Shown piece by piece: positions 1 to 48,095 of a DNA stretch of 48,095 nt. Below the pieces are notes generated by a model, which had not been told where the DNA came from, searched no databases, and was given only the letters and a program-made list of their open reading frames with translations. The translations under genes were made by a program, and so were the position numbers. Origin of the DNA: Bacteroidales bacterium (lineage in GTDB: Bacteria > Bacteroidota > Bacteroidia > Bacteroidales > VadinHA17); NCBI GenBank assembly GCA_025454755.1, contig JALONV010000008.1, forward strand, positions 1-48,095, in the 5' to 3' direction. The first letter of the stretch is position 1. Every line of letters starts with the position of its first letter.

Positions 1-1
1 A

Positions 2-562
2 GACAACTATAATTATATAAATGACATCGTTCCCCGCAGAGCAGAGATAGTGGATATCGGATGCGGCTATGGTGCAATTTCCTACATGCTGAATTTTACC
101 TCGGAGGAGAGAAATCTCCTCGGCATTGATTACGACTCAGATAAAATTGAACTTGCAAACAACTGTATTTCCAGGAACGAAAGGATAAGCTTCGTTGCTG
201 CCGATGCCGTTACATATAATTATCCCAGGGCTGATGTGTTCCTGTTAAGTGATGTCCTTCATTATATGCCTTCTGAAAGTCAGGAAAAGCTCCTGACCTC
301 ATGCTCGGCACAGCTAAACCCGGGAGGCATTATAATAATACGTGATGCAGACAAGGACCTGGAAAAGAGGCATTTCCGGACACGTTATACAGAGTTTTTC
401 TCAACCCGTTTCGGCTATAATAAATCTATAAACAAAAAACTGTTTTTCTTCTCAGGAAGGAAGATCAGTGAATTTGCAGAAAGAAACGGATTGAGCGTAG
501 ATGTCTCTGATAGTTCTAAAGTAACTTCAAATCGTCTTTTCATACTCAGGTCTAAAACCTGA
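2..562 (+). CDS. SAM-dependent methyltransferase domain, 5' end outside window
   Basis: Class I SAM-dependent methyltransferase. The SAM-binding glycine motif VDIGCGYG is encoded around positions 50-72, followed by an acidic strand end (LGIDYDSD) and a second nucleotide-binding region (FVAADAVTY). The frame stays open through position 2 with plausible residues (NYNYINDIVPRRAEI) before the motif, so the protein begins outside the window and the GTG at 50 is unlikely to be the start. In Bacteroidota polyene clusters such a domain often forms the C-terminus of a fused MMPL exporter/acyltransferase/methyltransferase protein. The adjacent cluster makes that plausible here, but the fusion cannot be seen. 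The 3' end overlaps the remnant of the convergent DUF5686 gene by 11 bases. Confidence 0.8.
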   Translation, partial: DNYNYINDIVPRRAEIVDIGCGYGAISYMLNFTSEERNLLGIDYDSDKIELANNCISRNERISFVAADAVTYNYPRADVFLLSDVLHYMPSESQEKLLTSCSAQLNPGGIIIIRDADKDLEKRHFRTRYTEFFSTRFGYNKSINKKLFFFSGRKISEFAERNGLSVDVSDSSKVTSNRLFILRSKT

Positions 563-734
563 ATACGCCGCTGACTTTCACGGCAAAACGTTGTGAACCC
601 GGATTGTCGAGGTATGTCAGCCTGTGTACCAGGTCGACGCGCAGGAACCTGAATATATTCTCAATGCCGTAAGATAATTCTGCATAAGGTTTATTGTATT
701 CAACTGAATAAAATACGGAACCGGTGGTGAGGGA
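552..734 (-). pseudogene. In-frame C-terminal remnant of the DUF5686 gene beyond the TGA
   Basis: Reading through the TGA at 735-737 in the same frame gives about 60 more codons to a TAG at 552-554. They encode PYAELSYGIENIFRFLRVDL and then LTYLDNPGSQRFAVKVSGVF, which looks like the final strands of a DUF5686 barrel with its terminal aromatic (RF). Only about 16 residues separate KKLQ from PYAEL, fewer than I expect for the family, so a small in-frame deletion may accompany the stop. Other genes in this window end in TGA and use TGG for Trp, so a changed genetic code is unlikely. A recent inactivating mutation or a sequencing/assembly error are the main explanations. Confidence 0.6.
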
Positions 735-2975
735 TCACTGGAGCTTTTTTATCAGCGGGATCTTATTCAGTATAATGCCATTCATATGATACGATGCATA
801 CAATTCAAGTGCTTCATCATTTACAAATTCTCCATAATTCATAAGGTTATATGTTCTGCCTGTGCGGAAAACCGATTCATTGCCTGCAAGGGTAATGAGA
901 AGAGGATAAGGAAGCTGGCCCAGGACTTTTGTAAAACTAAAGTCATATTCTATACTGCCAATTCCACCAATATTGAAATGCTGTGAGATCCCGGTCACAA
1001 ATCTGTCATAGCTGTAGTCTCCATTCAGGATTCCGCTAAATCCCCTGAAATACTGAAAACTGAAAACCGGGAACTTGTTGAAATTGACCGGGAATCTTCT
1101 GACACCGTCAACCACATATACTGCTTTTGGCTGGTACCTGAGAATAAACCCTGTTTCACTTACTGAAAAAATTGTCGCTGTATCCGACTTTAACCTGTCG
1201 GTATACCATGAAGGGCTGTAACTGTTACTGACAGGTTCAAATGTTTTGCGTGTAAGGACGACCTTCCCGGTTAATCCCTTGAAAATATCCGATTCGAACC
1301 ACCCTCTCATCACCTGCGATCTGTTCATCTTGTCGGATCCTCCGAAAGAGGTCGCGAATGTAAGAAAGCTGCTGCCTGAATAGAACTCATCAAGTGCGCC
1401 TGTCTTCTCAACATCGTCGCGGTACTGAAGCCCGAATTTGGTCCAATGGTTTTTTGAAATAAATATTTCCGACTGCAATGAACCTTTGAATCTGCTGTCT
1501 CTGGTTCCGTATGCAAGATAGCCCTCCAGTACGATCCTTTTGCTGAATTCCGTGTTTGTCCTTCCACCCAGTCTGAATCTGCTCCCTTCCACATTATTAT
1601 AATTATAGAGCATTATCCATGGTCCTCCTTCGAACCAGCCGGAATTATAATATCCTTTTATTGAAGCTTCAATAAGCTTTGCTGATACCCTGACTTTCAT
1701 GTTATGCTTAAGCGATTCTATTCTCTGAACCGCCAGGCTGTCCATAAAGTCCAGAGAATTTGTCCGGGTTGTATTCCAGTATTCACTTCCATGATCTCGC
1801 GAACCGGGATTCACTTTCAGTTCAGAACCATAAAAGCCGGGATCAAACGGCTGATTAACGATGATATCTGATTTCTTCGAGAAGTTTGTAACGAAAATAT
1901 TCACAGCATCGGCCATGAATCGTGTTCTAACCGGGAACCAGGCTCCCGATCCGGCAGGTTCATAATCCTGCTGAATTTTAATTCTCTGTATGAAGTTCAG
2001 CTCTGCCTTTTTTGCCACCTCAACAGAGATCCTCTTGAGTGCAAAGGTCGTGTCATTAATCCAGAAAGATCCATGAAATACAGGATCTTCTTCCCGCTTC
2101 GGTACAAACCTTATCTCATAACAATAGAAACGGTTATCAAGCACTATGCTGTCGACAATATAATATTTATAGTATGCAGGACCGAAGCGCGACAGAGGCG
2201 AAATGAAGCTCTTGTCAATGATCTTTACAGTATTGTCGGGGAAGTAGAAGTTTTCCTGTTTGTTAACGAGCTGGGCAACAAGGTCGGTATTTTCAAATGC
2301 GATCCCATCGGAGGTAGTGGCTTTAAGATATGTATATTCCCGTTTTGGATTTTTAAGATAGAAGTTATCGCTTATCGATTCAGTGATATAAGAAGGAAGC
2401 GCAGGCAATCCTTCGTCTCCGGTTTTTACCGAGTATTCATCGAACTCTTTTGCATAAAGCCGGATGCTTCTCTCCTCGTCGCTCCTGCCTCCGAACTTTC
2501 TCAGGTATACTGTGGAGCGTGAATAGTTCTTGTACTGGTAAGCCGATAATTTTTCAATGCTGTTCGCCTCGCTGTGATCCCATACTCTTCTCAGCAGAAT
2601 ATGGGCAGGATTTTCTCCAGGTGTGATCCTTACTTCATTAAGAGTGTAAAGCGCCGGATGTAGTTGAATATCGAGAGTTTGTGAAATTCCCTGTTTAATT
2701 CCGACGGCCTTCGTTTCATAACCGATGAATGATATGGTTATTGAATCGCTGGTTGTTGTTGCAGAAAGAGTGAAATTACCGTCGAAATCTGTCTTTACGC
2801 CTATTGCTGTTCCTTTGAACACAATATTCGCAAAGACCACCGGTTCAAAAGTCCCGGCATCGCTTACCCTGCCTTTTACAGTCGTTTGTCCATAGATAAA
2901 AACAGAGAAAAGCTGGAAGATCAGAAATACCAGCGGAAAATTCTTCAACCTGGATATCGGCGATTGTGAGAGCAT
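735..2975 (-). CDS. DUF5686/CarboxypepD_reg-like envelope protein, cut short by TGA
   Basis: Envelope protein of the DUF5686 type. A signal peptide (MLSQSPISRLKNFPLVFLIF) is followed by a carboxypeptidase-regulatory-like beta-sandwich (TTVKGRVSDAGTFEPVVFAN onward) and a long beta-strand-rich region, consistent with an outer-membrane barrel. An upstream ATG at 3014 would add 13 residues and overlap the acyltransferase gene; the ATG at 2975 puts the signal peptide at the N-terminus and leaves 10 bases between genes, so I prefer it. The frame ends in TGA right after IPLIKKLQ, where relatives usually continue with Trp (KLKWRE-like). Typical family C-terminal sequence resumes in the same frame downstream. 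It is probably cotranscribed with the upstream acyltransferase. The function of the family is not established. Confidence 0.8.
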   Translation of the reverse strand: MLSQSPISRLKNFPLVFLIFQLFSVFIYGQTTVKGRVSDAGTFEPVVFANIVFKGTAIGVKTDFDGNFTLSATTTSDSITISFIGYETKAVGIKQGISQTLDIQLHPALYTLNEVRITPGENPAHILLRRVWDHSEANSIEKLSAYQYKNYSRSTVYLRKFGGRSDEERSIRLYAKEFDEYSVKTGDEGLPALPSYITESISDNFYLKNPKREYTYLKATTSDGIAFENTDLVAQLVNKQENFYFPDNTVKIIDKSFISPLSRFGPAYYKYYIVDSIVLDNRFYCYEIRFVPKREEDPVFHGSFWINDTTFALKRISVEVAKKAELNFIQRIKIQQDYEPAGSGAWFPVRTRFMADAVNIFVTNFSKKSDIIVNQPFDPGFYGSELKVNPGSRDHGSEYWNTTRTNSLDFMDSLAVQRIESLKHNMKVRVSAKLIEASIKGYYNSGWFEGGPWIMLYNYNNVEGSRFRLGGRTNTEFSKRIVLEGYLAYGTRDSRFKGSLQSEIFISKNHWTKFGLQYRDDVEKTGALDEFYSGSSFLTFATSFGGSDKMNRSQVMRGWFESDIFKGLTGKVVLTRKTFEPVSNSYSPSWYTDRLKSDTATIFSVSETGFILRYQPKAVYVVDGVRRFPVNFNKFPVFSFQYFRGFSGILNGDYSYDRFVTGISQHFNIGGIGSIEYDFSFTKVLGQLPYPLLITLAGNESVFRTGRTYNLMNYGEFVNDEALELYASYHMNGIILNKIPLIKKLQ

Positions 2976-2985
2976 CCATCCAAAA

Positions 2986-4134
2986 TTAACCGTTCTGCCT
3001 GAAACGGTTTGCATTTATCACAGGATTTGCATAGATGCTGACGAAAAGTTCTTCAATGGCACTCCTGTCTCCTTCAATTCCTTTTGTTTCATTTTCCATG
3101 TAAAGAAGGAATTTATCCTTTTCCTCTGAAGTATAGAATGAGCTGTGCTCTGTGCAATTGTTCTTAAGATCGTAAGCAACATAATTGCCGGGCCAAAGCC
3201 TGTAATTATTATAAACCTCTGTGTCAATAAGCTCTGCCAGTTTTGTCAGCTTATTATTCAGGGTATCCTTACGGTCTATCCTGTCAAGGTACAGATTTGC
3301 CGGCTTACCAACCGACAGATTTACTCTCCCTTTATACTGGGTGATACCCGTTATTATGCTCATAAGGTCTTCATCGGGACGCTTCTGGTATGTTCCGTTC
3401 TTCATTGTTGCCAGGAGCTCCTTTATCTTGAATGCACAGCATGGCTCATATTCGTATGAGATCACCAGAGGAACAAGATTGAGTTCCCTGAAAGATCCTG
3501 TAAAATCATCACTGCCGCTCATATTGAACATCTTAAGCAGTCCAGCCTCTGTCTTGTCATATCCGTTCTTGGTACGACCGGGCCGCTGGGCAATCCAGAC
3601 CGAGGTTTTCTTATTGTTTATTGTATGTCTTATGTATGCAGAAAGCTTCTGTGAAATAGTTAACAGTTCTGCTTTATTAGCTCCCCGTTCCACCCTGAAC
3701 ATACGATTCACTTTACCGAAATCTATTACGAACTGATTGATCATCAGGTTGCTGCCAAATGTTATTTCAGAAGTTTCATGACCATAATCAAACAGAAGCA
3801 CCTGGAGAATTGCAGAATCAAGTACAATATCACGGTGATTAGCCACAAAAAGATAAGGAGTGCCAGGTATGAGTTGTTCAAATCCTCCTGTGTTCAGTCC
3901 GTCTGATGTCTTCTTAAGAATCGAATTGACGAGCGGATGCATGAAATGAAGCTGGAAATCGCGGGCAGTAAATGTACCGGCAAGCTTATCCTTTAATTCT
4001 TTATGATCCTGACCGGGGAACAGGAATTCGGTTATCTTGTCAAAAGCAGGATTTGCTATGATCCTTTTAAGGGCAGGATTGATCTCATGATCGTAATAGG
4101 GCCGTAAATCTTCAAAATCTTCTTCCCGGAACAT
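2986..4134 (-). CDS. PlsC-like lysophospholipid/glycerolipid acyltransferase
   Basis: Membrane-associated acyltransferase of the PlsC/PlsB superfamily, which transfers acyl chains to glycerolipid or similar hydroxyl acceptors. The catalytic HX4D motif is visible in FVANHRDIVLDSAIL, followed by an FRVERG block and a WIAQRPGRTKNG block that fit the acceptor/phosphate-binding region. An ATG at 4182 is possible. I choose the ATG at 4134 because relatives begin near the (E)DLRPYYDHE segment and because a perfect promoter box (TACTTTTG, reverse strand, 4152-4159) lies inside the longer version. The product would be about 382 residues. It is divergent from the polyene oxidoreductase operon and upstream of the DUF5686 gene. 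A role in attaching the cluster product to lipid is an inference; housekeeping phospholipid synthesis is the alternative. Confidence 0.82.
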   Translation of the reverse strand: MFREEDFEDLRPYYDHEINPALKRIIANPAFDKITEFLFPGQDHKELKDKLAGTFTARDFQLHFMHPLVNSILKKTSDGLNTGGFEQLIPGTPYLFVANHRDIVLDSAILQVLLFDYGHETSEITFGSNLMINQFVIDFGKVNRMFRVERGANKAELLTISQKLSAYIRHTINNKKTSVWIAQRPGRTKNGYDKTEAGLLKMFNMSGSDDFTGSFRELNLVPLVISYEYEPCCAFKIKELLATMKNGTYQKRPDEDLMSIITGITQYKGRVNLSVGKPANLYLDRIDRKDTLNNKLTKLAELIDTEVYNNYRLWPGNYVAYDLKNNCTEHSSFYTSEEKDKFLLYMENETKGIEGDRSAIEELFVSIYANPVINANRFRQNG

Positions 4135-4145
4135 CAACCTGTTAT

Positions 4146-4178
4146 TTTGCTCAAAAGTAACAGTTTTTCTTAACTTTA
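4146..4178 (+). promoter_or_regulatory. Candidate promoter of the polyene oxidoreductase operon
   Basis: TTTG at 4146-4149 and TAACTTTA at 4171-4178 (7 of 8 matches to TAnnTTTG) are 25 bases apart start to start, matching the Bacteroidota -33/-7 arrangement. The predicted leader to the ATG at 4209 is about 24 bases. It overlaps the opposing promoter box of the acyltransferase gene, so the two directions may compete. Confidence 0.45.
4152..4159 (-). promoter_or_regulatory. Candidate -7 box for the acyltransferase-DUF5686 operon
   Basis: On the reverse strand these bases read TACTTTTG, a perfect TAnnTTTG box. It lies 18 bases before the preferred acyltransferase start at 4134. No clear -33 TTTG was found at the expected spacing. 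Confidence 0.4.
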
Positions 4179-4208
4179 CCATCTTTAATTCTGCCGGTGT
4201 GATTTAGG

Positions 4209-5696
4209 ATGAAATATGATGTTGTTATTATAGGAAGCGGACTCGGAGGTCTGTTATGCGGCAATATTTTAAGCAGGGAAGGATACAGCGTTTGTCTGCT
4301 TGAGAAGAATAACAAGCTGGGAGGCTCGCTTCAGACATTCGGAAGAAAAGGGTGCATTTTCAATACTGGACTGAACTATACGGAGAGCCTCGACGACGGA
4401 CAGATCCTCAACCAGTATTTCCGCTATTTCGGACTCATCGGCAAACTCAAACTCAGGAAGCTCGATGAAAACGGATTCGATATAATCAACCTGCCTTCAG
4501 GCAGATATCCGCTGGCAATGGGCCATGAGAACTTCAGGGAAACACTGCTGAAATATTTTCCTGAAGAAAATAACGGCCTCACCAATTATCTTGAGACAAT
4601 CAGGACCATTTGCTCATCCATCTCACTTTACAATCTTTCGGACAAGCCATTCAACATTATGGAATGTAACTCCCTGGGGATTGGTGCAGCCGATTATATA
4701 AAATCTGTAATTAAGAACCCAATATTGCAGAATATAATTGCCGGCAATAACCTGATGTATGCCGGACACGATAAGAAAACACCTCTTATGATCCATGCAC
4801 TTATAAATAATTCATTTATTGAAAGTGCATGGAGGGTAGTTGACGGAAGCCATCTGATGATAAACATACTTGCCGAAAACATTATCCGGAATGGGGGCAC
4901 TATTCATAAGAATGTAAAAGCCGAAAAATTCAAGACCGAAAACGGGAATGTCAAATCAGTGCTGATTGACAACGGAGAAGAGATTGAAGGAAAATATTTC
5001 ATTTCAAATACACATCCTGAACAGCTCCTCTCGATGATTGACGGGCTTAAGATCTCAAATGCTTTTTCATTCAGGATGAACAACCTCGAGGACACGATTG
5101 GGATGTTTACCCTGTATCTTGTCTTCAGGAAAGATTCATTTCCGTACCTGAATTACAATTTCTATCATTACAACCAGGACAACACCTGGATAGTCGGCGA
5201 ATACAATCAGGACAAATGGCCGCAGATGTATGCCCTGATGCCAACCGCCACCTCAAAATCAGAGTCTTACGCAGAGAGCGCATCGGTACTTACATACATG
5301 CATTACAGCGAACTGAAAAAATGGGAAAACACAAAAACAGGCAAGAGAGGAGATGAATACCTTCAATTCAAAAAGGAAAAAAGCAAAAAACTGCTGAGTG
5401 TCATGGAAAGACAATTCCCCGGTATTACAAGTTGTGTGGATGCTTACTATTCATCAACACCGCTGACATGGCGCGACTATACAGGCACCAGGGCAGGCTC
5501 GGCATTTGGATTACTCAAGGATTTCAACAAACCAATGGAATCGGTTATCCTGCCAAGGACAAAAATACCGAACCTTTTCCTCACCGGACAGAATACCAAT
5601 GTGCATGGAATACTGGGTGTTACAATAAGCTCGGTAATCACATGCAGTGAGATAATAGATATCCGTCATCTTATAGGTAAAATCAGGAATGCATAG
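4209..5696 (+). CDS. FAD oxidoreductase, CrtI/retinol-saturase-like, copy 1
   Basis: FAD-dependent oxidoreductase of the phytoene desaturase/carotenoid isomerase/retinol saturase superfamily, which adds, removes or isomerises double bonds in conjugated chains. The N-terminal dinucleotide fold is clear (VVIIGSGLGGLLCG, then LLEKNNKLGG, residues about 4-42), and the C-terminal FAD-binding signature LFLTGQNTNVHGILG lies near residues 455-470. At 495 residues it has the usual length. The next gene is a close paralogue by eye. Where that copy has the retinol-saturase-like FDTGMHYIGS, this one has FNTGLNYTES, so the conserved Asp and His are both Asn here and its chemistry may differ. It is the first gene of the forward operon; the gap to copy 2 is 24 bases. 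Acting on the aryl-polyene chain is inferred from context. Confidence 0.88.
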   Translation: MKYDVVIIGSGLGGLLCGNILSREGYSVCLLEKNNKLGGSLQTFGRKGCIFNTGLNYTESLDDGQILNQYFRYFGLIGKLKLRKLDENGFDIINLPSGRYPLAMGHENFRETLLKYFPEENNGLTNYLETIRTICSSISLYNLSDKPFNIMECNSLGIGAADYIKSVIKNPILQNIIAGNNLMYAGHDKKTPLMIHALINNSFIESAWRVVDGSHLMINILAENIIRNGGTIHKNVKAEKFKTENGNVKSVLIDNGEEIEGKYFISNTHPEQLLSMIDGLKISNAFSFRMNNLEDTIGMFTLYLVFRKDSFPYLNYNFYHYNQDNTWIVGEYNQDKWPQMYALMPTATSKSESYAESASVLTYMHYSELKKWENTKTGKRGDEYLQFKKEKSKKLLSVMERQFPGITSCVDAYYSSTPLTWRDYTGTRAGSAFGLLKDFNKPMESVILPRTKIPNLFLTGQNTNVHGILGVTISSVITCSEIIDIRHLIGKIRNA

Positions 5697-5720
5697 ACAA
5701 TTAACTCACATCACAGGCCG

Positions 5721-7211
5721 ATGAAGTACGATGTGGTAATAATCGGTGGCGGCCTCGGCGGTCTTCAATGCGGGTACATCCTGTCCCGTGAAGGATACAA
5801 CGTTTGTCTCCTTGAGAAAAACAGTCAGCTCGGCGGATGCCTGCAGACTTTCAGGCGTAATAACTCAATCTTCGACACCGGGATGCATTATATCGGCAGT
5901 ATGGACGAAGGCCAGGTGTTGAACAACTTCTTCAGGTATTTCGGCCTTTCCGGCAAGCTCAACCTGAAAAAAATGGATGAGAACTGTTATGATATTGTAA
6001 AATACAAAGACAAGGAATACAACTTTGCAATGGGGCATGAAAGGTTCATTGAAACAATGCTGGGGTACTTTCCAAATGAAAAAGAAGCCCTGTATAAATA
6101 TACTTCCAAGCTTAAGGAGATAACTGAATCAGTTGACCTGTTCAATCTTCGTGAATCCACTTATCATCAGACCGGATACCTTGACTTTTTCAGCATCGGG
6201 ATTGACGAATTCATAAATTCCACGACAAAGGATGAAACGCTGAAGAGCGTTCTGCTTGGATTGTCTCCGCTATATGCCGGAGTTAAGGAAAAGTCGCCTC
6301 TGTACCTGCCAATGATCATTCATTCATCCTTCATCAACAGTGCATACCGTTTCATTGACGGAGGATCTCAGATAAGTGAAATTCTTTCAAAAAATATCAC
6401 AGAAAACGGAGGTACCATAATGCGGAAGGCTGAGGTTACCCAGTTCATTTTTGATTCAGGTAAGATCAAAGCTGTTAAAATAAATAACTCGGAAATAATC
6501 GAGGGTGATACCTTCATCTCAAATATTCATCCTAAGACATTACTGAAGATCGCCGGGAACGCACCCCTGAGACCGGCATACAAATCCAGGATTGACAGCA
6601 TTGAAGAGACCACCGGCGCTTTCACTCTGTACCTTTCAATGAAGAAAGATGCATTTGAATACATTAACAGCAACTATTATGTATTCAAAACCGATAAAGT
6701 CTGGGAAGCTCAGAATTATTCCCGGGAAAAATGGCCGATGGGATACATGATGCATTTTTCTCCTTCTTCCGGAAATGAAAAATACACCAGTTCCATTATC
6801 GCCAATACGTATATGAGGTGGGAAGATGTGGTGCCATGGAAAAATACAACCGTTGAAAAAAGAGGTGACGACTACAGGGAATTCAAGAGGGTGAAAGCCG
6901 AAAAACTCCTCTCGGTTATTGAAACTGATTTCCCCGGGATAACTGCCAAAACTGAGTCATATTATACTTCTACACCCCTGACCTACCGCGACTATATTGG
7001 TTCTCCGACAGGGTCATTTTATGGTATACTGAAAGACTACAGGGACCCTCTCAGGAGTATGGTAATGCCGAGGACAACAATACCTAACCTTCTGCTTACC
7101 GGACAAAATATTAATGTTCACGGAGTAATAGGCGTCACTATCTGTTCAGTACTCACCTGCAGCGAAATAATTGGAACACAATACCTTATAAGCAAGATGC
7201 GAAAAGCCTGA
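5721..7211 (+). CDS. FAD oxidoreductase, CrtI/retinol-saturase-like, copy 2
   Basis: Tandem paralogue of the preceding gene: 496 residues, the same start (MKYDVVIIG) and the same order of motifs. The N-terminal FAD fold reads VVIIGGGLGGLQCG with LLEKNSQLGG, the substrate-region motif is IFDTGMHYIGSMDEG as in retinol saturases, and the C-terminal signature is LLLTGQNINVHGVIG near residues 455-470. Retaining Asp-Thr-Gly and His-Tyr-Ile-Gly suggests this copy keeps the ancestral reaction. Members of the superfamily can saturate, desaturate or isomerise polyenes, and the direction cannot be read from sequence. The start codon of the next gene follows after 3 bases, so translation is likely coupled. 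Confidence 0.88.
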   Translation: MKYDVVIIGGGLGGLQCGYILSREGYNVCLLEKNSQLGGCLQTFRRNNSIFDTGMHYIGSMDEGQVLNNFFRYFGLSGKLNLKKMDENCYDIVKYKDKEYNFAMGHERFIETMLGYFPNEKEALYKYTSKLKEITESVDLFNLRESTYHQTGYLDFFSIGIDEFINSTTKDETLKSVLLGLSPLYAGVKEKSPLYLPMIIHSSFINSAYRFIDGGSQISEILSKNITENGGTIMRKAEVTQFIFDSGKIKAVKINNSEIIEGDTFISNIHPKTLLKIAGNAPLRPAYKSRIDSIEETTGAFTLYLSMKKDAFEYINSNYYVFKTDKVWEAQNYSREKWPMGYMMHFSPSSGNEKYTSSIIANTYMRWEDVVPWKNTTVEKRGDDYREFKRVKAEKLLSVIETDFPGITAKTESYYTSTPLTYRDYIGSPTGSFYGILKDYRDPLRSMVMPRTTIPNLLLTGQNINVHGVIGVTICSVLTCSEIIGTQYLISKMRKA

Positions 7212-7214
7212 AAG

Positions 7215-8918
7215 ATGAGAATCGTAAAGAAAATATTGAAATGGAGTTTTCTGGCACTGGCAGCGTTTATTGTTTTTATGGTGGTCTGGTTCCTTCTGGT
7301 GGCTATTGACCATCCCCCTGTGTTAGCGGATAAATCAGCACTTGAAACGGAGCGTGTCCAGACAGGCGAAAATACTTACTTCGTTGGCAACAACTGGATA
7401 AGAAAAAGTGAAAGCGGGCTCTGGGAGATGTACATCGAAGGCGATCCGTTTGAGCGGGGTGTGGCTTTCGGCAAGCTTACAAAAGAACTGCTGCTTTACC
7501 AGGAGACAGCTTTCTTTGAGCAGATCAGGGAACTTGTTCCCTCAGACCGTTATCTCAAATTCCTGAAATACTTCCTGGCATGGTTTAACAGAAACCTCGA
7601 TAAAAATGTCCCTGAAGAATATAAGATTGAAATTTACGGCACGTCATTTTCGTGCTCTCCAGAATTCGATTTTATAGGTTCGGGATACCAGCGGCAGCTT
7701 AATTATCATGCAGCCCATGATATTGGACATGCCCTGCAGGGCCTCAATATGGTGGGATGCACTTCATTCTCGGTATGGGATGGACAGAGCGCCGATTCGA
7801 CTCTTATTGTCGGCCGCAATTTTGATTTCTTTGCCGGAAGAAAATTTGCCGAGAATAAAATTGTTTGTTTCTGCAAACCATCGGATGGATACAAATTCAT
7901 GATGATAACCTGGGCTGATATGATCGGTGTTGTTTCAGGTATGAATGAGAAAGGACTTACTGTAACTATCAATGCATCAAAGTCATCAGTTCCTTTAACG
8001 GCATCAACTCCTGTATCGCTTGTAGCCAGGGAAATATTGCAATATGCATCAAACATAGATGAAGCATATAAAATTGCAGGAAAACGCAGGATGTTCGTTT
8101 CAGAATCAATTCTTGTCGGATCAGCTGTTGACGGAAGATCAGCCATAATTGAAAAATCTCCCCGGAAACAGGATATAGTTTTACCTGAAGGCAGCCGCAT
8201 AGTCTGTGCAAACCATTTTCAGGGAAAAGCATTTCTTAACGACAGGCGCAATATTGAAAATATTCTTGGTTCCGACAGCAAATACCGCTTCGACAGGATC
8301 AATGAACTGCTGGATTCAGACAGTACTATCGATGTCGATGATGCAGTATCAATCCTGAGGAACAGAATGGGAAAGGAGAATGCCGATCTGGGTATGGGTA
8401 ATCCTCTGTCGGTCAACCAGCTGATAGCACATCATGCTGTGGTATTCAAACCATCGGAACAGACAGCCTGGATCTCAACTGACCCCTGGCAGCTGGGGAA
8501 ATTCGTAGCCTACGACATGCATAAGGTCTTTGCAATGACAGGCCCGGAAATAAGGAATAATGCGGAAATATATATACCAGGTCTTACGGTTCCGGCAGAC
8601 ACATTTCTTGTTTCAGATGATTATGCTTCCTTTGAAAAATATCTCCTGATGACCGATGAACTGGAACAATACTCCAGGGAAGAAAAAGTCCTGCCGCCTT
8701 CATTTGAAGAAAACTATGCTGAGTCCAATCCGATGCTCTATTCTACCTATTCACGGCTTGGAGATTATTACCGGAAGATTAAGAATTATTCCAAAGCATA
8801 TAATTATTATCAGATGGCTCTCTCAAGAGAAACAGCCGGAAATGATATCAGGGAAGACCTGAAAATATTATCTGACGAATCATTAAAAAAGATACAAAAT
8901 GCCGAAAAAGGAAATTGA
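7215..8918 (+). CDS. C45-family autoproteolytic acyltransferase/hydrolase with TPR-like tail
   Basis: N-terminal-nucleophile enzyme of the peptidase C45 / acyl-CoA:6-aminopenicillanate acyltransferase family. These proenzymes cleave themselves before a Cys and then make or break amide or ester bonds to acyl chains. An N-terminal membrane anchor spans about residues 9-31. The likely cleavage site and nucleophile is Gly-Cys182 in MVGCTSFSVWDG, followed by the family block LIVGRNFDF and the segment GVVSGMNEKGLTVTINA. The last 60 residues (YSTYSRLGDYYRKIKNY onward) resemble a tetratricopeptide helix pair. It overlaps the downstream ligase by 20 bases. The anchor places the catalytic domain outside the cytoplasm, so it may transfer or hydrolyse the finished aryl-polyene acyl group at the membrane; substrate and direction are inferred. 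Confidence 0.85.
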   Translation: MRIVKKILKWSFLALAAFIVFMVVWFLLVAIDHPPVLADKSALETERVQTGENTYFVGNNWIRKSESGLWEMYIEGDPFERGVAFGKLTKELLLYQETAFFEQIRELVPSDRYLKFLKYFLAWFNRNLDKNVPEEYKIEIYGTSFSCSPEFDFIGSGYQRQLNYHAAHDIGHALQGLNMVGCTSFSVWDGQSADSTLIVGRNFDFFAGRKFAENKIVCFCKPSDGYKFMMITWADMIGVVSGMNEKGLTVTINASKSSVPLTASTPVSLVAREILQYASNIDEAYKIAGKRRMFVSESILVGSAVDGRSAIIEKSPRKQDIVLPEGSRIVCANHFQGKAFLNDRRNIENILGSDSKYRFDRINELLDSDSTIDVDDAVSILRNRMGKENADLGMGNPLSVNQLIAHHAVVFKPSEQTAWISTDPWQLGKFVAYDMHKVFAMTGPEIRNNAEIYIPGLTVPADTFLVSDDYASFEKYLLMTDELEQYSREEKVLPPSFEENYAESNPMLYSTYSRLGDYYRKIKNYSKAYNYYQMALSRETAGNDIREDLKILSDESLKKIQNAEKGN

Positions 8919-10191
8919 AAATCTGAAGGCACCTGAAATTAAATCGTTCCAGGAAAAAGAGTTTGCCGGATTTCTTCAATATATTAACAGGAGCTCACGC
9001 TTCTACAAAGAACATTTCAAGGCTAACAGCATAAGAGTTGATAAGATCCGGAAACTTGAAGACCTGATTCATATTCCTCCCACCAGGAAAGAAGATCTCC
9101 AGAGGCGTTCTGCAGATTTCATCTGTGTAAAACGCAGTAAGATAATTGACTACCTTACAACATCAGGTACATCCGGTGACCCTGTCGCATTCGCCCTCAC
9201 TGAGAATGACCTGAAGAGACTTGCCTGCAATGAGTATCTTGGTTTCCGGTGTGCCGACTGCACAAAAAACGAGATCTTCCAGCTTATGACTACGATCGAC
9301 CGTCGTTTCATGGCAGGTATGGCATATTTTCTTGGATCAAGAAGGTTAAAGGCAGCGATGATACGTGTCGGGAACGGGATCCCTGAACTACAATGGGATA
9401 CAATAAACCGCTTTTCTCCGACAGCTCTTATTGCAGTGCCTTCATTTCTCATAACCATTATTGACTATGCTGAAAAGAACGGCATAGATCATCATTCTTC
9501 CAGTATAAATAAGGCAGTATGCATAGGAGACTCTCTGCGTAAAGCTGATTTCACATTTAACACCCTTGGCAGGAAGATCCATGACAGATGGCCTGAAATG
9601 CATCTCTACTCCACTTATGCCTCAACAGAAATGGCAGCATCGTTCACTGAGTGCAGGTATGGAGTTGGCGGTCACCACCATCCTGAAATGCTCATTGCTG
9701 AATTTCTTGATGACAATGATAATCCTGTTCCGCGGGGAGAAGCCGGAGAACTTACTATAACAACTCTTGGCGTTGAAGGAATGCCTCTGCTGAGATTTAA
9801 GACCGGTGATATATGCCAGGGCCATTATGAACCATGCAAATGCGGAAGGAATACGATGCGCGTTGGGCCTGTAATTGGCCGCAAAAACCAGATGATCAAG
9901 TACAAGGGAACAACACTCTACCCGCCTGCCCTCTATGATATTCTGGAAAATATCGAGGGCGTCAGAAACTATATTGTCGAGCTCTATACAAATACCATAG
10001 GCACAGATGAGATACTGATAAGAATTGGCTCAGAGGACCATTCCGAAAACTTTGAGAAGGCTATCAAGGACCATTTCAGGGCTAAGCTCAGAGTGGCGCC
10101 ATCGGTATCATTTGAGTCAGTTGATTACATTAATAAGCTTCAATACCCCAGCATGAGCAGGAAACCCGTTAAACTTATTGACAGAAGATGA
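8899..10191 (+). CDS. PaaK-like AMP-forming ligase for an aromatic or acyl starter
   Basis: Adenylate-forming enzyme resembling phenylacetate-CoA ligase, 430 residues. The ATP-binding loop is TTSGTSGDP at residues 87-95, then STYASTEMAASF, LRFKTGDIC and GRKNQMIKYKG (the hinge region). The C-terminal segment SMSRKPVKLIDRR carries lysines in the position expected for the catalytic Lys. A CxC...C cluster (HYEPCKCGRN) resembles the small metal-binding site of PaaK-type ligases. In an aryl-polyene cluster such a ligase would activate 4-hydroxycinnamate, 4-hydroxybenzoate or a related acid and load it on CoA or ACP. That role rests on neighbourhood; an exact substrate cannot be read. It is the last gene of the first forward operon and is followed by the repeat island. 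Confidence 0.86.
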   Translation: MPKKEIENLKAPEIKSFQEKEFAGFLQYINRSSRFYKEHFKANSIRVDKIRKLEDLIHIPPTRKEDLQRRSADFICVKRSKIIDYLTTSGTSGDPVAFALTENDLKRLACNEYLGFRCADCTKNEIFQLMTTIDRRFMAGMAYFLGSRRLKAAMIRVGNGIPELQWDTINRFSPTALIAVPSFLITIIDYAEKNGIDHHSSSINKAVCIGDSLRKADFTFNTLGRKIHDRWPEMHLYSTYASTEMAASFTECRYGVGGHHHPEMLIAEFLDDNDNPVPRGEAGELTITTLGVEGMPLLRFKTGDICQGHYEPCKCGRNTMRVGPVIGRKNQMIKYKGTTLYPPALYDILENIEGVRNYIVELYTNTIGTDEILIRIGSEDHSENFEKAIKDHFRAKLRVAPSVSFESVDYINKLQYPSMSRKPVKLIDRR

Positions 10192-10360
10192 AAGAGCCCA
10201 TTTCAGGCAGATGGTACATATTTATCAATTGTCTTAGATATTGTTTAAGTAATTTATATTTTTGAGAGTTCTCTGACATGTTTGATGCTTCGCCAGGTTT
10301 GTAGAAAAGAGTATTTGTTTCGGTTGGGAGATTCATGTGAAGCAGTTTGTGCTGAAGAAG

Positions 10361-10587
10361 GGAGATTCCTCGCTACGCTCGGATGTTGTGACAAAAGTTG
10401 TGGTGAGGGAGGAGATTCCTCGCTTCGCTCGGATGTTGTGACAAAAGTTGTGGTGAGGGAGGAGATTCCTCGCTTCGCTCGGATGTTGTGACAATAGTTG
10501 TGGTAAAGGAGGAGATTCCTCGCTTCGCTCGGATGTTGCGACAATAGTTGTGGTAAAGGAGGAGATTCCTCGCTTCGCTCGGAATGA
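10361..10587. repeat. 50-base tandem repeat, 4.5 copies
   Basis: Units begin at exactly 10361, 10411, 10461, 10511 and 10561, each with GGAGATTCCTCGCTTCGCTC (one substitution in the first). The first four continue with GGATGTTG and a TTGTGGT-containing spacer. The last unit instead ends in GGAATGACAT, the sequence of the intact arm of the palindromic element. The array therefore looks like local amplification of one arm plus spacer. Confidence 0.9.
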
Positions 10588-10606
10588 CATCATTTGGGTC
10601 TGTTAG

Positions 10607-10652
10607 GGGGGAGAGGCTGCGTGAAGCCGAGGCTTCACGCAGCCTCTCCCCC
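10607..10652. repeat. Perfect 22-base-pair hairpin at the core of a nested palindrome
   Basis: Arms 10607-10628 and 10631-10652 are exact inverted complements separated only by GA. The left arm starts GGGGGAGAGGCTGCG. The hairpin sits between a left flank ending GGAATGACAT (10581-10590) and a right flank starting GTCATTCC (10674), which are also inverted. The same layout recurs at 20926-21069 with a different core sequence. Confidence 0.9.
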
Positions 10653-10673
10653 AACCAATAACAATGGAAATCT

Positions 10674-10849
10674 GTCATTCCGAATGAAGCGAAGCGAAAT
10701 GAGGAATCTTCCTGCCTGATGACTGTTGTTCCCCAATGGAAGTCTGTCATTCCGAATGAAGCGAAGCGAAATGAGGAATCTCCATGCCTGATAACCCGTG
10801 AAATGAGTACAGGGTCATTCCGAATGAAGCGAAGCGAAATGAGGAATCT
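10674..10849. repeat. Three copies of a 36-base intergenic element
   Basis: Identical 36-base copies lie at 10674-10709, 10746-10781 and 10814-10849. Each starts GTCATTCCGAATGAAGCG and ends GAGGAATCT. Spacings are 72 and 68 bases, with partly similar spacers (CCTGCCTGAT, CCATGCCTGAT). Each unit is the inverted counterpart of the 10561-10590 arm. Related copies occur at 20926-21069 and 34364-34505. Confidence 0.9.
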
Positions 10850-10903
10850 TAATTATTAAATATCTGGAGTTCTGATAATAGTATAAACCAATATCATAAT
10901 AAA

Positions 10904-11275
10904 ATGAAAAAGTTAATCTTTCTTGTACCGTTAATTTTCTTGTTAGCTTCATTGAATGTCATGGCTAATAAGACAAGTGTTGAAATAAAAGGTCCGGCAA
11001 CGGCTAAAAAAGGGACTGAAGTCACCATTATGATTAATGTAACCCATAAGGGCAACAGCAAAGCACATCATACCGACTGGGTTTACCTGAAACTCAACGG
11101 AAAGGAAATCAAGCGCTGGGAATATAATAAGGAAAACCTCCCAACATCTGAGACCTTCACAGTTGAATACAAAATGATGGTATCAGAAGATTGTACGCTT
11201 GAAACAGAGGGACATTGCAACCTGCATGGCAGCACAGGTACTAAAACCCTGGTTATCAAAACCGAAAATAATTAG
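10904..11275 (+). CDS. Secreted desulfoferrodoxin/superoxide-reductase-like protein
   Basis: Small exported protein whose mature part resembles the iron domain of superoxide reductase (desulfoferrodoxin/neelaredoxin), which reduces superoxide to peroxide at an Fe(His)4Cys centre. A signal peptide (MKKLIFLVPLIFLLASLNVM, cut near ANA/K) is followed by a beta-rich domain. Candidate ligands are the histidines in VTHKGNSKAHHTDWVYL and the Cys and His in GHCNLHG near the C-terminus, matching the family CNxHG end. The N-terminal rubredoxin-like FeCys4 domain of class I enzymes is absent. Most superoxide reductases are cytoplasmic, so export is unusual. The next start codon, for a 56-residue membrane protein, is 3 bases downstream. 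Placement within the polyene cluster suggests oxidative-stress protection of polyenes, as inference. Confidence 0.72.
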   Translation: MKKLIFLVPLIFLLASLNVMANKTSVEIKGPATAKKGTEVTIMINVTHKGNSKAHHTDWVYLKLNGKEIKRWEYNKENLPTSETFTVEYKMMVSEDCTLETEGHCNLHGSTGTKTLVIKTENN

Positions 11276-11278
11276 GCT

Positions 11279-11449
11279 ATGTACGAACTGATATTACCAC
11301 TGGGCATCATAAACTTTTTACTGGTACTGGTGCAGATCCTTGGCGGATTGAAAATTATCAAGATCTCCTATAAAACACATAAATTTCTGGGAATAACGCT
11401 TGGTGTCTTTGCACTCATCCATGGAGCCATAGCGATCTTCTTTACTTAG
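11279..11449 (+). CDS. 56-residue membrane protein with paired histidines
   Basis: Short gene starting ATG at 11279, 3 bases after the SOR-like stop, and ending TAG at 11447-11449. Two hydrophobic segments are visible: YELILPLGIINFLLVLVQIL and, after KIIKISYKTHK, FLGITLGVFALIHGAIAIFF. Histidines 34 and 47 are 13 residues apart, one at the start and one inside the second helix. Such spacing in a membrane helix recalls b-type haem ligands in cytochrome b561 or ferric-reductase families, where the bundle has more helices; here an oligomer would be needed. It could be an electron donor to the exported SOR-like protein, but haem binding is not shown. It has good coding character and tight linkage, so I consider it real. 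Confidence 0.65.
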   Translation: MYELILPLGIINFLLVLVQILGGLKIIKISYKTHKFLGITLGVFALIHGAIAIFFT

Positions 11450-11462
11450 GATAAGGATACTG

Positions 11463-11470
11463 CAACTTTG
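11463..11470 (+). promoter_or_regulatory. Weak candidate -7 box before the ketosynthase operon
   Basis: CAACTTTG matches 7 of 8 positions of TAnnTTTG and lies 18 bases before the thioesterase ATG at 11488. No convincing -33 element was found, so transcription may instead read through from the SOR-like gene. Confidence 0.3.
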
Positions 11471-11487
11471 GAATTTTATTTAAGATT

Positions 11488-11916
11488 ATGGATTTAATGA
11501 TCAGAACCCTGGTCCGGGTTCGCTTTAGTGATGTTGATTCGATGGGCGTAGTGTGGCATGGCCAGTATATCCGGTATTTTGAGGATGGCCGTGAAGATTT
11601 CGGCAATGTGCATAATATCAATTACCTGGATTTCCACGGAAGAGGGATACTGATCCCGATAGTAAAAATAAATTGTGACTATAAGAAACCCCTTATTTAC
11701 GGCGACACTGCTATCGTGGAAACCAGGTTCGTGGATACCGGGGCTGCAAAGATCATGTACGCATATACAATTTTTAACGAAAAAACAAACGAAATTGTTG
11801 CAACAGGCTCAAGCCTCCAGGTTTTCATTAATATGAAGCACGAACTGCTCCTGACATTCCCTCCTTTCTTTCTTGAATGGAAGAAGAAGCATGGACTGAT
11901 GACAGGATTAATTTAA
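11488..11916 (+). CDS. Hotdog-fold acyl thioesterase, 4HBT/YbgC-like
   Basis: Single hotdog-domain protein of 142 residues. The family motif is SDVDSMGVVWHGQYIRYFED, in which the Asp and the GVVxHxxY segment form the active site of 4-hydroxybenzoyl-CoA thioesterase and YbgC enzymes. These hydrolyse acyl-CoA or acyl-ACP thioesters. It heads the ketosynthase operon, 11 bases before the GTG of the first ketosynthase. In aryl-polyene clusters a thioesterase of this type is common and may release or proofread the acyl chain; the exact step is inferred. An in-frame ATG at 11497 is an alternative start that would remove three residues. Confidence 0.86.
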   Translation: MDLMIRTLVRVRFSDVDSMGVVWHGQYIRYFEDGREDFGNVHNINYLDFHGRGILIPIVKINCDYKKPLIYGDTAIVETRFVDTGAAKIMYAYTIFNEKTNEIVATGSSLQVFINMKHELLLTFPPFFLEWKKKHGLMTGLI

Positions 11917-11927
11917 AAGGACCTTAA

Positions 11928-13058
11928 GTGAGGGACGTTTATATATCAGCCGACAATATTATCACACCTGTCGGATTCACGACAGGTGAAAACGCAGCTG
12001 CCATTCTAGCAGGGAAGACCGGCATACAACTGATTGACGATGAAAAAATGTCTCCCGTTCCTTTCTATGCCTCCCTCGTTGATTCAAAAGTACTCAACAA
12101 CAGGTTTTCTTTATTCGACAATCCGGCGAATTATACCCGTTTCGAACAGATGGCAATCTGTTCAGTTAAAGATGCTTTGTCAAAAACCGATATTGTTCTT
12201 ACCGGTGAAAGAACCCTCTTCATCCTATCCACAACTAAGGGGAATATTGACCTCCTTGAGAAAGATCCTGAAAGCAAGAGGCTATACCTCTGGGATACTG
12301 CACATTTACTTCAGAAGTATTTCAGTTTCAGGAATGAACCCCTGGTAATCTCCGATGCATGCATCTCAGGCGTGCAGGCCGTGATAACAGGCGCAAGACT
12401 GATCAGAGCAGGATTATACGATACCTGTGTCATTAACGGTACAGATATAATCTCTGAATTTGTATTATCGGGCTTTAACTCGTTCAAGTCGCTGAGCACA
12501 GGACCATGCCGGCCATTCGATAAAACAAGGGACGGGCTCTCACTTGGCGAAGGTTCAGGAACCATAATCCTTACATCCTATTCTTCTGCCGGAGACAGCA
12601 GGAAAATAATTGCAGGTGAAGGATTTTCTACCAACGATGCAAATCATATATCAGGACCTTCAAGAACCGGCGAAGGACTGTTCATTGCCATCGACAGAAC
12701 ATTGAAGAAGAATCCTTTCAATATTGATTTCATCTCTGCCCATGGAACAGCAACACCATATAACGATGAGATGGAATCTATTGCAATAACAAGGGCAGGA
12801 CTTCAGGAGGTGCCGGTCAACAGCTTTAAAGGGTACTGGGGACATACACTCGGGGCAGCCGGAGTGATTGAATCCATTATGAGTATCTATTCAATAAGGA
12901 ACAGTATACTTTTCAGTACTTTAGGATTCAGGGAACCGGGTGTTTCAAATCCCCTGAACATCCTGAACACTTCCGTGAAGAAAGAGATAAATAATTGTCT
13001 GAAGATCGCATCGGGTTTCGGAGGCTGTAATGCAGCAATTATGTTTTACGGGAAATGA
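11928..13058 (+). CDS. Beta-ketoacyl-ACP synthase, first of two intact copies
   Basis: Ketosynthase of the FabF/FabB class, 376 residues, condensing malonyl-ACP with the growing chain. The catalytic triad is complete: Cys145 in DACISG, His272 in ISAHGTATPYNDE and His306 in YWGHTLGAAG, with a C-terminal GFGGCNAA glycine-rich end. The start is GTG at 11928; no nearby ATG fits. Its N-terminus is shorter than that of FabF and lacks some early conserved segments, typical of the small ketosynthases in aryl-polyene clusters. The stop overlaps the next start in ATGA, giving tight translational coupling. It probably works with the second intact ketosynthase and the chain-length-factor-like protein. 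Confidence 0.9.
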   Translation: MRDVYISADNIITPVGFTTGENAAAILAGKTGIQLIDDEKMSPVPFYASLVDSKVLNNRFSLFDNPANYTRFEQMAICSVKDALSKTDIVLTGERTLFILSTTKGNIDLLEKDPESKRLYLWDTAHLLQKYFSFRNEPLVISDACISGVQAVITGARLIRAGLYDTCVINGTDIISEFVLSGFNSFKSLSTGPCRPFDKTRDGLSLGEGSGTIILTSYSSAGDSRKIIAGEGFSTNDANHISGPSRTGEGLFIAIDRTLKKNPFNIDFISAHGTATPYNDEMESIAITRAGLQEVPVNSFKGYWGHTLGAAGVIESIMSIYSIRNSILFSTLGFREPGVSNPLNILNTSVKKEINNCLKIASGFGGCNAAIMFYGK

Positions 13059-13693
13059 AAGGAACTTATGCCATATCAGGTTATTGCTTAATCCGCGGAA
13101 ACAAGGTTATCAGGGACGAAAAACTACTATTTACGGGGAAGGGAGGCAGCTTCAGCGATTTTGCGCTCGAAAATTACAGGCACTTCTCGGTCTCCTATCC
13201 AAAGTTCCACAAGATGGACAACCTGGGTAAACTCGGATTTCTGTCTGCTGAGATCCTTCTGAAAGACAGGAACCTGACCGGTAAATATCCGGGGGAAAAG
13301 GTCGGGATCATACTTTCAAACTGTTCATCCTCTCTCGACACAGATCGCAATCATCAGAAAACCATCGCCAGCAGGAGTAACTATTTCCCAAGCCCTGCAG
13401 TTTTTGTATATACCCTGCCAAATGTCGTTATAGGTGAGATATGTATAAAGCATAAGTTCTTCGGCGAAGGAAATTTCTTTGTTATGGAGAAGTTCAATCC
13501 CTCATTCATAGTAGATTATATAACCCAATTGTTTGATAATGATATCTTTGATTGCTGCATAACCGGATGGACCGAAATCGACGGCAATAATTTTGAGTCG
13601 GTGCTTTTTTTAATTGAGAAAAGCACCAAAACTGAAACCGGAATTGCTAATTTTGGAACTGCGGCGATTGAGTCAATTTTTAACAGGAAATAA
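13055..13693 (+). CDS. Truncated ketosynthase-like protein without active-site Cys
   Basis: A 212-residue protein that looks like the N-terminal half of a ketosynthase: VGIILSNCSSSLDTD resembles the strand before the active site, and FVYTLPNVVIGEICIKH occupies the place of the Cys nucleophile loop. No nucleophilic Cys is present there, and the C-terminal half with the two catalytic histidines is missing. Such proteins recur next to the ACP gene in Bacteroidota flexirubin-type clusters. It is probably a structural or regulatory partner of an intact ketosynthase rather than a decayed copy, since the frame is intact and overlaps the upstream stop by 4 bases. The partner and function are not known to me. 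Confidence 0.72.
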   Translation: MKGTYAISGYCLIRGNKVIRDEKLLFTGKGGSFSDFALENYRHFSVSYPKFHKMDNLGKLGFLSAEILLKDRNLTGKYPGEKVGIILSNCSSSLDTDRNHQKTIASRSNYFPSPAVFVYTLPNVVIGEICIKHKFFGEGNFFVMEKFNPSFIVDYITQLFDNDIFDCCITGWTEIDGNNFESVLFLIEKSTKTETGIANFGTAAIESIFNRK

Positions 13694-13696
13694 TAT

Positions 13697-13954
13697 ATGG
13701 AACAGCTTGTACAGAAACTGAAGGAAGAAATTATCACAGCCCTGAATCTTTCGGAAATGAAACCGGAAAATATTGATGAGAAAGCACCTTTATTTGTCGA
13801 TGGACTTGGACTTGATTCCATAGATGCACTGGAGCTTACGGTTCTTCTCGAGAAAAAATACGGGCTTAAAATTCAGACCTCTGAAGAAGGTAAAAAAGTT
13901 CTCTATTCCGTCAGATCGATGGCTGAATTCATCAGGGAAAACAACAAGGGGTAA
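13697..13954 (+). CDS. Acyl carrier protein
   Basis: An 85-residue acidic acyl carrier protein. The phosphopantetheine attachment site is Ser41 in LGLDSIDALELTVLLE, with the usual helix II following. The chain is carried here as a thioester during elongation and dehydration. It sits 3 bases after the truncated ketosynthase and 6 before the second intact ketosynthase, which marks it as the dedicated carrier of the polyene pathway rather than the housekeeping AcpP. No phosphopantetheinyl transferase gene is visible in the window. Many polyene clusters carry a second ACP, also not seen here. Confidence 0.93.
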   Translation: MEQLVQKLKEEIITALNLSEMKPENIDEKAPLFVDGLGLDSIDALELTVLLEKKYGLKIQTSEEGKKVLYSVRSMAEFIRENNKG

Positions 13955-13960
13955 TCGCTT

Positions 13961-15166
13961 GTGTCAGTAAGAATTTACATAACCGGTGCAGGCATTATAT
14001 CATCAATAGGGCTTAATTACAGTGAGGTTCTCTTCTGCCTGAAGGCTTCAAAAGGAGGCATAGGGAGACTGACACTTCTGGATTCCGTTCATAAGGATGA
14101 AGTCCCTGTCGCCGAAGTAAAAGCCACAAATGAAGAGCTCAAGGGGCTTGCCGAAGTACCGGGAAAAGGTGTTTTTTCACGCACATCGCTGCTTGGCATT
14201 ATTGCAGCACGGCAAGCGCTGAAATCTGCAGGAATAGAAAAACCGTTTGACGTCAGAACCGGATTAATCTCCGCTACTACCGTCGGAGGCATGGACAGGA
14301 CCGAAAAATTCTTTAAAAAATATCTTAAAGATAAGAGTCACGGACGCTTAAGAGATGTCATAACACACGACATGGGCGACAGCACCGAAAAGATCGCAGA
14401 AGCCTGCGGGATAAGGGATTATGTTACAACAATAAGCACTGCCTGTTCGTCGTCGGCTAATTCAATACTTCTCGGATCAAGGCTTATAGAGAACGGATTT
14501 CTCGACAGGGCACTGGTGGGTGGTGTTGATTGCCTTACCCTTTTTACAATAAATGGTTTCAACAGCTTAATGATACTCGACAGTAACGGGTGCAAACCAT
14601 TCGATGAAGAAAGGAACGGCCTCACTCTTGGTGAAGGAGCCGGATTCCTTGTCCTTGAATCTGAACGTGTTGTTGCCAAAACCGGCAGGAAAGCAATGGG
14701 TAAAGTCACAGGGTATGGCAATGCATGCGATGCATTCCACCAGACCGCATCATCACCCGAAGGAGACGGGGCCTTCCTGTCGATGCAGAAAGCCCTTCTG
14801 AAAGCAGGCATCAGACCTGATCAGATAGATTATATCAATGCCCATGGCACAGGAACAAAAAATAACGATCTGTCTGAGGGAAAGGCTATCGAAAGACTAT
14901 TCGGCAATTCTGTTCCGCCATGCAGTTCAACCAAATCGTTTACCGGACACACCCTGGGTGCCGCAGGCGGCATTGAAGCTGTTTTCAGCGTGATGGCACT
15001 GGAGCAACAGTGCATATGGCCAAACCTGAACTTCACAAGAAAAATGAAGGAGCTTAAGTTTTTACCCGTTACTGATCTGAGAAACAACGTGCCTGTCAGG
15101 AATGTCCTTTCAAACTCATTTGGATTTGGAGGCAACAATACAAGTCTGATCTTTTCAAAACTCTGA
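13961..15166 (+). CDS. Beta-ketoacyl-ACP synthase, second intact copy (FabF-like)
   Basis: Full-length FabF-like ketosynthase of 401 residues with a complete triad: Cys162 in STACSSSAN, His295 in NAHGTGTKNND and His330 in FTGHTLGAAG. The glycine-rich C-terminus is SNSFGFGGNNTSL. The start is GTG at 13961, 6 bases after the ACP stop. Compared with the first ketosynthase it is longer and closer to canonical FabF, so it is the best candidate for the iterative elongating enzyme. The gene for the Cys-less homologue starts 1 base after its stop, an order reminiscent of ketosynthase/chain-length-factor pairs of type II polyketide systems. Confidence 0.93.
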   Translation: MSVRIYITGAGIISSIGLNYSEVLFCLKASKGGIGRLTLLDSVHKDEVPVAEVKATNEELKGLAEVPGKGVFSRTSLLGIIAARQALKSAGIEKPFDVRTGLISATTVGGMDRTEKFFKKYLKDKSHGRLRDVITHDMGDSTEKIAEACGIRDYVTTISTACSSSANSILLGSRLIENGFLDRALVGGVDCLTLFTINGFNSLMILDSNGCKPFDEERNGLTLGEGAGFLVLESERVVAKTGRKAMGKVTGYGNACDAFHQTASSPEGDGAFLSMQKALLKAGIRPDQIDYINAHGTGTKNNDLSEGKAIERLFGNSVPPCSSTKSFTGHTLGAAGGIEAVFSVMALEQQCIWPNLNFTRKMKELKFLPVTDLRNNVPVRNVLSNSFGFGGNNTSLIFSKL

Positions 15167-15167
15167 T

Positions 15168-16211
15168 ATGGAGGCGTTTATAAACGGACTTAGTGCGATA
15201 TCACCGCAAAACACCTTTGCTGAGGAAAAGCTTCTTCAGGAGCCAGGGGAATACTGCGACGTTCGCTTCATTAAGTGCCTTGAGCCTCAATATTCCGGAT
15301 TTATCGACCCGATGGCTGCCAGGAGAATGAGCCGCATCATTAAGATGGGTGTGTGTTCTGCGATTAAATGCCTTAAGGACGCAGGCATAAGAAATCCGGA
15401 TGCAATAATCACCGGCACCGGCATGGGCTGTGTTGAAGATACCGGGAAGTTCCTCATTTCAATCTACGAGAACGATGAGAAGCTGCTGAATCCCACGCCA
15501 TTCATTCAGTCGACACACAATACCGTCGGAGCTTCAATTGCCCTGGCGCTCAAGTGCAATAACTATAATAACACATACGGTCACCGGGGATTCTCTTTTG
15601 AAAGCGCCCTCCTGGATGCTATGATGCTACTGCAGGAAAAACAGGCTTGCGATATTCTTGTCGGTGCATTAGATGAACTGACTCCTGACCTTTTTACAAT
15701 TACCGACAGGCTTGGATTCTGGAAAAAGGTACCTGTAAATAATCTCTGTCTGAAAGATTCAAAAAGCAGGGGAAGCATTGCCGGAGAAGGGACGGCATTC
15801 TTTGCATTAAGCCGGCATAAAAGCGAAAAGAGCCTTGCCAGAATAAGCTCCGTGATGACATTCTTCAGACCTGAAAATATAACGGAGCTTCAAAACCGGA
15901 TAACGAGCATAGGGAAACCCGACCTTGTAATACTTGGCATAAATGGCGATCCTCAGGGAGATGAGATCTATTCTCATTTGAGGAAGGGTATATTTAACGA
16001 CATTCCAGCATTATATTACAAACACCTCTGCGGCGAATATGACACCTCGTCGGCGTTTGCACTTGCCATGGCTTCAGGAATCATCAGGGAACAACGCGTT
16101 CCGGACATAATGAAACTTGACGACATACCTGTTGGTGAGCTCCGGAACATTCTGATTTATAATCATCTTAGGAACGTCAATCATTCCGCCATACTGGTCA
16201 CATCATGCTGA
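15168..16211 (+). CDS. Ketosynthase-like chain-length-factor homologue
   Basis: A 347-residue ketosynthase homologue of the Ketoacyl-synt_2 (PF13723) type. Ketosynthase landmarks are present (VITGTGMG-like segment ITGTGMGCVEDT, GHRGFSFESALLDAM), but the nucleophile loop reads PTPFIQSTHNTVGASIA and contains no Cys. The C-terminal half lacks the paired His motifs. Relatives in aryl-polyene clusters are taken to be chain-length factors that form a heterodimer with an active ketosynthase. The start ATG follows the intact ketosynthase stop by 1 base, supporting a stoichiometric complex. The stop overlaps the deacetylase start by 7 bases. Role in fixing chain length is inferred from family and position. 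Confidence 0.82.
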   Translation: MEAFINGLSAISPQNTFAEEKLLQEPGEYCDVRFIKCLEPQYSGFIDPMAARRMSRIIKMGVCSAIKCLKDAGIRNPDAIITGTGMGCVEDTGKFLISIYENDEKLLNPTPFIQSTHNTVGASIALALKCNNYNNTYGHRGFSFESALLDAMMLLQEKQACDILVGALDELTPDLFTITDRLGFWKKVPVNNLCLKDSKSRGSIAGEGTAFFALSRHKSEKSLARISSVMTFFRPENITELQNRITSIGKPDLVILGINGDPQGDEIYSHLRKGIFNDIPALYYKHLCGEYDTSSAFALAMASGIIREQRVPDIMKLDDIPVGELRNILIYNHLRNVNHSAILVTSC

Positions 16212-16978
16212 GATATCAGAAGTTCAATATTGCTTTCACTGTACTGATTATTGCATTAACCATAAGTGATATTTTCTTGCATATCCATCTACTGGCTTAT
16301 GGTGGCATCATTCTTGCATTTATTGGCTTGCTGGCCTGGGGATCGTCAGACATCAGATCGGGCTGGTATGTTAAAACGTACTGCAAAGGCGATATGCAAA
16401 AAAGATCTTTATCGCTGACATTTGATGACGGACCGGATAAAATCGTCACTCCTGCCCTTCTTGATCTCTTAAGAAATGAAGATATCAAAGCCGCCTTCTT
16501 TTGCATCGGCAAAAAAGCAGAACAAAACCCGGATCTCCTGGCACAGATTGATAAAGATGGCCATGTTATCGGGGGACACAGTTATTCACATCATTTCTTC
16601 TTTGACCTGTTCATATCCGACAGGATGCTCAATGAGATGCAAAGATCAGAAGATATCGTTTTTAAAATCACCGGCAAAAGAATGAGATTGTTCAGGCCTC
16701 CCTATGGAGTTACCAATCCATTGCTGGCAAAAGCCCTGGAACAGAAAAACTATCATGTAATCGGATGGAGCCTCAGGTCGAAAGACACTGTAATTAAGAA
16801 TGAAGAAAAACTGTTTGAAAAGGTTGCGAAGAAAGTGAAGCCGGGAGATGTAATTCTCTTTCATGATACTCAGAACCACATGGTAAATGTTCTCGGGAAA
16901 TTCATCAAATTTGCAAAGGAGAACGGATTCACTTTTGAACGTCCCGACAAACACCTTGGAATTGAACCATATGGATAA
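16205..16978 (+). CDS. Membrane-anchored polysaccharide deacetylase (NodB domain)
   Basis: Carbohydrate esterase 4-type deacetylase of 257 residues. Two hydrophobic helices (about residues 8-50) precede the NodB domain. Motifs are TFDDGPD (catalytic and metal Asp at 74-75), GGHSYSHH (metal His125 and His129) and RPPYG. These enzymes remove acetyl groups from amino sugars or related amides using a divalent metal. A deacetylase is a recurring but unexplained member of Bacteroidota flexirubin-type clusters. The natural substrate here is unknown; a glycolipid or peptidoglycan-derived acceptor for the polyene is a guess. The stop overlaps the start of the LolA-like gene. Confidence 0.88.
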   Translation: MLRYQKFNIAFTVLIIALTISDIFLHIHLLAYGGIILAFIGLLAWGSSDIRSGWYVKTYCKGDMQKRSLSLTFDDGPDKIVTPALLDLLRNEDIKAAFFCIGKKAEQNPDLLAQIDKDGHVIGGHSYSHHFFFDLFISDRMLNEMQRSEDIVFKITGKRMRLFRPPYGVTNPLLAKALEQKNYHVIGWSLRSKDTVIKNEEKLFEKVAKKVKPGDVILFHDTQNHMVNVLGKFIKFAKENGFTFERPDKHLGIEPYG

Positions 16979-17612
16979 TTTTAAGTTACATATAATCAGC
17001 TTCACTTTGCTTATAGTGGTAGTATCTCTTCAGGCTCAGGAGTCCTTTAAACCAATGAGCGATATTCCCGGCTTTAAAGTGAGACTGGAGACCATGTCAA
17101 AATCCACCCTGAGCATTGCATGCGATTTTGTTCAGGAAAAGAACCTTGTGGTACTATCTGAAAAGATAATATCGAAGGGAGTCTTCTTTTTCAGGAAAGA
17201 AAACAAAATCAGGTGGGAATATACACAGCCTTACAGGTACCTGATAATTATAAGCAACGGCCGGCTATATACGCGCGATGATAAAAACCAGAAAGTGTAC
17301 GACATCGAATCAAATAAAATGTTCCAGGAAATGAACAGGTTCATCAGCGGTTGTATCCAGGGCGACATCCTGAAGAATGAAAGGGATTATGCCACCGAAT
17401 ATTTTGAAAGTTCAACCCGGTATCTTGTAAAGCTGGTTCCCAGGGAAGAGAAAATGAGACAGATGCTGAATGAGGTTAACATCTGGTTTGACAAAAACGA
17501 CCTGACCGTTTCAGGACTTAAGATGGTAGAATCGGGTGAAGATTACACAAAAATAATTTTCTTAAACAAGAAACTGAATACTGAGATTCCTCTTGAGAAA
17601 TTTACTTTTTAA
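16971..17612 (+). CDS. LolA-family outer-membrane carrier protein
   Basis: Periplasmic carrier of the LolA type, about 213 residues. The ATG at 16971 begins a good signal peptide (MDNFKLHIISFTLLIVVVSL, cut near QAQ); an upstream in-frame start would add 28 residues of deacetylase overlap and spoil the signal. The mature sequence has the LolA pattern of beta-strands, with SKGVFFFRKENKIRWEYTQP matching the family segment where a reduced lipoprotein is held in a half-barrel. In aryl-polyene clusters a LolA homologue is thought to help carry the hydrophobic product across the periplasm. It overlaps the deacetylase stop by 8 bases and the lipoprotein gene by 20. Confidence 0.86.
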   Translation: MDNFKLHIISFTLLIVVVSLQAQESFKPMSDIPGFKVRLETMSKSTLSIACDFVQEKNLVVLSEKIISKGVFFFRKENKIRWEYTQPYRYLIIISNGRLYTRDDKNQKVYDIESNKMFQEMNRFISGCIQGDILKNERDYATEYFESSTRYLVKLVPREEKMRQMLNEVNIWFDKNDLTVSGLKMVESGEDYTKIIFLNKKLNTEIPLEKFTF

Positions 17613-18252
17613 CATCCTTCTGATCCTGTTGCTGAGCGGCTGTTCTGCTTCGCTTTTCAATAATTACAGGGTTTATGACATGCAGGCTGCCCCTGATGAG
17701 AATTCCTGCTCGTGGTTCCGCGAAGACACGGGCCGCTACCTGTTTCAAAGCTCAATTGATATTTATAAGAATAATTTCAGCGGACTGCTCTTCGTAAAAC
17801 CTCTCAATGAAAGTCACCGCATTCTTTTTATTACGGAATTGGGGATCAAGATCTTCGACATGGAGTTCTTCAGAAAAGGAGATTTCAGGATACATTATTG
17901 CCTGGATGAGATGAACAGAAAATCCATTACAAACACTTTGGGAAACGATCTGTCGCTTATGATTTACAATATAGCGGATAACGGCACTGCTGAAGTGATG
18001 CAGGAGAGAAATGAAGGCAGGCTGGCAATTAAATCAGAAGATGGAAGAGGAACAAGATATTGTCTTATCAATAAAAAGACAGGAAAGATTGATGAACTTA
18101 TAAAGACCGGAACCTTTGCGAAGAAATTAAATATCAAATTCTTCAGCACAGCCGGGACAGCTCCGGATTCTATTGTTTTTACACACTATAACCTGAAATT
18201 AAATATTCATCTGACCAGGCTTGATGAAACCGGAACAATTATTTCTGAATGA
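17593..18252 (+). CDS. Outer-membrane-type lipoprotein of the polyene cluster, unknown function
   Basis: A 219-residue lipoprotein starting at TTG 17593, inside the end of the LolA-like gene. The lipobox is LLLSGC, with lipidated Cys at about residue 17. The rest is beta-rich without a motif I can name. Position right after a LolA homologue suggests it could be the membrane acceptor in a LolA/LolB-like relay for the cluster product, since Bacteroidota usually lack a recognisable LolB. That is an inference from order only. The 3' end overlaps the dehydratase gene by about 29 bases. Confidence 0.75.
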   Translation: MRNLLFNILLILLLSGCSASLFNNYRVYDMQAAPDENSCSWFREDTGRYLFQSSIDIYKNNFSGLLFVKPLNESHRILFITELGIKIFDMEFFRKGDFRIHYCLDEMNRKSITNTLGNDLSLMIYNIADNGTAEVMQERNEGRLAIKSEDGRGTRYCLINKKTGKIDELIKTGTFAKKLNIKFFSTAGTAPDSIVFTHYNLKLNIHLTRLDETGTIISE

Positions 18253-18628
18253 CCTGTACATTATCAAAAGCACTCATTCAGAGAGTGTTAATAAATTAAC
18301 AGTACAGGTCGGCATTAACCGTGACCACCTCATTTTCACGGGACATTTCCCGGGAAATCCGATCCTTCCCGGTGTCGCCACATTACAAATCCTGAAAGAA
18401 CTGATTTCAGCACATCGGGGATACACTGTCAGGCTTGTCAGGGCAGGTAATATAAAATACCTCTCCTTCATCAATCCGGAAAAGAATAACCTTGTTGATT
18501 TTGATATAGACCTGAAGGATACAGAGAATGGCAATATCGGCTGCAATGCCAGTATTCATTTTGAGGATACTGTTTTCTTCAGTTTCAAAGGAGAATTTTT
18601 AAAAGGAAAAATACTTAAGAAGAACTAA
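18224..18628 (+). CDS. FabZ-like hotdog dehydratase with Gln at the catalytic acid site
   Basis: Hotdog-fold protein of about 134 residues resembling 3-hydroxyacyl-ACP dehydratases. The FabZ loop is GHFPGNPILPGVATLQILKE with the catalytic His at position 41. At the position of the FabZ Glu (PGVxxxE) this protein has Gln. I recall the same replacement in related Bacteroidota cluster proteins, so it may be a subfamily trait rather than damage. It could dehydrate 3-hydroxyacyl-ACP using His with another acid, or bind acyl-ACP without catalysis. The ATG at 18224 is chosen over the adjoining TTG at 18221. It is the last gene of the polyene operon. Confidence 0.82.
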   Translation: MKPEQLFLNDLYIIKSTHSESVNKLTVQVGINRDHLIFTGHFPGNPILPGVATLQILKELISAHRGYTVRLVRAGNIKYLSFINPEKNNLVDFDIDLKDTENGNIGCNASIHFEDTVFFSFKGEFLKGKILKKN

Positions 18629-18707
18629 CCACGGGGCTCAAGGAGAAACACAGAGAATGCACGGAGTGAAATCCATGTTAATCCGTGTTAATCCGTGCAA
18701 TCCGTGG
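18629..18707. repeat. 10-base repeat cluster closed by CCACGG/CCGTGG
   Basis: Four 10-base units run from 18668 to 18707: GAAATCCATG, TTAATCCGTG twice, then CAATCCGTGG. CCACGG at 18629-18634, touching the dehydratase stop codon, is the inverse of CCGTGG at 18702-18707, so the block can fold into a hairpin at the end of the operon. It may act in termination or mRNA stability. Confidence 0.7.
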
Positions 18708-18838
18708 TAAAATTCTTATATTTTGAAAGATACAGGGCCATCTCAGTTTTTAAAAATGAAATAAGCAATTGTCTAACATCCGGTTTTAATTACAAGAAAG
18801 TTTGCTTAAATTTATTGTTGTATATTACTTTAACTAAA

Positions 18839-20284
18839 ATGAGAAAGCTGATCCTTTTTACTGCTGTAATCCTGTTAGTGTTTTCATCGGGTTGCAAACC
18901 AAAAACAGATTGTGACAGATTATACGATCTCATAAAATCAAAATCCGATTCAGGATACTTCCTGGAAGCTGCCAGGCTTGCAGATTCACTGAAATCTCAA
19001 TGTCCCGGATCCGAAAAGCTTATTCGCAGGAGTGACTCCCTGGTGGATATAAATGAAATACTCAGTCTCGATTTTTCCTTCAGTGAGGCAGATTTTAACA
19101 CAAAAGTTGAAAGATACCTGGGCAAGCCGACCGACTCCATGCTGGCGGCATGGAATAAGAATAAGTGGATAGAATGGAGAATGATCGACGGTGAGAAGAA
19201 GTATTTCAACAGAGCAGCCTCGAACCTTGTTCTCTTAAAAGACTTCTATGAGAACAGGGAGAAGCAGGACCGGGAAACTGCAGCCGATCCGGGGATGATT
19301 GCCCGGCTTAAACACACTGAAGAGGTTGTGAAGAAAACCGGAAATACTGCTCTGCCGGTACCGGTGGTCCCTGTGACAATGAAAATTGTTTATACCATCA
19401 CTGTGCCCTCTGATGTGGTTCCTGATGGTGAGACAATAAGATGCTGGCTGCCTTATCCGAAAGAAAATCATAGCAGGCAGGGTAATATTGAATTCCTGTC
19501 AGCATCAGAACCCGAATATAAACTTGCTCCGGATTCCCTGATACACCGTTCCATATATATGGAGAAAAAAACTGTCAGGGGCACGCCAACAATCTTCAGC
19601 ATATCATATCGTTACACATCATCAGGACTCTATTTTGATCAGAATGTGATAAAGGTACATCCGTATGACAAAACAAGCAGCCTGTATAAGATTTACACTT
19701 CCGAACAACTGCCAAACATTTGCTTCACCGAAAACGTGAAGCGCCTCGCTGATCAGATTACTGCTCCCGGAGATGATCCCCGGGAGGTTGTGCAGAAGAT
19801 CTATTTATGGTTCAAGAAAAATATCCAGTGGACCGGTGCGCTTGAATACTCGGTAATGCCAAATATTCCTGAATATGTTTTCGAAAACAAACGCGGCGAC
19901 TGTGGCATGCAGACATTTCTTTACATGTCGATGCTGAGATATAAGGGAATTCCTGTCAGATGGCAGAGCGGATGGATGATGCCACCCGGACATAAGAGCC
20001 TGCACGACTGGTGCGAAGTATATTTTGAAGGCGTCGGCTGGGTGCCTTCAGATATATCATATGACCTGCAGGCTTCAGAAAATATCAATCTCAGGGAGTT
20101 TTTCCTTTCCGGTATAGATTCATACAGGCTGATAGTCAACGATGGGGTTGCCTCGCCATTGTATCCTGAAAAGAAATTCCTGAGAAGCGAACCCTACGAT
20201 TTCCAGAGAGGTGAAGTGGAATGGAAAGGAGGCAACCTCTATTTTGATAAATGGGATTACGAAATGCAGATCGAATATCTCTAG
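18839..20284 (+). CDS. Transglutaminase-like domain lipoprotein
   Basis: Lipoprotein of about 482 residues with a transglutaminase-like cysteine-protease core. The ATG at 18839 gives the lipoprotein signal MRKLILFTAVILLVFSSGC; upstream in-frame codons lie in AT-rich noncoding sequence. The catalytic triad is visible: Cys355 in KRGDCGMQTFLYM, His389 in SLHDWCEVYF and Asp in WVPSDISYD. The N-terminal half, before residue 170, is helical and lacks a known motif, and a beta domain (VVPVTMKIVYTITVPSD) precedes the core. Bacterial relatives are usually peptidases or amidases. Convergent with the YhcH gene and overlapping it by 4 bases. It is probably not part of the polyene operon, being separated by the 10-base repeat block. 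Confidence 0.85.
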   Translation: MRKLILFTAVILLVFSSGCKPKTDCDRLYDLIKSKSDSGYFLEAARLADSLKSQCPGSEKLIRRSDSLVDINEILSLDFSFSEADFNTKVERYLGKPTDSMLAAWNKNKWIEWRMIDGEKKYFNRAASNLVLLKDFYENREKQDRETAADPGMIARLKHTEEVVKKTGNTALPVPVVPVTMKIVYTITVPSDVVPDGETIRCWLPYPKENHSRQGNIEFLSASEPEYKLAPDSLIHRSIYMEKKTVRGTPTIFSISYRYTSSGLYFDQNVIKVHPYDKTSSLYKIYTSEQLPNICFTENVKRLADQITAPGDDPREVVQKIYLWFKKNIQWTGALEYSVMPNIPEYVFENKRGDCGMQTFLYMSMLRYKGIPVRWQSGWMMPPGHKSLHDWCEVYFEGVGWVPSDISYDLQASENINLREFFLSGIDSYRLIVNDGVASPLYPEKKFLRSEPYDFQRGEVEWKGGNLYFDKWDYEMQIEYL

Positions 20285-20895
20285 TCAACCTTCACCTTAA
20301 CAACTGCCTTGCGTACCGGTGAATTCTCACCATCTTTCAAACCGGGACGGTGCAGGTCACCGGGGAAGAAGATGAAGAACCTGTCGGGTGCAGCCAGATA
20401 ATTGGTAACCTGGTTGACAGTCATAAACATAATATCCTTTTCTTCATTATATGATTCTAGAATATCTTTCTGCTGAGATATTGGAGCGATCCCTATAAGT
20501 TCTTTTCCCTTCACGACGTACTGTATATCAATGTATCTGCGATGAGCTTCATATCGTGCATCATCTTCATTTTTAGACATATATTCACTTATCGGGGCAT
20601 AGAGGTTATTTCCGTCGAGATCGTAACGTTTGAGCTCCATATTCGACAGATCGCTTTCCTTCAGGAATGTAAAAGCCTTATCCCATCTCTCCTTATGCTG
20701 AAAATAGGATATTGCAAATTCCCTGCGGTTAATTGAGGCATCAGGCGTTACCCCCCATCCGTTGAGCCATTCGCCTTTTTCAAACCATTTATTAATTTGT
20801 TTGTCACTCCAGGTTGAAGGATCATTTGAGGTCTTGCAACCAAATAAGCCGAAAAATACTGTTAATGCCATAATGCTAATAAATAAAGTTTTCAT
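20281..20895 (-). CDS. YhcH/YjgK/YiaL-domain lipoprotein
   Basis: DUF386-type protein of 204 residues. The YhcH fold is indicated by YEAHRRYIDIQYVVKGKELI and by FFIFFPGDLHRPGL, whose histidines and acidic residues match the metal-binding cupin-like pocket of the family. Unlike E. coli YhcH it begins with a lipoprotein signal (MKTLFISIMALTVFFGLFGC) and a 70-residue linker, so it should be attached to a membrane outside the cytoplasm. Relatives have been linked to sugar-acid and sialic-acid handling, with the reaction unsettled. No sugar catabolic genes lie nearby. Palindromic repeats lie directly upstream. Confidence 0.86.
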   Translation of the reverse strand: MKTLFISIMALTVFFGLFGCKTSNDPSTWSDKQINKWFEKGEWLNGWGVTPDASINRREFAISYFQHKERWDKAFTFLKESDLSNMELKRYDLDGNNLYAPISEYMSKNEDDARYEAHRRYIDIQYVVKGKELIGIAPISQQKDILESYNEEKDIMFMTVNQVTNYLAAPDRFFIFFPGDLHRPGLKDGENSPVRKAVVKVKVD

Positions 20896-20925
20896 TCTCT
20901 GATATATTAATTTCTTGTCGCTATT

Positions 20926-21069
20926 GGAGATTCCTCACTTCGTTCGGAATGACATATTTCAATTAGAGACAAGAGAGCAGTGGAATGGCGGCTTGCCGCC
21001 ATTCCACTGCTCTCCCTCTCAAAAAAAACGAATGTCATTCTGAGCGAAACGAAGTGCAGCGAAGAATCT
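20926..21069. repeat. Nested palindromic intergenic element, second copy
   Basis: The left arm 20926-20955 (GGAGATTCCTCACTTCGTTC, ending GGAATGACAT) and the right arm 21034-21069 (starting GTCATTCTGAGCG, ending GAAGAATCT) are inverted relatives. Between them is a perfect hairpin: 20973-20992 against 20995-21014 with loop TT, stem starting GAGAGCAGTGGAATGG. The outer arms match those at 10561-10709 while the core stem is different. It separates the YhcH and SDR genes. Confidence 0.88.
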
Positions 21070-21143
21070 CATGATTGTTTAATTAAAATTATAAATTTAC
21101 AAAATGTCTCCGGTTTTGCCATACCCTGAAATAAAATATCCTA

Positions 21144-21959
21144 TTAATCAAGAAAAGAACTTATCTTTTCCCGGCATTCCTTCCAGAATGCATCTGCCGC
21201 ATCTTTCTCAGGCACAGGTATTGGCTTTATCCGTTTCCTGTAATTGTATAATACACCTGATCTGATCTCTTCCTGTGTAATTATTGATGCAAGCACATTT
21301 GCAACTTTCCCGGAACTTCTCATGAAAGGGGCGGCTATTTTATAAAGGAATGAAAAGAACCTGCTTTGCATCCGGTATATCCCTGAACTAAAAACACCCG
21401 GATCGAAGCTGAAAAACAGAAGATTCTTTCCCCTGTAGATTTCATCCAGATGACTGCACATCATGGCCTGGTAAAGTTTTGAACCGGAATATGCCCCAAT
21501 TGCGCTATACTGATTATCGCTGATTGAATGCACCTTTGCAAACCTGTAAACCGGTGATGATAATGTAGCGATCCGAAGTTTTTTTGAATCAGGGTGATTC
21601 CTGATAATAATCTCATTGATAATAAAATGTGCCAGAAAATTAACCTGGAAAGTATATTCCAGTCCATTCTTTGTAATTGTACGATGCACAGGGCTAAGTA
21701 TTCCGGCATTGTTAATCACCATATCGAATTCATGAACTTTTATTATCTCTTTGAATGCAGCAGCGGTATTTTCAAGGTCGCTGAAGTCGACCCTGTAATA
21801 TGAAAATCTTTCACCTTGTTCAGATGAAGGCAGCTCTCTGCGTCCTGTGGTAACAACATGATAACCTTTTTCCAGGAATATCCGCACCAGATTAAGACCA
21901 AGACCCGAAGTCCCTCCGGTTATAAGAATTTTCTTATTTTTTATAACCTGTTCCGTCAT
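21144..21959 (-). CDS. Short-chain dehydrogenase/reductase
   Basis: SDR-family NAD(P)-dependent oxidoreductase of 271 residues. The cofactor motif is TGGTSGLG near residues 14-21, with TGRRE following beta-2, an Arg pattern that suggests NADPH. NNAGIL marks beta-4, and the active-site segment YSGSKLYQ carries the Tyr-x-x-x-Lys pair. The C-terminus is longer than in FabG, like retinol-dehydrogenase-type SDRs. Substrate unknown. It lies 2.5 kb past the polyene operon on the opposite strand, so it is a weak candidate for the ketoreductase that operon lacks. It has its own predicted promoter. Confidence 0.87.
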   Translation of the reverse strand: MTEQVIKNKKILITGGTSGLGLNLVRIFLEKGYHVVTTGRRELPSSEQGERFSYYRVDFSDLENTAAAFKEIIKVHEFDMVINNAGILSPVHRTITKNGLEYTFQVNFLAHFIINEIIIRNHPDSKKLRIATLSSPVYRFAKVHSISDNQYSAIGAYSGSKLYQAMMCSHLDEIYRGKNLLFFSFDPGVFSSGIYRMQSRFFSFLYKIAAPFMRSSGKVANVLASIITQEEIRSGVLYNYRKRIKPIPVPEKDAADAFWKECREKISSFLD

Positions 21960-21980
21960 TCAGCCGACCGTGAAAGGCAT

Positions 21981-22011
21981 CAAACATAGTAAAAAGAGAC
22001 GGCTTTGCAAA
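21981..22011 (-). promoter_or_regulatory. Candidate promoter of the SDR gene
   Basis: On the reverse strand TATGTTTG (21981-21988) is a perfect TAnnTTTG box, with TTTG at 22008-22011 placed 23 bases upstream, start to start. The leader to the ATG at 21959 would be about 15 bases. Confidence 0.5.
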
Positions 22012-22082
22012 AATGTTTCGCAGTACCGGTTATTTAACATTTTTTAAATCCGGACTGCCTTGTGATTAATATGAATATAAGG

Positions 22083-22090
22083 TAATTTTA
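22083..22090 (+). promoter_or_regulatory. Candidate -7 box for the beta-propeller gene
   Basis: TAATTTTA matches 7 of 8 positions of TAnnTTTG, 18 bases before the ATG at 22108. TTG at 22060-22062 could be the -33 element. Confidence 0.35.
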
Positions 22091-22107
22091 CGTTAAACAG
22101 TATAAAC

Positions 22108-23328
22108 ATGAAAAAGAGAAACTTTGTCCTCATCAGCTTCTTTGCTTTGCTGCTTACTTCAGCAAATCTTTTTTCTCAGGATTGGCCTCAGTTCAGGGGA
22201 GTCAACCGCGACAGCAAGGCCACAGGATTCAAGGTGCCGGTGGCATGGCCCGACACGCTGACACCTCAATGGAAGATAAAAGTCGGAACAGGTGATGCAA
22301 CGCCTGTGCTCGTCGGTAAAAAGATCTACCTTCACGCCAGGCAGGAGGCCGACGAGGTTATTATCTGTATTGAGGCAATGACAGGCAAGGCTCTCTGGGC
22401 CGACAAGTACCCTGTTCCTCCTGCAACTGGTCCTGCAGCTTCGCATCCCGGGCCAAGGAGTACACCGGCATTTGCTGATGGAAAGATTATAACATATGGT
22501 ATATCAGGCATTATGTCATGTCTCGACGCAGAAACAGGAAAGGTAATATGGAGGCGCGAAAATCCTGCTAATGCGATTCCTCAGTTCTATACAGGTATGT
22601 CACCTCTTGTAGTTGACGGCATTTGTATAGCGCATGTCGGCACAAGGGACAACGGGAATGTCCTTGCGCTGGATCTGAAAACTGGGAATGAGAAATGGAA
22701 CTGGCAGGGAGATGGTCCGGCGTATGCTTCACCATCCCTGATGGTCGTTGCCGGCAAAAAGCACATCATAGTACAGACTGAAAAGAATCTCATGGCTTTG
22801 AATTTTACTGATGGTAAAATACTATGGCAAATAGCAACACCCGTTCAGCAAAGGTTCTACAATTGCGTCAGCCCGTATATTGACGGCAACAGGATCTATT
22901 ACACCGGTCAGGGAACAGGCACAAAAGCAATTGAAGTCATTAAGGAGGGAGACAAATATATCACAAAAGAATTGTGGAGTACTTCTGAGGTCGGGGCAAA
23001 ATGGAACACCCCTGTTTTAAAGGGCGGTTATCTCTATGGTTTTACAGACCAGAGAAGGATCTATTGTCTTAACGCATCAGACGGCAAAACAGCATGGATC
23101 GATGGCGCTACTAACAGCGATTTTGCAACCATCGTTGATTGTGGACAGGTGCTGATAGGATTCCCGCAAACAGGAAACCTGATCGTTTTCAAGCCAGATC
23201 AATCAGTATACTCGGAGGTGGCAAGGTATAAGGTCTCTCAAACCCCTGTATATGCATTCCCTCTTGTTGCAGGGAACTTCATATACATCAAAGACGCAGA
23301 GTACCTGACACTATTTAAGATTAACTAA
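22108..23328 (+). CDS. Secreted PQQ-type beta-propeller protein (BamB-like)
   Basis: A 406-residue exported beta-propeller. The signal peptide MKKRNFVLISFFALLLTSAN is cut near FSQ. The mature part opens with DWPQFRGVNRDS, the typical entry of PQQ-like propellers, and has repeats with the GK-(A/V)-(L/I)-W signature (MTGKALWADKY, ETGKVIWRREN, KTGNEKWNW, TDGKILWQI, SDGKTAWID). PQQ-enzyme ligands are not evident, so it is probably a scaffold or BamB-like protein rather than a dehydrogenase. It is a single gene between the divergent SDR and convergent cdaA, and is followed by strong GC hairpins. Confidence 0.87.
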   Translation: MKKRNFVLISFFALLLTSANLFSQDWPQFRGVNRDSKATGFKVPVAWPDTLTPQWKIKVGTGDATPVLVGKKIYLHARQEADEVIICIEAMTGKALWADKYPVPPATGPAASHPGPRSTPAFADGKIITYGISGIMSCLDAETGKVIWRRENPANAIPQFYTGMSPLVVDGICIAHVGTRDNGNVLALDLKTGNEKWNWQGDGPAYASPSLMVVAGKKHIIVQTEKNLMALNFTDGKILWQIATPVQQRFYNCVSPYIDGNRIYYTGQGTGTKAIEVIKEGDKYITKELWSTSEVGAKWNTPVLKGGYLYGFTDQRRIYCLNASDGKTAWIDGATNSDFATIVDCGQVLIGFPQTGNLIVFKPDQSVYSEVARYKVSQTPVYAFPLVAGNFIYIKDAEYLTLFKIN

Positions 23329-23334
23329 CCCCCG

Positions 23335-23369
23335 CCCCTGAATACTCAGGGGCACCCCCTGAAGGGGGT
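23335..23369. terminator. Two adjacent GC hairpins after the beta-propeller gene
   Basis: CCCCTGA (23335-23341) pairs with TCAGGGG (23346-23352), and ACCCCC (23354-23359) pairs with GGGGGT (23364-23369). They begin a few bases after the stop codon. There is no T-tract, so termination is inferred; the block may instead be an end of the intergenic repeat at 23409-23458. Confidence 0.45.
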
Positions 23370-23408
23370 TCAAATACAAACAGTTACAATATTCTGATAA
23401 AATTGTCA

Positions 23409-23458
23409 GCCCCCCTTTAGTGCCTGCTCTGAGCGAAGCGAAGAGGGGGTTGGGGGGC
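23409..23458. repeat. Inverted G/C-tract repeat between convergent genes
   Basis: GCCCCCC (23409-23415) and GGGGGGC (23452-23458) are inverted, with an inner CCCTTTAG and AGGGGGTT and a GAGCGAAGCGAAG core. It resembles the CCCCTAAA-type segments of the element after uvrA. It lies between the convergent beta-propeller and cdaA genes. Confidence 0.6.
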
Positions 23459-23466
23459 AATTAATT

Positions 23467-24246
23467 TCACCATACCTTCTCTACTAAAAGGATATTTCTC
23501 AATTCGGATGTTTTAAGATTTTCGCGGATTGTCCCTGATTCAGCAACGGAAATGCGGCCTGTTTCTTCAGATACAACAACCACTAGAGCATCGGTATGTT
23601 CCGACATTCCGATAGCTGCCCTGTGGCGCATTCCAAGGTTGGTGGGAAGCTTAAACTGATCAGTAACAGGCAAAGGACACCTGGCAGCAAGAATGAGCCG
23701 GTCTTCAATCAGGACAGCTCCATCATGCAGGGGTGTGTTTTTAAAAAATATCGTTTCCAGGAGTTTTGCACTTATTTCGGCTCTCATTATCTGGCCTTCA
23801 TCTGTATATGTTCCAAGCCTGCTCTGTCTTCCGATAACGATCAAAGCACCAATTCTCTTTGAAGACATCGATTCTGCAGCTTTTACTATCTCTTCTGCAA
23901 TTGCAGGTCCTAAGTGATCATCTTCCGCATTTGTAAGAAACTTCCTGAATGAAAACCTTGTGTTCTTAATATACCTGTTGCCGACCATCAGCAGGAATCG
24001 CCGCACTTCCTGCTGGAAGACTACAATAAGTGCTATTACTCCCACACCTATCACCTGGCCTATCAGGGAACTGGCAAGTTCCATATTAAGGGCTTTCACA
24101 ATCAGCCAGAACAGGTAGATAAAGAATATTGCTATGAAGATGCTCATAGCCGCGGTGCCTTTAATGATCCGGTAAAGCTGGAACATGATAAAGGCTACCA
24201 GCACAATATCAAAAATATCAAGTATTGTTATCGGGACTAACATCAT
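23467..24246 (-). CDS. cdaA: Membrane diadenylate cyclase CdaA
   Basis: Makes the second messenger cyclic di-AMP from two ATP molecules. Three N-terminal membrane helices (about residues 10-80) precede a DisA_N domain with the two catalytic motifs: DGA at 175-177 in LHDGAVLIEDR and RHRA at 207-210 in LGMRHRAAIGMSE. The length of 259 residues is normal. It is downstream of folP with a 10-base gap, an arrangement I know from other Bacteroidota. The usual Firmicutes neighbours cdaR and glmM are absent. Cyclic di-AMP commonly controls potassium, osmolyte and cell-wall homeostasis; targets in this organism are not visible. Confidence 0.94.
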   Translation of the reverse strand: MMLVPITILDIFDIVLVAFIMFQLYRIIKGTAAMSIFIAIFFIYLFWLIVKALNMELASSLIGQVIGVGVIALIVVFQQEVRRFLLMVGNRYIKNTRFSFRKFLTNAEDDHLGPAIAEEIVKAAESMSSKRIGALIVIGRQSRLGTYTDEGQIMRAEISAKLLETIFFKNTPLHDGAVLIEDRLILAARCPLPVTDQFKLPTNLGMRHRAAIGMSEHTDALVVVVSEETGRISVAESGTIRENLKTSELRNILLVEKVW

Positions 24247-24256
24247 AAGTTTTGTT

Positions 24257-25162
24257 TCAGATTCCTGCCTGATCTCTTTTTATATCCTTCAGCTTCTCAA
24301 TCAGCCTTACTGTCTGAACCGCCTCCATCACATCGTGAACCCTCAGGATATCGGCTCCTCCCATAAGAGCTACCGCATTGAGCACCGATGTTCCGTTAAG
24401 TGCTTCATCGGGTGTAATCCCCAGAGTCTTCCATATCATGGATTTACGCGATACACCTGCAAGAAGCGGCAAACCTGCAACCGAAAAATCTCCAAAGCGC
24501 TGAAGAATCTCAAAGTTATGCTTTATTGTTTTGCCAAAGCCAAAACCGGGATCGAGAATTATATCCTTAACTCCGGCTTCCTGAAGGGATACAATCTTCC
24601 TGCCAAACCATTTCAGGATATCAGCAACCACATCTGCATATACTGGATTATCCTGCATGTTACCCGGCATACCCTGCATGTGCATAATAATATACGGGAC
24701 GTTAAGTTTACGGACCACATTGAACATCTCAGCATCAGCATCTCCGCCCGATATATCGTTTATTAATAAAGCTCCGCATTCCGTGACCGCCTTGTATGCA
24801 ATCTCAGCCCTGAAGGTGTCAATAGAAATTACCGCATCCGGCAACTCCCGTTTAATCAATCTTATTGCCGACAAAGCCCTCTTCTCTTCTTCATCCGATG
24901 TAACTTCAGGGGCATACGGCCTTGTCGAATAGCCTCCGACATCCAGAATTGCCGCGCCATCTTTCAGCATTGAAGCAGCAGTTTCAATTATCTCCTTCTC
25001 TCCTTCCACCCTGCTTCCTTCATAGAATGAATCAGGTGTGACATTTATAATGCCCATCACCCTGGGTGTGGAAAGGTCAAGCAATTTGCCGCCCACATTT
25101 ATATATTTTGGTTTGAAGGTCAAGTAAAAATGTTTATGTGTCGAAAATAGTGATTTATCCAA
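24257..25162 (-). CDS. folP: Dihydropteroate synthase
   Basis: Condenses 6-hydroxymethyl-dihydropterin pyrophosphate with p-aminobenzoate in folate synthesis; target of sulfonamides. Signatures are MGIINVTPDSFYEGS, LDVGGYSTRP, INDISGG, ILDPGFGFGKT, LLAGVSRKSM and the C-terminal RVHDV. Length about 300 residues fits a TIM-barrel DHPS. No ATG precedes the conserved IINVTPDSF; the outer start at 25162 is TTG and another TTG at 25123 lies nearer the conserved YINVGGKLLDL segment, so the N-terminus is uncertain. It leads the folP-cdaA pair and is divergent from tmk. Confidence 0.94.
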   Translation of the reverse strand: MDKSLFSTHKHFYLTFKPKYINVGGKLLDLSTPRVMGIINVTPDSFYEGSRVEGEKEIIETAASMLKDGAAILDVGGYSTRPYAPEVTSDEEEKRALSAIRLIKRELPDAVISIDTFRAEIAYKAVTECGALLINDISGGDADAEMFNVVRKLNVPYIIMHMQGMPGNMQDNPVYADVVADILKWFGRKIVSLQEAGVKDIILDPGFGFGKTIKHNFEILQRFGDFSVAGLPLLAGVSRKSMIWKTLGITPDEALNGTSVLNAVALMGGADILRVHDVMEAVQTVRLIEKLKDIKRDQAGI

Positions 25163-25212
25163 TAACCCGCAATAAAGTCTTCCTCACATTTCCTGAATTG
25201 CCCCCGTGTTAT

Positions 25213-25220
25213 TACATTTG
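25213..25220 (+). promoter_or_regulatory. Candidate -7 box for the tmk-tpiA operon
   Basis: TACATTTG is a perfect TAnnTTTG box 23 bases before the tmk ATG at 25243. No TTTG lies at the ideal -33 spacing. Confidence 0.45.
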
Positions 25221-25242
25221 CATCTGAAGCAATGCACGGAAA

Positions 25243-25929
25243 ATGAAGCTTTTTGTTATTGAGGGAATAGACGGAGCTGGCAAATCAACACAGATAAGAC
25301 TGCTGAGGGAGTATTTCTCAAGGAGAGGCTATAGCTGTGAATATCTTCATTTCCCAAGAACCGAAGAACCGTTTTTTGGTGAACTCATTGCCAGATTTCT
25401 GAGAGGAGAATTCGGGTCGATAAATGAGGTAGATCCCTGGCTTGTTGCAATGCTTTATGCAGGCGACAGAAAAGATGCGGCAGGTGTTATAGCAAACTGG
25501 CTGAAAAGCGGTAATATGGTCCTGTTGGACAGGTATACATTTTCAAACATTGCCTATCAGTGCGCCAAGCTCCCTGATCCTGAGTCGCAGGATGAGCTCA
25601 TGAACTGGATCCTCGATCTTGAATTCAAGCATTTCGCAATACCTCTCCCCGACCTGAATATCTTTCTTGATGTCCCATTTTCTTTCACACAGAAAAAACT
25701 TCAGTCTTCAAGAGCCGGCGAAGACCGGACATACCTTAATGGCACCCTAGACATCCATGAAGAGTCGCTTGCATTTCAGAAGAAAGTAAGGGAAATATAC
25801 CTGAGAGTGGCTGAATCGAATGACCGTTTATGTATTGTCAATTGCAGCGACGAAAAAGGGGAAATGCTGCCGCAGGAAAAGATCTTTGAACTGATAATTC
25901 AATTACTTTCAAAGAAGCGACTATTGTAA
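25243..25929 (+). CDS. tmk: Thymidylate kinase
   Basis: Phosphorylates dTMP to dTDP. The P-loop IEGIDGAGKST lies at about residues 6-16, the DR(Y/F) motif is LLDRYTFSNIAYQ, and the LID region carries SSRAGEDRTYLN. At 228 residues it is slightly longer than E. coli Tmk. The first gene of a likely operon: the BT_3928-like gene follows after 1 base, then tpiA after 11 bases, then the 1501-residue protein overlapping by 4. A divergent folP shares the upstream region. Confidence 0.93.
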   Translation: MKLFVIEGIDGAGKSTQIRLLREYFSRRGYSCEYLHFPRTEEPFFGELIARFLRGEFGSINEVDPWLVAMLYAGDRKDAAGVIANWLKSGNMVLLDRYTFSNIAYQCAKLPDPESQDELMNWILDLEFKHFAIPLPDLNIFLDVPFSFTQKKLQSSRAGEDRTYLNGTLDIHEESLAFQKKVREIYLRVAESNDRLCIVNCSDEKGEMLPQEKIFELIIQLLSKKRLL

Positions 25930-25930
25930 C

Positions 25931-27049
25931 ATGAAGATAATTAATTACATAAGCAGGATCTTAGTAGGAGTCGTCTTTATCTTCTCAGGAACTGTCAAAG
26001 CAATTGACCCTTTAGGATCCGTATACAAGTTCCAGGACTATTTTACTGCCTTCAACCTGGGCTTCCTCAATGACCTGAGCCTTTTACTGGCAATTATTCT
26101 ATGCTCCCTCGAATTTCTTACCGGTATTTCCGTTTTATTCAACATAAGGTTCAAAGCAGGAATCTGGACAGTGATATTGCTGATGATGGTATTTACACCC
26201 CTTACATTGATCTTAGCACTGACAAATCCGGTTTCGGATTGCGGATGCTTTGGCGATGCAGTTCATCTTACCAACTGGCAGACATTCTATAAGAATATCA
26301 TTCTTATGATCCCCGCAATATGGCTTTTCGTTAACAGAAATAAATTTACTTCGCCTGTCGGATCAGCAAGAGGATGGACTTTATTGTCGATCGTTGCTGT
26401 TTTCTTTGTCGGATTTATATTTTACAATCTCAGATATCTCCCGGTGATCGATTTCCTTCCCTATAAAACAGGTACTTATATACCGGATAAGATGATCATA
26501 CCCGAAGGAAAACCAATGCCAAAATATGAGAGCACTTTCATTTATGAGAAAGACAGCGAAAGAAAAGAGTTCGACCTGACAAACTATCCGGCCGGCGATA
26601 CCACATGGAAATTCGTTGATCAGAAATCAGTCCTGATTTCAAAGGGATACGAGCCTCCGATACATGATTTTGTAATAACCTGGCAAGGCAGCGACCTGGT
26701 TCCCATGATACTTACCTCAGAAAATCATACTTTGCTAATGGTTGCAAAATCGCTTAATACAGAGAATATTGAACCGTATATCAAAGGCTATGAAACTGGC
26801 CGATTCTGTATGGAAAACGGCATCGATTTTTATGTATTGTCATCATCGCCTGAAAATGATTCAAACATTGAAATATCAGATCTTAAGGTCTGCACCGTGG
26901 ATGAAACGACCCTGAAAACAATGGTCAGATCGGATCCGGGATACCTTCTGCTTAAGAAAGGTACTATACTTCACAAATGGTCATGGGCTAACCTGCCTGA
27001 GAAGGAAGAATTGATCAAAATAACCACAAAAACAAATTCGTATAATTAA
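25931..27049 (+). CDS. BT_3928-like DoxX/MauE membrane protein with thioredoxin-like tail
   Basis: A 372-residue membrane protein. The N-terminal half contains about four helices of the DoxX/MauE type ([20 protein letters not shown] at the start, then [19 protein letters not shown]). The conserved CGCFG cysteines are typical of this Bacteroidota family. The soluble C-terminal half (about residues 170-372) looks like a thioredoxin fold without CxxC. The pairing suggests a membrane electron-transfer or disulfide function, by analogy with MauE and vitamin K epoxide reductase-like proteins; no reaction is established. It is sandwiched between tmk and tpiA. Confidence 0.84.
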
Positions 27050-27060
27050 AACAGGGAATA

Positions 27061-27819
27061 ATGAGAAAAAAGATCGTAGCAGGTAACTGGAAGATGAACA
27101 TGAACCTGGAGGAGGGCCTCAGTTTTGCAAAAACCATTAATCAGTATTTTGATGAGAAACCATCGCAAAAAACAGAAGTCATATTATGCACACCATATAT
27201 ACACCTGAACGGTGTCTCTGAAATCGTGAAGAAAGGAAAAGTTGCACTTGGGGCACAGAACTGTGCATCAGAAGACTCCGGAGCATTCACTGGTGAAATA
27301 TCTGCAGGAATGATTAAAAGCACCGGAGCACAATATGTAATTATCGGACATTCAGAAAGAAGAACATATTACCATGAAAATGATGCGCTTCTCAACAAGA
27401 AAACCCTCCTTGCTGTAAACAATGGCTTGAAGGTCATTTTCTGCTGCGGGGAAGTCAAAGAGGAAAGAGAATCAGGCAAACATCTTGATGTTGTGAGGCG
27501 ACAGCTTCAGGATGGACTTTTTTCACTTTCAGGTTCAGACATGAGCAAGATCGTGATAGCGTATGAACCTGTCTGGGCAATAGGCACAGGTCTTACTGCA
27601 ACGCCTGAACAGGCGCAGGATATGCATCATTATATTCGTGGACTGGTTAAGGAGAAATATGGCAGGGAAATTGCTGAAGATCTTACTATTCTTTATGGAG
27701 GAAGCTGCAAACCGTCCAATGCTGCCGAGATTTTTTCAAAACCGGATGTGGACGGGGGTCTTATAGGAGGCGCCTCGCTGAAGAAAGAGGACTTCGTAGC
27801 TATAGTAGAAGCAATATGA
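27061..27819 (+). CDS. tpiA: Triosephosphate isomerase
   Basis: Interconverts dihydroxyacetone phosphate and glyceraldehyde 3-phosphate in glycolysis. All catalytic residues are present: Lys11 in GNWKMN, His97 in IIGHSERR and Glu169 in [11 protein letters not shown], the last followed by the mobile loop. The phosphate-binding segments [10 protein letters not shown] and [10 protein letters not shown] are also there. At 252 residues it has the standard length. Its TGA stop overlaps the ATG of the following giant gene (ATGA). Confidence 0.97.
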
Positions 27820-30800
27820 AGAAGCTTGCATTAGGTTTTTTGATCGTGATCATTTTACCAGGGAATCTTTTATCACAGGTAAAAACACCATTTTCCGGCG
27901 ATCCCCTGAATTACAAGACAGAACTGACAGCCTTCATGGGACCTAACCTCAATGATGTACAGAAAGCTAATCTGAACTCATTTCTTGTAAAATGGGACAG
28001 CGCAGCTTTCAGCGATGAGAATAAATACAGGATCATTGACCTTACAAGCATGTTCCACGGCAGAGCTATGAGGCCCGTGCCTCATTTCCATGATCTTCTG
28101 GCTGCCCTTAATATCTTTATCGAAAAAAAGGCAGATCCTGAATTGCTGACTACCTGGCTGACCGGTCTCAGCGAAACTGCTTTCAATCCAAGGCTGAATA
28201 ATGAGAGCATCGACAGGTATGTAAAGAATACCAGTATGATGATCAAGGATAATATACTTGCCGAAACTGCATCGTTAAAATGGAAAGTAAAGAACTGCAA
28301 ACTGGAATTTAAGCATGACACTGTTTTCCTTGTAGAAATCAGAAATGCAACCCTTACATGCTATTCCATGAAAGACAGCACTGAGATATATAATGTATCC
28401 GGTACCTATTTCCCTGAACTTCAGAAGTTTCATGGCACAAGCGGTAAAGTGACATGGGAAAAGGCAGGCTATGGCGCTGATGAGGTGTTTGCCGAAATGG
28501 ATAAATATGTAATCAATACTGCCAGAAATAATTTCACTGTCGACTCCGCAAAGCTTACATACAAAAGTTTTTTTAAAACACCTGTCACCGGAGTGCTGAG
28601 CGATCAAAGCATAAGTTTCAGGAATAAAGAGAGAGCTAATTTCCCGCGATTCGAAACATATGCCAAGGAGTTCAAGCTTGAAAATATTTACGAGGGTATG
28701 AACTATGAGGGTGGTCTGACAATTGAAGGGGCGTCTGTTAAGGGAACAGGCAGTGAATATATACCTGCTAAAGTGACACTTTTCAGAAACGACACTCTTT
28801 ATCTTAAATTAAACTCTTCAGAGTACCTTTTTACAAAAAACGGTCTCGCCAGTGCTGAGACAGCAATGACTCTCTATCTCGATAAAGATTCAATATACCA
28901 TTCCAACCTCGGATTTTCTTATATGGCAGATAAGAGACTCGTAAATCTTTACAGGGCGAATAATCCTGTCTCTGAAAGTCCCTACTTCGATTCTTTCCAT
29001 AACCTTGATATGTACTTCGAGCTTCTCTCATGGGACATGAATGAATCAAACATAGTGCTGACACGGCCTCGCGGTGCTGCGCTCGGAATGGTTGCATTTG
29101 AATCGTCCTCTTTCTTTGATGCCAACTATTTTACCAAACTGGCAGGCATCGATCAGTATCATCCCCTCACACTGCTCAGGAAATTTGCAAACTGGTTTTA
29201 TTCCGACACCTTCCCGATTGAGGAATTCGCAAAATGGATGGGCAAATCATTAGAAGTCACAACAGCACTATGCACTGAAATGGCAAACAGGGGCTTCCTG
29301 TTCTATGACCGTAAGTTCAATACAGTTACACTCAAGAGGAAAGTCGATGACTTCCTTACTGCAAGCGCAAAAAAGAAGGATTATGATGTGATCTATTTCA
29401 CGAGTGAAACACGGGCTCCACTCGATAATGCCGTACTTGACCTTAAAAACTACAGGCTCAAAGTTAATGGGGTATCTTCAATTTTCCTGAGTGATTCCCA
29501 GCGCGTGGCAATTTATCCTTATAACCGTCAGGTGGTCATTGGAAAAAACCGGAGCCTGGCTTTTGACGGAGTAGTTGAAGCAGGGCTCTTTACAGTCTTC
29601 GGCCACCAGTTCACATTCGACTATGATACATTCAAGATAAGGCTCCAGTCGATCGATTCCATAAAAATATCTGTGGAGACGCAAAATAAGGATGAATATG
29701 GCAATCCTGTCATCAAGGATGTAGACAACCTGATACAGCTTGGGACAGCCGAGCTTTATATTGACGATCCGGATAACAAATCAGGGCTCAGAAGCCTCAG
29801 TCAATATCCGATTATCAACGCAATAACCTATTCATATATCTTTTATGATAATATTCCCGGACTGGAAGGCATCTACCCAACGGAAGATTTTTATTTCAGG
29901 GTAGATCCGTTCACATATAATAACATCGACCATTATACTAACGAGGATATGAACCTTGCCGGAGAATTTCATGCCGGTAAAATCATTAAACCGATCAGGC
30001 AGTTCCTGACTATCCAGGAGAACAACTCCCTTGGATTCAATATGAACATACCTGCCGAGGGAATAGATGTTTATGAATCAAAAGGCAAGCTGTACGACAA
30101 TCTGAATATGAGCAACAAAGGTCTGATCGGCAGCGGCACCCTTAAACACCTGACATCGACGACCGCATCTGAAGAGTTCAGATTCTTTCCTGATTCAATG
30201 CTTACACAGGCAAAAACATTTAAGATCGATGAAGACGGAGCAGGCATATACCCCAGCCTCAATGCCGGGGATGTCAGAATTGAATGGCTCACCGAAAAGG
30301 ATGAATGGCTGGCATACAATGCCGAAGGAAAGAATTTTAATATGTTCGGTAACGGAACCATGCTTGCAGGAAGCCTGAATCTTAAACCCGGTTCACTTAA
30401 CGGAACAGGCGTAGTAGGAACGACCGATTCGCGGATCAGTTCGGATCTTTTCAGATTTACGGCTAATTCAATAAAAGCCGATACCTCAACTTACAATCTG
30501 AATTCAACCTCTACCAGCGGATATGCATTCATTGCCGAGAATGCCAGAACTGATGTTAATTTCGATACCAGGCTTACTAACTTTCACCTGAATACCGACA
30601 CCTCGGTTGTTAAATTCCCCGAGATGCAGTATATCTGCACGATGACCGATTTCATATATAACATGGATACAAAAGTGCTCCACATGGAGCAAAAAGGAAA
30701 ATCGGATACACCTCTTCTTCCTCCTGATAAGCTCATCAGGCTAGATTTCAACAACCTCGATAAACCGACATTCTTTGCAACAAATGTCATCGGTGACACA

Positions 30801-32321
30801 GTTGCATTTTCATCCTGGAAAGGCAGCTATCACCTTGACGGAGAGTATATTGAAGCCGAGAATATAAACTACATCCATATCGCCGATGCACTGATCCAGC
30901 CTGAAAAAGGAAAGATCACAATCAACAGGAGAGCAAAGATAAAACAGCTTAATAATGCAATTGTGGCAGTCAATAACCGCCATCTGCTACACGATGCAAA
31001 AATTGACATTGAATCAACAAAGAGATATACCGGGAGCGCAATCTACGACTATATTGACGAGAACAAAGAGATACAGCAGATAAGCTTTCCTGAGATAATG
31101 GTAGATACAATGGCAACCAGCGCCAGAGGCTACATAGCCCTGAGCCAGAAATTCATGCTGAATCCTGCATTTTCATTCTCAGGCGATGTAAATCTTTATT
31201 CAACTAAAGACCAGCTCTCATTTACAGGAGCTGCAGGCATAGTCCACAAGTGCAGCAACCTCAGATCATACTCACTCAAATTCAAGGCATATATAGATCC
31301 GAAGAACATTATGATCCCTGTAAGCGAGAAACCAAGGGACATAAACGACAATATGGTATTTTCCGGTTCATTCATCAACCTCGACTCGATCCACATTTAT
31401 CCTGCATTCCTTTCTGCACAGAAATCATGGACAGATGTCGGCATCGTTAAATCAGGAGGATATCTGTATTTCGATAAGGCCAAATCAAGATATCTGATCG
31501 GCTCTCTTGAGAAGATCGCTGATCCTACAATAAATGGCAGCCTGATTGCTTTCGATAAAAATTATTGCGTCCTGTCAGGTGAAGGAAAACTTGACTTCGG
31601 AACCAACTTTGATCTTGTCGGTATGAACAGTGCAGGTAAAATCATACACAGGATCGATTCCGGAGATGTAAGGATCAATGCAATACTGGCCTTCGATTTC
31701 TTCTTCTCCCCCGAGGCAATTAAGATCATGAGCGACGAAATAAGGCTGATGCCGTCACTGAAGCCGGTCACCCTGAATACTGAATTCTACACAAAAGGAA
31801 TGAAGGATATGCTTGGTGTCGAAGCCGCGCAACAGATAAGCGAAGAGATAAACCTTTTCGGTACTTCGAGAAACCTCCCGAAGGAATTCAACTATGAGAT
31901 CATGCTGAATGATGTGAATCTTTACTGGAATGAAGCCACATCATCATTCAGGTCGGAGGGTAAAATTGGTATAGGCTTTATCGGAAACCAGCCGCTCAAC
32001 GTTTACGTCGATGGTTTTGTAGAAATACAGAAAAGACGATCAGGCGATATGTTCGATATATATCTGAAAGCTGATGAGTCGACCTTCTATTATTTCTCAT
32101 ATATAAGAGGCAACATGATGACACAGGCTGGCAATAATACTTATAACTCTATGATAGCCAATATCAAGCTTAATGACAGGAAACACCCTGATTCGTCAGT
32201 CAGACAACCATACATATATATGATATCGGTTGAAGACAGGCTGGGTAAGTTCCTTCAGAGGATGTCAAACAGGGGAATTAGCGGCGAGGAGGATGTCAGC
32301 CTTGATGGCCTGGTAAGATAG
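27816..32321 (+). CDS. 1501-residue secreted protein of unknown function
   Basis: Very large exported protein; I do not recognise its function. A signal peptide ([20 protein letters not shown]) is cut near QVK. The rest is almost entirely beta-strand-rich with many aromatic-hydrophobic alternations, such as [20 protein letters not shown] and [13 protein letters not shown]. No transmembrane helix other than the signal, no lipobox, no Cys-rich or protease motif. Recurrent phrases about layers of strands suggest a long beta-helix, or a beta-sheet groove as in LptA/AsmA-type lipid-transfer proteins; this is a structural guess. The ATG overlaps the tpiA stop by 4 bases, so it is translationally coupled to the tmk-tpiA operon. 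The long intact frame and signal peptide show it is real. Confidence 0.85.
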
Positions 32322-32370
32322 CTTTGCCTCTCTCTCCAGTCTTAAAAGTACTTTTTGTAAAAGCAACATT

Positions 32371-33075
32371 ATGCAAGTTTTCTATTCCCCCGATATTTCA
32401 GGCAACTCTTTTACTCTTGATAAGAATGAATCCAAACATATCATAAGGGTTCTCAGGATGAAGAAGGGAACACCCGTTAACCTGATTGACGGGAAAGGAA
32501 ACCTTTTTAAAGGCATTATAAGCATTCCTGATCCTGCCGGATGCATAATCGATATTGAATCGGTTGTCCATGAATTTGAAAAGAGGAATTACTGGCTTCA
32601 TATAGCCATTTCACCCCTGAAGAATACCGAACGTCTGGATTGGTTTATCGAAAAGGCTGTGGAAATAGGTATTGATGAGATCACCCCCATTATCTGCAGA
32701 AATACCGAAAAACCAGGCATTAAGTATGAAAGGACCAGGAATATTATCATCTCGGCAATGAAGCAATCGCTAAAGGCATATGAACCTGAACTTAATCCAG
32801 TAAAAGACTTTGAAGAATTCCTGGCAGGAAGTCATAAAGGGAAACTCATGATAGCGCACTGCTTCAGCGATATGAAACGAAGCAGAATAGCAGATATATA
32901 TAAAAAGGGTGAGGATGCAGTGATAATGATCGGCCCTGAAGGAGATTTTTCAAGGGAGGAGGTTGCAAGAGCAATGAGTAATAATTTTACTCATATTCAC
33001 CTGGGCTCCAGCAGGCTCAGAACAGAAACGGCAGGCGTTTCCGCCTGCCATTCCATATACATTGTCAATCAGTAG
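32371..33075 (+). CDS. rsmE: 16S rRNA (uracil1498-N3)-methyltransferase
   Basis: SPOUT-class methyltransferase modifying U1498 of 16S rRNA. The N-terminal PUA-like domain begins [20 protein letters not shown] with IRVLRMKKG. The SAM-binding knot is formed by [14 protein letters not shown] and [12 protein letters not shown], the usual RsmE signatures. At 234 residues it has the normal length. A near-consensus -7 box (TACTTTTT, 32349-32356) lies 15 bases ahead of the start, so it may be transcribed independently of the giant gene. It is convergent with the ribbon-helix-helix gene, overlapping it by 11 bases. Confidence 0.94.
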
Positions 33076-33253
33076 TCTCTGTAGTCTCTGTATTCTCTGA
33101 TCTTGTTTTCCATCTGCCTGATTTTCGAAGAGCCTGGTCGAGAATATACTCGATCTGTCCGTTCGTGCTGCGAAATTCATCTGCAGCCCACTTCTCCAGT
33201 GCTTTTAGCTTCTCCGGGGCAATCCTGAGAACAAATGGCTTTTTTTCGCTCAT
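33065..33253 (-). CDS. Arc-like ribbon-helix-helix DNA-binding protein
   Basis: A 62-residue protein with a ribbon-helix-helix fold: the strand [20 protein letters not shown] is followed by a second helix, [19 protein letters not shown]. The ATG at 33253 is chosen over one 10 codons upstream because it comes 1 base after the SPFH gene stop, typical of coupling. The pattern matches Arc/MetJ-type dimers that bind operators. In Bacteroidota it commonly follows an SPFH gene, so it probably regulates, or works with, that membrane protein. No toxin-like partner is seen, arguing against a toxin-antitoxin role. The C-terminal tail ([11 protein letters not shown]) is low-complexity. Confidence 0.82.
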
Positions 33254-33254
33254 G

Positions 33255-34109
33255 CTAGGAGTGTAAAGTTCCGGCGTTAACAACTGGTGTTACATCCTTA
33301 TCGGCGCAGAGCACCACCATCAGGTTGCTTACCATAGCTGCTTTCTTTTCCTCGTCAAGGTCCACGATCTTTTTGCTTGAAAGTTGTTCCAGAGCCATCT
33401 CAACCATCGACACTGCACCTTCTACGATCTTGAACCTGGCGGATACAACTGCCGAAGCCTGTTGCCTGCGAAGCATTGCATTTGCAATTTCCTCAGCATA
33501 TGCAATATAGTTGATCCTGGCTTCAATGACCTCAATGCCGGCTATCTGAAGCCTTTCCCGGATCTCTCTCTCGAGCTCTTCATTTATCTCTTCGCCGCCG
33601 CTGCGCAGGGCAATTACTGCCTCATGGTCCTCAAAATTATCATAAGGGTAAAGACCGGCGAGCTTTCTCAGGGCTGCATCGCTCTGGACGAGGACAAAAT
33701 GCTGATAATCATCCACGTCAAACACTGCTTTAAAAGTGTCGAGCACCCTCCATACAAGTACGAAACCTATTTTTATCGGATTCCCCACCTTGTCGTTTAC
33801 CTTTATCGGTTCACTGTCGAAGTTGCGCGCGCGAAGTGAGATATGTCTTGTAACATAAAAAGGATTGACCCAGAAAAATCCATTCTCCTTTATAGTTCCC
33901 TTATAAGCTCCAAACAGTACCATTACAAGTGAACTGTTCGGGTTTACCACCTTGAAACCTATGGTGGTGATAATAAATAATATCAGAAGAACAACGCCCA
34001 GCCAGATTACATTAAATACAAATCCGGCAACAGATCCGCATAGGAAAATAAGTACCATCAGCAGACCTAAATAACCTGAAATTGGTTTTTTTGTGAATTC
34101 CTGTTTCAT
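33255..34109 (-). CDS. SPFH/band 7 membrane scaffold protein
   Basis: A 284-residue member of the stomatin/prohibitin/flotillin/HflK group, which oligomerises at membranes and organises proteins or proteases. Two closely spaced N-terminal hydrophobic helices (about residues 12-55: [20 protein letters not shown] and [17 protein letters not shown]) precede the band 7 domain, whose features include [19 protein letters not shown] and [20 protein letters not shown]. The C-terminus carries the alanine-rich helix with [20 protein letters not shown]. Followed after 1 base by a ribbon-helix-helix gene, forming a two-gene unit. The partner protease is not visible. Confidence 0.9.
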
Positions 34110-34133
34110 AGATTTAATATTAATATGATATCA

Positions 34134-34141
34134 CAAAGATA
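34134..34141 (-). promoter_or_regulatory. Candidate -7 box for the SPFH operon
   Basis: On the reverse strand these bases read TATCTTTG, a perfect TAnnTTTG box, 25 bases before the SPFH start at 34109. A leader of about 18 bases is predicted. Confidence 0.5.
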
Positions 34142-34363
34142 TTATTTTAAATAATACAAAACAAGAAAAAACACAGAAAAATTTTTCAAACGAAAGGAAA
34201 AAAGACATAATTAACTGAATATAGGCATATTAGAGCATGGAAATAATGATTATACTGAAGTGTATCATACGAACTGTTCGGAACAAAGCTGAATTGAGAA
34301 ATACGAAGGGTATTTCTGGCTTCCGCTAAGGAGATGAGATTAAATAGGTATGTGGAGAGAGAA

Positions 34364-34530
34364 GAAGATTTCTCGCTTCCGCTCGAAATGACAGGAGAAT
34401 TGGGTATTTTTAATAGGGGGGGGAGAGAGGAATCTCCCTGATAATCAACTGATCCATATAGTATCCATTGTCATTCCGAACTAAGCGCAGCGAAGTGAGG
34501 AATCTCCCTGATAATCAACTGATCCATATA
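34364..34530. repeat. Degenerate third copy of the nested palindrome plus a 34-base direct repeat
   Basis: The left arm 34364-34393 (GAAGATTTCTCGCTTCCGCTC) and right arm 34470-34505 (GTCATTCCGAACTAAGCG, ending GAGGAATCT) match the elements at 10561-10849 and 20926-21069. The central hairpin is reduced to a G-tract with GAGAGAGG. The 34-base sequence starting GAGGAATCTCCCTG occurs at 34427-34460 and again at 34497-34530, a 70-base step that duplicated part of the element. The rest of 34110-34590 is AT-rich with no gene seen. Confidence 0.8.
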
Positions 34531-34590
34531 ATGTCCACTATCAATACCGACGCTCAGTAAGTGAGGTATCTCTCTAAAACACCACCAGTC

Positions 34591-34791
34591 TCAGAAAGCA
34601 CTCTTCTTTATATTCCGAATCAGCCGGTGTGTCAGCCGTTTCCCGGGAACCGGTTTGACCATGTTCAGGAGACCGATCACATCGCTAAACTGGGCGTTAA
34701 TGCCGAAAGCATCCTCAAAAAGATCGATTTTATCAGTTTTAATTTCGCGGTATGAAAGGAAAGGAGTAAAATTTAAACCCATAGGCGTCAT
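34591..34791 (-). CDS. Possible 66-residue small protein
   Basis: Reverse-strand frame from ATG 34791 to TGA. The product contains LNFTPFLSYREIKTDKIDLF and FGINAQFSDVIGLLNMVKPV and ends in a basic helix (RLTHRLIRNIKKSAF). Amino-acid composition and third-base variation look like coding sequence, unlike the low-complexity repeat translations nearby. An in-frame ATG at 34782 is an alternative start. No family is recognised and there is no Shine-Dalgarno or clear promoter. It lies after the sigma factor gene on the same strand, separated by the octamer hairpin. It may be a real small protein or the remnant of a longer one. Confidence 0.42.
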   Translation of the reverse strand: MTPMGLNFTPFLSYREIKTDKIDLFEDAFGINAQFSDVIGLLNMVKPVPGKRLTHRLIRNIKKSAF

Positions 34792-34867
34792 TTTTTATTT
34801 TGAAAACGCATATGGATTAGAAATTATTGCAAATGTTAATAATTTCTTAATATATTAATAAGGTACA

Positions 34868-34946
34868 ACGGTGTTACGGTGCGACGGTATGACGGCTTTA
34901 AGCCTTGAACCGTCATACCGTAATACCGTCATACCTTAACACCGTT
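34868..34946. repeat. Inverted arrays of an 8-base repeat at the sigma factor stop codon
   Basis: Left units: ACGGTGTT, ACGGTGCG, ACGGTATG, ACGG (34868-34895). Right units: ACCGTCAT, ACCGTAAT, ACCGTCAT, ACCTTAAC, ACCGTT (34909-34946). The arms are inverted: ACGGTATGACGG at 34884-34895 is the exact complement of 34910-34921 with a 14-base loop. The last right unit overlaps the sigma factor stop codon. A direct array of the same octamer abuts the gcvT stop at 46464-46515. Confidence 0.85.
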
Positions 34947-35532
34947 AATTGAGCGTCAGCGAAATCTTCTTCTCCTCCATCAGCTTCCGCATATTAATCA
35001 GAGCATACCGCATACGCCCCAGAGCTGTATTAATGCTGACATCGGTGATTTGTGCTATCTCCTTAAAGCTCAGACCTGCATAATGTCTCAGGATAACAAC
35101 CTCGCGCTGATCTTCGGGAAGCATTGTTATCATTTTACGAACATCCTTCTGGATCTGCCACCTGATCATATCATCTTCCACATTTGCTTCCGCAAATTTC
35201 TTTGAATTAAAGAGATCGGACTCATAATCATCGTTCGAAACCGTATTCATCTGCTTGATCCTGCGGAAATGGTCGATGATAAGGTTATGTGCAATACGCA
35301 TCACCCAGGAAATGAATTTGCCGTTATCCTGGTATTTGCCGGCCTTGACCGACTGTATGACTTTCATGAATGTATCCTGGAAAAGATCTTCGGCAAGCGC
35401 CTGATCGCGTATATATAAGCTTATATAAGCGAATACTTTGTTTTTATGACGCAGGATTATTTGATCAAAGCAGGACTGCTCGCCTTTTATGAACCGTTGT
35501 ATCAGTTCATAATCGGAAATCATTTTGTTCAT
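34945..35532 (-). CDS. ECF-type RNA polymerase sigma factor
   Basis: A 195-residue sigma-70 family protein with regions 2 and 4 only. Region 2 contains YISLYIRDQALAEDLFQDTF and the -10-recognition segment GKFISWVMRIAHNLIIDHFR. Region 4 has the helix-turn-helix LPEDQREVVILRHYAGLSFK with EIAQITDVSINTALGRMRYA. No anti-sigma gene is adjacent, unlike the FecI/FecR pairs of the phylum, so control may be transcriptional. A near-consensus box lies on the reverse strand at 35617-35624 (TAtgTTTA). It is divergent from uvrA. The repeat hairpin at the stop codon may end the transcript. Confidence 0.92.
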   Translation of the reverse strand: MNKMISDYELIQRFIKGEQSCFDQIILRHKNKVFAYISLYIRDQALAEDLFQDTFMKVIQSVKAGKYQDNGKFISWVMRIAHNLIIDHFRRIKQMNTVSNDDYESDLFNSKKFAEANVEDDMIRWQIQKDVRKMITMLPEDQREVVILRHYAGLSFKEIAQITDVSINTALGRMRYALINMRKLMEEKKISLTLN

Positions 35533-35616
35533 AGCTCACTCTTTTTAGTTACAAAGAGTAGAGTTGTTTAATAGGCAGTCCTCCTTATTAAGATGTTAAA
35601 CATAACACAAAAGAAA

Positions 35617-35624
35617 ACAAATAT
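35617..35624 (-). promoter_or_regulatory. Weak candidate -7 box for the sigma factor gene
   Basis: On the reverse strand TATGTTTA matches 7 of 8 positions of TAnnTTTG. It would give a leader of about 75 bases containing AAGGAGGA, which is too far from the start codon to act as its ribosome binding site. Confidence 0.3.
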
Positions 35625-35641
35625 TTTTAATTTGAAAGTGT

Positions 35642-35649
35642 TACTTTTG
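35642..35649 (+). promoter_or_regulatory. Candidate -7 box for uvrA
   Basis: TACTTTTG is a perfect TAnnTTTG box, 42 bases before the uvrA ATG at 35691. No LexA-like operator was recognised around it. Confidence 0.4.
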
Positions 35650-35690
35650 AATTTTAACAAAACTTTTACACGAACGGACAGAATTCATTG

Positions 35691-38477
35691 ATGAACGGGA
35701 ATATTGAAATCAGGGGTGCAAGGGTCCATAATCTTAAAAATGTAAGCATACAAATACCTCGCAACAAGCTTGTTGTAATAACAGGTGTATCAGGTTCAGG
35801 GAAATCGTCGCTTGCCTTCGACACCATTTATGCTGAAGGCCAGAGAAGATATGTCGAAAGCCTGTCAGCATATGCCCGCCAGTTCCTGGGAAGGATGAAC
35901 AAGCCTGAAGTCGATTTTATCAGCGGCATTCCTCCTGCAATTGCTATTGAACAGAAGGTTAACTCCCGTAATCCCAGATCGACTGTCGGTACTTCCACTG
36001 AGATCTATGATTATATGAGGCTCCTTTATGCCAGGATCGGACACACTTACTCACCTTTATCCGGCAAAGAGGTCAAAAAGCACAGTGTCGACGACATTGT
36101 CGACTTCCTGGCATCGCTGCCCGAAGGCACTAAGGTTATAATCACTTCATCAGGAGAAATCCCTGAAAAGCTCAAGATATCGGATTACTTCTCCTTTCTT
36201 GCCAAACAGGGATTCGACAGGATAGAATCAGAAGGTGAGATTATCAGGACAGATGAGATAAAAGATTACGGAAGATTTGAACCAGGACAGCACATTAACA
36301 TTGTTATCGACAGGCTTATAATAAGCCACTCTTCCGACAGCTTCAGCAGAGCAGCCGATTCTGCACAAACCGCCTTTCAGACCGGACAGGGTTATTGCCA
36401 GGTTGTAATACTTAATGACGACAGTGCAAAAAGGGAAAGCTTCTCAAATAAATTCGAAGAGGATGGAATACTTTTCGAAGAACCATCTGAATATCTTTTC
36501 AGCTTTAACAATCCGATTGGCGCATGCCCCGTTTGCGAAGGCTATGGCAAAATTATCGGGATTGACGAGAATCTTGTTATACCAAACCAGAACCTCTCTG
36601 TCTACCAGGATGCCATAGTATGCTGGAAAGGCGAAACAATGAAGAAATGGAAAGAGAGGCTTATTCTGAATGCAGACAAATTCAATTTCCCGGTGCATAA
36701 ACCATATTTTCAGCTTTCGGAAGATCAGAAAAGGATTTTGTGGACCGGCAACAAGTACTTCTATGGGATCAATAAATTCTTCGATCATCTTGAAGAGAAG
36801 AAATACAAAATACAGTACCGTGTTCTGCTGAGCCGTTACCGAGGAAAAACAACTTGCCATGAGTGTAAGGGATCCCGTTTGAGAAAGGAAGCCGGATATG
36901 TTCTGGTGGCAGGTAAAACCATACAGGAGCTTGTAACAATGCCGGTAGGCAGACTTTATGAATATTTCAAAGACCTTATTCTCAGTTCCTCCGATGCTCA
37001 GATAGCCGAGAGGCTGCTAAAGGAGATAACCATAAGACTGAAGTTCCTGATAGATGTGGGGCTCCCCTATCTGACCCTCGACAGGCTTTCATCGACATTG
37101 TCGGGAGGGGAGTCGCAAAGGATAAACCTCTCAACAGCCCTGGGCAGCAATCTTGTAGGTTCAATGTATATCCTCGATGAACCAAGCATCGGACTCCATC
37201 CGCGTGATACCAACCTCCTGATTACAGTGCTGAAAGAGCTGCGCGATCTTGGCAATACTGTCATCGTCGTGGAACATGAAGAAGAGATAATAAGGGCTGC
37301 TGATGAGATCATAGATATGGGGCCCGAGGCAGGCAGACTTGGCGGTGAAGTTGTTTACCAGGGAGGCCTCGACCTGTCCGCTTCAAACAAATCACTTACA
37401 GCCGGCTATCTGAGCGGCAGGATATGCCTTCCCGTTCCGCGAACCAGAAGAAAGTGGAACAGCTTTATCGAAGTTAAAGGTGCAAGGGAAAACAACCTGA
37501 AGTCGATAGATGTTCGTTTCCCGCTTCATGCAATTACTGCTGTAACCGGAGTCAGCGGATCAGGCAAATCGAGCCTTGTTTCAGAGATACTTTTCAAGCA
37601 TTTATCGAACCTCATCAACGGTAATAACCTGAAACCCGGACAATTCAGCGGTATCAAAGGCGACATTGGAGGACTCACAGGTATTGAGATGGTCGACCAG
37701 AATCCCATTGGTAAATCGAGCCGTTCAAATCCTGTCACTTATCTTAAAGCCTATGATGAGATCCGCAAGCTATATTCGGAGCAGCAGGCTTCAGTTCAAA
37801 ACAATTTCAAGGCATCGCACTTTTCATTTAATATCGAAGGCGGCAGATGCGAAGAGTGCCAGGGAGAAGGTATTATAAGGGTAGAAATGCAGTTTATGGC
37901 CGATGTGGAGCTTACCTGTGAAGCCTGTAAGGGTATGAGATTCAGGAAAGATATTCTTGAAGTGAGGTATCACGGCAAGAATATCTATGATATGCTCGAA
38001 ATGACAATTGATGACGCAATTGATTTCTTCAATAGTCATCCCGGAAGGACCGAAAATAAGATAATCGAAAAACTGAAGCCACTGGCGGATGTCGGGCTCG
38101 GGTATATTAAGATGGGACAGTCTTCAAGCACCCTTTCGGGAGGTGAGAGCCAGAGAGTCAAGCTGGCCTATTTCCTGAGCCAGGAAAAGAGTACCGGCCA
38201 CATAATCTTCATCTTCGATGAGCCTACGACCGGGCTTCACTTCCATGACATAAAAAAGCTTTTAAAATCGCTTAACGCACTGGTCGATCATGGCCATTCA
38301 GTTGTATTGATTGAGCACAACCAGGAGATAATAAAGAGCTGCGACTGGGTTATAGATCTTGGTCCTGAGGGAGGAGATGAAGGTGGTTATGTAGTTTTCG
38401 AAGGCAAACCTGAAGATCTGGCAGGATGCAAGGATTCGTATACAGGAAGGTACCTGAAACCAAAACTGAATAAATAA
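35691..38477 (+). CDS. uvrA: Excinuclease ABC subunit A
   Basis: Damage-recognising ATPase of nucleotide excision repair, about 928 residues. Two ABC modules are seen: Walker A Lys38 in GVSGSGKSS and Lys626 in the second copy of the same motif, with signature motifs LSGGESQR in both halves ([13 protein letters not shown] and [13 protein letters not shown]). Zinc modules: CPVC at 279-282 with CHEC at 389-392, and CEEC at 720-723 with CEAC at 743-746. The early [16 protein letters not shown] and [18 protein letters not shown] are typical. After LLYARIG it has TYSPLSG rather than a CP-type segment, so it may be one of two UvrA paralogues of the genome. The ATG at 35691 is preferred over the adjoining TTG. 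Confidence 0.95.
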
Positions 38478-38478
38478 G

Positions 38479-38607
38479 AGGCTGTCTTAAAAGCCCCTTT
38501 CTTTTCTATTGCCCCTAAATCCCCTAAAGGGGACTTCCTGATTCTCTGATATTTAAAGAACCCCCTTTAGGGGGCAGGGGGCAAGAATCAGGCTTTTGAG
38601 ACAGCCT
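38479..38607. repeat. 129-base MITE-like element with 17-base terminal inverted repeats
   Basis: Terminal repeats AGGCTGTCTTAAAAGCC (38479-38495) and GGCTTTTGAGACAGCCT (38591-38607) are inverted with one mismatch. Inside are a second inverted pair of CCCCTAAAGGGG and CCCCCTTTAGGGGG type. No reading frame is present. It starts 1 base after the uvrA stop codon and ends 21 bases before the stop of the opposing gene, so it may serve as a two-way terminator. Confidence 0.8.
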
Positions 38608-38628
38608 TTAATTATCTGGTAACCAATA

Positions 38629-39072
38629 TTATTTCTTCAACTTAAATCCGAACATTATTGCCACACAGCCACTGGCAGGAGTATCACCCGGTCTATTGAA
38701 AGATGACACTTTTACGACTATTTTTAGCTGCTGACTCGACTGGAGCTTGAAATCCCACGATGAAGCATATTCATGATCCTTGTTCGAATAGAGGACGTTT
38801 TTATTAATATCCATGATCTTAAATTCAACTGCCGGGAGTTTGCTTTCGCCAACTATTGCAACCCTGTATTCCATGTCGGAATAAAACGTTTTGTAGAGTT
38901 CCGCTTCCTCACCTTCAACAAGCACAGCAGCATGATAATTGCCATCGTGCGTATAGTTCTCAAGTTCCGGAAGACACTCCTTTTTAGCAAATGCCTTGCA
39001 TTGCGCATCGGCAGATGCGTTAAGAGCAAAGACTAATATTGCTATTACCGGTATTGTCTTTATCAGTCTCAT
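38629..39072 (-). CDS. Secreted protein of unknown function
   Basis: A 147-residue protein with a signal peptide (MRLIKTIPVIAILVFALNAS, cut near ADAQ). The mature part contains three cysteines, two near the N-terminus (QCKAFAKKECLP) and one in ASGCVAIMFGF, and a beta-rich middle with LYKTFYSDMEYRVAIVGES and DINKNVLYSNKDHEYASSWDF. The fold recalls small beta-sandwich exported proteins, but no family is recognised. It is cotranscribed with the lipoprotein gene directly upstream (gap 6 bases), suggesting they work together in the periplasm or at the outer membrane. Confidence 0.75.
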   Translation of the reverse strand: MRLIKTIPVIAILVFALNASADAQCKAFAKKECLPELENYTHDGNYHAAVLVEGEEAELYKTFYSDMEYRVAIVGESKLPAVEFKIMDINKNVLYSNKDHEYASSWDFKLQSSQQLKIVVKVSSFNRPGDTPASGCVAIMFGFKLKK

Positions 39073-39078
39073 GGTTTC

Positions 39079-39996
39079 CTAGTTTACGAATGAATTTCTT
39101 ATTTCAGCCACGGTTTTTGACAACTCCAGGAATATTTCCGGTGTCATATCAGTTGTAACTTCCGATTTTAGCAAAGTTGTATTTGATGCCTGGTCATATT
39201 CAGTTTTGACATTTCCGGTAGTCAGTTTGATCTTATCAAAAACCGTCTTTAATTTAGTGACCTGAACAATAAGCTCATCAACTGACGGAACACCCTTGCT
39301 GTCGTTTAAAAGATCAATCAGAATATCAATTGACAGCTTCTGGTCTATTATCCTTCCCACCAGCTTGTTTCCGTTGAATTCCTTCATATCTACCAGCTGA
39401 GTTGAAATATACAAACCTTCTATCCAGCCCCCCACAAGAACGGTTGCTGCCGTGGCCGGCTGACCATTGTCCTCGAGATACGAGCTGGAGTTCATGAAGG
39501 TCTGGGAGACAACATCCATGATAACCTCGCTGTTATTTATATTCTCCTCGAGTTTATCAATATCTTCCTGTTCAATGGCTTTCAATATACCAAGCCCGTC
39601 CGCCATCTTCTTTGCCGCATTCATATAATCGATAAGAAGCTGTGTCTGTTCATAAAGGCTTGCAAAGCTCAGGTCGCAGGTATAAACGCCCAGGTTCAGT
39701 GCCATAGCCTTGCTTGTTACATAAGTATTCTGTTTAGAAACAGAGTTGAGAAGATTTTCATTGAACTGAGCGCCTGCTGACTTGATCAGCATGGCTGATT
39801 CAAGGGGTGAAGGGAGGGCATTGAAGATCGTTTTAGCCTGATCAATATCCTGTTTTATTTCAGTAATATTTTCCGGTAATTTCACCTCTTCGTCTTCCTT
39901 GGCAGGTTTCGTGCCGCTTTTACAGCCGGTAATTAAACTGATTGCCAGAATAAATACCAAAAAAACAACCGAACTGATTCTGTTCTTTTTATCCAT
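39079..39996 (-). CDS. Helical lipoprotein of unknown function
   Basis: A 305-residue lipoprotein; the lipobox is in VFILAISLITGC. The mature protein is mostly alpha-helical: KQDIDQAKTIFNALPSPLES, LYEQTQLLIDYMNAAKKMA, and ILKAIEQEDIDKLEENINNS. No enzymatic motif was found. It is the first gene of a two-gene unit with the secreted 147-residue protein and has a perfect -7 box upstream. It may be a structural or adaptor protein of the outer membrane; function unknown to me. Confidence 0.75.
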   Translation of the reverse strand: MDKKNRISSVVFLVFILAISLITGCKSGTKPAKEDEEVKLPENITEIKQDIDQAKTIFNALPSPLESAMLIKSAGAQFNENLLNSVSKQNTYVTSKAMALNLGVYTCDLSFASLYEQTQLLIDYMNAAKKMADGLGILKAIEQEDIDKLEENINNSEVIMDVVSQTFMNSSSYLEDNGQPATAATVLVGGWIEGLYISTQLVDMKEFNGNKLVGRIIDQKLSIDILIDLLNDSKGVPSVDELIVQVTKLKTVFDKIKLTTGNVKTEYDQASNTTLLKSEVTTDMTPEIFLELSKTVAEIRNSFVN

Positions 39997-40015
39997 GGTT
40001 TAAGTATTTAATTGT

Positions 40016-40023
40016 CAAACGTA
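40016..40023 (-). promoter_or_regulatory. Candidate -7 box for the lipoprotein operon
   Basis: On the reverse strand these bases read TACGTTTG, a perfect TAnnTTTG box, 20 bases before the start at 39996. Confidence 0.45.
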
Positions 40024-40089
40024 ATCAACGACTAAATTAGTATAATATTTTTATTTTTCAAAAAGAGCAACATTTATTGACTCTATTTT

Positions 40090-40097
40090 TAACTTTG
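40090..40097 (+). promoter_or_regulatory. Candidate -7 box for the 171-residue helical protein
   Basis: TAACTTTG is a perfect TAnnTTTG box, 18 bases before the GTG at 40115. This spacing supports the GTG as the true start codon. Confidence 0.5.
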
Positions 40098-40114
40098 CCG
40101 GAAATATCCCTGAT

Positions 40115-40630
40115 GTGAAAAGATCAGATAAAAAAATTAAGGAACTCGCGGCAATCCTAAGGAAACAAGATACAGCCATCATAACTGATGCCATAAAGAC
40201 GCTGAGGGATGAAGAGGCATTTGAAGGGGCCATTCCACTGCTGGCTTCCTATTATGATCAGTGTTCCGAAAAATCGGTGATGAAAACAATCGAGGAATTC
40301 TTTAACGACCTGAAAGACCTGTCGGCAAGGACTGAAGTGATCTCAGAAATAAGAAAGCAATGGAAACCAAAGACTATCAGTATGTTAGTGGCATCATGCT
40401 GGCAGTCGGGACTCGATTATTCAGACTACCTCGGAGATATGGCAAGAACATTCCTGAAAGCTGACTATACCACTTCCATAGAATGCATGACCGTTATCGA
40501 AGGTTCAATACAGAACAGCACCAGGGCGAGGAAAGATGAGATAATCAACCTGATCATGGAAAGCCCGCAAGCTTTTATAAACGAAAAGAATGCGCTGGTT
40601 CACGAACTGATCACTATCCTGGAAAGATAA
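40115..40630 (+). CDS. HEAT-repeat-like helical protein of unknown function
   Basis: A 171-residue, almost wholly alpha-helical cytoplasmic protein starting at GTG. The pattern TDAIKTLRDEEAFEGAIPLL, then YDQCSEKSVMKTIEEFFNDL and KPKTISMLVASCWQSG, resembles HEAT-type repeats with regular helix pairs. No catalytic motif. It is convergent with the dihydroorotate-dehydrogenase-like gene, with stop codons adjoining at 40630/40631. Protein-protein binding is the likely role by fold. Function unknown. Confidence 0.7.
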   Translation: MKRSDKKIKELAAILRKQDTAIITDAIKTLRDEEAFEGAIPLLASYYDQCSEKSVMKTIEEFFNDLKDLSARTEVISEIRKQWKPKTISMLVASCWQSGLDYSDYLGDMARTFLKADYTTSIECMTVIEGSIQNSTRARKDEIINLIMESPQAFINEKNALVHELITILER

Positions 40631-41608
40631 TCAGTCTTCTGACGAAAAGTACTTCATGAACTGCGTTCTCTCGAACACCATGGGTTTCTTATAATTACGG
40701 TAATTCAGCTTGCCTTTGAAATCGCTGATTGCTGAGAATCCGTTTTTGTCCATCCATGTTTCAATCTGGCTGTTCATCTTTTTGATAAATGGGATTCCCT
40801 TGTCGTACAGTACCGAACATACCTGAACCGAATCAGCCCCGGCAAGAAGGTATCTTATTGCATCTGCCCCACTGTGCACACCGGTGGAGGCTGAAATATC
40901 AATTCTGATATCCTGAGCACTTGCCATTCCTATCCAGCGCAAAACCATTCTTCTTTCATTTTCGTGGCTGAATATGGAAGCCGGCACAATATCGAGGTGA
41001 TTTATATCTATATCGGGCTCATAGAACCTGTTGAACATAACAACCCCGTTGACCTTCCTCATATAGAATTGATCCAGCATGTACAGGATATTGGAAAACC
41101 TGTAACCGATTTTTATTGCCATTGGAATGGATATAGTCTTTTTAAGCTTCTCAATCAGTTCGAAGTAAACCTTTTCAGTCTCTGCAGAGGATTTCTTGCG
41201 GTCGGTCGGTAGAAGAAATACATTTATTTCAAGTGCATCTGCCCCTGCATCCTGTATGTTTCTGGCAAAATCTGTCCATCCTTCTGATGTATAACAGTTG
41301 ATGCTCGGGATTACAGGTATGCTGATAAGCTCCTTAGCTTTCCTGATAAGAGTAAGATATTCGTCAACAGAATGGGATTTAACATAATAAGCTGTATAGT
41401 CATCTGCTTCAGGATAGCTGTGCGAGGGCTGAATTGTGTGGATATACTGATTGATCTGCTCTTCGAAGAGCGACTTCAGCACAACGGCACCGGCGCCGCT
41501 GTCTTCAGCTTCCTTCAGATATCCAGGTGTTGAAGTCAGCCTGCTGCTGCTGACTATCAAAGGACTCTTTAGCTCCATCCCCAGATATTTAACCGATAAC
41601 TTTCCCAT
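40631..41608 (-). CDS. Dihydroorotate-dehydrogenase-like FMN protein
   Basis: A 325-residue TIM-barrel protein similar to dihydroorotate dehydrogenase family 1. Start MGKLSVKYLGMELKSPLIVS is typical, with INCYTSEGWTDFAR, DALEINVFLLPTD, MAIKIGY (flavin-contacting Lys) and DISASTGVHSGADAIRYLLAGADSV for phosphate binding. The catalytic-base loop of true PyrD is not clear, and I recall that such proteins are annotated only as DHOD-like. It is last in a reverse-strand series after the YggS gene, with a 43-base gap. A role in pyrimidine synthesis is therefore uncertain. Confidence 0.85.
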   Translation of the reverse strand: MGKLSVKYLGMELKSPLIVSSSRLTSTPGYLKEAEDSGAGAVVLKSLFEEQINQYIHTIQPSHSYPEADDYTAYYVKSHSVDEYLTLIRKAKELISIPVIPSINCYTSEGWTDFARNIQDAGADALEINVFLLPTDRKKSSAETEKVYFELIEKLKKTISIPMAIKIGYRFSNILYMLDQFYMRKVNGVVMFNRFYEPDIDINHLDIVPASIFSHENERRMVLRWIGMASAQDIRIDISASTGVHSGADAIRYLLAGADSVQVCSVLYDKGIPFIKKMNSQIETWMDKNGFSAISDFKGKLNYRNYKKPMVFERTQFMKYFSSED

Positions 41609-41651
41609 ATTTCTTAATTAATTAAAAGCTAACCACTACTCACCAATCACT

Positions 41652-42320
41652 TTAACTTCTGTTTCCAAATATAATACTTCCAATCCTTACAATCGTACTA
41701 CCTTCCTCAATAGCTGTAACAAAATCACCTGACATGCCCATCGACAACTCGCAGAAGCCGGGAATTTGTCTGAAATATTTTTCTTTCAGCTCCCTGAAAT
41801 ATCCTGACAGCTTCCTGAATTCAATCCTCACCTGGTTCATGTCGTCGGTGAAAGTCGCCATTCCCATAACTCCGCATATCCTCGCAAAGCTGATCTGCCT
41901 GAAATCTTCCGACTCAATCATTTTAACCGCTTCTTCTATTGAGAATCCGAATTTCGTCTCCTCCTGAGCAATATGAAACTGCAGCAGGCAATCAATCTGC
42001 CTGTCAATTTTTTTTGCTTCAGAATCAATTGTTTTCAGCAGTTTGAATGAATCTACCGAATGTATCATCCTTATAAAAGGCGCGATGAATCTTACCTTGT
42101 TGGTCTGCAGATGACCAATAAGATGCCATTCAATATCTCCGGGAAGCTCATCTTTCTTCGAAAGCAGTTCCTGTACACGGTTTTCACCGAATATCCTGTG
42201 GCCTGTGCTGCAGGCTTCAAGTATATCTGAAACCGACATTGTCTTGGAGACTGCAACCAGTTTTACTGAAGAGGGGATCTGTTTCTTAAGAGAAATAATA
42301 TTTGCAGCAATATCCGGCAT
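41652..42320 (-). CDS. YggS/PROSC-family PLP-binding protein
   Basis: Pyridoxal-phosphate homeostasis protein of 222 residues with an alanine-racemase-like barrel but no known catalytic activity. The PLP Lys lies in KLVAVSKTMS; further signatures are FGENRVQELLSK, WHLIGHLQTNKV and the phosphate-binding end LSMGMSGDFVTAIEEGSTIVRIGS. Members buffer PLP and affect amino-acid and vitamin B6 balance. Its place downstream of serC (a PLP enzyme), serA and DUF1015 fits a link to serine metabolism. It follows DUF1015 by 6 bases. Confidence 0.92.
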   Translation of the reverse strand: MPDIAANIISLKKQIPSSVKLVAVSKTMSVSDILEACSTGHRIFGENRVQELLSKKDELPGDIEWHLIGHLQTNKVRFIAPFIRMIHSVDSFKLLKTIDSEAKKIDRQIDCLLQFHIAQEETKFGFSIEEAVKMIESEDFRQISFARICGVMGMATFTDDMNQVRIEFRKLSGYFRELKEKYFRQIPGFCELSMGMSGDFVTAIEEGSTIVRIGSIIFGNRS

Positions 42321-42326
42321 GTAAAT

Positions 42327-43577
42327 TTAATCCAATAGATGGATCACCAGTCCGCTTCTGAGCTTTGGCTCAAACCACGTAGTCTTTGGCGGCATTATAT
42401 TCCCTGAATCGGCAATATTGATAAGCTGTTTCATCGACACGGGATACAGTGCGAATGCCAATTTCATTTCGCCGCTGTCCACTCTCTTTTTAAGCTCTCC
42501 GAGCCCCCGTATTCCGCCTACAAAGTCGATGCGTTTGGATGTGCGAAGGTCCTGGATATCAAGTATCGGCAATAGTACCTGCTTTGTAAGTATGGTAACA
42601 TCGAGAACTCCTATAGGATCATTATCATCATAAGTCCCTTTTTTAGCCTTAAGGCTGTACCACTTTCCGTCAAGGTACATGGAGAAATTGTGGAGCCTCC
42701 GGGGTTTATAGATCTTCTCCCCTTTTTCCTTGATTTCAAATCCTGCTTCGAGCTTTGCCATGAACTCCTCTTTTGTCAGACCATTCAGGTCTTTTATTGT
42801 CCTGTTATAGTCAATTATCCTCAGCTGATCATCGGGAAAGATTACTGCCAGAAAATAATTATACTCTTCGTCACCCTTGTGATCATGGTTATTCTCACTC
42901 TTCTCCTTCCCCACCAGTGCAGCAGCAGCTGTCCTGTGATGACCATCTGCAACGTACATATATGGTACCTTCTCTGCAAATATCTTTTCGATCCTGGCTG
43001 TTGTTTCCGGATCCCTGATAAGCCAGAAATGATGGCCAAATCTGTCTTCAGCCGTGAAGTCATATTCCGGCTTCTCTTTTTTGACTATCTTCTTTACGAT
43101 ACTATCCAGCTCTTTTACAGCAGGATATGTGAAGAATACAGGTTCTATATTGGCATTATTGGTCCGCACATGCACCATCCTGTCCTGTTCCTTGTCAGGC
43201 CTGGTAAGCTCATGCTTTTTAATCACACCTTTAAGGTAGTCATCGACCGATGCACATCCCACAATTCCATACTGAGTCCTGCCGTCCATCGTCTGGGCAT
43301 AGATATAAAAGGAGGGTCTTTCGTCCTGGATGAGCCAGCCTTTCTTTTGCCACAGTCCAAAATTTTCAACTGATTTTCTATATACTGCCCCGGAATGAGT
43401 ATCAGTATCAGGCGGCAGATCGATCTCAGCCCGCGTTATGTGAAGCAGTGAGCACTCTTTCCCCTTCGACATTTCAAGAGCCTCAGCAGTATTCATGACA
43501 TCATAGGGAAGAGATGCCAGATCCCTGGCAATTTCACGGGGAGGTCGGAGTCCCCTGAAAGGTTTAACAACAGCCAT
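42327..43577 (-). CDS. DUF1015 protein, possible ParB/Srx-like serine-pathway enzyme
   Basis: A 416-residue DUF1015 protein. Conserved segments include KPFRGLRPPREIARDLASLP at the N-terminus, LLHITRAEIDLP, KKHELTRPDKEQDRMVHVRT in the middle and YVADGHHRTAAAALVGKE with DGHHR at 211-215. The DGHHR motif is like the nucleotide-binding GxHR turn of the ParB/sulfiredoxin superfamily, which includes SerK and SbnI serine kinases. It directly follows serA (18-base gap) and precedes YggS. No serB lies in the window. A role in phosphoserine or serine metabolism is therefore an attractive inference; no activity is established to my knowledge. Confidence 0.85.
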   Translation of the reverse strand: MAVVKPFRGLRPPREIARDLASLPYDVMNTAEALEMSKGKECSLLHITRAEIDLPPDTDTHSGAVYRKSVENFGLWQKKGWLIQDERPSFYIYAQTMDGRTQYGIVGCASVDDYLKGVIKKHELTRPDKEQDRMVHVRTNNANIEPVFFTYPAVKELDSIVKKIVKKEKPEYDFTAEDRFGHHFWLIRDPETTARIEKIFAEKVPYMYVADGHHRTAAAALVGKEKSENNHDHKGDEEYNYFLAVIFPDDQLRIIDYNRTIKDLNGLTKEEFMAKLEAGFEIKEKGEKIYKPRRLHNFSMYLDGKWYSLKAKKGTYDDNDPIGVLDVTILTKQVLLPILDIQDLRTSKRIDFVGGIRGLGELKKRVDSGEMKLAFALYPVSMKQLINIADSGNIMPPKTTWFEPKLRSGLVIHLLD

Positions 43578-43595
43578 TAAAAGAATATTTTAATC

Positions 43596-44516
43596 CTACT
43601 TGTTTACCCTGAATTTTTCGTTTCCGGTCTTAAAGTAATCCACAATCTGTTTTGCAGCGGCAACACCTGCATTTATATTTGCCTCCTCAGTCTGGGCTCC
43701 CATCTTTTTAGCAGTAAAAATGAACCTGCCCTTGTATTTTTCCTCGAAGAGTGCCCTGGCATCCGGCTCAACATCTGAGAGGTACTTGAAATCAGGTCTC
43801 TCTTCGAAGATCTTTGAAAGACCCTCTTCATCAATTACTTCCTTTCTTGCTGTATTTACAAGTACTGCATCTTTCGGCATTTTCTTCAGCAAGTCGTATC
43901 CGATTGATTTTTTTGTCTTGTCGTTTGCAGGCATGTGGAGTGAAACATACTGGCATTTTGAATAAAGCTCCTCAGCATTATTACATGCTTTAACACCAGT
44001 CCTTTTCATATCCTCCTCACTTACAAAAGGATCGAAAGCATGAATATCCATACCGAATCCTTTGGCAATTTCAGCCATGTATTTCCCAACATTCCCGAAT
44101 GCATGCAGTCCGAGAGTTTTTCCACGCAATTCGGAACCTGATTTTCCGGCAAATCCTCCTCTGGCCTGGTAGAGCATCATTTCGAATGCCAGCTCTGCAA
44201 CCGCATTGGAATTCTGCCCCGGAGTATTCATGGCCACCACTTTATGAGCAGTGCATGCCGGCAGGTCGAGGTTGTCATAACCTGCACCTGCGCGAACGAC
44301 TATCTTCAGCTTTTTCGCAGCATCAAGCACCTGTGCTGTAATGATATCGCTGCGGACTATCATTGCATCAGCATCGGCAACTGCTGCAAGCAGTTCTGAT
44401 ACATCCTTATAGTTCTCAAGCAATGCAAGCTGGTGCCCTGCTGCATCGGTCACTTCACGTATAAGCTTAATTGCAACGGGTGCAAAGGCTTTTTCAGTTG
44501 CGACAAGTATTTTCAT
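43596..44516 (-). CDS. serA: D-3-phosphoglycerate dehydrogenase, Lys-type
   Basis: First enzyme of serine synthesis, oxidising 3-phosphoglycerate to 3-phosphohydroxypyruvate with NAD. About 306 residues, without C-terminal ACT domain. Catalytic Arg is in VNTARKEVID and Glu in SDVEPD. NAD-binding glycines are in GLHAFGNVGKYM. At the place of the usual catalytic His (family PHIGGST) it has KKMGAQT, so Lys271 probably replaces it, a variant I recall from Bacteroidota and Entamoeba-type enzymes. The ATG at 44516 is preferred, since the upstream start at 44543 overlaps the serC stop. It is between serC and DUF1015. Confidence 0.92.
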   Translation of the reverse strand: MKILVATEKAFAPVAIKLIREVTDAAGHQLALLENYKDVSELLAAVADADAMIVRSDIITAQVLDAAKKLKIVVRAGAGYDNLDLPACTAHKVVAMNTPGQNSNAVAELAFEMMLYQARGGFAGKSGSELRGKTLGLHAFGNVGKYMAEIAKGFGMDIHAFDPFVSEEDMKRTGVKACNNAEELYSKCQYVSLHMPANDKTKKSIGYDLLKKMPKDAVLVNTARKEVIDEEGLSKIFEERPDFKYLSDVEPDARALFEEKYKGRFIFTAKKMGAQTEEANINAGVAAAKQIVDYFKTGNEKFRVNK

Positions 44517-44526
44517 ATTTATTCTA

Positions 44527-45597
44527 TTAATGGTTTTTTTCAAATTCTTTCATCGTATCCACAAGAGCCTGAACACTCTCCTTTGGTAAAGCATTATAGG
44601 TTGAAGCCCTGAATCCGCCAACCGAACGGTGTCCGGCAATACCTACCATCCCTTTCGACTTGGCAAAGTCGGCAAAAGGCTGCTCAAGTTCTTTGTATTC
44701 CTCAGCCATAACAAAGCATATATTCATGACCGACCTGTCTGCGGCATCCTTAACAGTCGGGACAAATAATTTATTCCTGTCTATCTCATCATAAAGGAGC
44801 TGTGCCTTTTCAATGTTCTTTTTCTGCATAGCCTTCACTCCTCCCAGTCCTTTCAGCCAGACAAGTGTTTGCTGTGCTGCAAAAACTGCAAATACAGGAG
44901 GCGTATTGAACATTGATTCTGCCTTTATATGTGTTCTGTAGTCGAGCATTGTGGGTATAGGACGTGTTACTTTTCCGAGAATATCCTCTTTCACTATAAC
45001 AAGTGTTACACCTGCAGGTGCCAGGTTTTTCTGCGCACCGGCATAAATGAGAGAGTATTTTGATACGTCAACCGGACGGCTGAAAATATCTGACGACATA
45101 TCTGCAATAAGAGGGATATTAACATCCGGATCCTTTTTCAGCTCAGTGCCAAATATCGTGTTGTTTGATGTGATGTGGAAATAGCTGGCATCAGCAGGCA
45201 CCATATAAGTCTTTGGTATATAGTTGAAATTCTTGTCTTTGGAAGTAGCGACTTCTACTGCTTCACCAAACAGCTTTGCTTCCTTGTATGCCTTGGTTGC
45301 CCACTCACCGGTTACCAGGTAGGCGGATTTTGTATTCATCAGGTTCATCGGAACCATGGCAAACTGAAGGCTGGCTCCGCCGCCAAGGAATATAACCTGG
45401 TAGCCTGCCGGTATCTCCAGAAGCTCCCTGCACAGGGCTATTGTGTCATTCATGCATGCAATGAATTCCTTGCTGCGATGAGAGATCTCCAGAACAGAAA
45501 GTCCTGAGCCTGCAAAATCCTTTATTCCTTCAATTGTCTTGTCGATCGTGTACTGCGGCAGTATTGAAGGACCTGCAAAAAAATTGTGTTTTTTCAT
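44527..45597 (-). CDS. serC: Phosphoserine aminotransferase
   Basis: PLP enzyme converting 3-phosphohydroxypyruvate and glutamate to phosphoserine; also used in B6 synthesis. At 356 residues it is of normal length. N-terminal [10 protein letters not shown] and [13 protein letters not shown] are typical, and the PLP Lys is in [16 protein letters not shown]-terminal [20 protein letters not shown] binds substrate phosphate. It is the first gene of the run serC, serA, DUF1015, yggS-like, DHOD-like, all on the reverse strand with gaps of 10 to 43 bases. Confidence 0.96.
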
Positions 45598-45645
45598 GAT
45601 AGGTATATTACAATTATTACTGGTAAAACTTTGTTACGCCTGTTA

Positions 45646-45653
45646 CAAAAATA
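45646..45653 (-). promoter_or_regulatory. Candidate -7 box for the serC operon
   Basis: On the reverse strand these bases read TATTTTTG, a perfect TAnnTTTG box, about 50 bases before the serC start at 45597. Confidence 0.4.
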
Positions 45654-45702
45654 TAATAAAAAAGTGCGGTTCTGTTAAATAATTAACAGAAGAAGCATAT
45701 TT

Positions 45703-46425
45703 TTATAAATTATTATCAACAAGAATACCGTTTTTTATTACAGGTATCTTTCTCGTAAAATCCGGCGTCAGGCAGAAGTGCAGGCAATCATCAAGACCTT
45801 TATTTTTCAGCCTTGAGCGCTGGGCGGCCTTCTCAATATAACCCGGCAGGTCGTTTTTTGCCAGTGCCCACAGATCTAATGCTGCAAGTGTCGAATCGCA
45901 TATTGTTGAATAGAGTCTGCTGTTCATAAGTCTTTCAGCAAATGCTCCGGCACATACAGTATCCTCAAGATTAAACCGGTTCTTCCATCCGGCGCAGAAA
46001 AGAACCACATCTTTCTCGCGGGCAATGAGCCACTCTGCCAGGGCGCTTATGTTCAGGAATGAGCCCACTGTTATGGCACTTGCCGAGGAAGCCATTTTTA
46101 TAATCCCCGTGCCGTTTGTAGTGCTGTAAACTATCGTTTTTCCGGATACTTTTTCCTGTGTAAAGTTGAATGGTGAATTGCCGAAATCGGCAAAATCGAG
46201 GACGAATCCGTCACGCTCGGCAGCTACGAGATATCCACGGCTCTTATACTCTTTGGCTTCATGAACCTCAGCCACAGGAATTATTGAAACTGCCCCGTTT
46301 TCAAAAGCTGTGCAGATAGCCGAAGAAGCACGCAGAATATCAATTATCACCACTATCGAACCCGAATGCAGATCAGCCTCATACAAGGCCGGTGAAAGAC
46401 ATGTCTCGAGCTTCCTTAATCCCAT
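45703..46425 (-). CDS. comB: 2-phosphosulfolactate phosphatase family protein
   Basis: A 240-residue ComB-family protein. Family marks are VVIIDILRASSAICTAFENG, YLVAAERDGFVLDFADFGNS (containing the ER and DFGNSP elements), TIVYSTTNGTGII and LFCAGWKNRFNLEDTVCAGA. Classical ComB hydrolyses 2-phosphosulfolactate in coenzyme M synthesis, but no other coenzyme M genes are visible and most bacterial members have an unproved substrate. It may therefore act on another sulfonate or phosphate ester. It has its own perfect -7 box upstream and lies between gcvT and the serC operon. Confidence 0.88.
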   Translation of the reverse strand: MGLRKLETCLSPALYEADLHSGSIVVIIDILRASSAICTAFENGAVSIIPVAEVHEAKEYKSRGYLVAAERDGFVLDFADFGNSPFNFTQEKVSGKTIVYSTTNGTGIIKMASSASAITVGSFLNISALAEWLIAREKDVVLFCAGWKNRFNLEDTVCAGAFAERLMNSRLYSTICDSTLAALDLWALAKNDLPGYIEKAAQRSRLKNKGLDDCLHFCLTPDFTRKIPVIKNGILVDNNL

Positions 46426-46451
46426 TTCCGCAGCTGCAATCTAATTAAACT

Positions 46452-46459
46452 CAAAGATA
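46452..46459 (-). promoter_or_regulatory. Candidate -7 box for comB
   Basis: On the reverse strand these bases read TATCTTTG, a perfect TAnnTTTG box, 27 bases before the comB start at 46425. The octamer repeat begins only 5 bases upstream of it, so it covers the -33 region. Confidence 0.5.
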
Positions 46460-46463
46460 AAAT

Positions 46464-46515
46464 ACCGTCACACCGTCATACCGTCATACCGGCACACCGT
46501 TGCACCGTCACACCC
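46464..46515. repeat. Direct array of an 8-base repeat between gcvT and comB
   Basis: Six and a half octamers from 46464: ACCGTCAC, ACCGTCAT twice, ACCGGCAC, ACCGTTGC, ACCGTCAC and ACCC. The array ends at the base before the gcvT stop codon and starts 5 bases from the comB -7 box. Same unit as in the inverted arrays at 34868-34946. Confidence 0.88.
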
Positions 46516-47619
46516 TTATTTATTATAAAAAGGCAGGTCGGTTACTTTGGCTTTCAGATCCTTGTTCCTGATACGTATAAATATTTCTGTATCTCTTTTC
46601 CAGAAACCTTTTACGAGATACCCCATTCCAATCCCCTGTTTCAGCATCGGCGACATTGTACCGGATGTAACTTCTCCAATTACTTTCCCGGCGGCATCAA
46701 CAACTTCATAATGCTGACGGGGAATTCCACGGTCAATCATTACGAAACCCTTCAGTCGTCTTTCAACACCCTCATTTTTCTGTTTTAGCAACAGGTTTTT
46801 ATCAATAAAATCCTTTGAATCAGTGAATTTGGTTATCCATCCAAGTCCTGCCTCAATGGGTGAGGTATGATCGTTGATATCGTTTCCGTACAGGCAATAT
46901 CCCATTTCAAGTCTCAGGGTGTCCCTTGCACCTAATCCGACAGGCTTAATGCCATACTCCTCTCCTGCCTTAAATACTGCATTCCAGAGTTTAGGCCCAT
47001 CTTCATTCTTTACGTAGATCTCACATCCTCCGGCTCCCGTATATCCTGTTGTCGAAAACAGCACATCTTCAATGCCTGCAAACTCAATTTCCCTGAATGT
47101 ATAGTACTCCATATCAATCACACCGGACCTGGTAAGCTTCTGCATGGCCTTCAGAGCCAGAGGCCCCTGGACAGCCAGCTGAGCAATGGAATCAGAAGCA
47201 TTTATAAGGTCTCTGCCAATCTTCAAACCAAACTTATCAGCATTCTTCACACACCAGTTCCAGTCCTTTTCGATATTGGCGGCATTTACAACAAGCAGGT
47301 ATTTCTCCGGATTGAACCTGTACACCAACAGATCGTCTACAATTCCTCCCATGCCGTTAGGGAAACATGAGTACTGAATTTTACCGTCAAAAAGAGCTGA
47401 TACATCGTTGGAAGTTATGTATTGAAGGTATTTTAATGCTGAAGGTCCGGTAACCCGGAATTCGCCCATATGGGAAACATCAAAAACACCGATCTTTTCC
47501 CTTACAGTTAAATGTTCTTCATTTATCCCTGAATATTCCACCGGCATATTGTATCCGGCGAACGGGATCATCCTTGCACCAGCTTCCTGGTGAAATTTAG
47601 TAAAAGCAGTGTTCTTCAT
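46516..47619 (-). CDS. gcvT: Aminomethyltransferase (glycine cleavage T protein)
   Basis: Transfers the methylene group of glycine from the H protein to tetrahydrofolate, releasing ammonia. At 367 residues it is of normal length. Signatures: [78 protein letters not shown] (with the tetrahydrofolate-binding Asp/Glu/Arg set) and SPIEAGLGW. The other glycine-cleavage genes (gcvH, gcvP) are not in the window. It starts 2 bases after the stop of the OmpA-family gene, so they may share a transcript. It connects to the serine block by one-carbon metabolism only in function. Confidence 0.95.
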
Positions 47620-47621
47620 AG

Positions 47622-48095
47622 TTAAAACTCAAGTATTTTAAATTCCACTCTTCTGTTTGCCTTTCTTCCGTCGGGCGTGGCATTATCGGCTATCGGCTGA
47701 AGAGAACCAAAACCCTTGTACTCAAGGCGTGTTGCCTCAACACCCTTATGTATCAGGTAATCAACTACTGACCTGGCCCTGTTTGCCGACAAAGTGTTAT
47801 TTAGTGCCGCACTTCCCGTATTATCGGTATGGCCTGAAATTTCAATCTTCATCTGAGGATTATCAATGAGAATATTATAGAGACGGTCAAGTTCAGAATA
47901 TGAGCTGGTCGTCAGAACTGCTTTGCCTGTTTCAAAAAGTATATTGTTGAGAACTACTTTCTTTCCGACTTTTACTTTAATGAGCGAAATGTCAAGATTA
48001 AATACTTCTTCCGCATATGTTGCCGGAATGTTTATACGCTTCATGTCTGAAAGGAATCCGGATCCGCGTACATCTACCATATATGATTTCTTCTC
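47622..48095 (-). CDS. OmpA-family protein, C-terminal peptidoglycan-binding domain, 5' end outside window
   Basis: OmpA C-terminal-like domain that holds the outer membrane to peptidoglycan. Visible are [20 protein letters not shown], the segment [20 protein letters not shown] with the diaminopimelate-binding Asp, [19 protein letters not shown] (Arg contact) and the end [15 protein letters not shown]. The frame continues to the window edge with EKKSY before the ATG at 48080, so that ATG is probably internal and the protein is longer, likely with N-terminal TPR or beta domains. Confidence 0.9.

What the first reader, a model, noticed from the sequence alone, without database searches (positions are those of the whole stretch)
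4209..18628. Aryl-polyene/flexirubin-type cluster with four ketosynthase-like genes and extra redox and acyl-transfer genes
Seen: an overlapping operon with two ketosynthases having complete Cys-His-His sets (C145/H272/H306 and C162/H295/H330), two ketosynthase homologues lacking the Cys, one ACP, two hotdog proteins, a LolA homologue, a lipoprotein and a deacetylase, preceded by two saturase-like oxidoreductases, a C45 acyltransferase and a PaaK-type ligase. Known: aryl-polyene clusters contain ketosynthase/chain-length-factor pairs, ACP, dehydratase, thioesterase, ligase and LolA. Inferred: the product is an aromatic polyene ester or amide with tailored unsaturation, anchored at the outer membrane. 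DarA/DarB, aromatic lyase, ketoreductase and exporter are not visible.
Basis: partly seen in the sequence, partly recalled or inferred. Interest (0 to 1): 0.8.

Follow-up and report, generated by a model that had tools for sequence, protein, structure and literature searches.

The report
Ordinary flexirubin-type aryl-polyene pigment gene cluster
This is part of a well-known kind of bacterial gene cluster that builds yellow-orange aryl-polyene pigments for the outer membrane; the genes that looked extra are common parts of it, and most of the parts that looked missing lie on other pieces of the same genome.

Summary
The genes at 4209-18628 belong to a flexirubin (flx) cluster. NCBIfam names the ligase FlxY (685.8 bits, cut-off 520) and the LolA homologue LolA2_flexi. 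The "missing" lyase, ketoreductase and exporter lie on contigs C45 and C108 of the same genome. C45 matches the window's first 735 bases at 94% and shares 78 exact end bases with C108. They encode FlxA, FlxB, a fifth ketosynthase, a second ACP, an MMPL-acyltransferase-methyltransferase fusion, a glycosyltransferase and a radical-SAM protein. The "extra" oxidoreductases and C45-family acyltransferase are common flx genes, found in the same position in Flavobacterium sp. 270. The two Cys-less ketosynthases are probable chain-length factors. DarA and DarB were not found, so the product may be an aryl-polyene lipid rather than a resorcinol ester. That is not rare: of 35 sampled genomes of the order with FlxA and FlxY, 18 lack DarB. 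But the two relatives closest by FlxY have DarB, and this genome is fragmented. New member of a known kind; low interest. One loose thread: a ladderane-type B12 radical-SAM enzyme in the cluster.

The parts
2..562 (+). 3' end of the MMPL-acyltransferase-methyltransferase fusion gene (exporter); the rest is on contig C45
   Evidence: 94.15% identity over 735 bases, no gaps, to C45; methyltransferase Pfam matches; full fusion on C45
2986..4182 (-). acyltransferase that also stands near FlxY in some other loci; possibly cluster-associated
   Evidence: PF01553 23.4 bits, cut-off 23; homologue in 19 of 80 FlxY loci
4209..5696 (+). CrtI-like FAD oxidoreductase 1
   Evidence: PF13450, PF01593; CrtD/CrtI models far below their cut-offs; one or other oxidoreductase matched at 35% identity or more in 35 of 80 FlxY loci
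5721..7211 (+). CrtI-like FAD oxidoreductase 2, 48% identical to the first
   Evidence: weak match to gamma-carotene desaturase 4rep, E=1e-9
7215..8918 (+). C45-family autoproteolytic acyltransferase/hydrolase with TPR tail
   Evidence: NF040521 226 bits, cut-off 85; TPR match, below cut-off; homologue in 47 of 80 FlxY loci
8899..10191 (+). FlxY, 4-coumarate-CoA ligase of flexirubin synthesis
   Evidence: NF053551 685.8 bits, cut-off 520
11488..11916 (+). 4HBT-type thioesterase
   Evidence: PF13279 5e-19; same position in other flx clusters
11928..13058 (+). ketosynthase KSa with full Cys-His-His
   Evidence: PF00109/PF02801; residues C145/H272/H306
13055..13693 (+). KSb, half-size Cys-less partner, probable chain-length factor
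   Evidence: no Pfam match; profile match to 6kxd_B, E=0.002; the top seven Foldseek matches are chains of ketosynthase/chain-length-factor or type II PKS ketosynthase entries, but none reaches E<=0.001 and the model is weak, pLDDT 62.8; in one open frame with the end of KSa in L097
13697..13954 (+). acyl carrier protein
   Evidence: PF00550
13961..15166 (+). ketosynthase KSc with full Cys-His-His, ApeO-like
   Evidence: residues; best PDB match 6qsp_A, an ApeO:ApeC entry, only just ahead of FabF chains
15168..16211 (+). KSd, Cys-less, probable chain-length factor
   Evidence: PF13723; profile match to 6qsp_B E=1.8e-5, though seven other ketosynthase chains score higher
16205..16978 (+). polysaccharide deacetylase
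   Evidence: PF01522 7e-33
16887..17612 (+). LolA2-type carrier for the pigment
   Evidence: NF053544 217 bits, cut-off 125
17593..18252 (+). putative lipoprotein (LSGCS at its N terminus)
   Evidence: sequence; no Pfam match; homologue at the same place in L047 and Flavobacterium sp. 270
18221..18628 (+). FabA/ApeI-like dehydratase
   Evidence: PF07977 6.5e-6 over cut-off; PF22818 6e-4 below cut-off

Best explanation
The finding is the elongation, attachment and export part of a flexirubin-type (flx) aryl-polyene cluster in a Bacteroidales-like draft genome, split over three contigs. Inferred mechanism: FlxA (on C45) deaminates tyrosine to 4-coumarate and FlxY activates it to 4-coumaroyl-CoA (both reactions shown for the Chitinophaga pinensis homologues, PMC3992019). 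The ketosynthase/chain-length-factor pairs KSa/KSb and KSc/KSd, helped by the ketosynthase on C45/C108, extend it on ACPs with malonyl units. FlxB reduces, and the FabA-like and hotdog proteins dehydrate, leaving conjugated double bonds. The thioesterase may release the aryl-polyene acid. Acyltransferases put it on a lipid or sugar-lipid acceptor, and the MMPL exporter, LolA2 and lipoprotein carry it to the outer membrane. The CrtI-like oxidoreductases presumably adjust the polyene and the C45-family protein presumably moves an acyl group; neither role is shown. DarA and DarB were not found, so the end product is more likely an aryl-polyene lipid than a dialkylresorcinol ester.
For: FlxY and LolA2_flexi over curated cut-offs; FlxA 814.5 bits (cut-off 700) and FlxB 347.8 (cut-off 340) on C45. 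Contig ends overlap: C45/window 735 bases at 94.15%, C45/C108 78 exact bases. Flavobacterium sp. 270 has counterparts of these flx genes in the same order within blocks. In 9 of 10 order genomes whose clusters I fetched, FlxA-FlxB-FlxC ... KSa-KSb-ACP-KSc-KSd ... glycosyltransferase-MMPL-oxidoreductase ... FlxY share one contig in this order; in the tenth the held stretches cover it only in part. Catalytic residues. KSc closest to 6qsp_A, the ApeO:ApeC entry. No DarA match at E<=1; best DarB match 24 bits; no DAR-module gene on the three contigs.
Against: No chemistry and no expression data. The contig joins are inferred from end overlaps; one has 6% mismatch, read as strain variation. The set is not fixed: of the 10 fetched clusters only 6 match the C45-family gene and 6 the deacetylase, and only 35 of 80 FlxY loci match an oxidoreductase at 35% identity or more. 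The relatives closest by FlxY, G210 and G211, carry DarB (555 and 568 bits), so DarB may only be missing from a fragmented assembly (160 contigs, 97.8% complete). The DarA search had no positive control of its own. FlxB lacks its last 30 or so model positions in this assembly. The lipoprotein, KSb and the 138-residue C108 protein have no Pfam match.
Confidence: 0.88

Rival explanations
1. A complete flexirubin pathway with dialkylresorcinol: darA/darB exist in the organism but fell into an assembly gap.
For: The genomes of both loci closest by FlxY (L046, L047) have DarB over cut-off; in L047 it lies about 8 kb upstream of the C45-family gene, with BtrH, two ABC genes, ACP, two KS and an oxidoreductase between. 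17 of the 35 sampled FlxA+FlxY+ genomes have DarB. The assembly has 160 contigs.
Against: Completeness is 97.8%. The stretch upstream of the oxidoreductases, which in L047 holds DarB-BtrH-ABC-ABC-ACP-KS-KS, here holds an acyltransferase and DUF5686. On C108 the LpxL-type gene is followed by the radical-SAM and hotdog genes without dar, and none of five DAR-module proteins matches the three contigs. 18 of 35 comparable genomes lack DarB, several of them in only 20-30 contigs.
Confidence: 0.3
2. Ordinary fatty-acid synthesis genes wrongly read as a pigment cluster.
For: KS, ACP, dehydratase and ketoreductase are shared with type II fatty-acid synthesis.
Against: A stronger FabF-type ketosynthase is elsewhere, on C149, and FabH-type KAS III proteins too. 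FlxA, FlxB, FlxY and LolA2_flexi models pass their cut-offs.
Confidence: 0.03
3. A modified-polyene or ladderane-like lipid pathway: the B12 radical-SAM enzyme and paired CrtI-like oxidoreductases rebuild the polyene chain instead of leaving a plain aryl polyene.
For: TIGR04072 (lipid biosynthesis B12/radical SAM, 'ladder') 417 bits, cut-off 360, in the cluster on C108. It passes cut-off in 14 of 36 FlxA+ genomes against 4 of 162 FlxA- (Fisher p 7e-9, no correction for relatedness). Ladderane clusters also hold phytoene-dehydrogenase-like genes, radical SAM genes and a phenylacetyl-CoA ligase (PMC2649909, passages).
Against: CrtI-like genes also stand in flx clusters without this radical SAM gene (Flavobacterium sp. 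270, B. ihuae). 22 of 36 FlxA+ genomes lack it over cut-off, and 5 of the 14 with both have DarB as well. Nothing shows the substrate.
Confidence: 0.08

Closest known systems
Flexirubin (flx) cluster of Chitinophaga pinensis and Flavobacterium
   Same: C. pinensis flxA-flxY: lyase FlxA, ligase FlxY, five ketosynthase-like genes, reductases, dehydratases, thioesterases, deacetylase, LolA, glycosyltransferase, exporter (PMC3992019, parts 1-2 of 5 read). Flavobacterium sp. 270: MMPL, CrtI-like oxidoreductase and C45-family gene as well, same order within blocks.
   Different: Blocks are reordered. darA/darB, BtrH and the ABC genes are not on the three contigs (only DarA and DarB were sought in the rest of the genome). 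Two tandem CrtI-like genes; a B12 radical-SAM gene.
Gammaproteobacterial aryl-polyene (APE) clusters of E. coli, Xenorhabdus, Acinetobacter
   Same: KS/chain-length-factor pair (ApeO/ApeC), a second KS (ApeR), two ACPs, LolA-like ApeL, RND exporter, lysophospholipid acyltransferase, glycosyltransferase (PMC8253772 passages; PMC8358021 passages and section 5).
   Different: Here the starter is predicted to come from tyrosine via FlxA and FlxY; two KS/CLF pairs; CrtI-like and C45-family genes.
Aryl-polyene gene set of marine Flavobacteriia
   Same: PMC5932025 (passages and section 20) lists the aryl-polyene genes, with phenylacetate-CoA ligase and a 6-aminopenicillanic-acid-type acyltransferase, apart from the dar genes, and says that a flexirubin-type pigment arises when the dar proteins are present.
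   Different: Those are Flavobacteriia.
Arylpolyene clusters of gut Bacteroides
   Same: A Bacteroides xylanisolvens cluster with synteny to the C. pinensis flexirubin cluster is reported (PMC12940132, passages); flexirubin clusters occur in five of six classes of Bacteroidetes analysed (PMC9248904, passages).
   Different: Their gene content was not compared here, except for the B. ihuae cluster and the part of the B. oleiciplenus cluster held in L090.
Ladderane fatty-acid clusters of anammox bacteria
   Same: Radical SAM, phytoene-dehydrogenase-like, CoA-ligase and FabF-paralogue genes together (PMC2649909, passages).
   Different: No aromatic lyase is named in the passages seen; ladderane synthesis is called unknown in that paper's abstract.

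Membership tests
Flexirubin/aryl-polyene (flx) cluster | tyrosine ammonia-lyase FlxA | tested here: met
   NF053541 814.5 bits, cut-off 700, on C45
Flexirubin/aryl-polyene (flx) cluster | 4-coumarate-CoA ligase FlxY | tested here: met
   NF053551 685.8 bits, cut-off 520
Flexirubin/aryl-polyene (flx) cluster | ketosynthases, ACP, ketoreductase, dehydratase | tested here: met
   FlxB 347.8 bits is only just over its cut-off of 340 and its end is missing
Flexirubin/aryl-polyene (flx) cluster | outer-membrane route: LolA2 and MMPL exporter | tested here: met
   NF053544 217 bits; MMPL fusion on C45
True flexirubin (dialkylresorcinol ester) | DarA and DarB | tested here: not met
   DarA no match at E<=1 (no positive control in that call); DarB best 24 bits; none on the three contigs. 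An assembly gap is not excluded.
True flexirubin (dialkylresorcinol ester) | pigment with polyene acid esterified to dialkylresorcinol | not testable with these tools
   needs cells and mass spectrometry
Gammaproteobacterial APE cluster | ApeO/ApeC-type KS-CLF heterodimer with half-size CLF | tested here: inconclusive
   KSc matches ApeO; KSd (347 aa) reaches ApeC only as a profile; KSb (212 aa) has the half size but a weak match
Ordinary type II fatty-acid synthesis | housekeeping genes without pigment-specific partners | tested here: not met
   stronger FabF-type gene on C149; flx-specific models passed
Ladderane cluster | radical SAM of TIGR04072 type | tested here: met
   417 bits, cut-off 360, on C108; one shared feature does not make it a ladderane cluster
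Ladderane cluster | ladderane lipids | not testable with these tools
   needs lipid analysis

The most novel reading that the evidence does not exclude
In this and related genomes, flx clusters without dar genes but with a ladderane-type B12 radical-SAM enzyme and paired CrtI-like oxidoreductases make a chemically rebuilt (methylated, cyclised or isomerised) aryl-polyene lipid, attached to an acceptor other than dialkylresorcinol: a pigment class not yet isolated.
Probability: 0.15. Interest if true: 0.55.

Novelty: new member of a known kind. Interest (0 to 1): 0.2.

Why it matters
As found it mainly adds one more flx cluster. It is useful in two ways: it shows that the CrtI-like and C45-family genes often belong to flx clusters although their roles are unknown, and it adds a case in which dar genes were not found, so the attachment point of many aryl polyenes in this order is an open, testable question. 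Bacteroides oleiciplenus YIT 12058 is a named strain in which to test it (FlxY locus, FlxA, no DarB match above 33 bits).

Tried and rejected
Rejected: plain fatty-acid synthesis (separate FabF-type gene, flx-specific models). Rejected: the oxidoreductases and C45-family acyltransferase as special to this genome. Left open: a missing dar locus; a radical-SAM-modified polyene. KAS III proteins were examined as DarB candidates: five were scanned (two on C18, one each on C74, C81 and C5) and reach at most 56 bits with the DarB model, cut-off 550; the 255-residue C132 fragment was read but not scanned.

Led nowhere: AlphaFold models of KSb (mean pLDDT 62.8) and KSd (49.9) were weak; only KSb was taken to a fold search, where no match reached E<=0.001. 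No solved relative of the C45-family domain by sequence at E<=0.001. One search was wasted on a 33-residue fragment given by mistake. Paper searches brought up no description that I saw of DAR-less Bacteroidales flx clusters with a radical-SAM gene, but for most hits only the listing was seen.

Counting choices: DarB was counted present at 472 bits or more, below the curated 550, so near misses count as present; with the strict cut-off 17 of 198 genomes have it. The order sample of 198 genomes carried the same handles. The lists for one search were copied by hand from those calls. The ten clusters were chosen because FlxA and FlxY share a contig, not at random. The Bacteroides ihuae stretch (G202) holds the same sequence as sampled genome G165, so the two are one and it is not counted twice; G145 and G215 also look like one genome (same coordinates). 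The counts (38 and 39 of 80 for the two oxidoreductases) include matches at 21-27% identity; at 35% or more 35 of 80 loci match either one.

Full report
Observation. The window is the whole contig C91 of a 2.9 Mb, 160-contig, 97.8% complete genome (contig length). The genes described at 4209-18628 exist there and fit the stated families. Aligned with the genome's own FabF-type protein, KSa (11928-13058) has C145/H272/H306 and KSc (13961-15166) has C162/H295/H330; KSb (13055-13693) and KSd (15168-16211) have none of the three. The genes fall in two blocks, 4209-10191 and 11488-18628, separated by repeats and a small desulfoferrodoxin-like gene.

What it is. Two window proteins pass flexirubin-specific NCBIfam cut-offs: FlxY, 685.8 bits against 520, and LolA2_flexi, 217.4 against 125. 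A search of the genome for ketosynthases found more of them on contigs C149, C108 and C45. C45 (8628 bases) carries FlxA (814.5 bits, cut-off 700), FlxB (347.8, cut-off 340), the start of a ketosynthase gene, a glycosyltransferase-DUF2062 protein and an MMPL-acyltransferase-methyltransferase fusion. C108 (4748 bases) carries the rest of that ketosynthase (highest NCBIfam score with a KAS I model, below cut-off), an ACP, an LpxL-type acyltransferase, a B12 radical-SAM protein of TIGR04072 (417 bits, cut-off 360) and a 138-residue protein without a family match, which I call a hotdog protein from recall; homologues of it stand at one position in other flx clusters. C45 and C108 share 78 exact end bases, and C45's first 735 bases match the window's first 735 at 94.15% without gaps, on the opposite strand. 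I read this as one stretch of about 60.7 kb, of which the cluster takes about 31 kb, broken by strain variation; the joins are inferred.

Comparison. A scan of named genomes with an FlxY alignment gave 596 pattern matches (limit reached), 571 confirmed, 80 kept; records very near the window's genome may be left out there. These 80 loci hold at most 10 kb on each side and are often cut short. Of them 35 match one of the oxidoreductases at 35% identity or more, 47 the C45-family gene, and 33 both; among the 63 loci with at least 5 kb held before FlxY the numbers are 33 and 41. A frequent order there is MMPL - oxidoreductase - C45-family - FlxY, as in all four Flavobacterium loci (L106, L114, L121, L124). 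In Flavobacterium sp. 270 the fetched stretch reads FlxA, FlxB, FlxC, ACP, LpxL-type, a distant oxidoreductase (24%), DarA, DarB, two hotdogs, BtrH, two ABC genes, thioesterase, KSa, KSb, ACP, KSc, KSd, deacetylase, LolA, lipoprotein, FabA-like, glycosyltransferase, MMPL, oxidoreductase, C45-family, followed by FlxY. So the genes of the finding have counterparts there, in the same order within blocks. Among ten clusters fetched from the order, nine show the core order, but only six match the C45-family gene and six the deacetylase. Published work fits: Chitinophaga pinensis flxA-flxY has five putative ketosynthases and shown lyase and ligase activities (PMC3992019, parts 1-2 of 5 read); the aryl-polyene gene set of Flavobacteriia includes a 6-aminopenicillanic-acid-type acyltransferase (PMC5932025 section 20).

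Ketosynthase pairs. KSc's best solved relative is 6qsp_A, just ahead of FabF chains; the entry is titled ApeO with its chain-length factor ApeC. A KSd profile reaches 6qsp_B, which I take to be ApeC, at E=1.8e-5, with seven other ketosynthase chains scoring higher. A KSb profile reaches 6kxd_B at E=0.002, from an entry titled ketosynthase/chain length factor; the weak KSb model (pLDDT 62.8) gives chains of that kind of entry (ishigamide KS/CLF and the AntDE type II PKS ketosynthase) as its top seven Foldseek matches, none at E<=0.001. In L097 the end of KSa and all of KSb lie in one open frame. Half-size chain-length factors are known in aryl-polyene clusters (PMC8358021 section 5). I conclude two KS/CLF pairs, moderately supported.

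Dialkylresorcinol. Reference DarA and DarB came from L073 (DarB 566 bits, cut-off 550; DarA has no specific model and is named by position and size, from recall). DarA gave no match at E<=1 and DarB 24 bits at best in the window's genome. The DarA call had no positive control, but the same query finds homologues at 44-51% identity in Flavobacterium sp. 270 and G186. DarA, DarB, BtrH and the two ABC proteins have no match on the three contigs. In a sample of 198 genomes of the order, FlxY passes cut-off in 41, FlxA in 36, both in 35; of the 35, 17 have DarB at 472 bits or more and 18, this genome included, do not. Against the DAR-less reading: the genomes of the two loci closest by FlxY (71%), L046 and L047, have DarB at 555 and 568 bits. 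Of 14 named-locus genomes, 9 pass the DarB cut-off, 2 reach 499-518 bits, and 3 (loci L090, L092, L125) have nothing above 33 bits; 13 of the 14 have FlxA over cut-off. In L047 the end of DarB, BtrH, two ABC genes and an extra ACP-KS-KS set stand upstream of the oxidoreductase, C45-family gene and FlxY, where this window has an acyltransferase and DUF5686.

Radical SAM. TIGR04072 passes cut-off in 18 of 198 order genomes: 14 of 36 with FlxA, 4 of 162 without (Fisher p 7e-9, not corrected for relatedness). Among FlxA+FlxY+ genomes it is in 9 of 18 without DarB and 5 of 17 with it. Ladderane clusters share radical-SAM, phytoene-dehydrogenase-like and CoA-ligase genes (PMC2649909, passages). This is the part I would call least explained, and it lies outside the window.

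Verdict. A known kind of pigment cluster in a new genome. Interest is low; the attachment chemistry in DAR-less clusters and the radical-SAM gene keep it above zero. The same-genus genome in the sample (G112) has neither FlxY nor FlxA over cut-off, so the cluster is patchy even within the genus.

Noticed in passing
window 10190-10903: Tandem 50-base repeats (10361-10610), three 62-base repeats (10662-10863) and a 22-base perfect inverted repeat (10607-10652) between FlxY and the next gene; they create spurious ORFs.
   Followed up: partly
window 10904-11275: Small exported-looking protein with a desulfoferrodoxin (superoxide-reductase-like) match, 1.8e-7, with a homologue beside FlxY in 1 of 80 loci, L047.
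   Followed up: partly
L008 1187-2545 (contig C108): Ladderane-type B12 radical-SAM protein inside the flx cluster, associated with FlxA in the order sample.
   Followed up: partly
L007 7655-8314 (contig C45): FlxB matches its model only to position 207 of 239; its end looks altered, by mutation or assembly. Not mended.
   Followed up: no
L013 and L014 (contigs C18 and C132): Two similar loci with KAS III-like genes beside an AMP-ligase gene, resembling an olefin-type cluster from recall; duplicate or strain variant.
   Followed up: no
L047 1-6742: The end of DarB, BtrH, two ABC genes and a second ACP-KS-KS set upstream of the oxidoreductase-C45-FlxY block in a close relative.
   Followed up: partly
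L149, L155, L145 (genomes G185, G101, G106): DAR-less flx clusters with variant genes: a methyltransferase-like and a further radical-SAM-like gene (G185, G101), and a small membrane protein near the deacetylase's usual place (G185, G106). Names are from reading the sequences, not from a family search.
   Followed up: no
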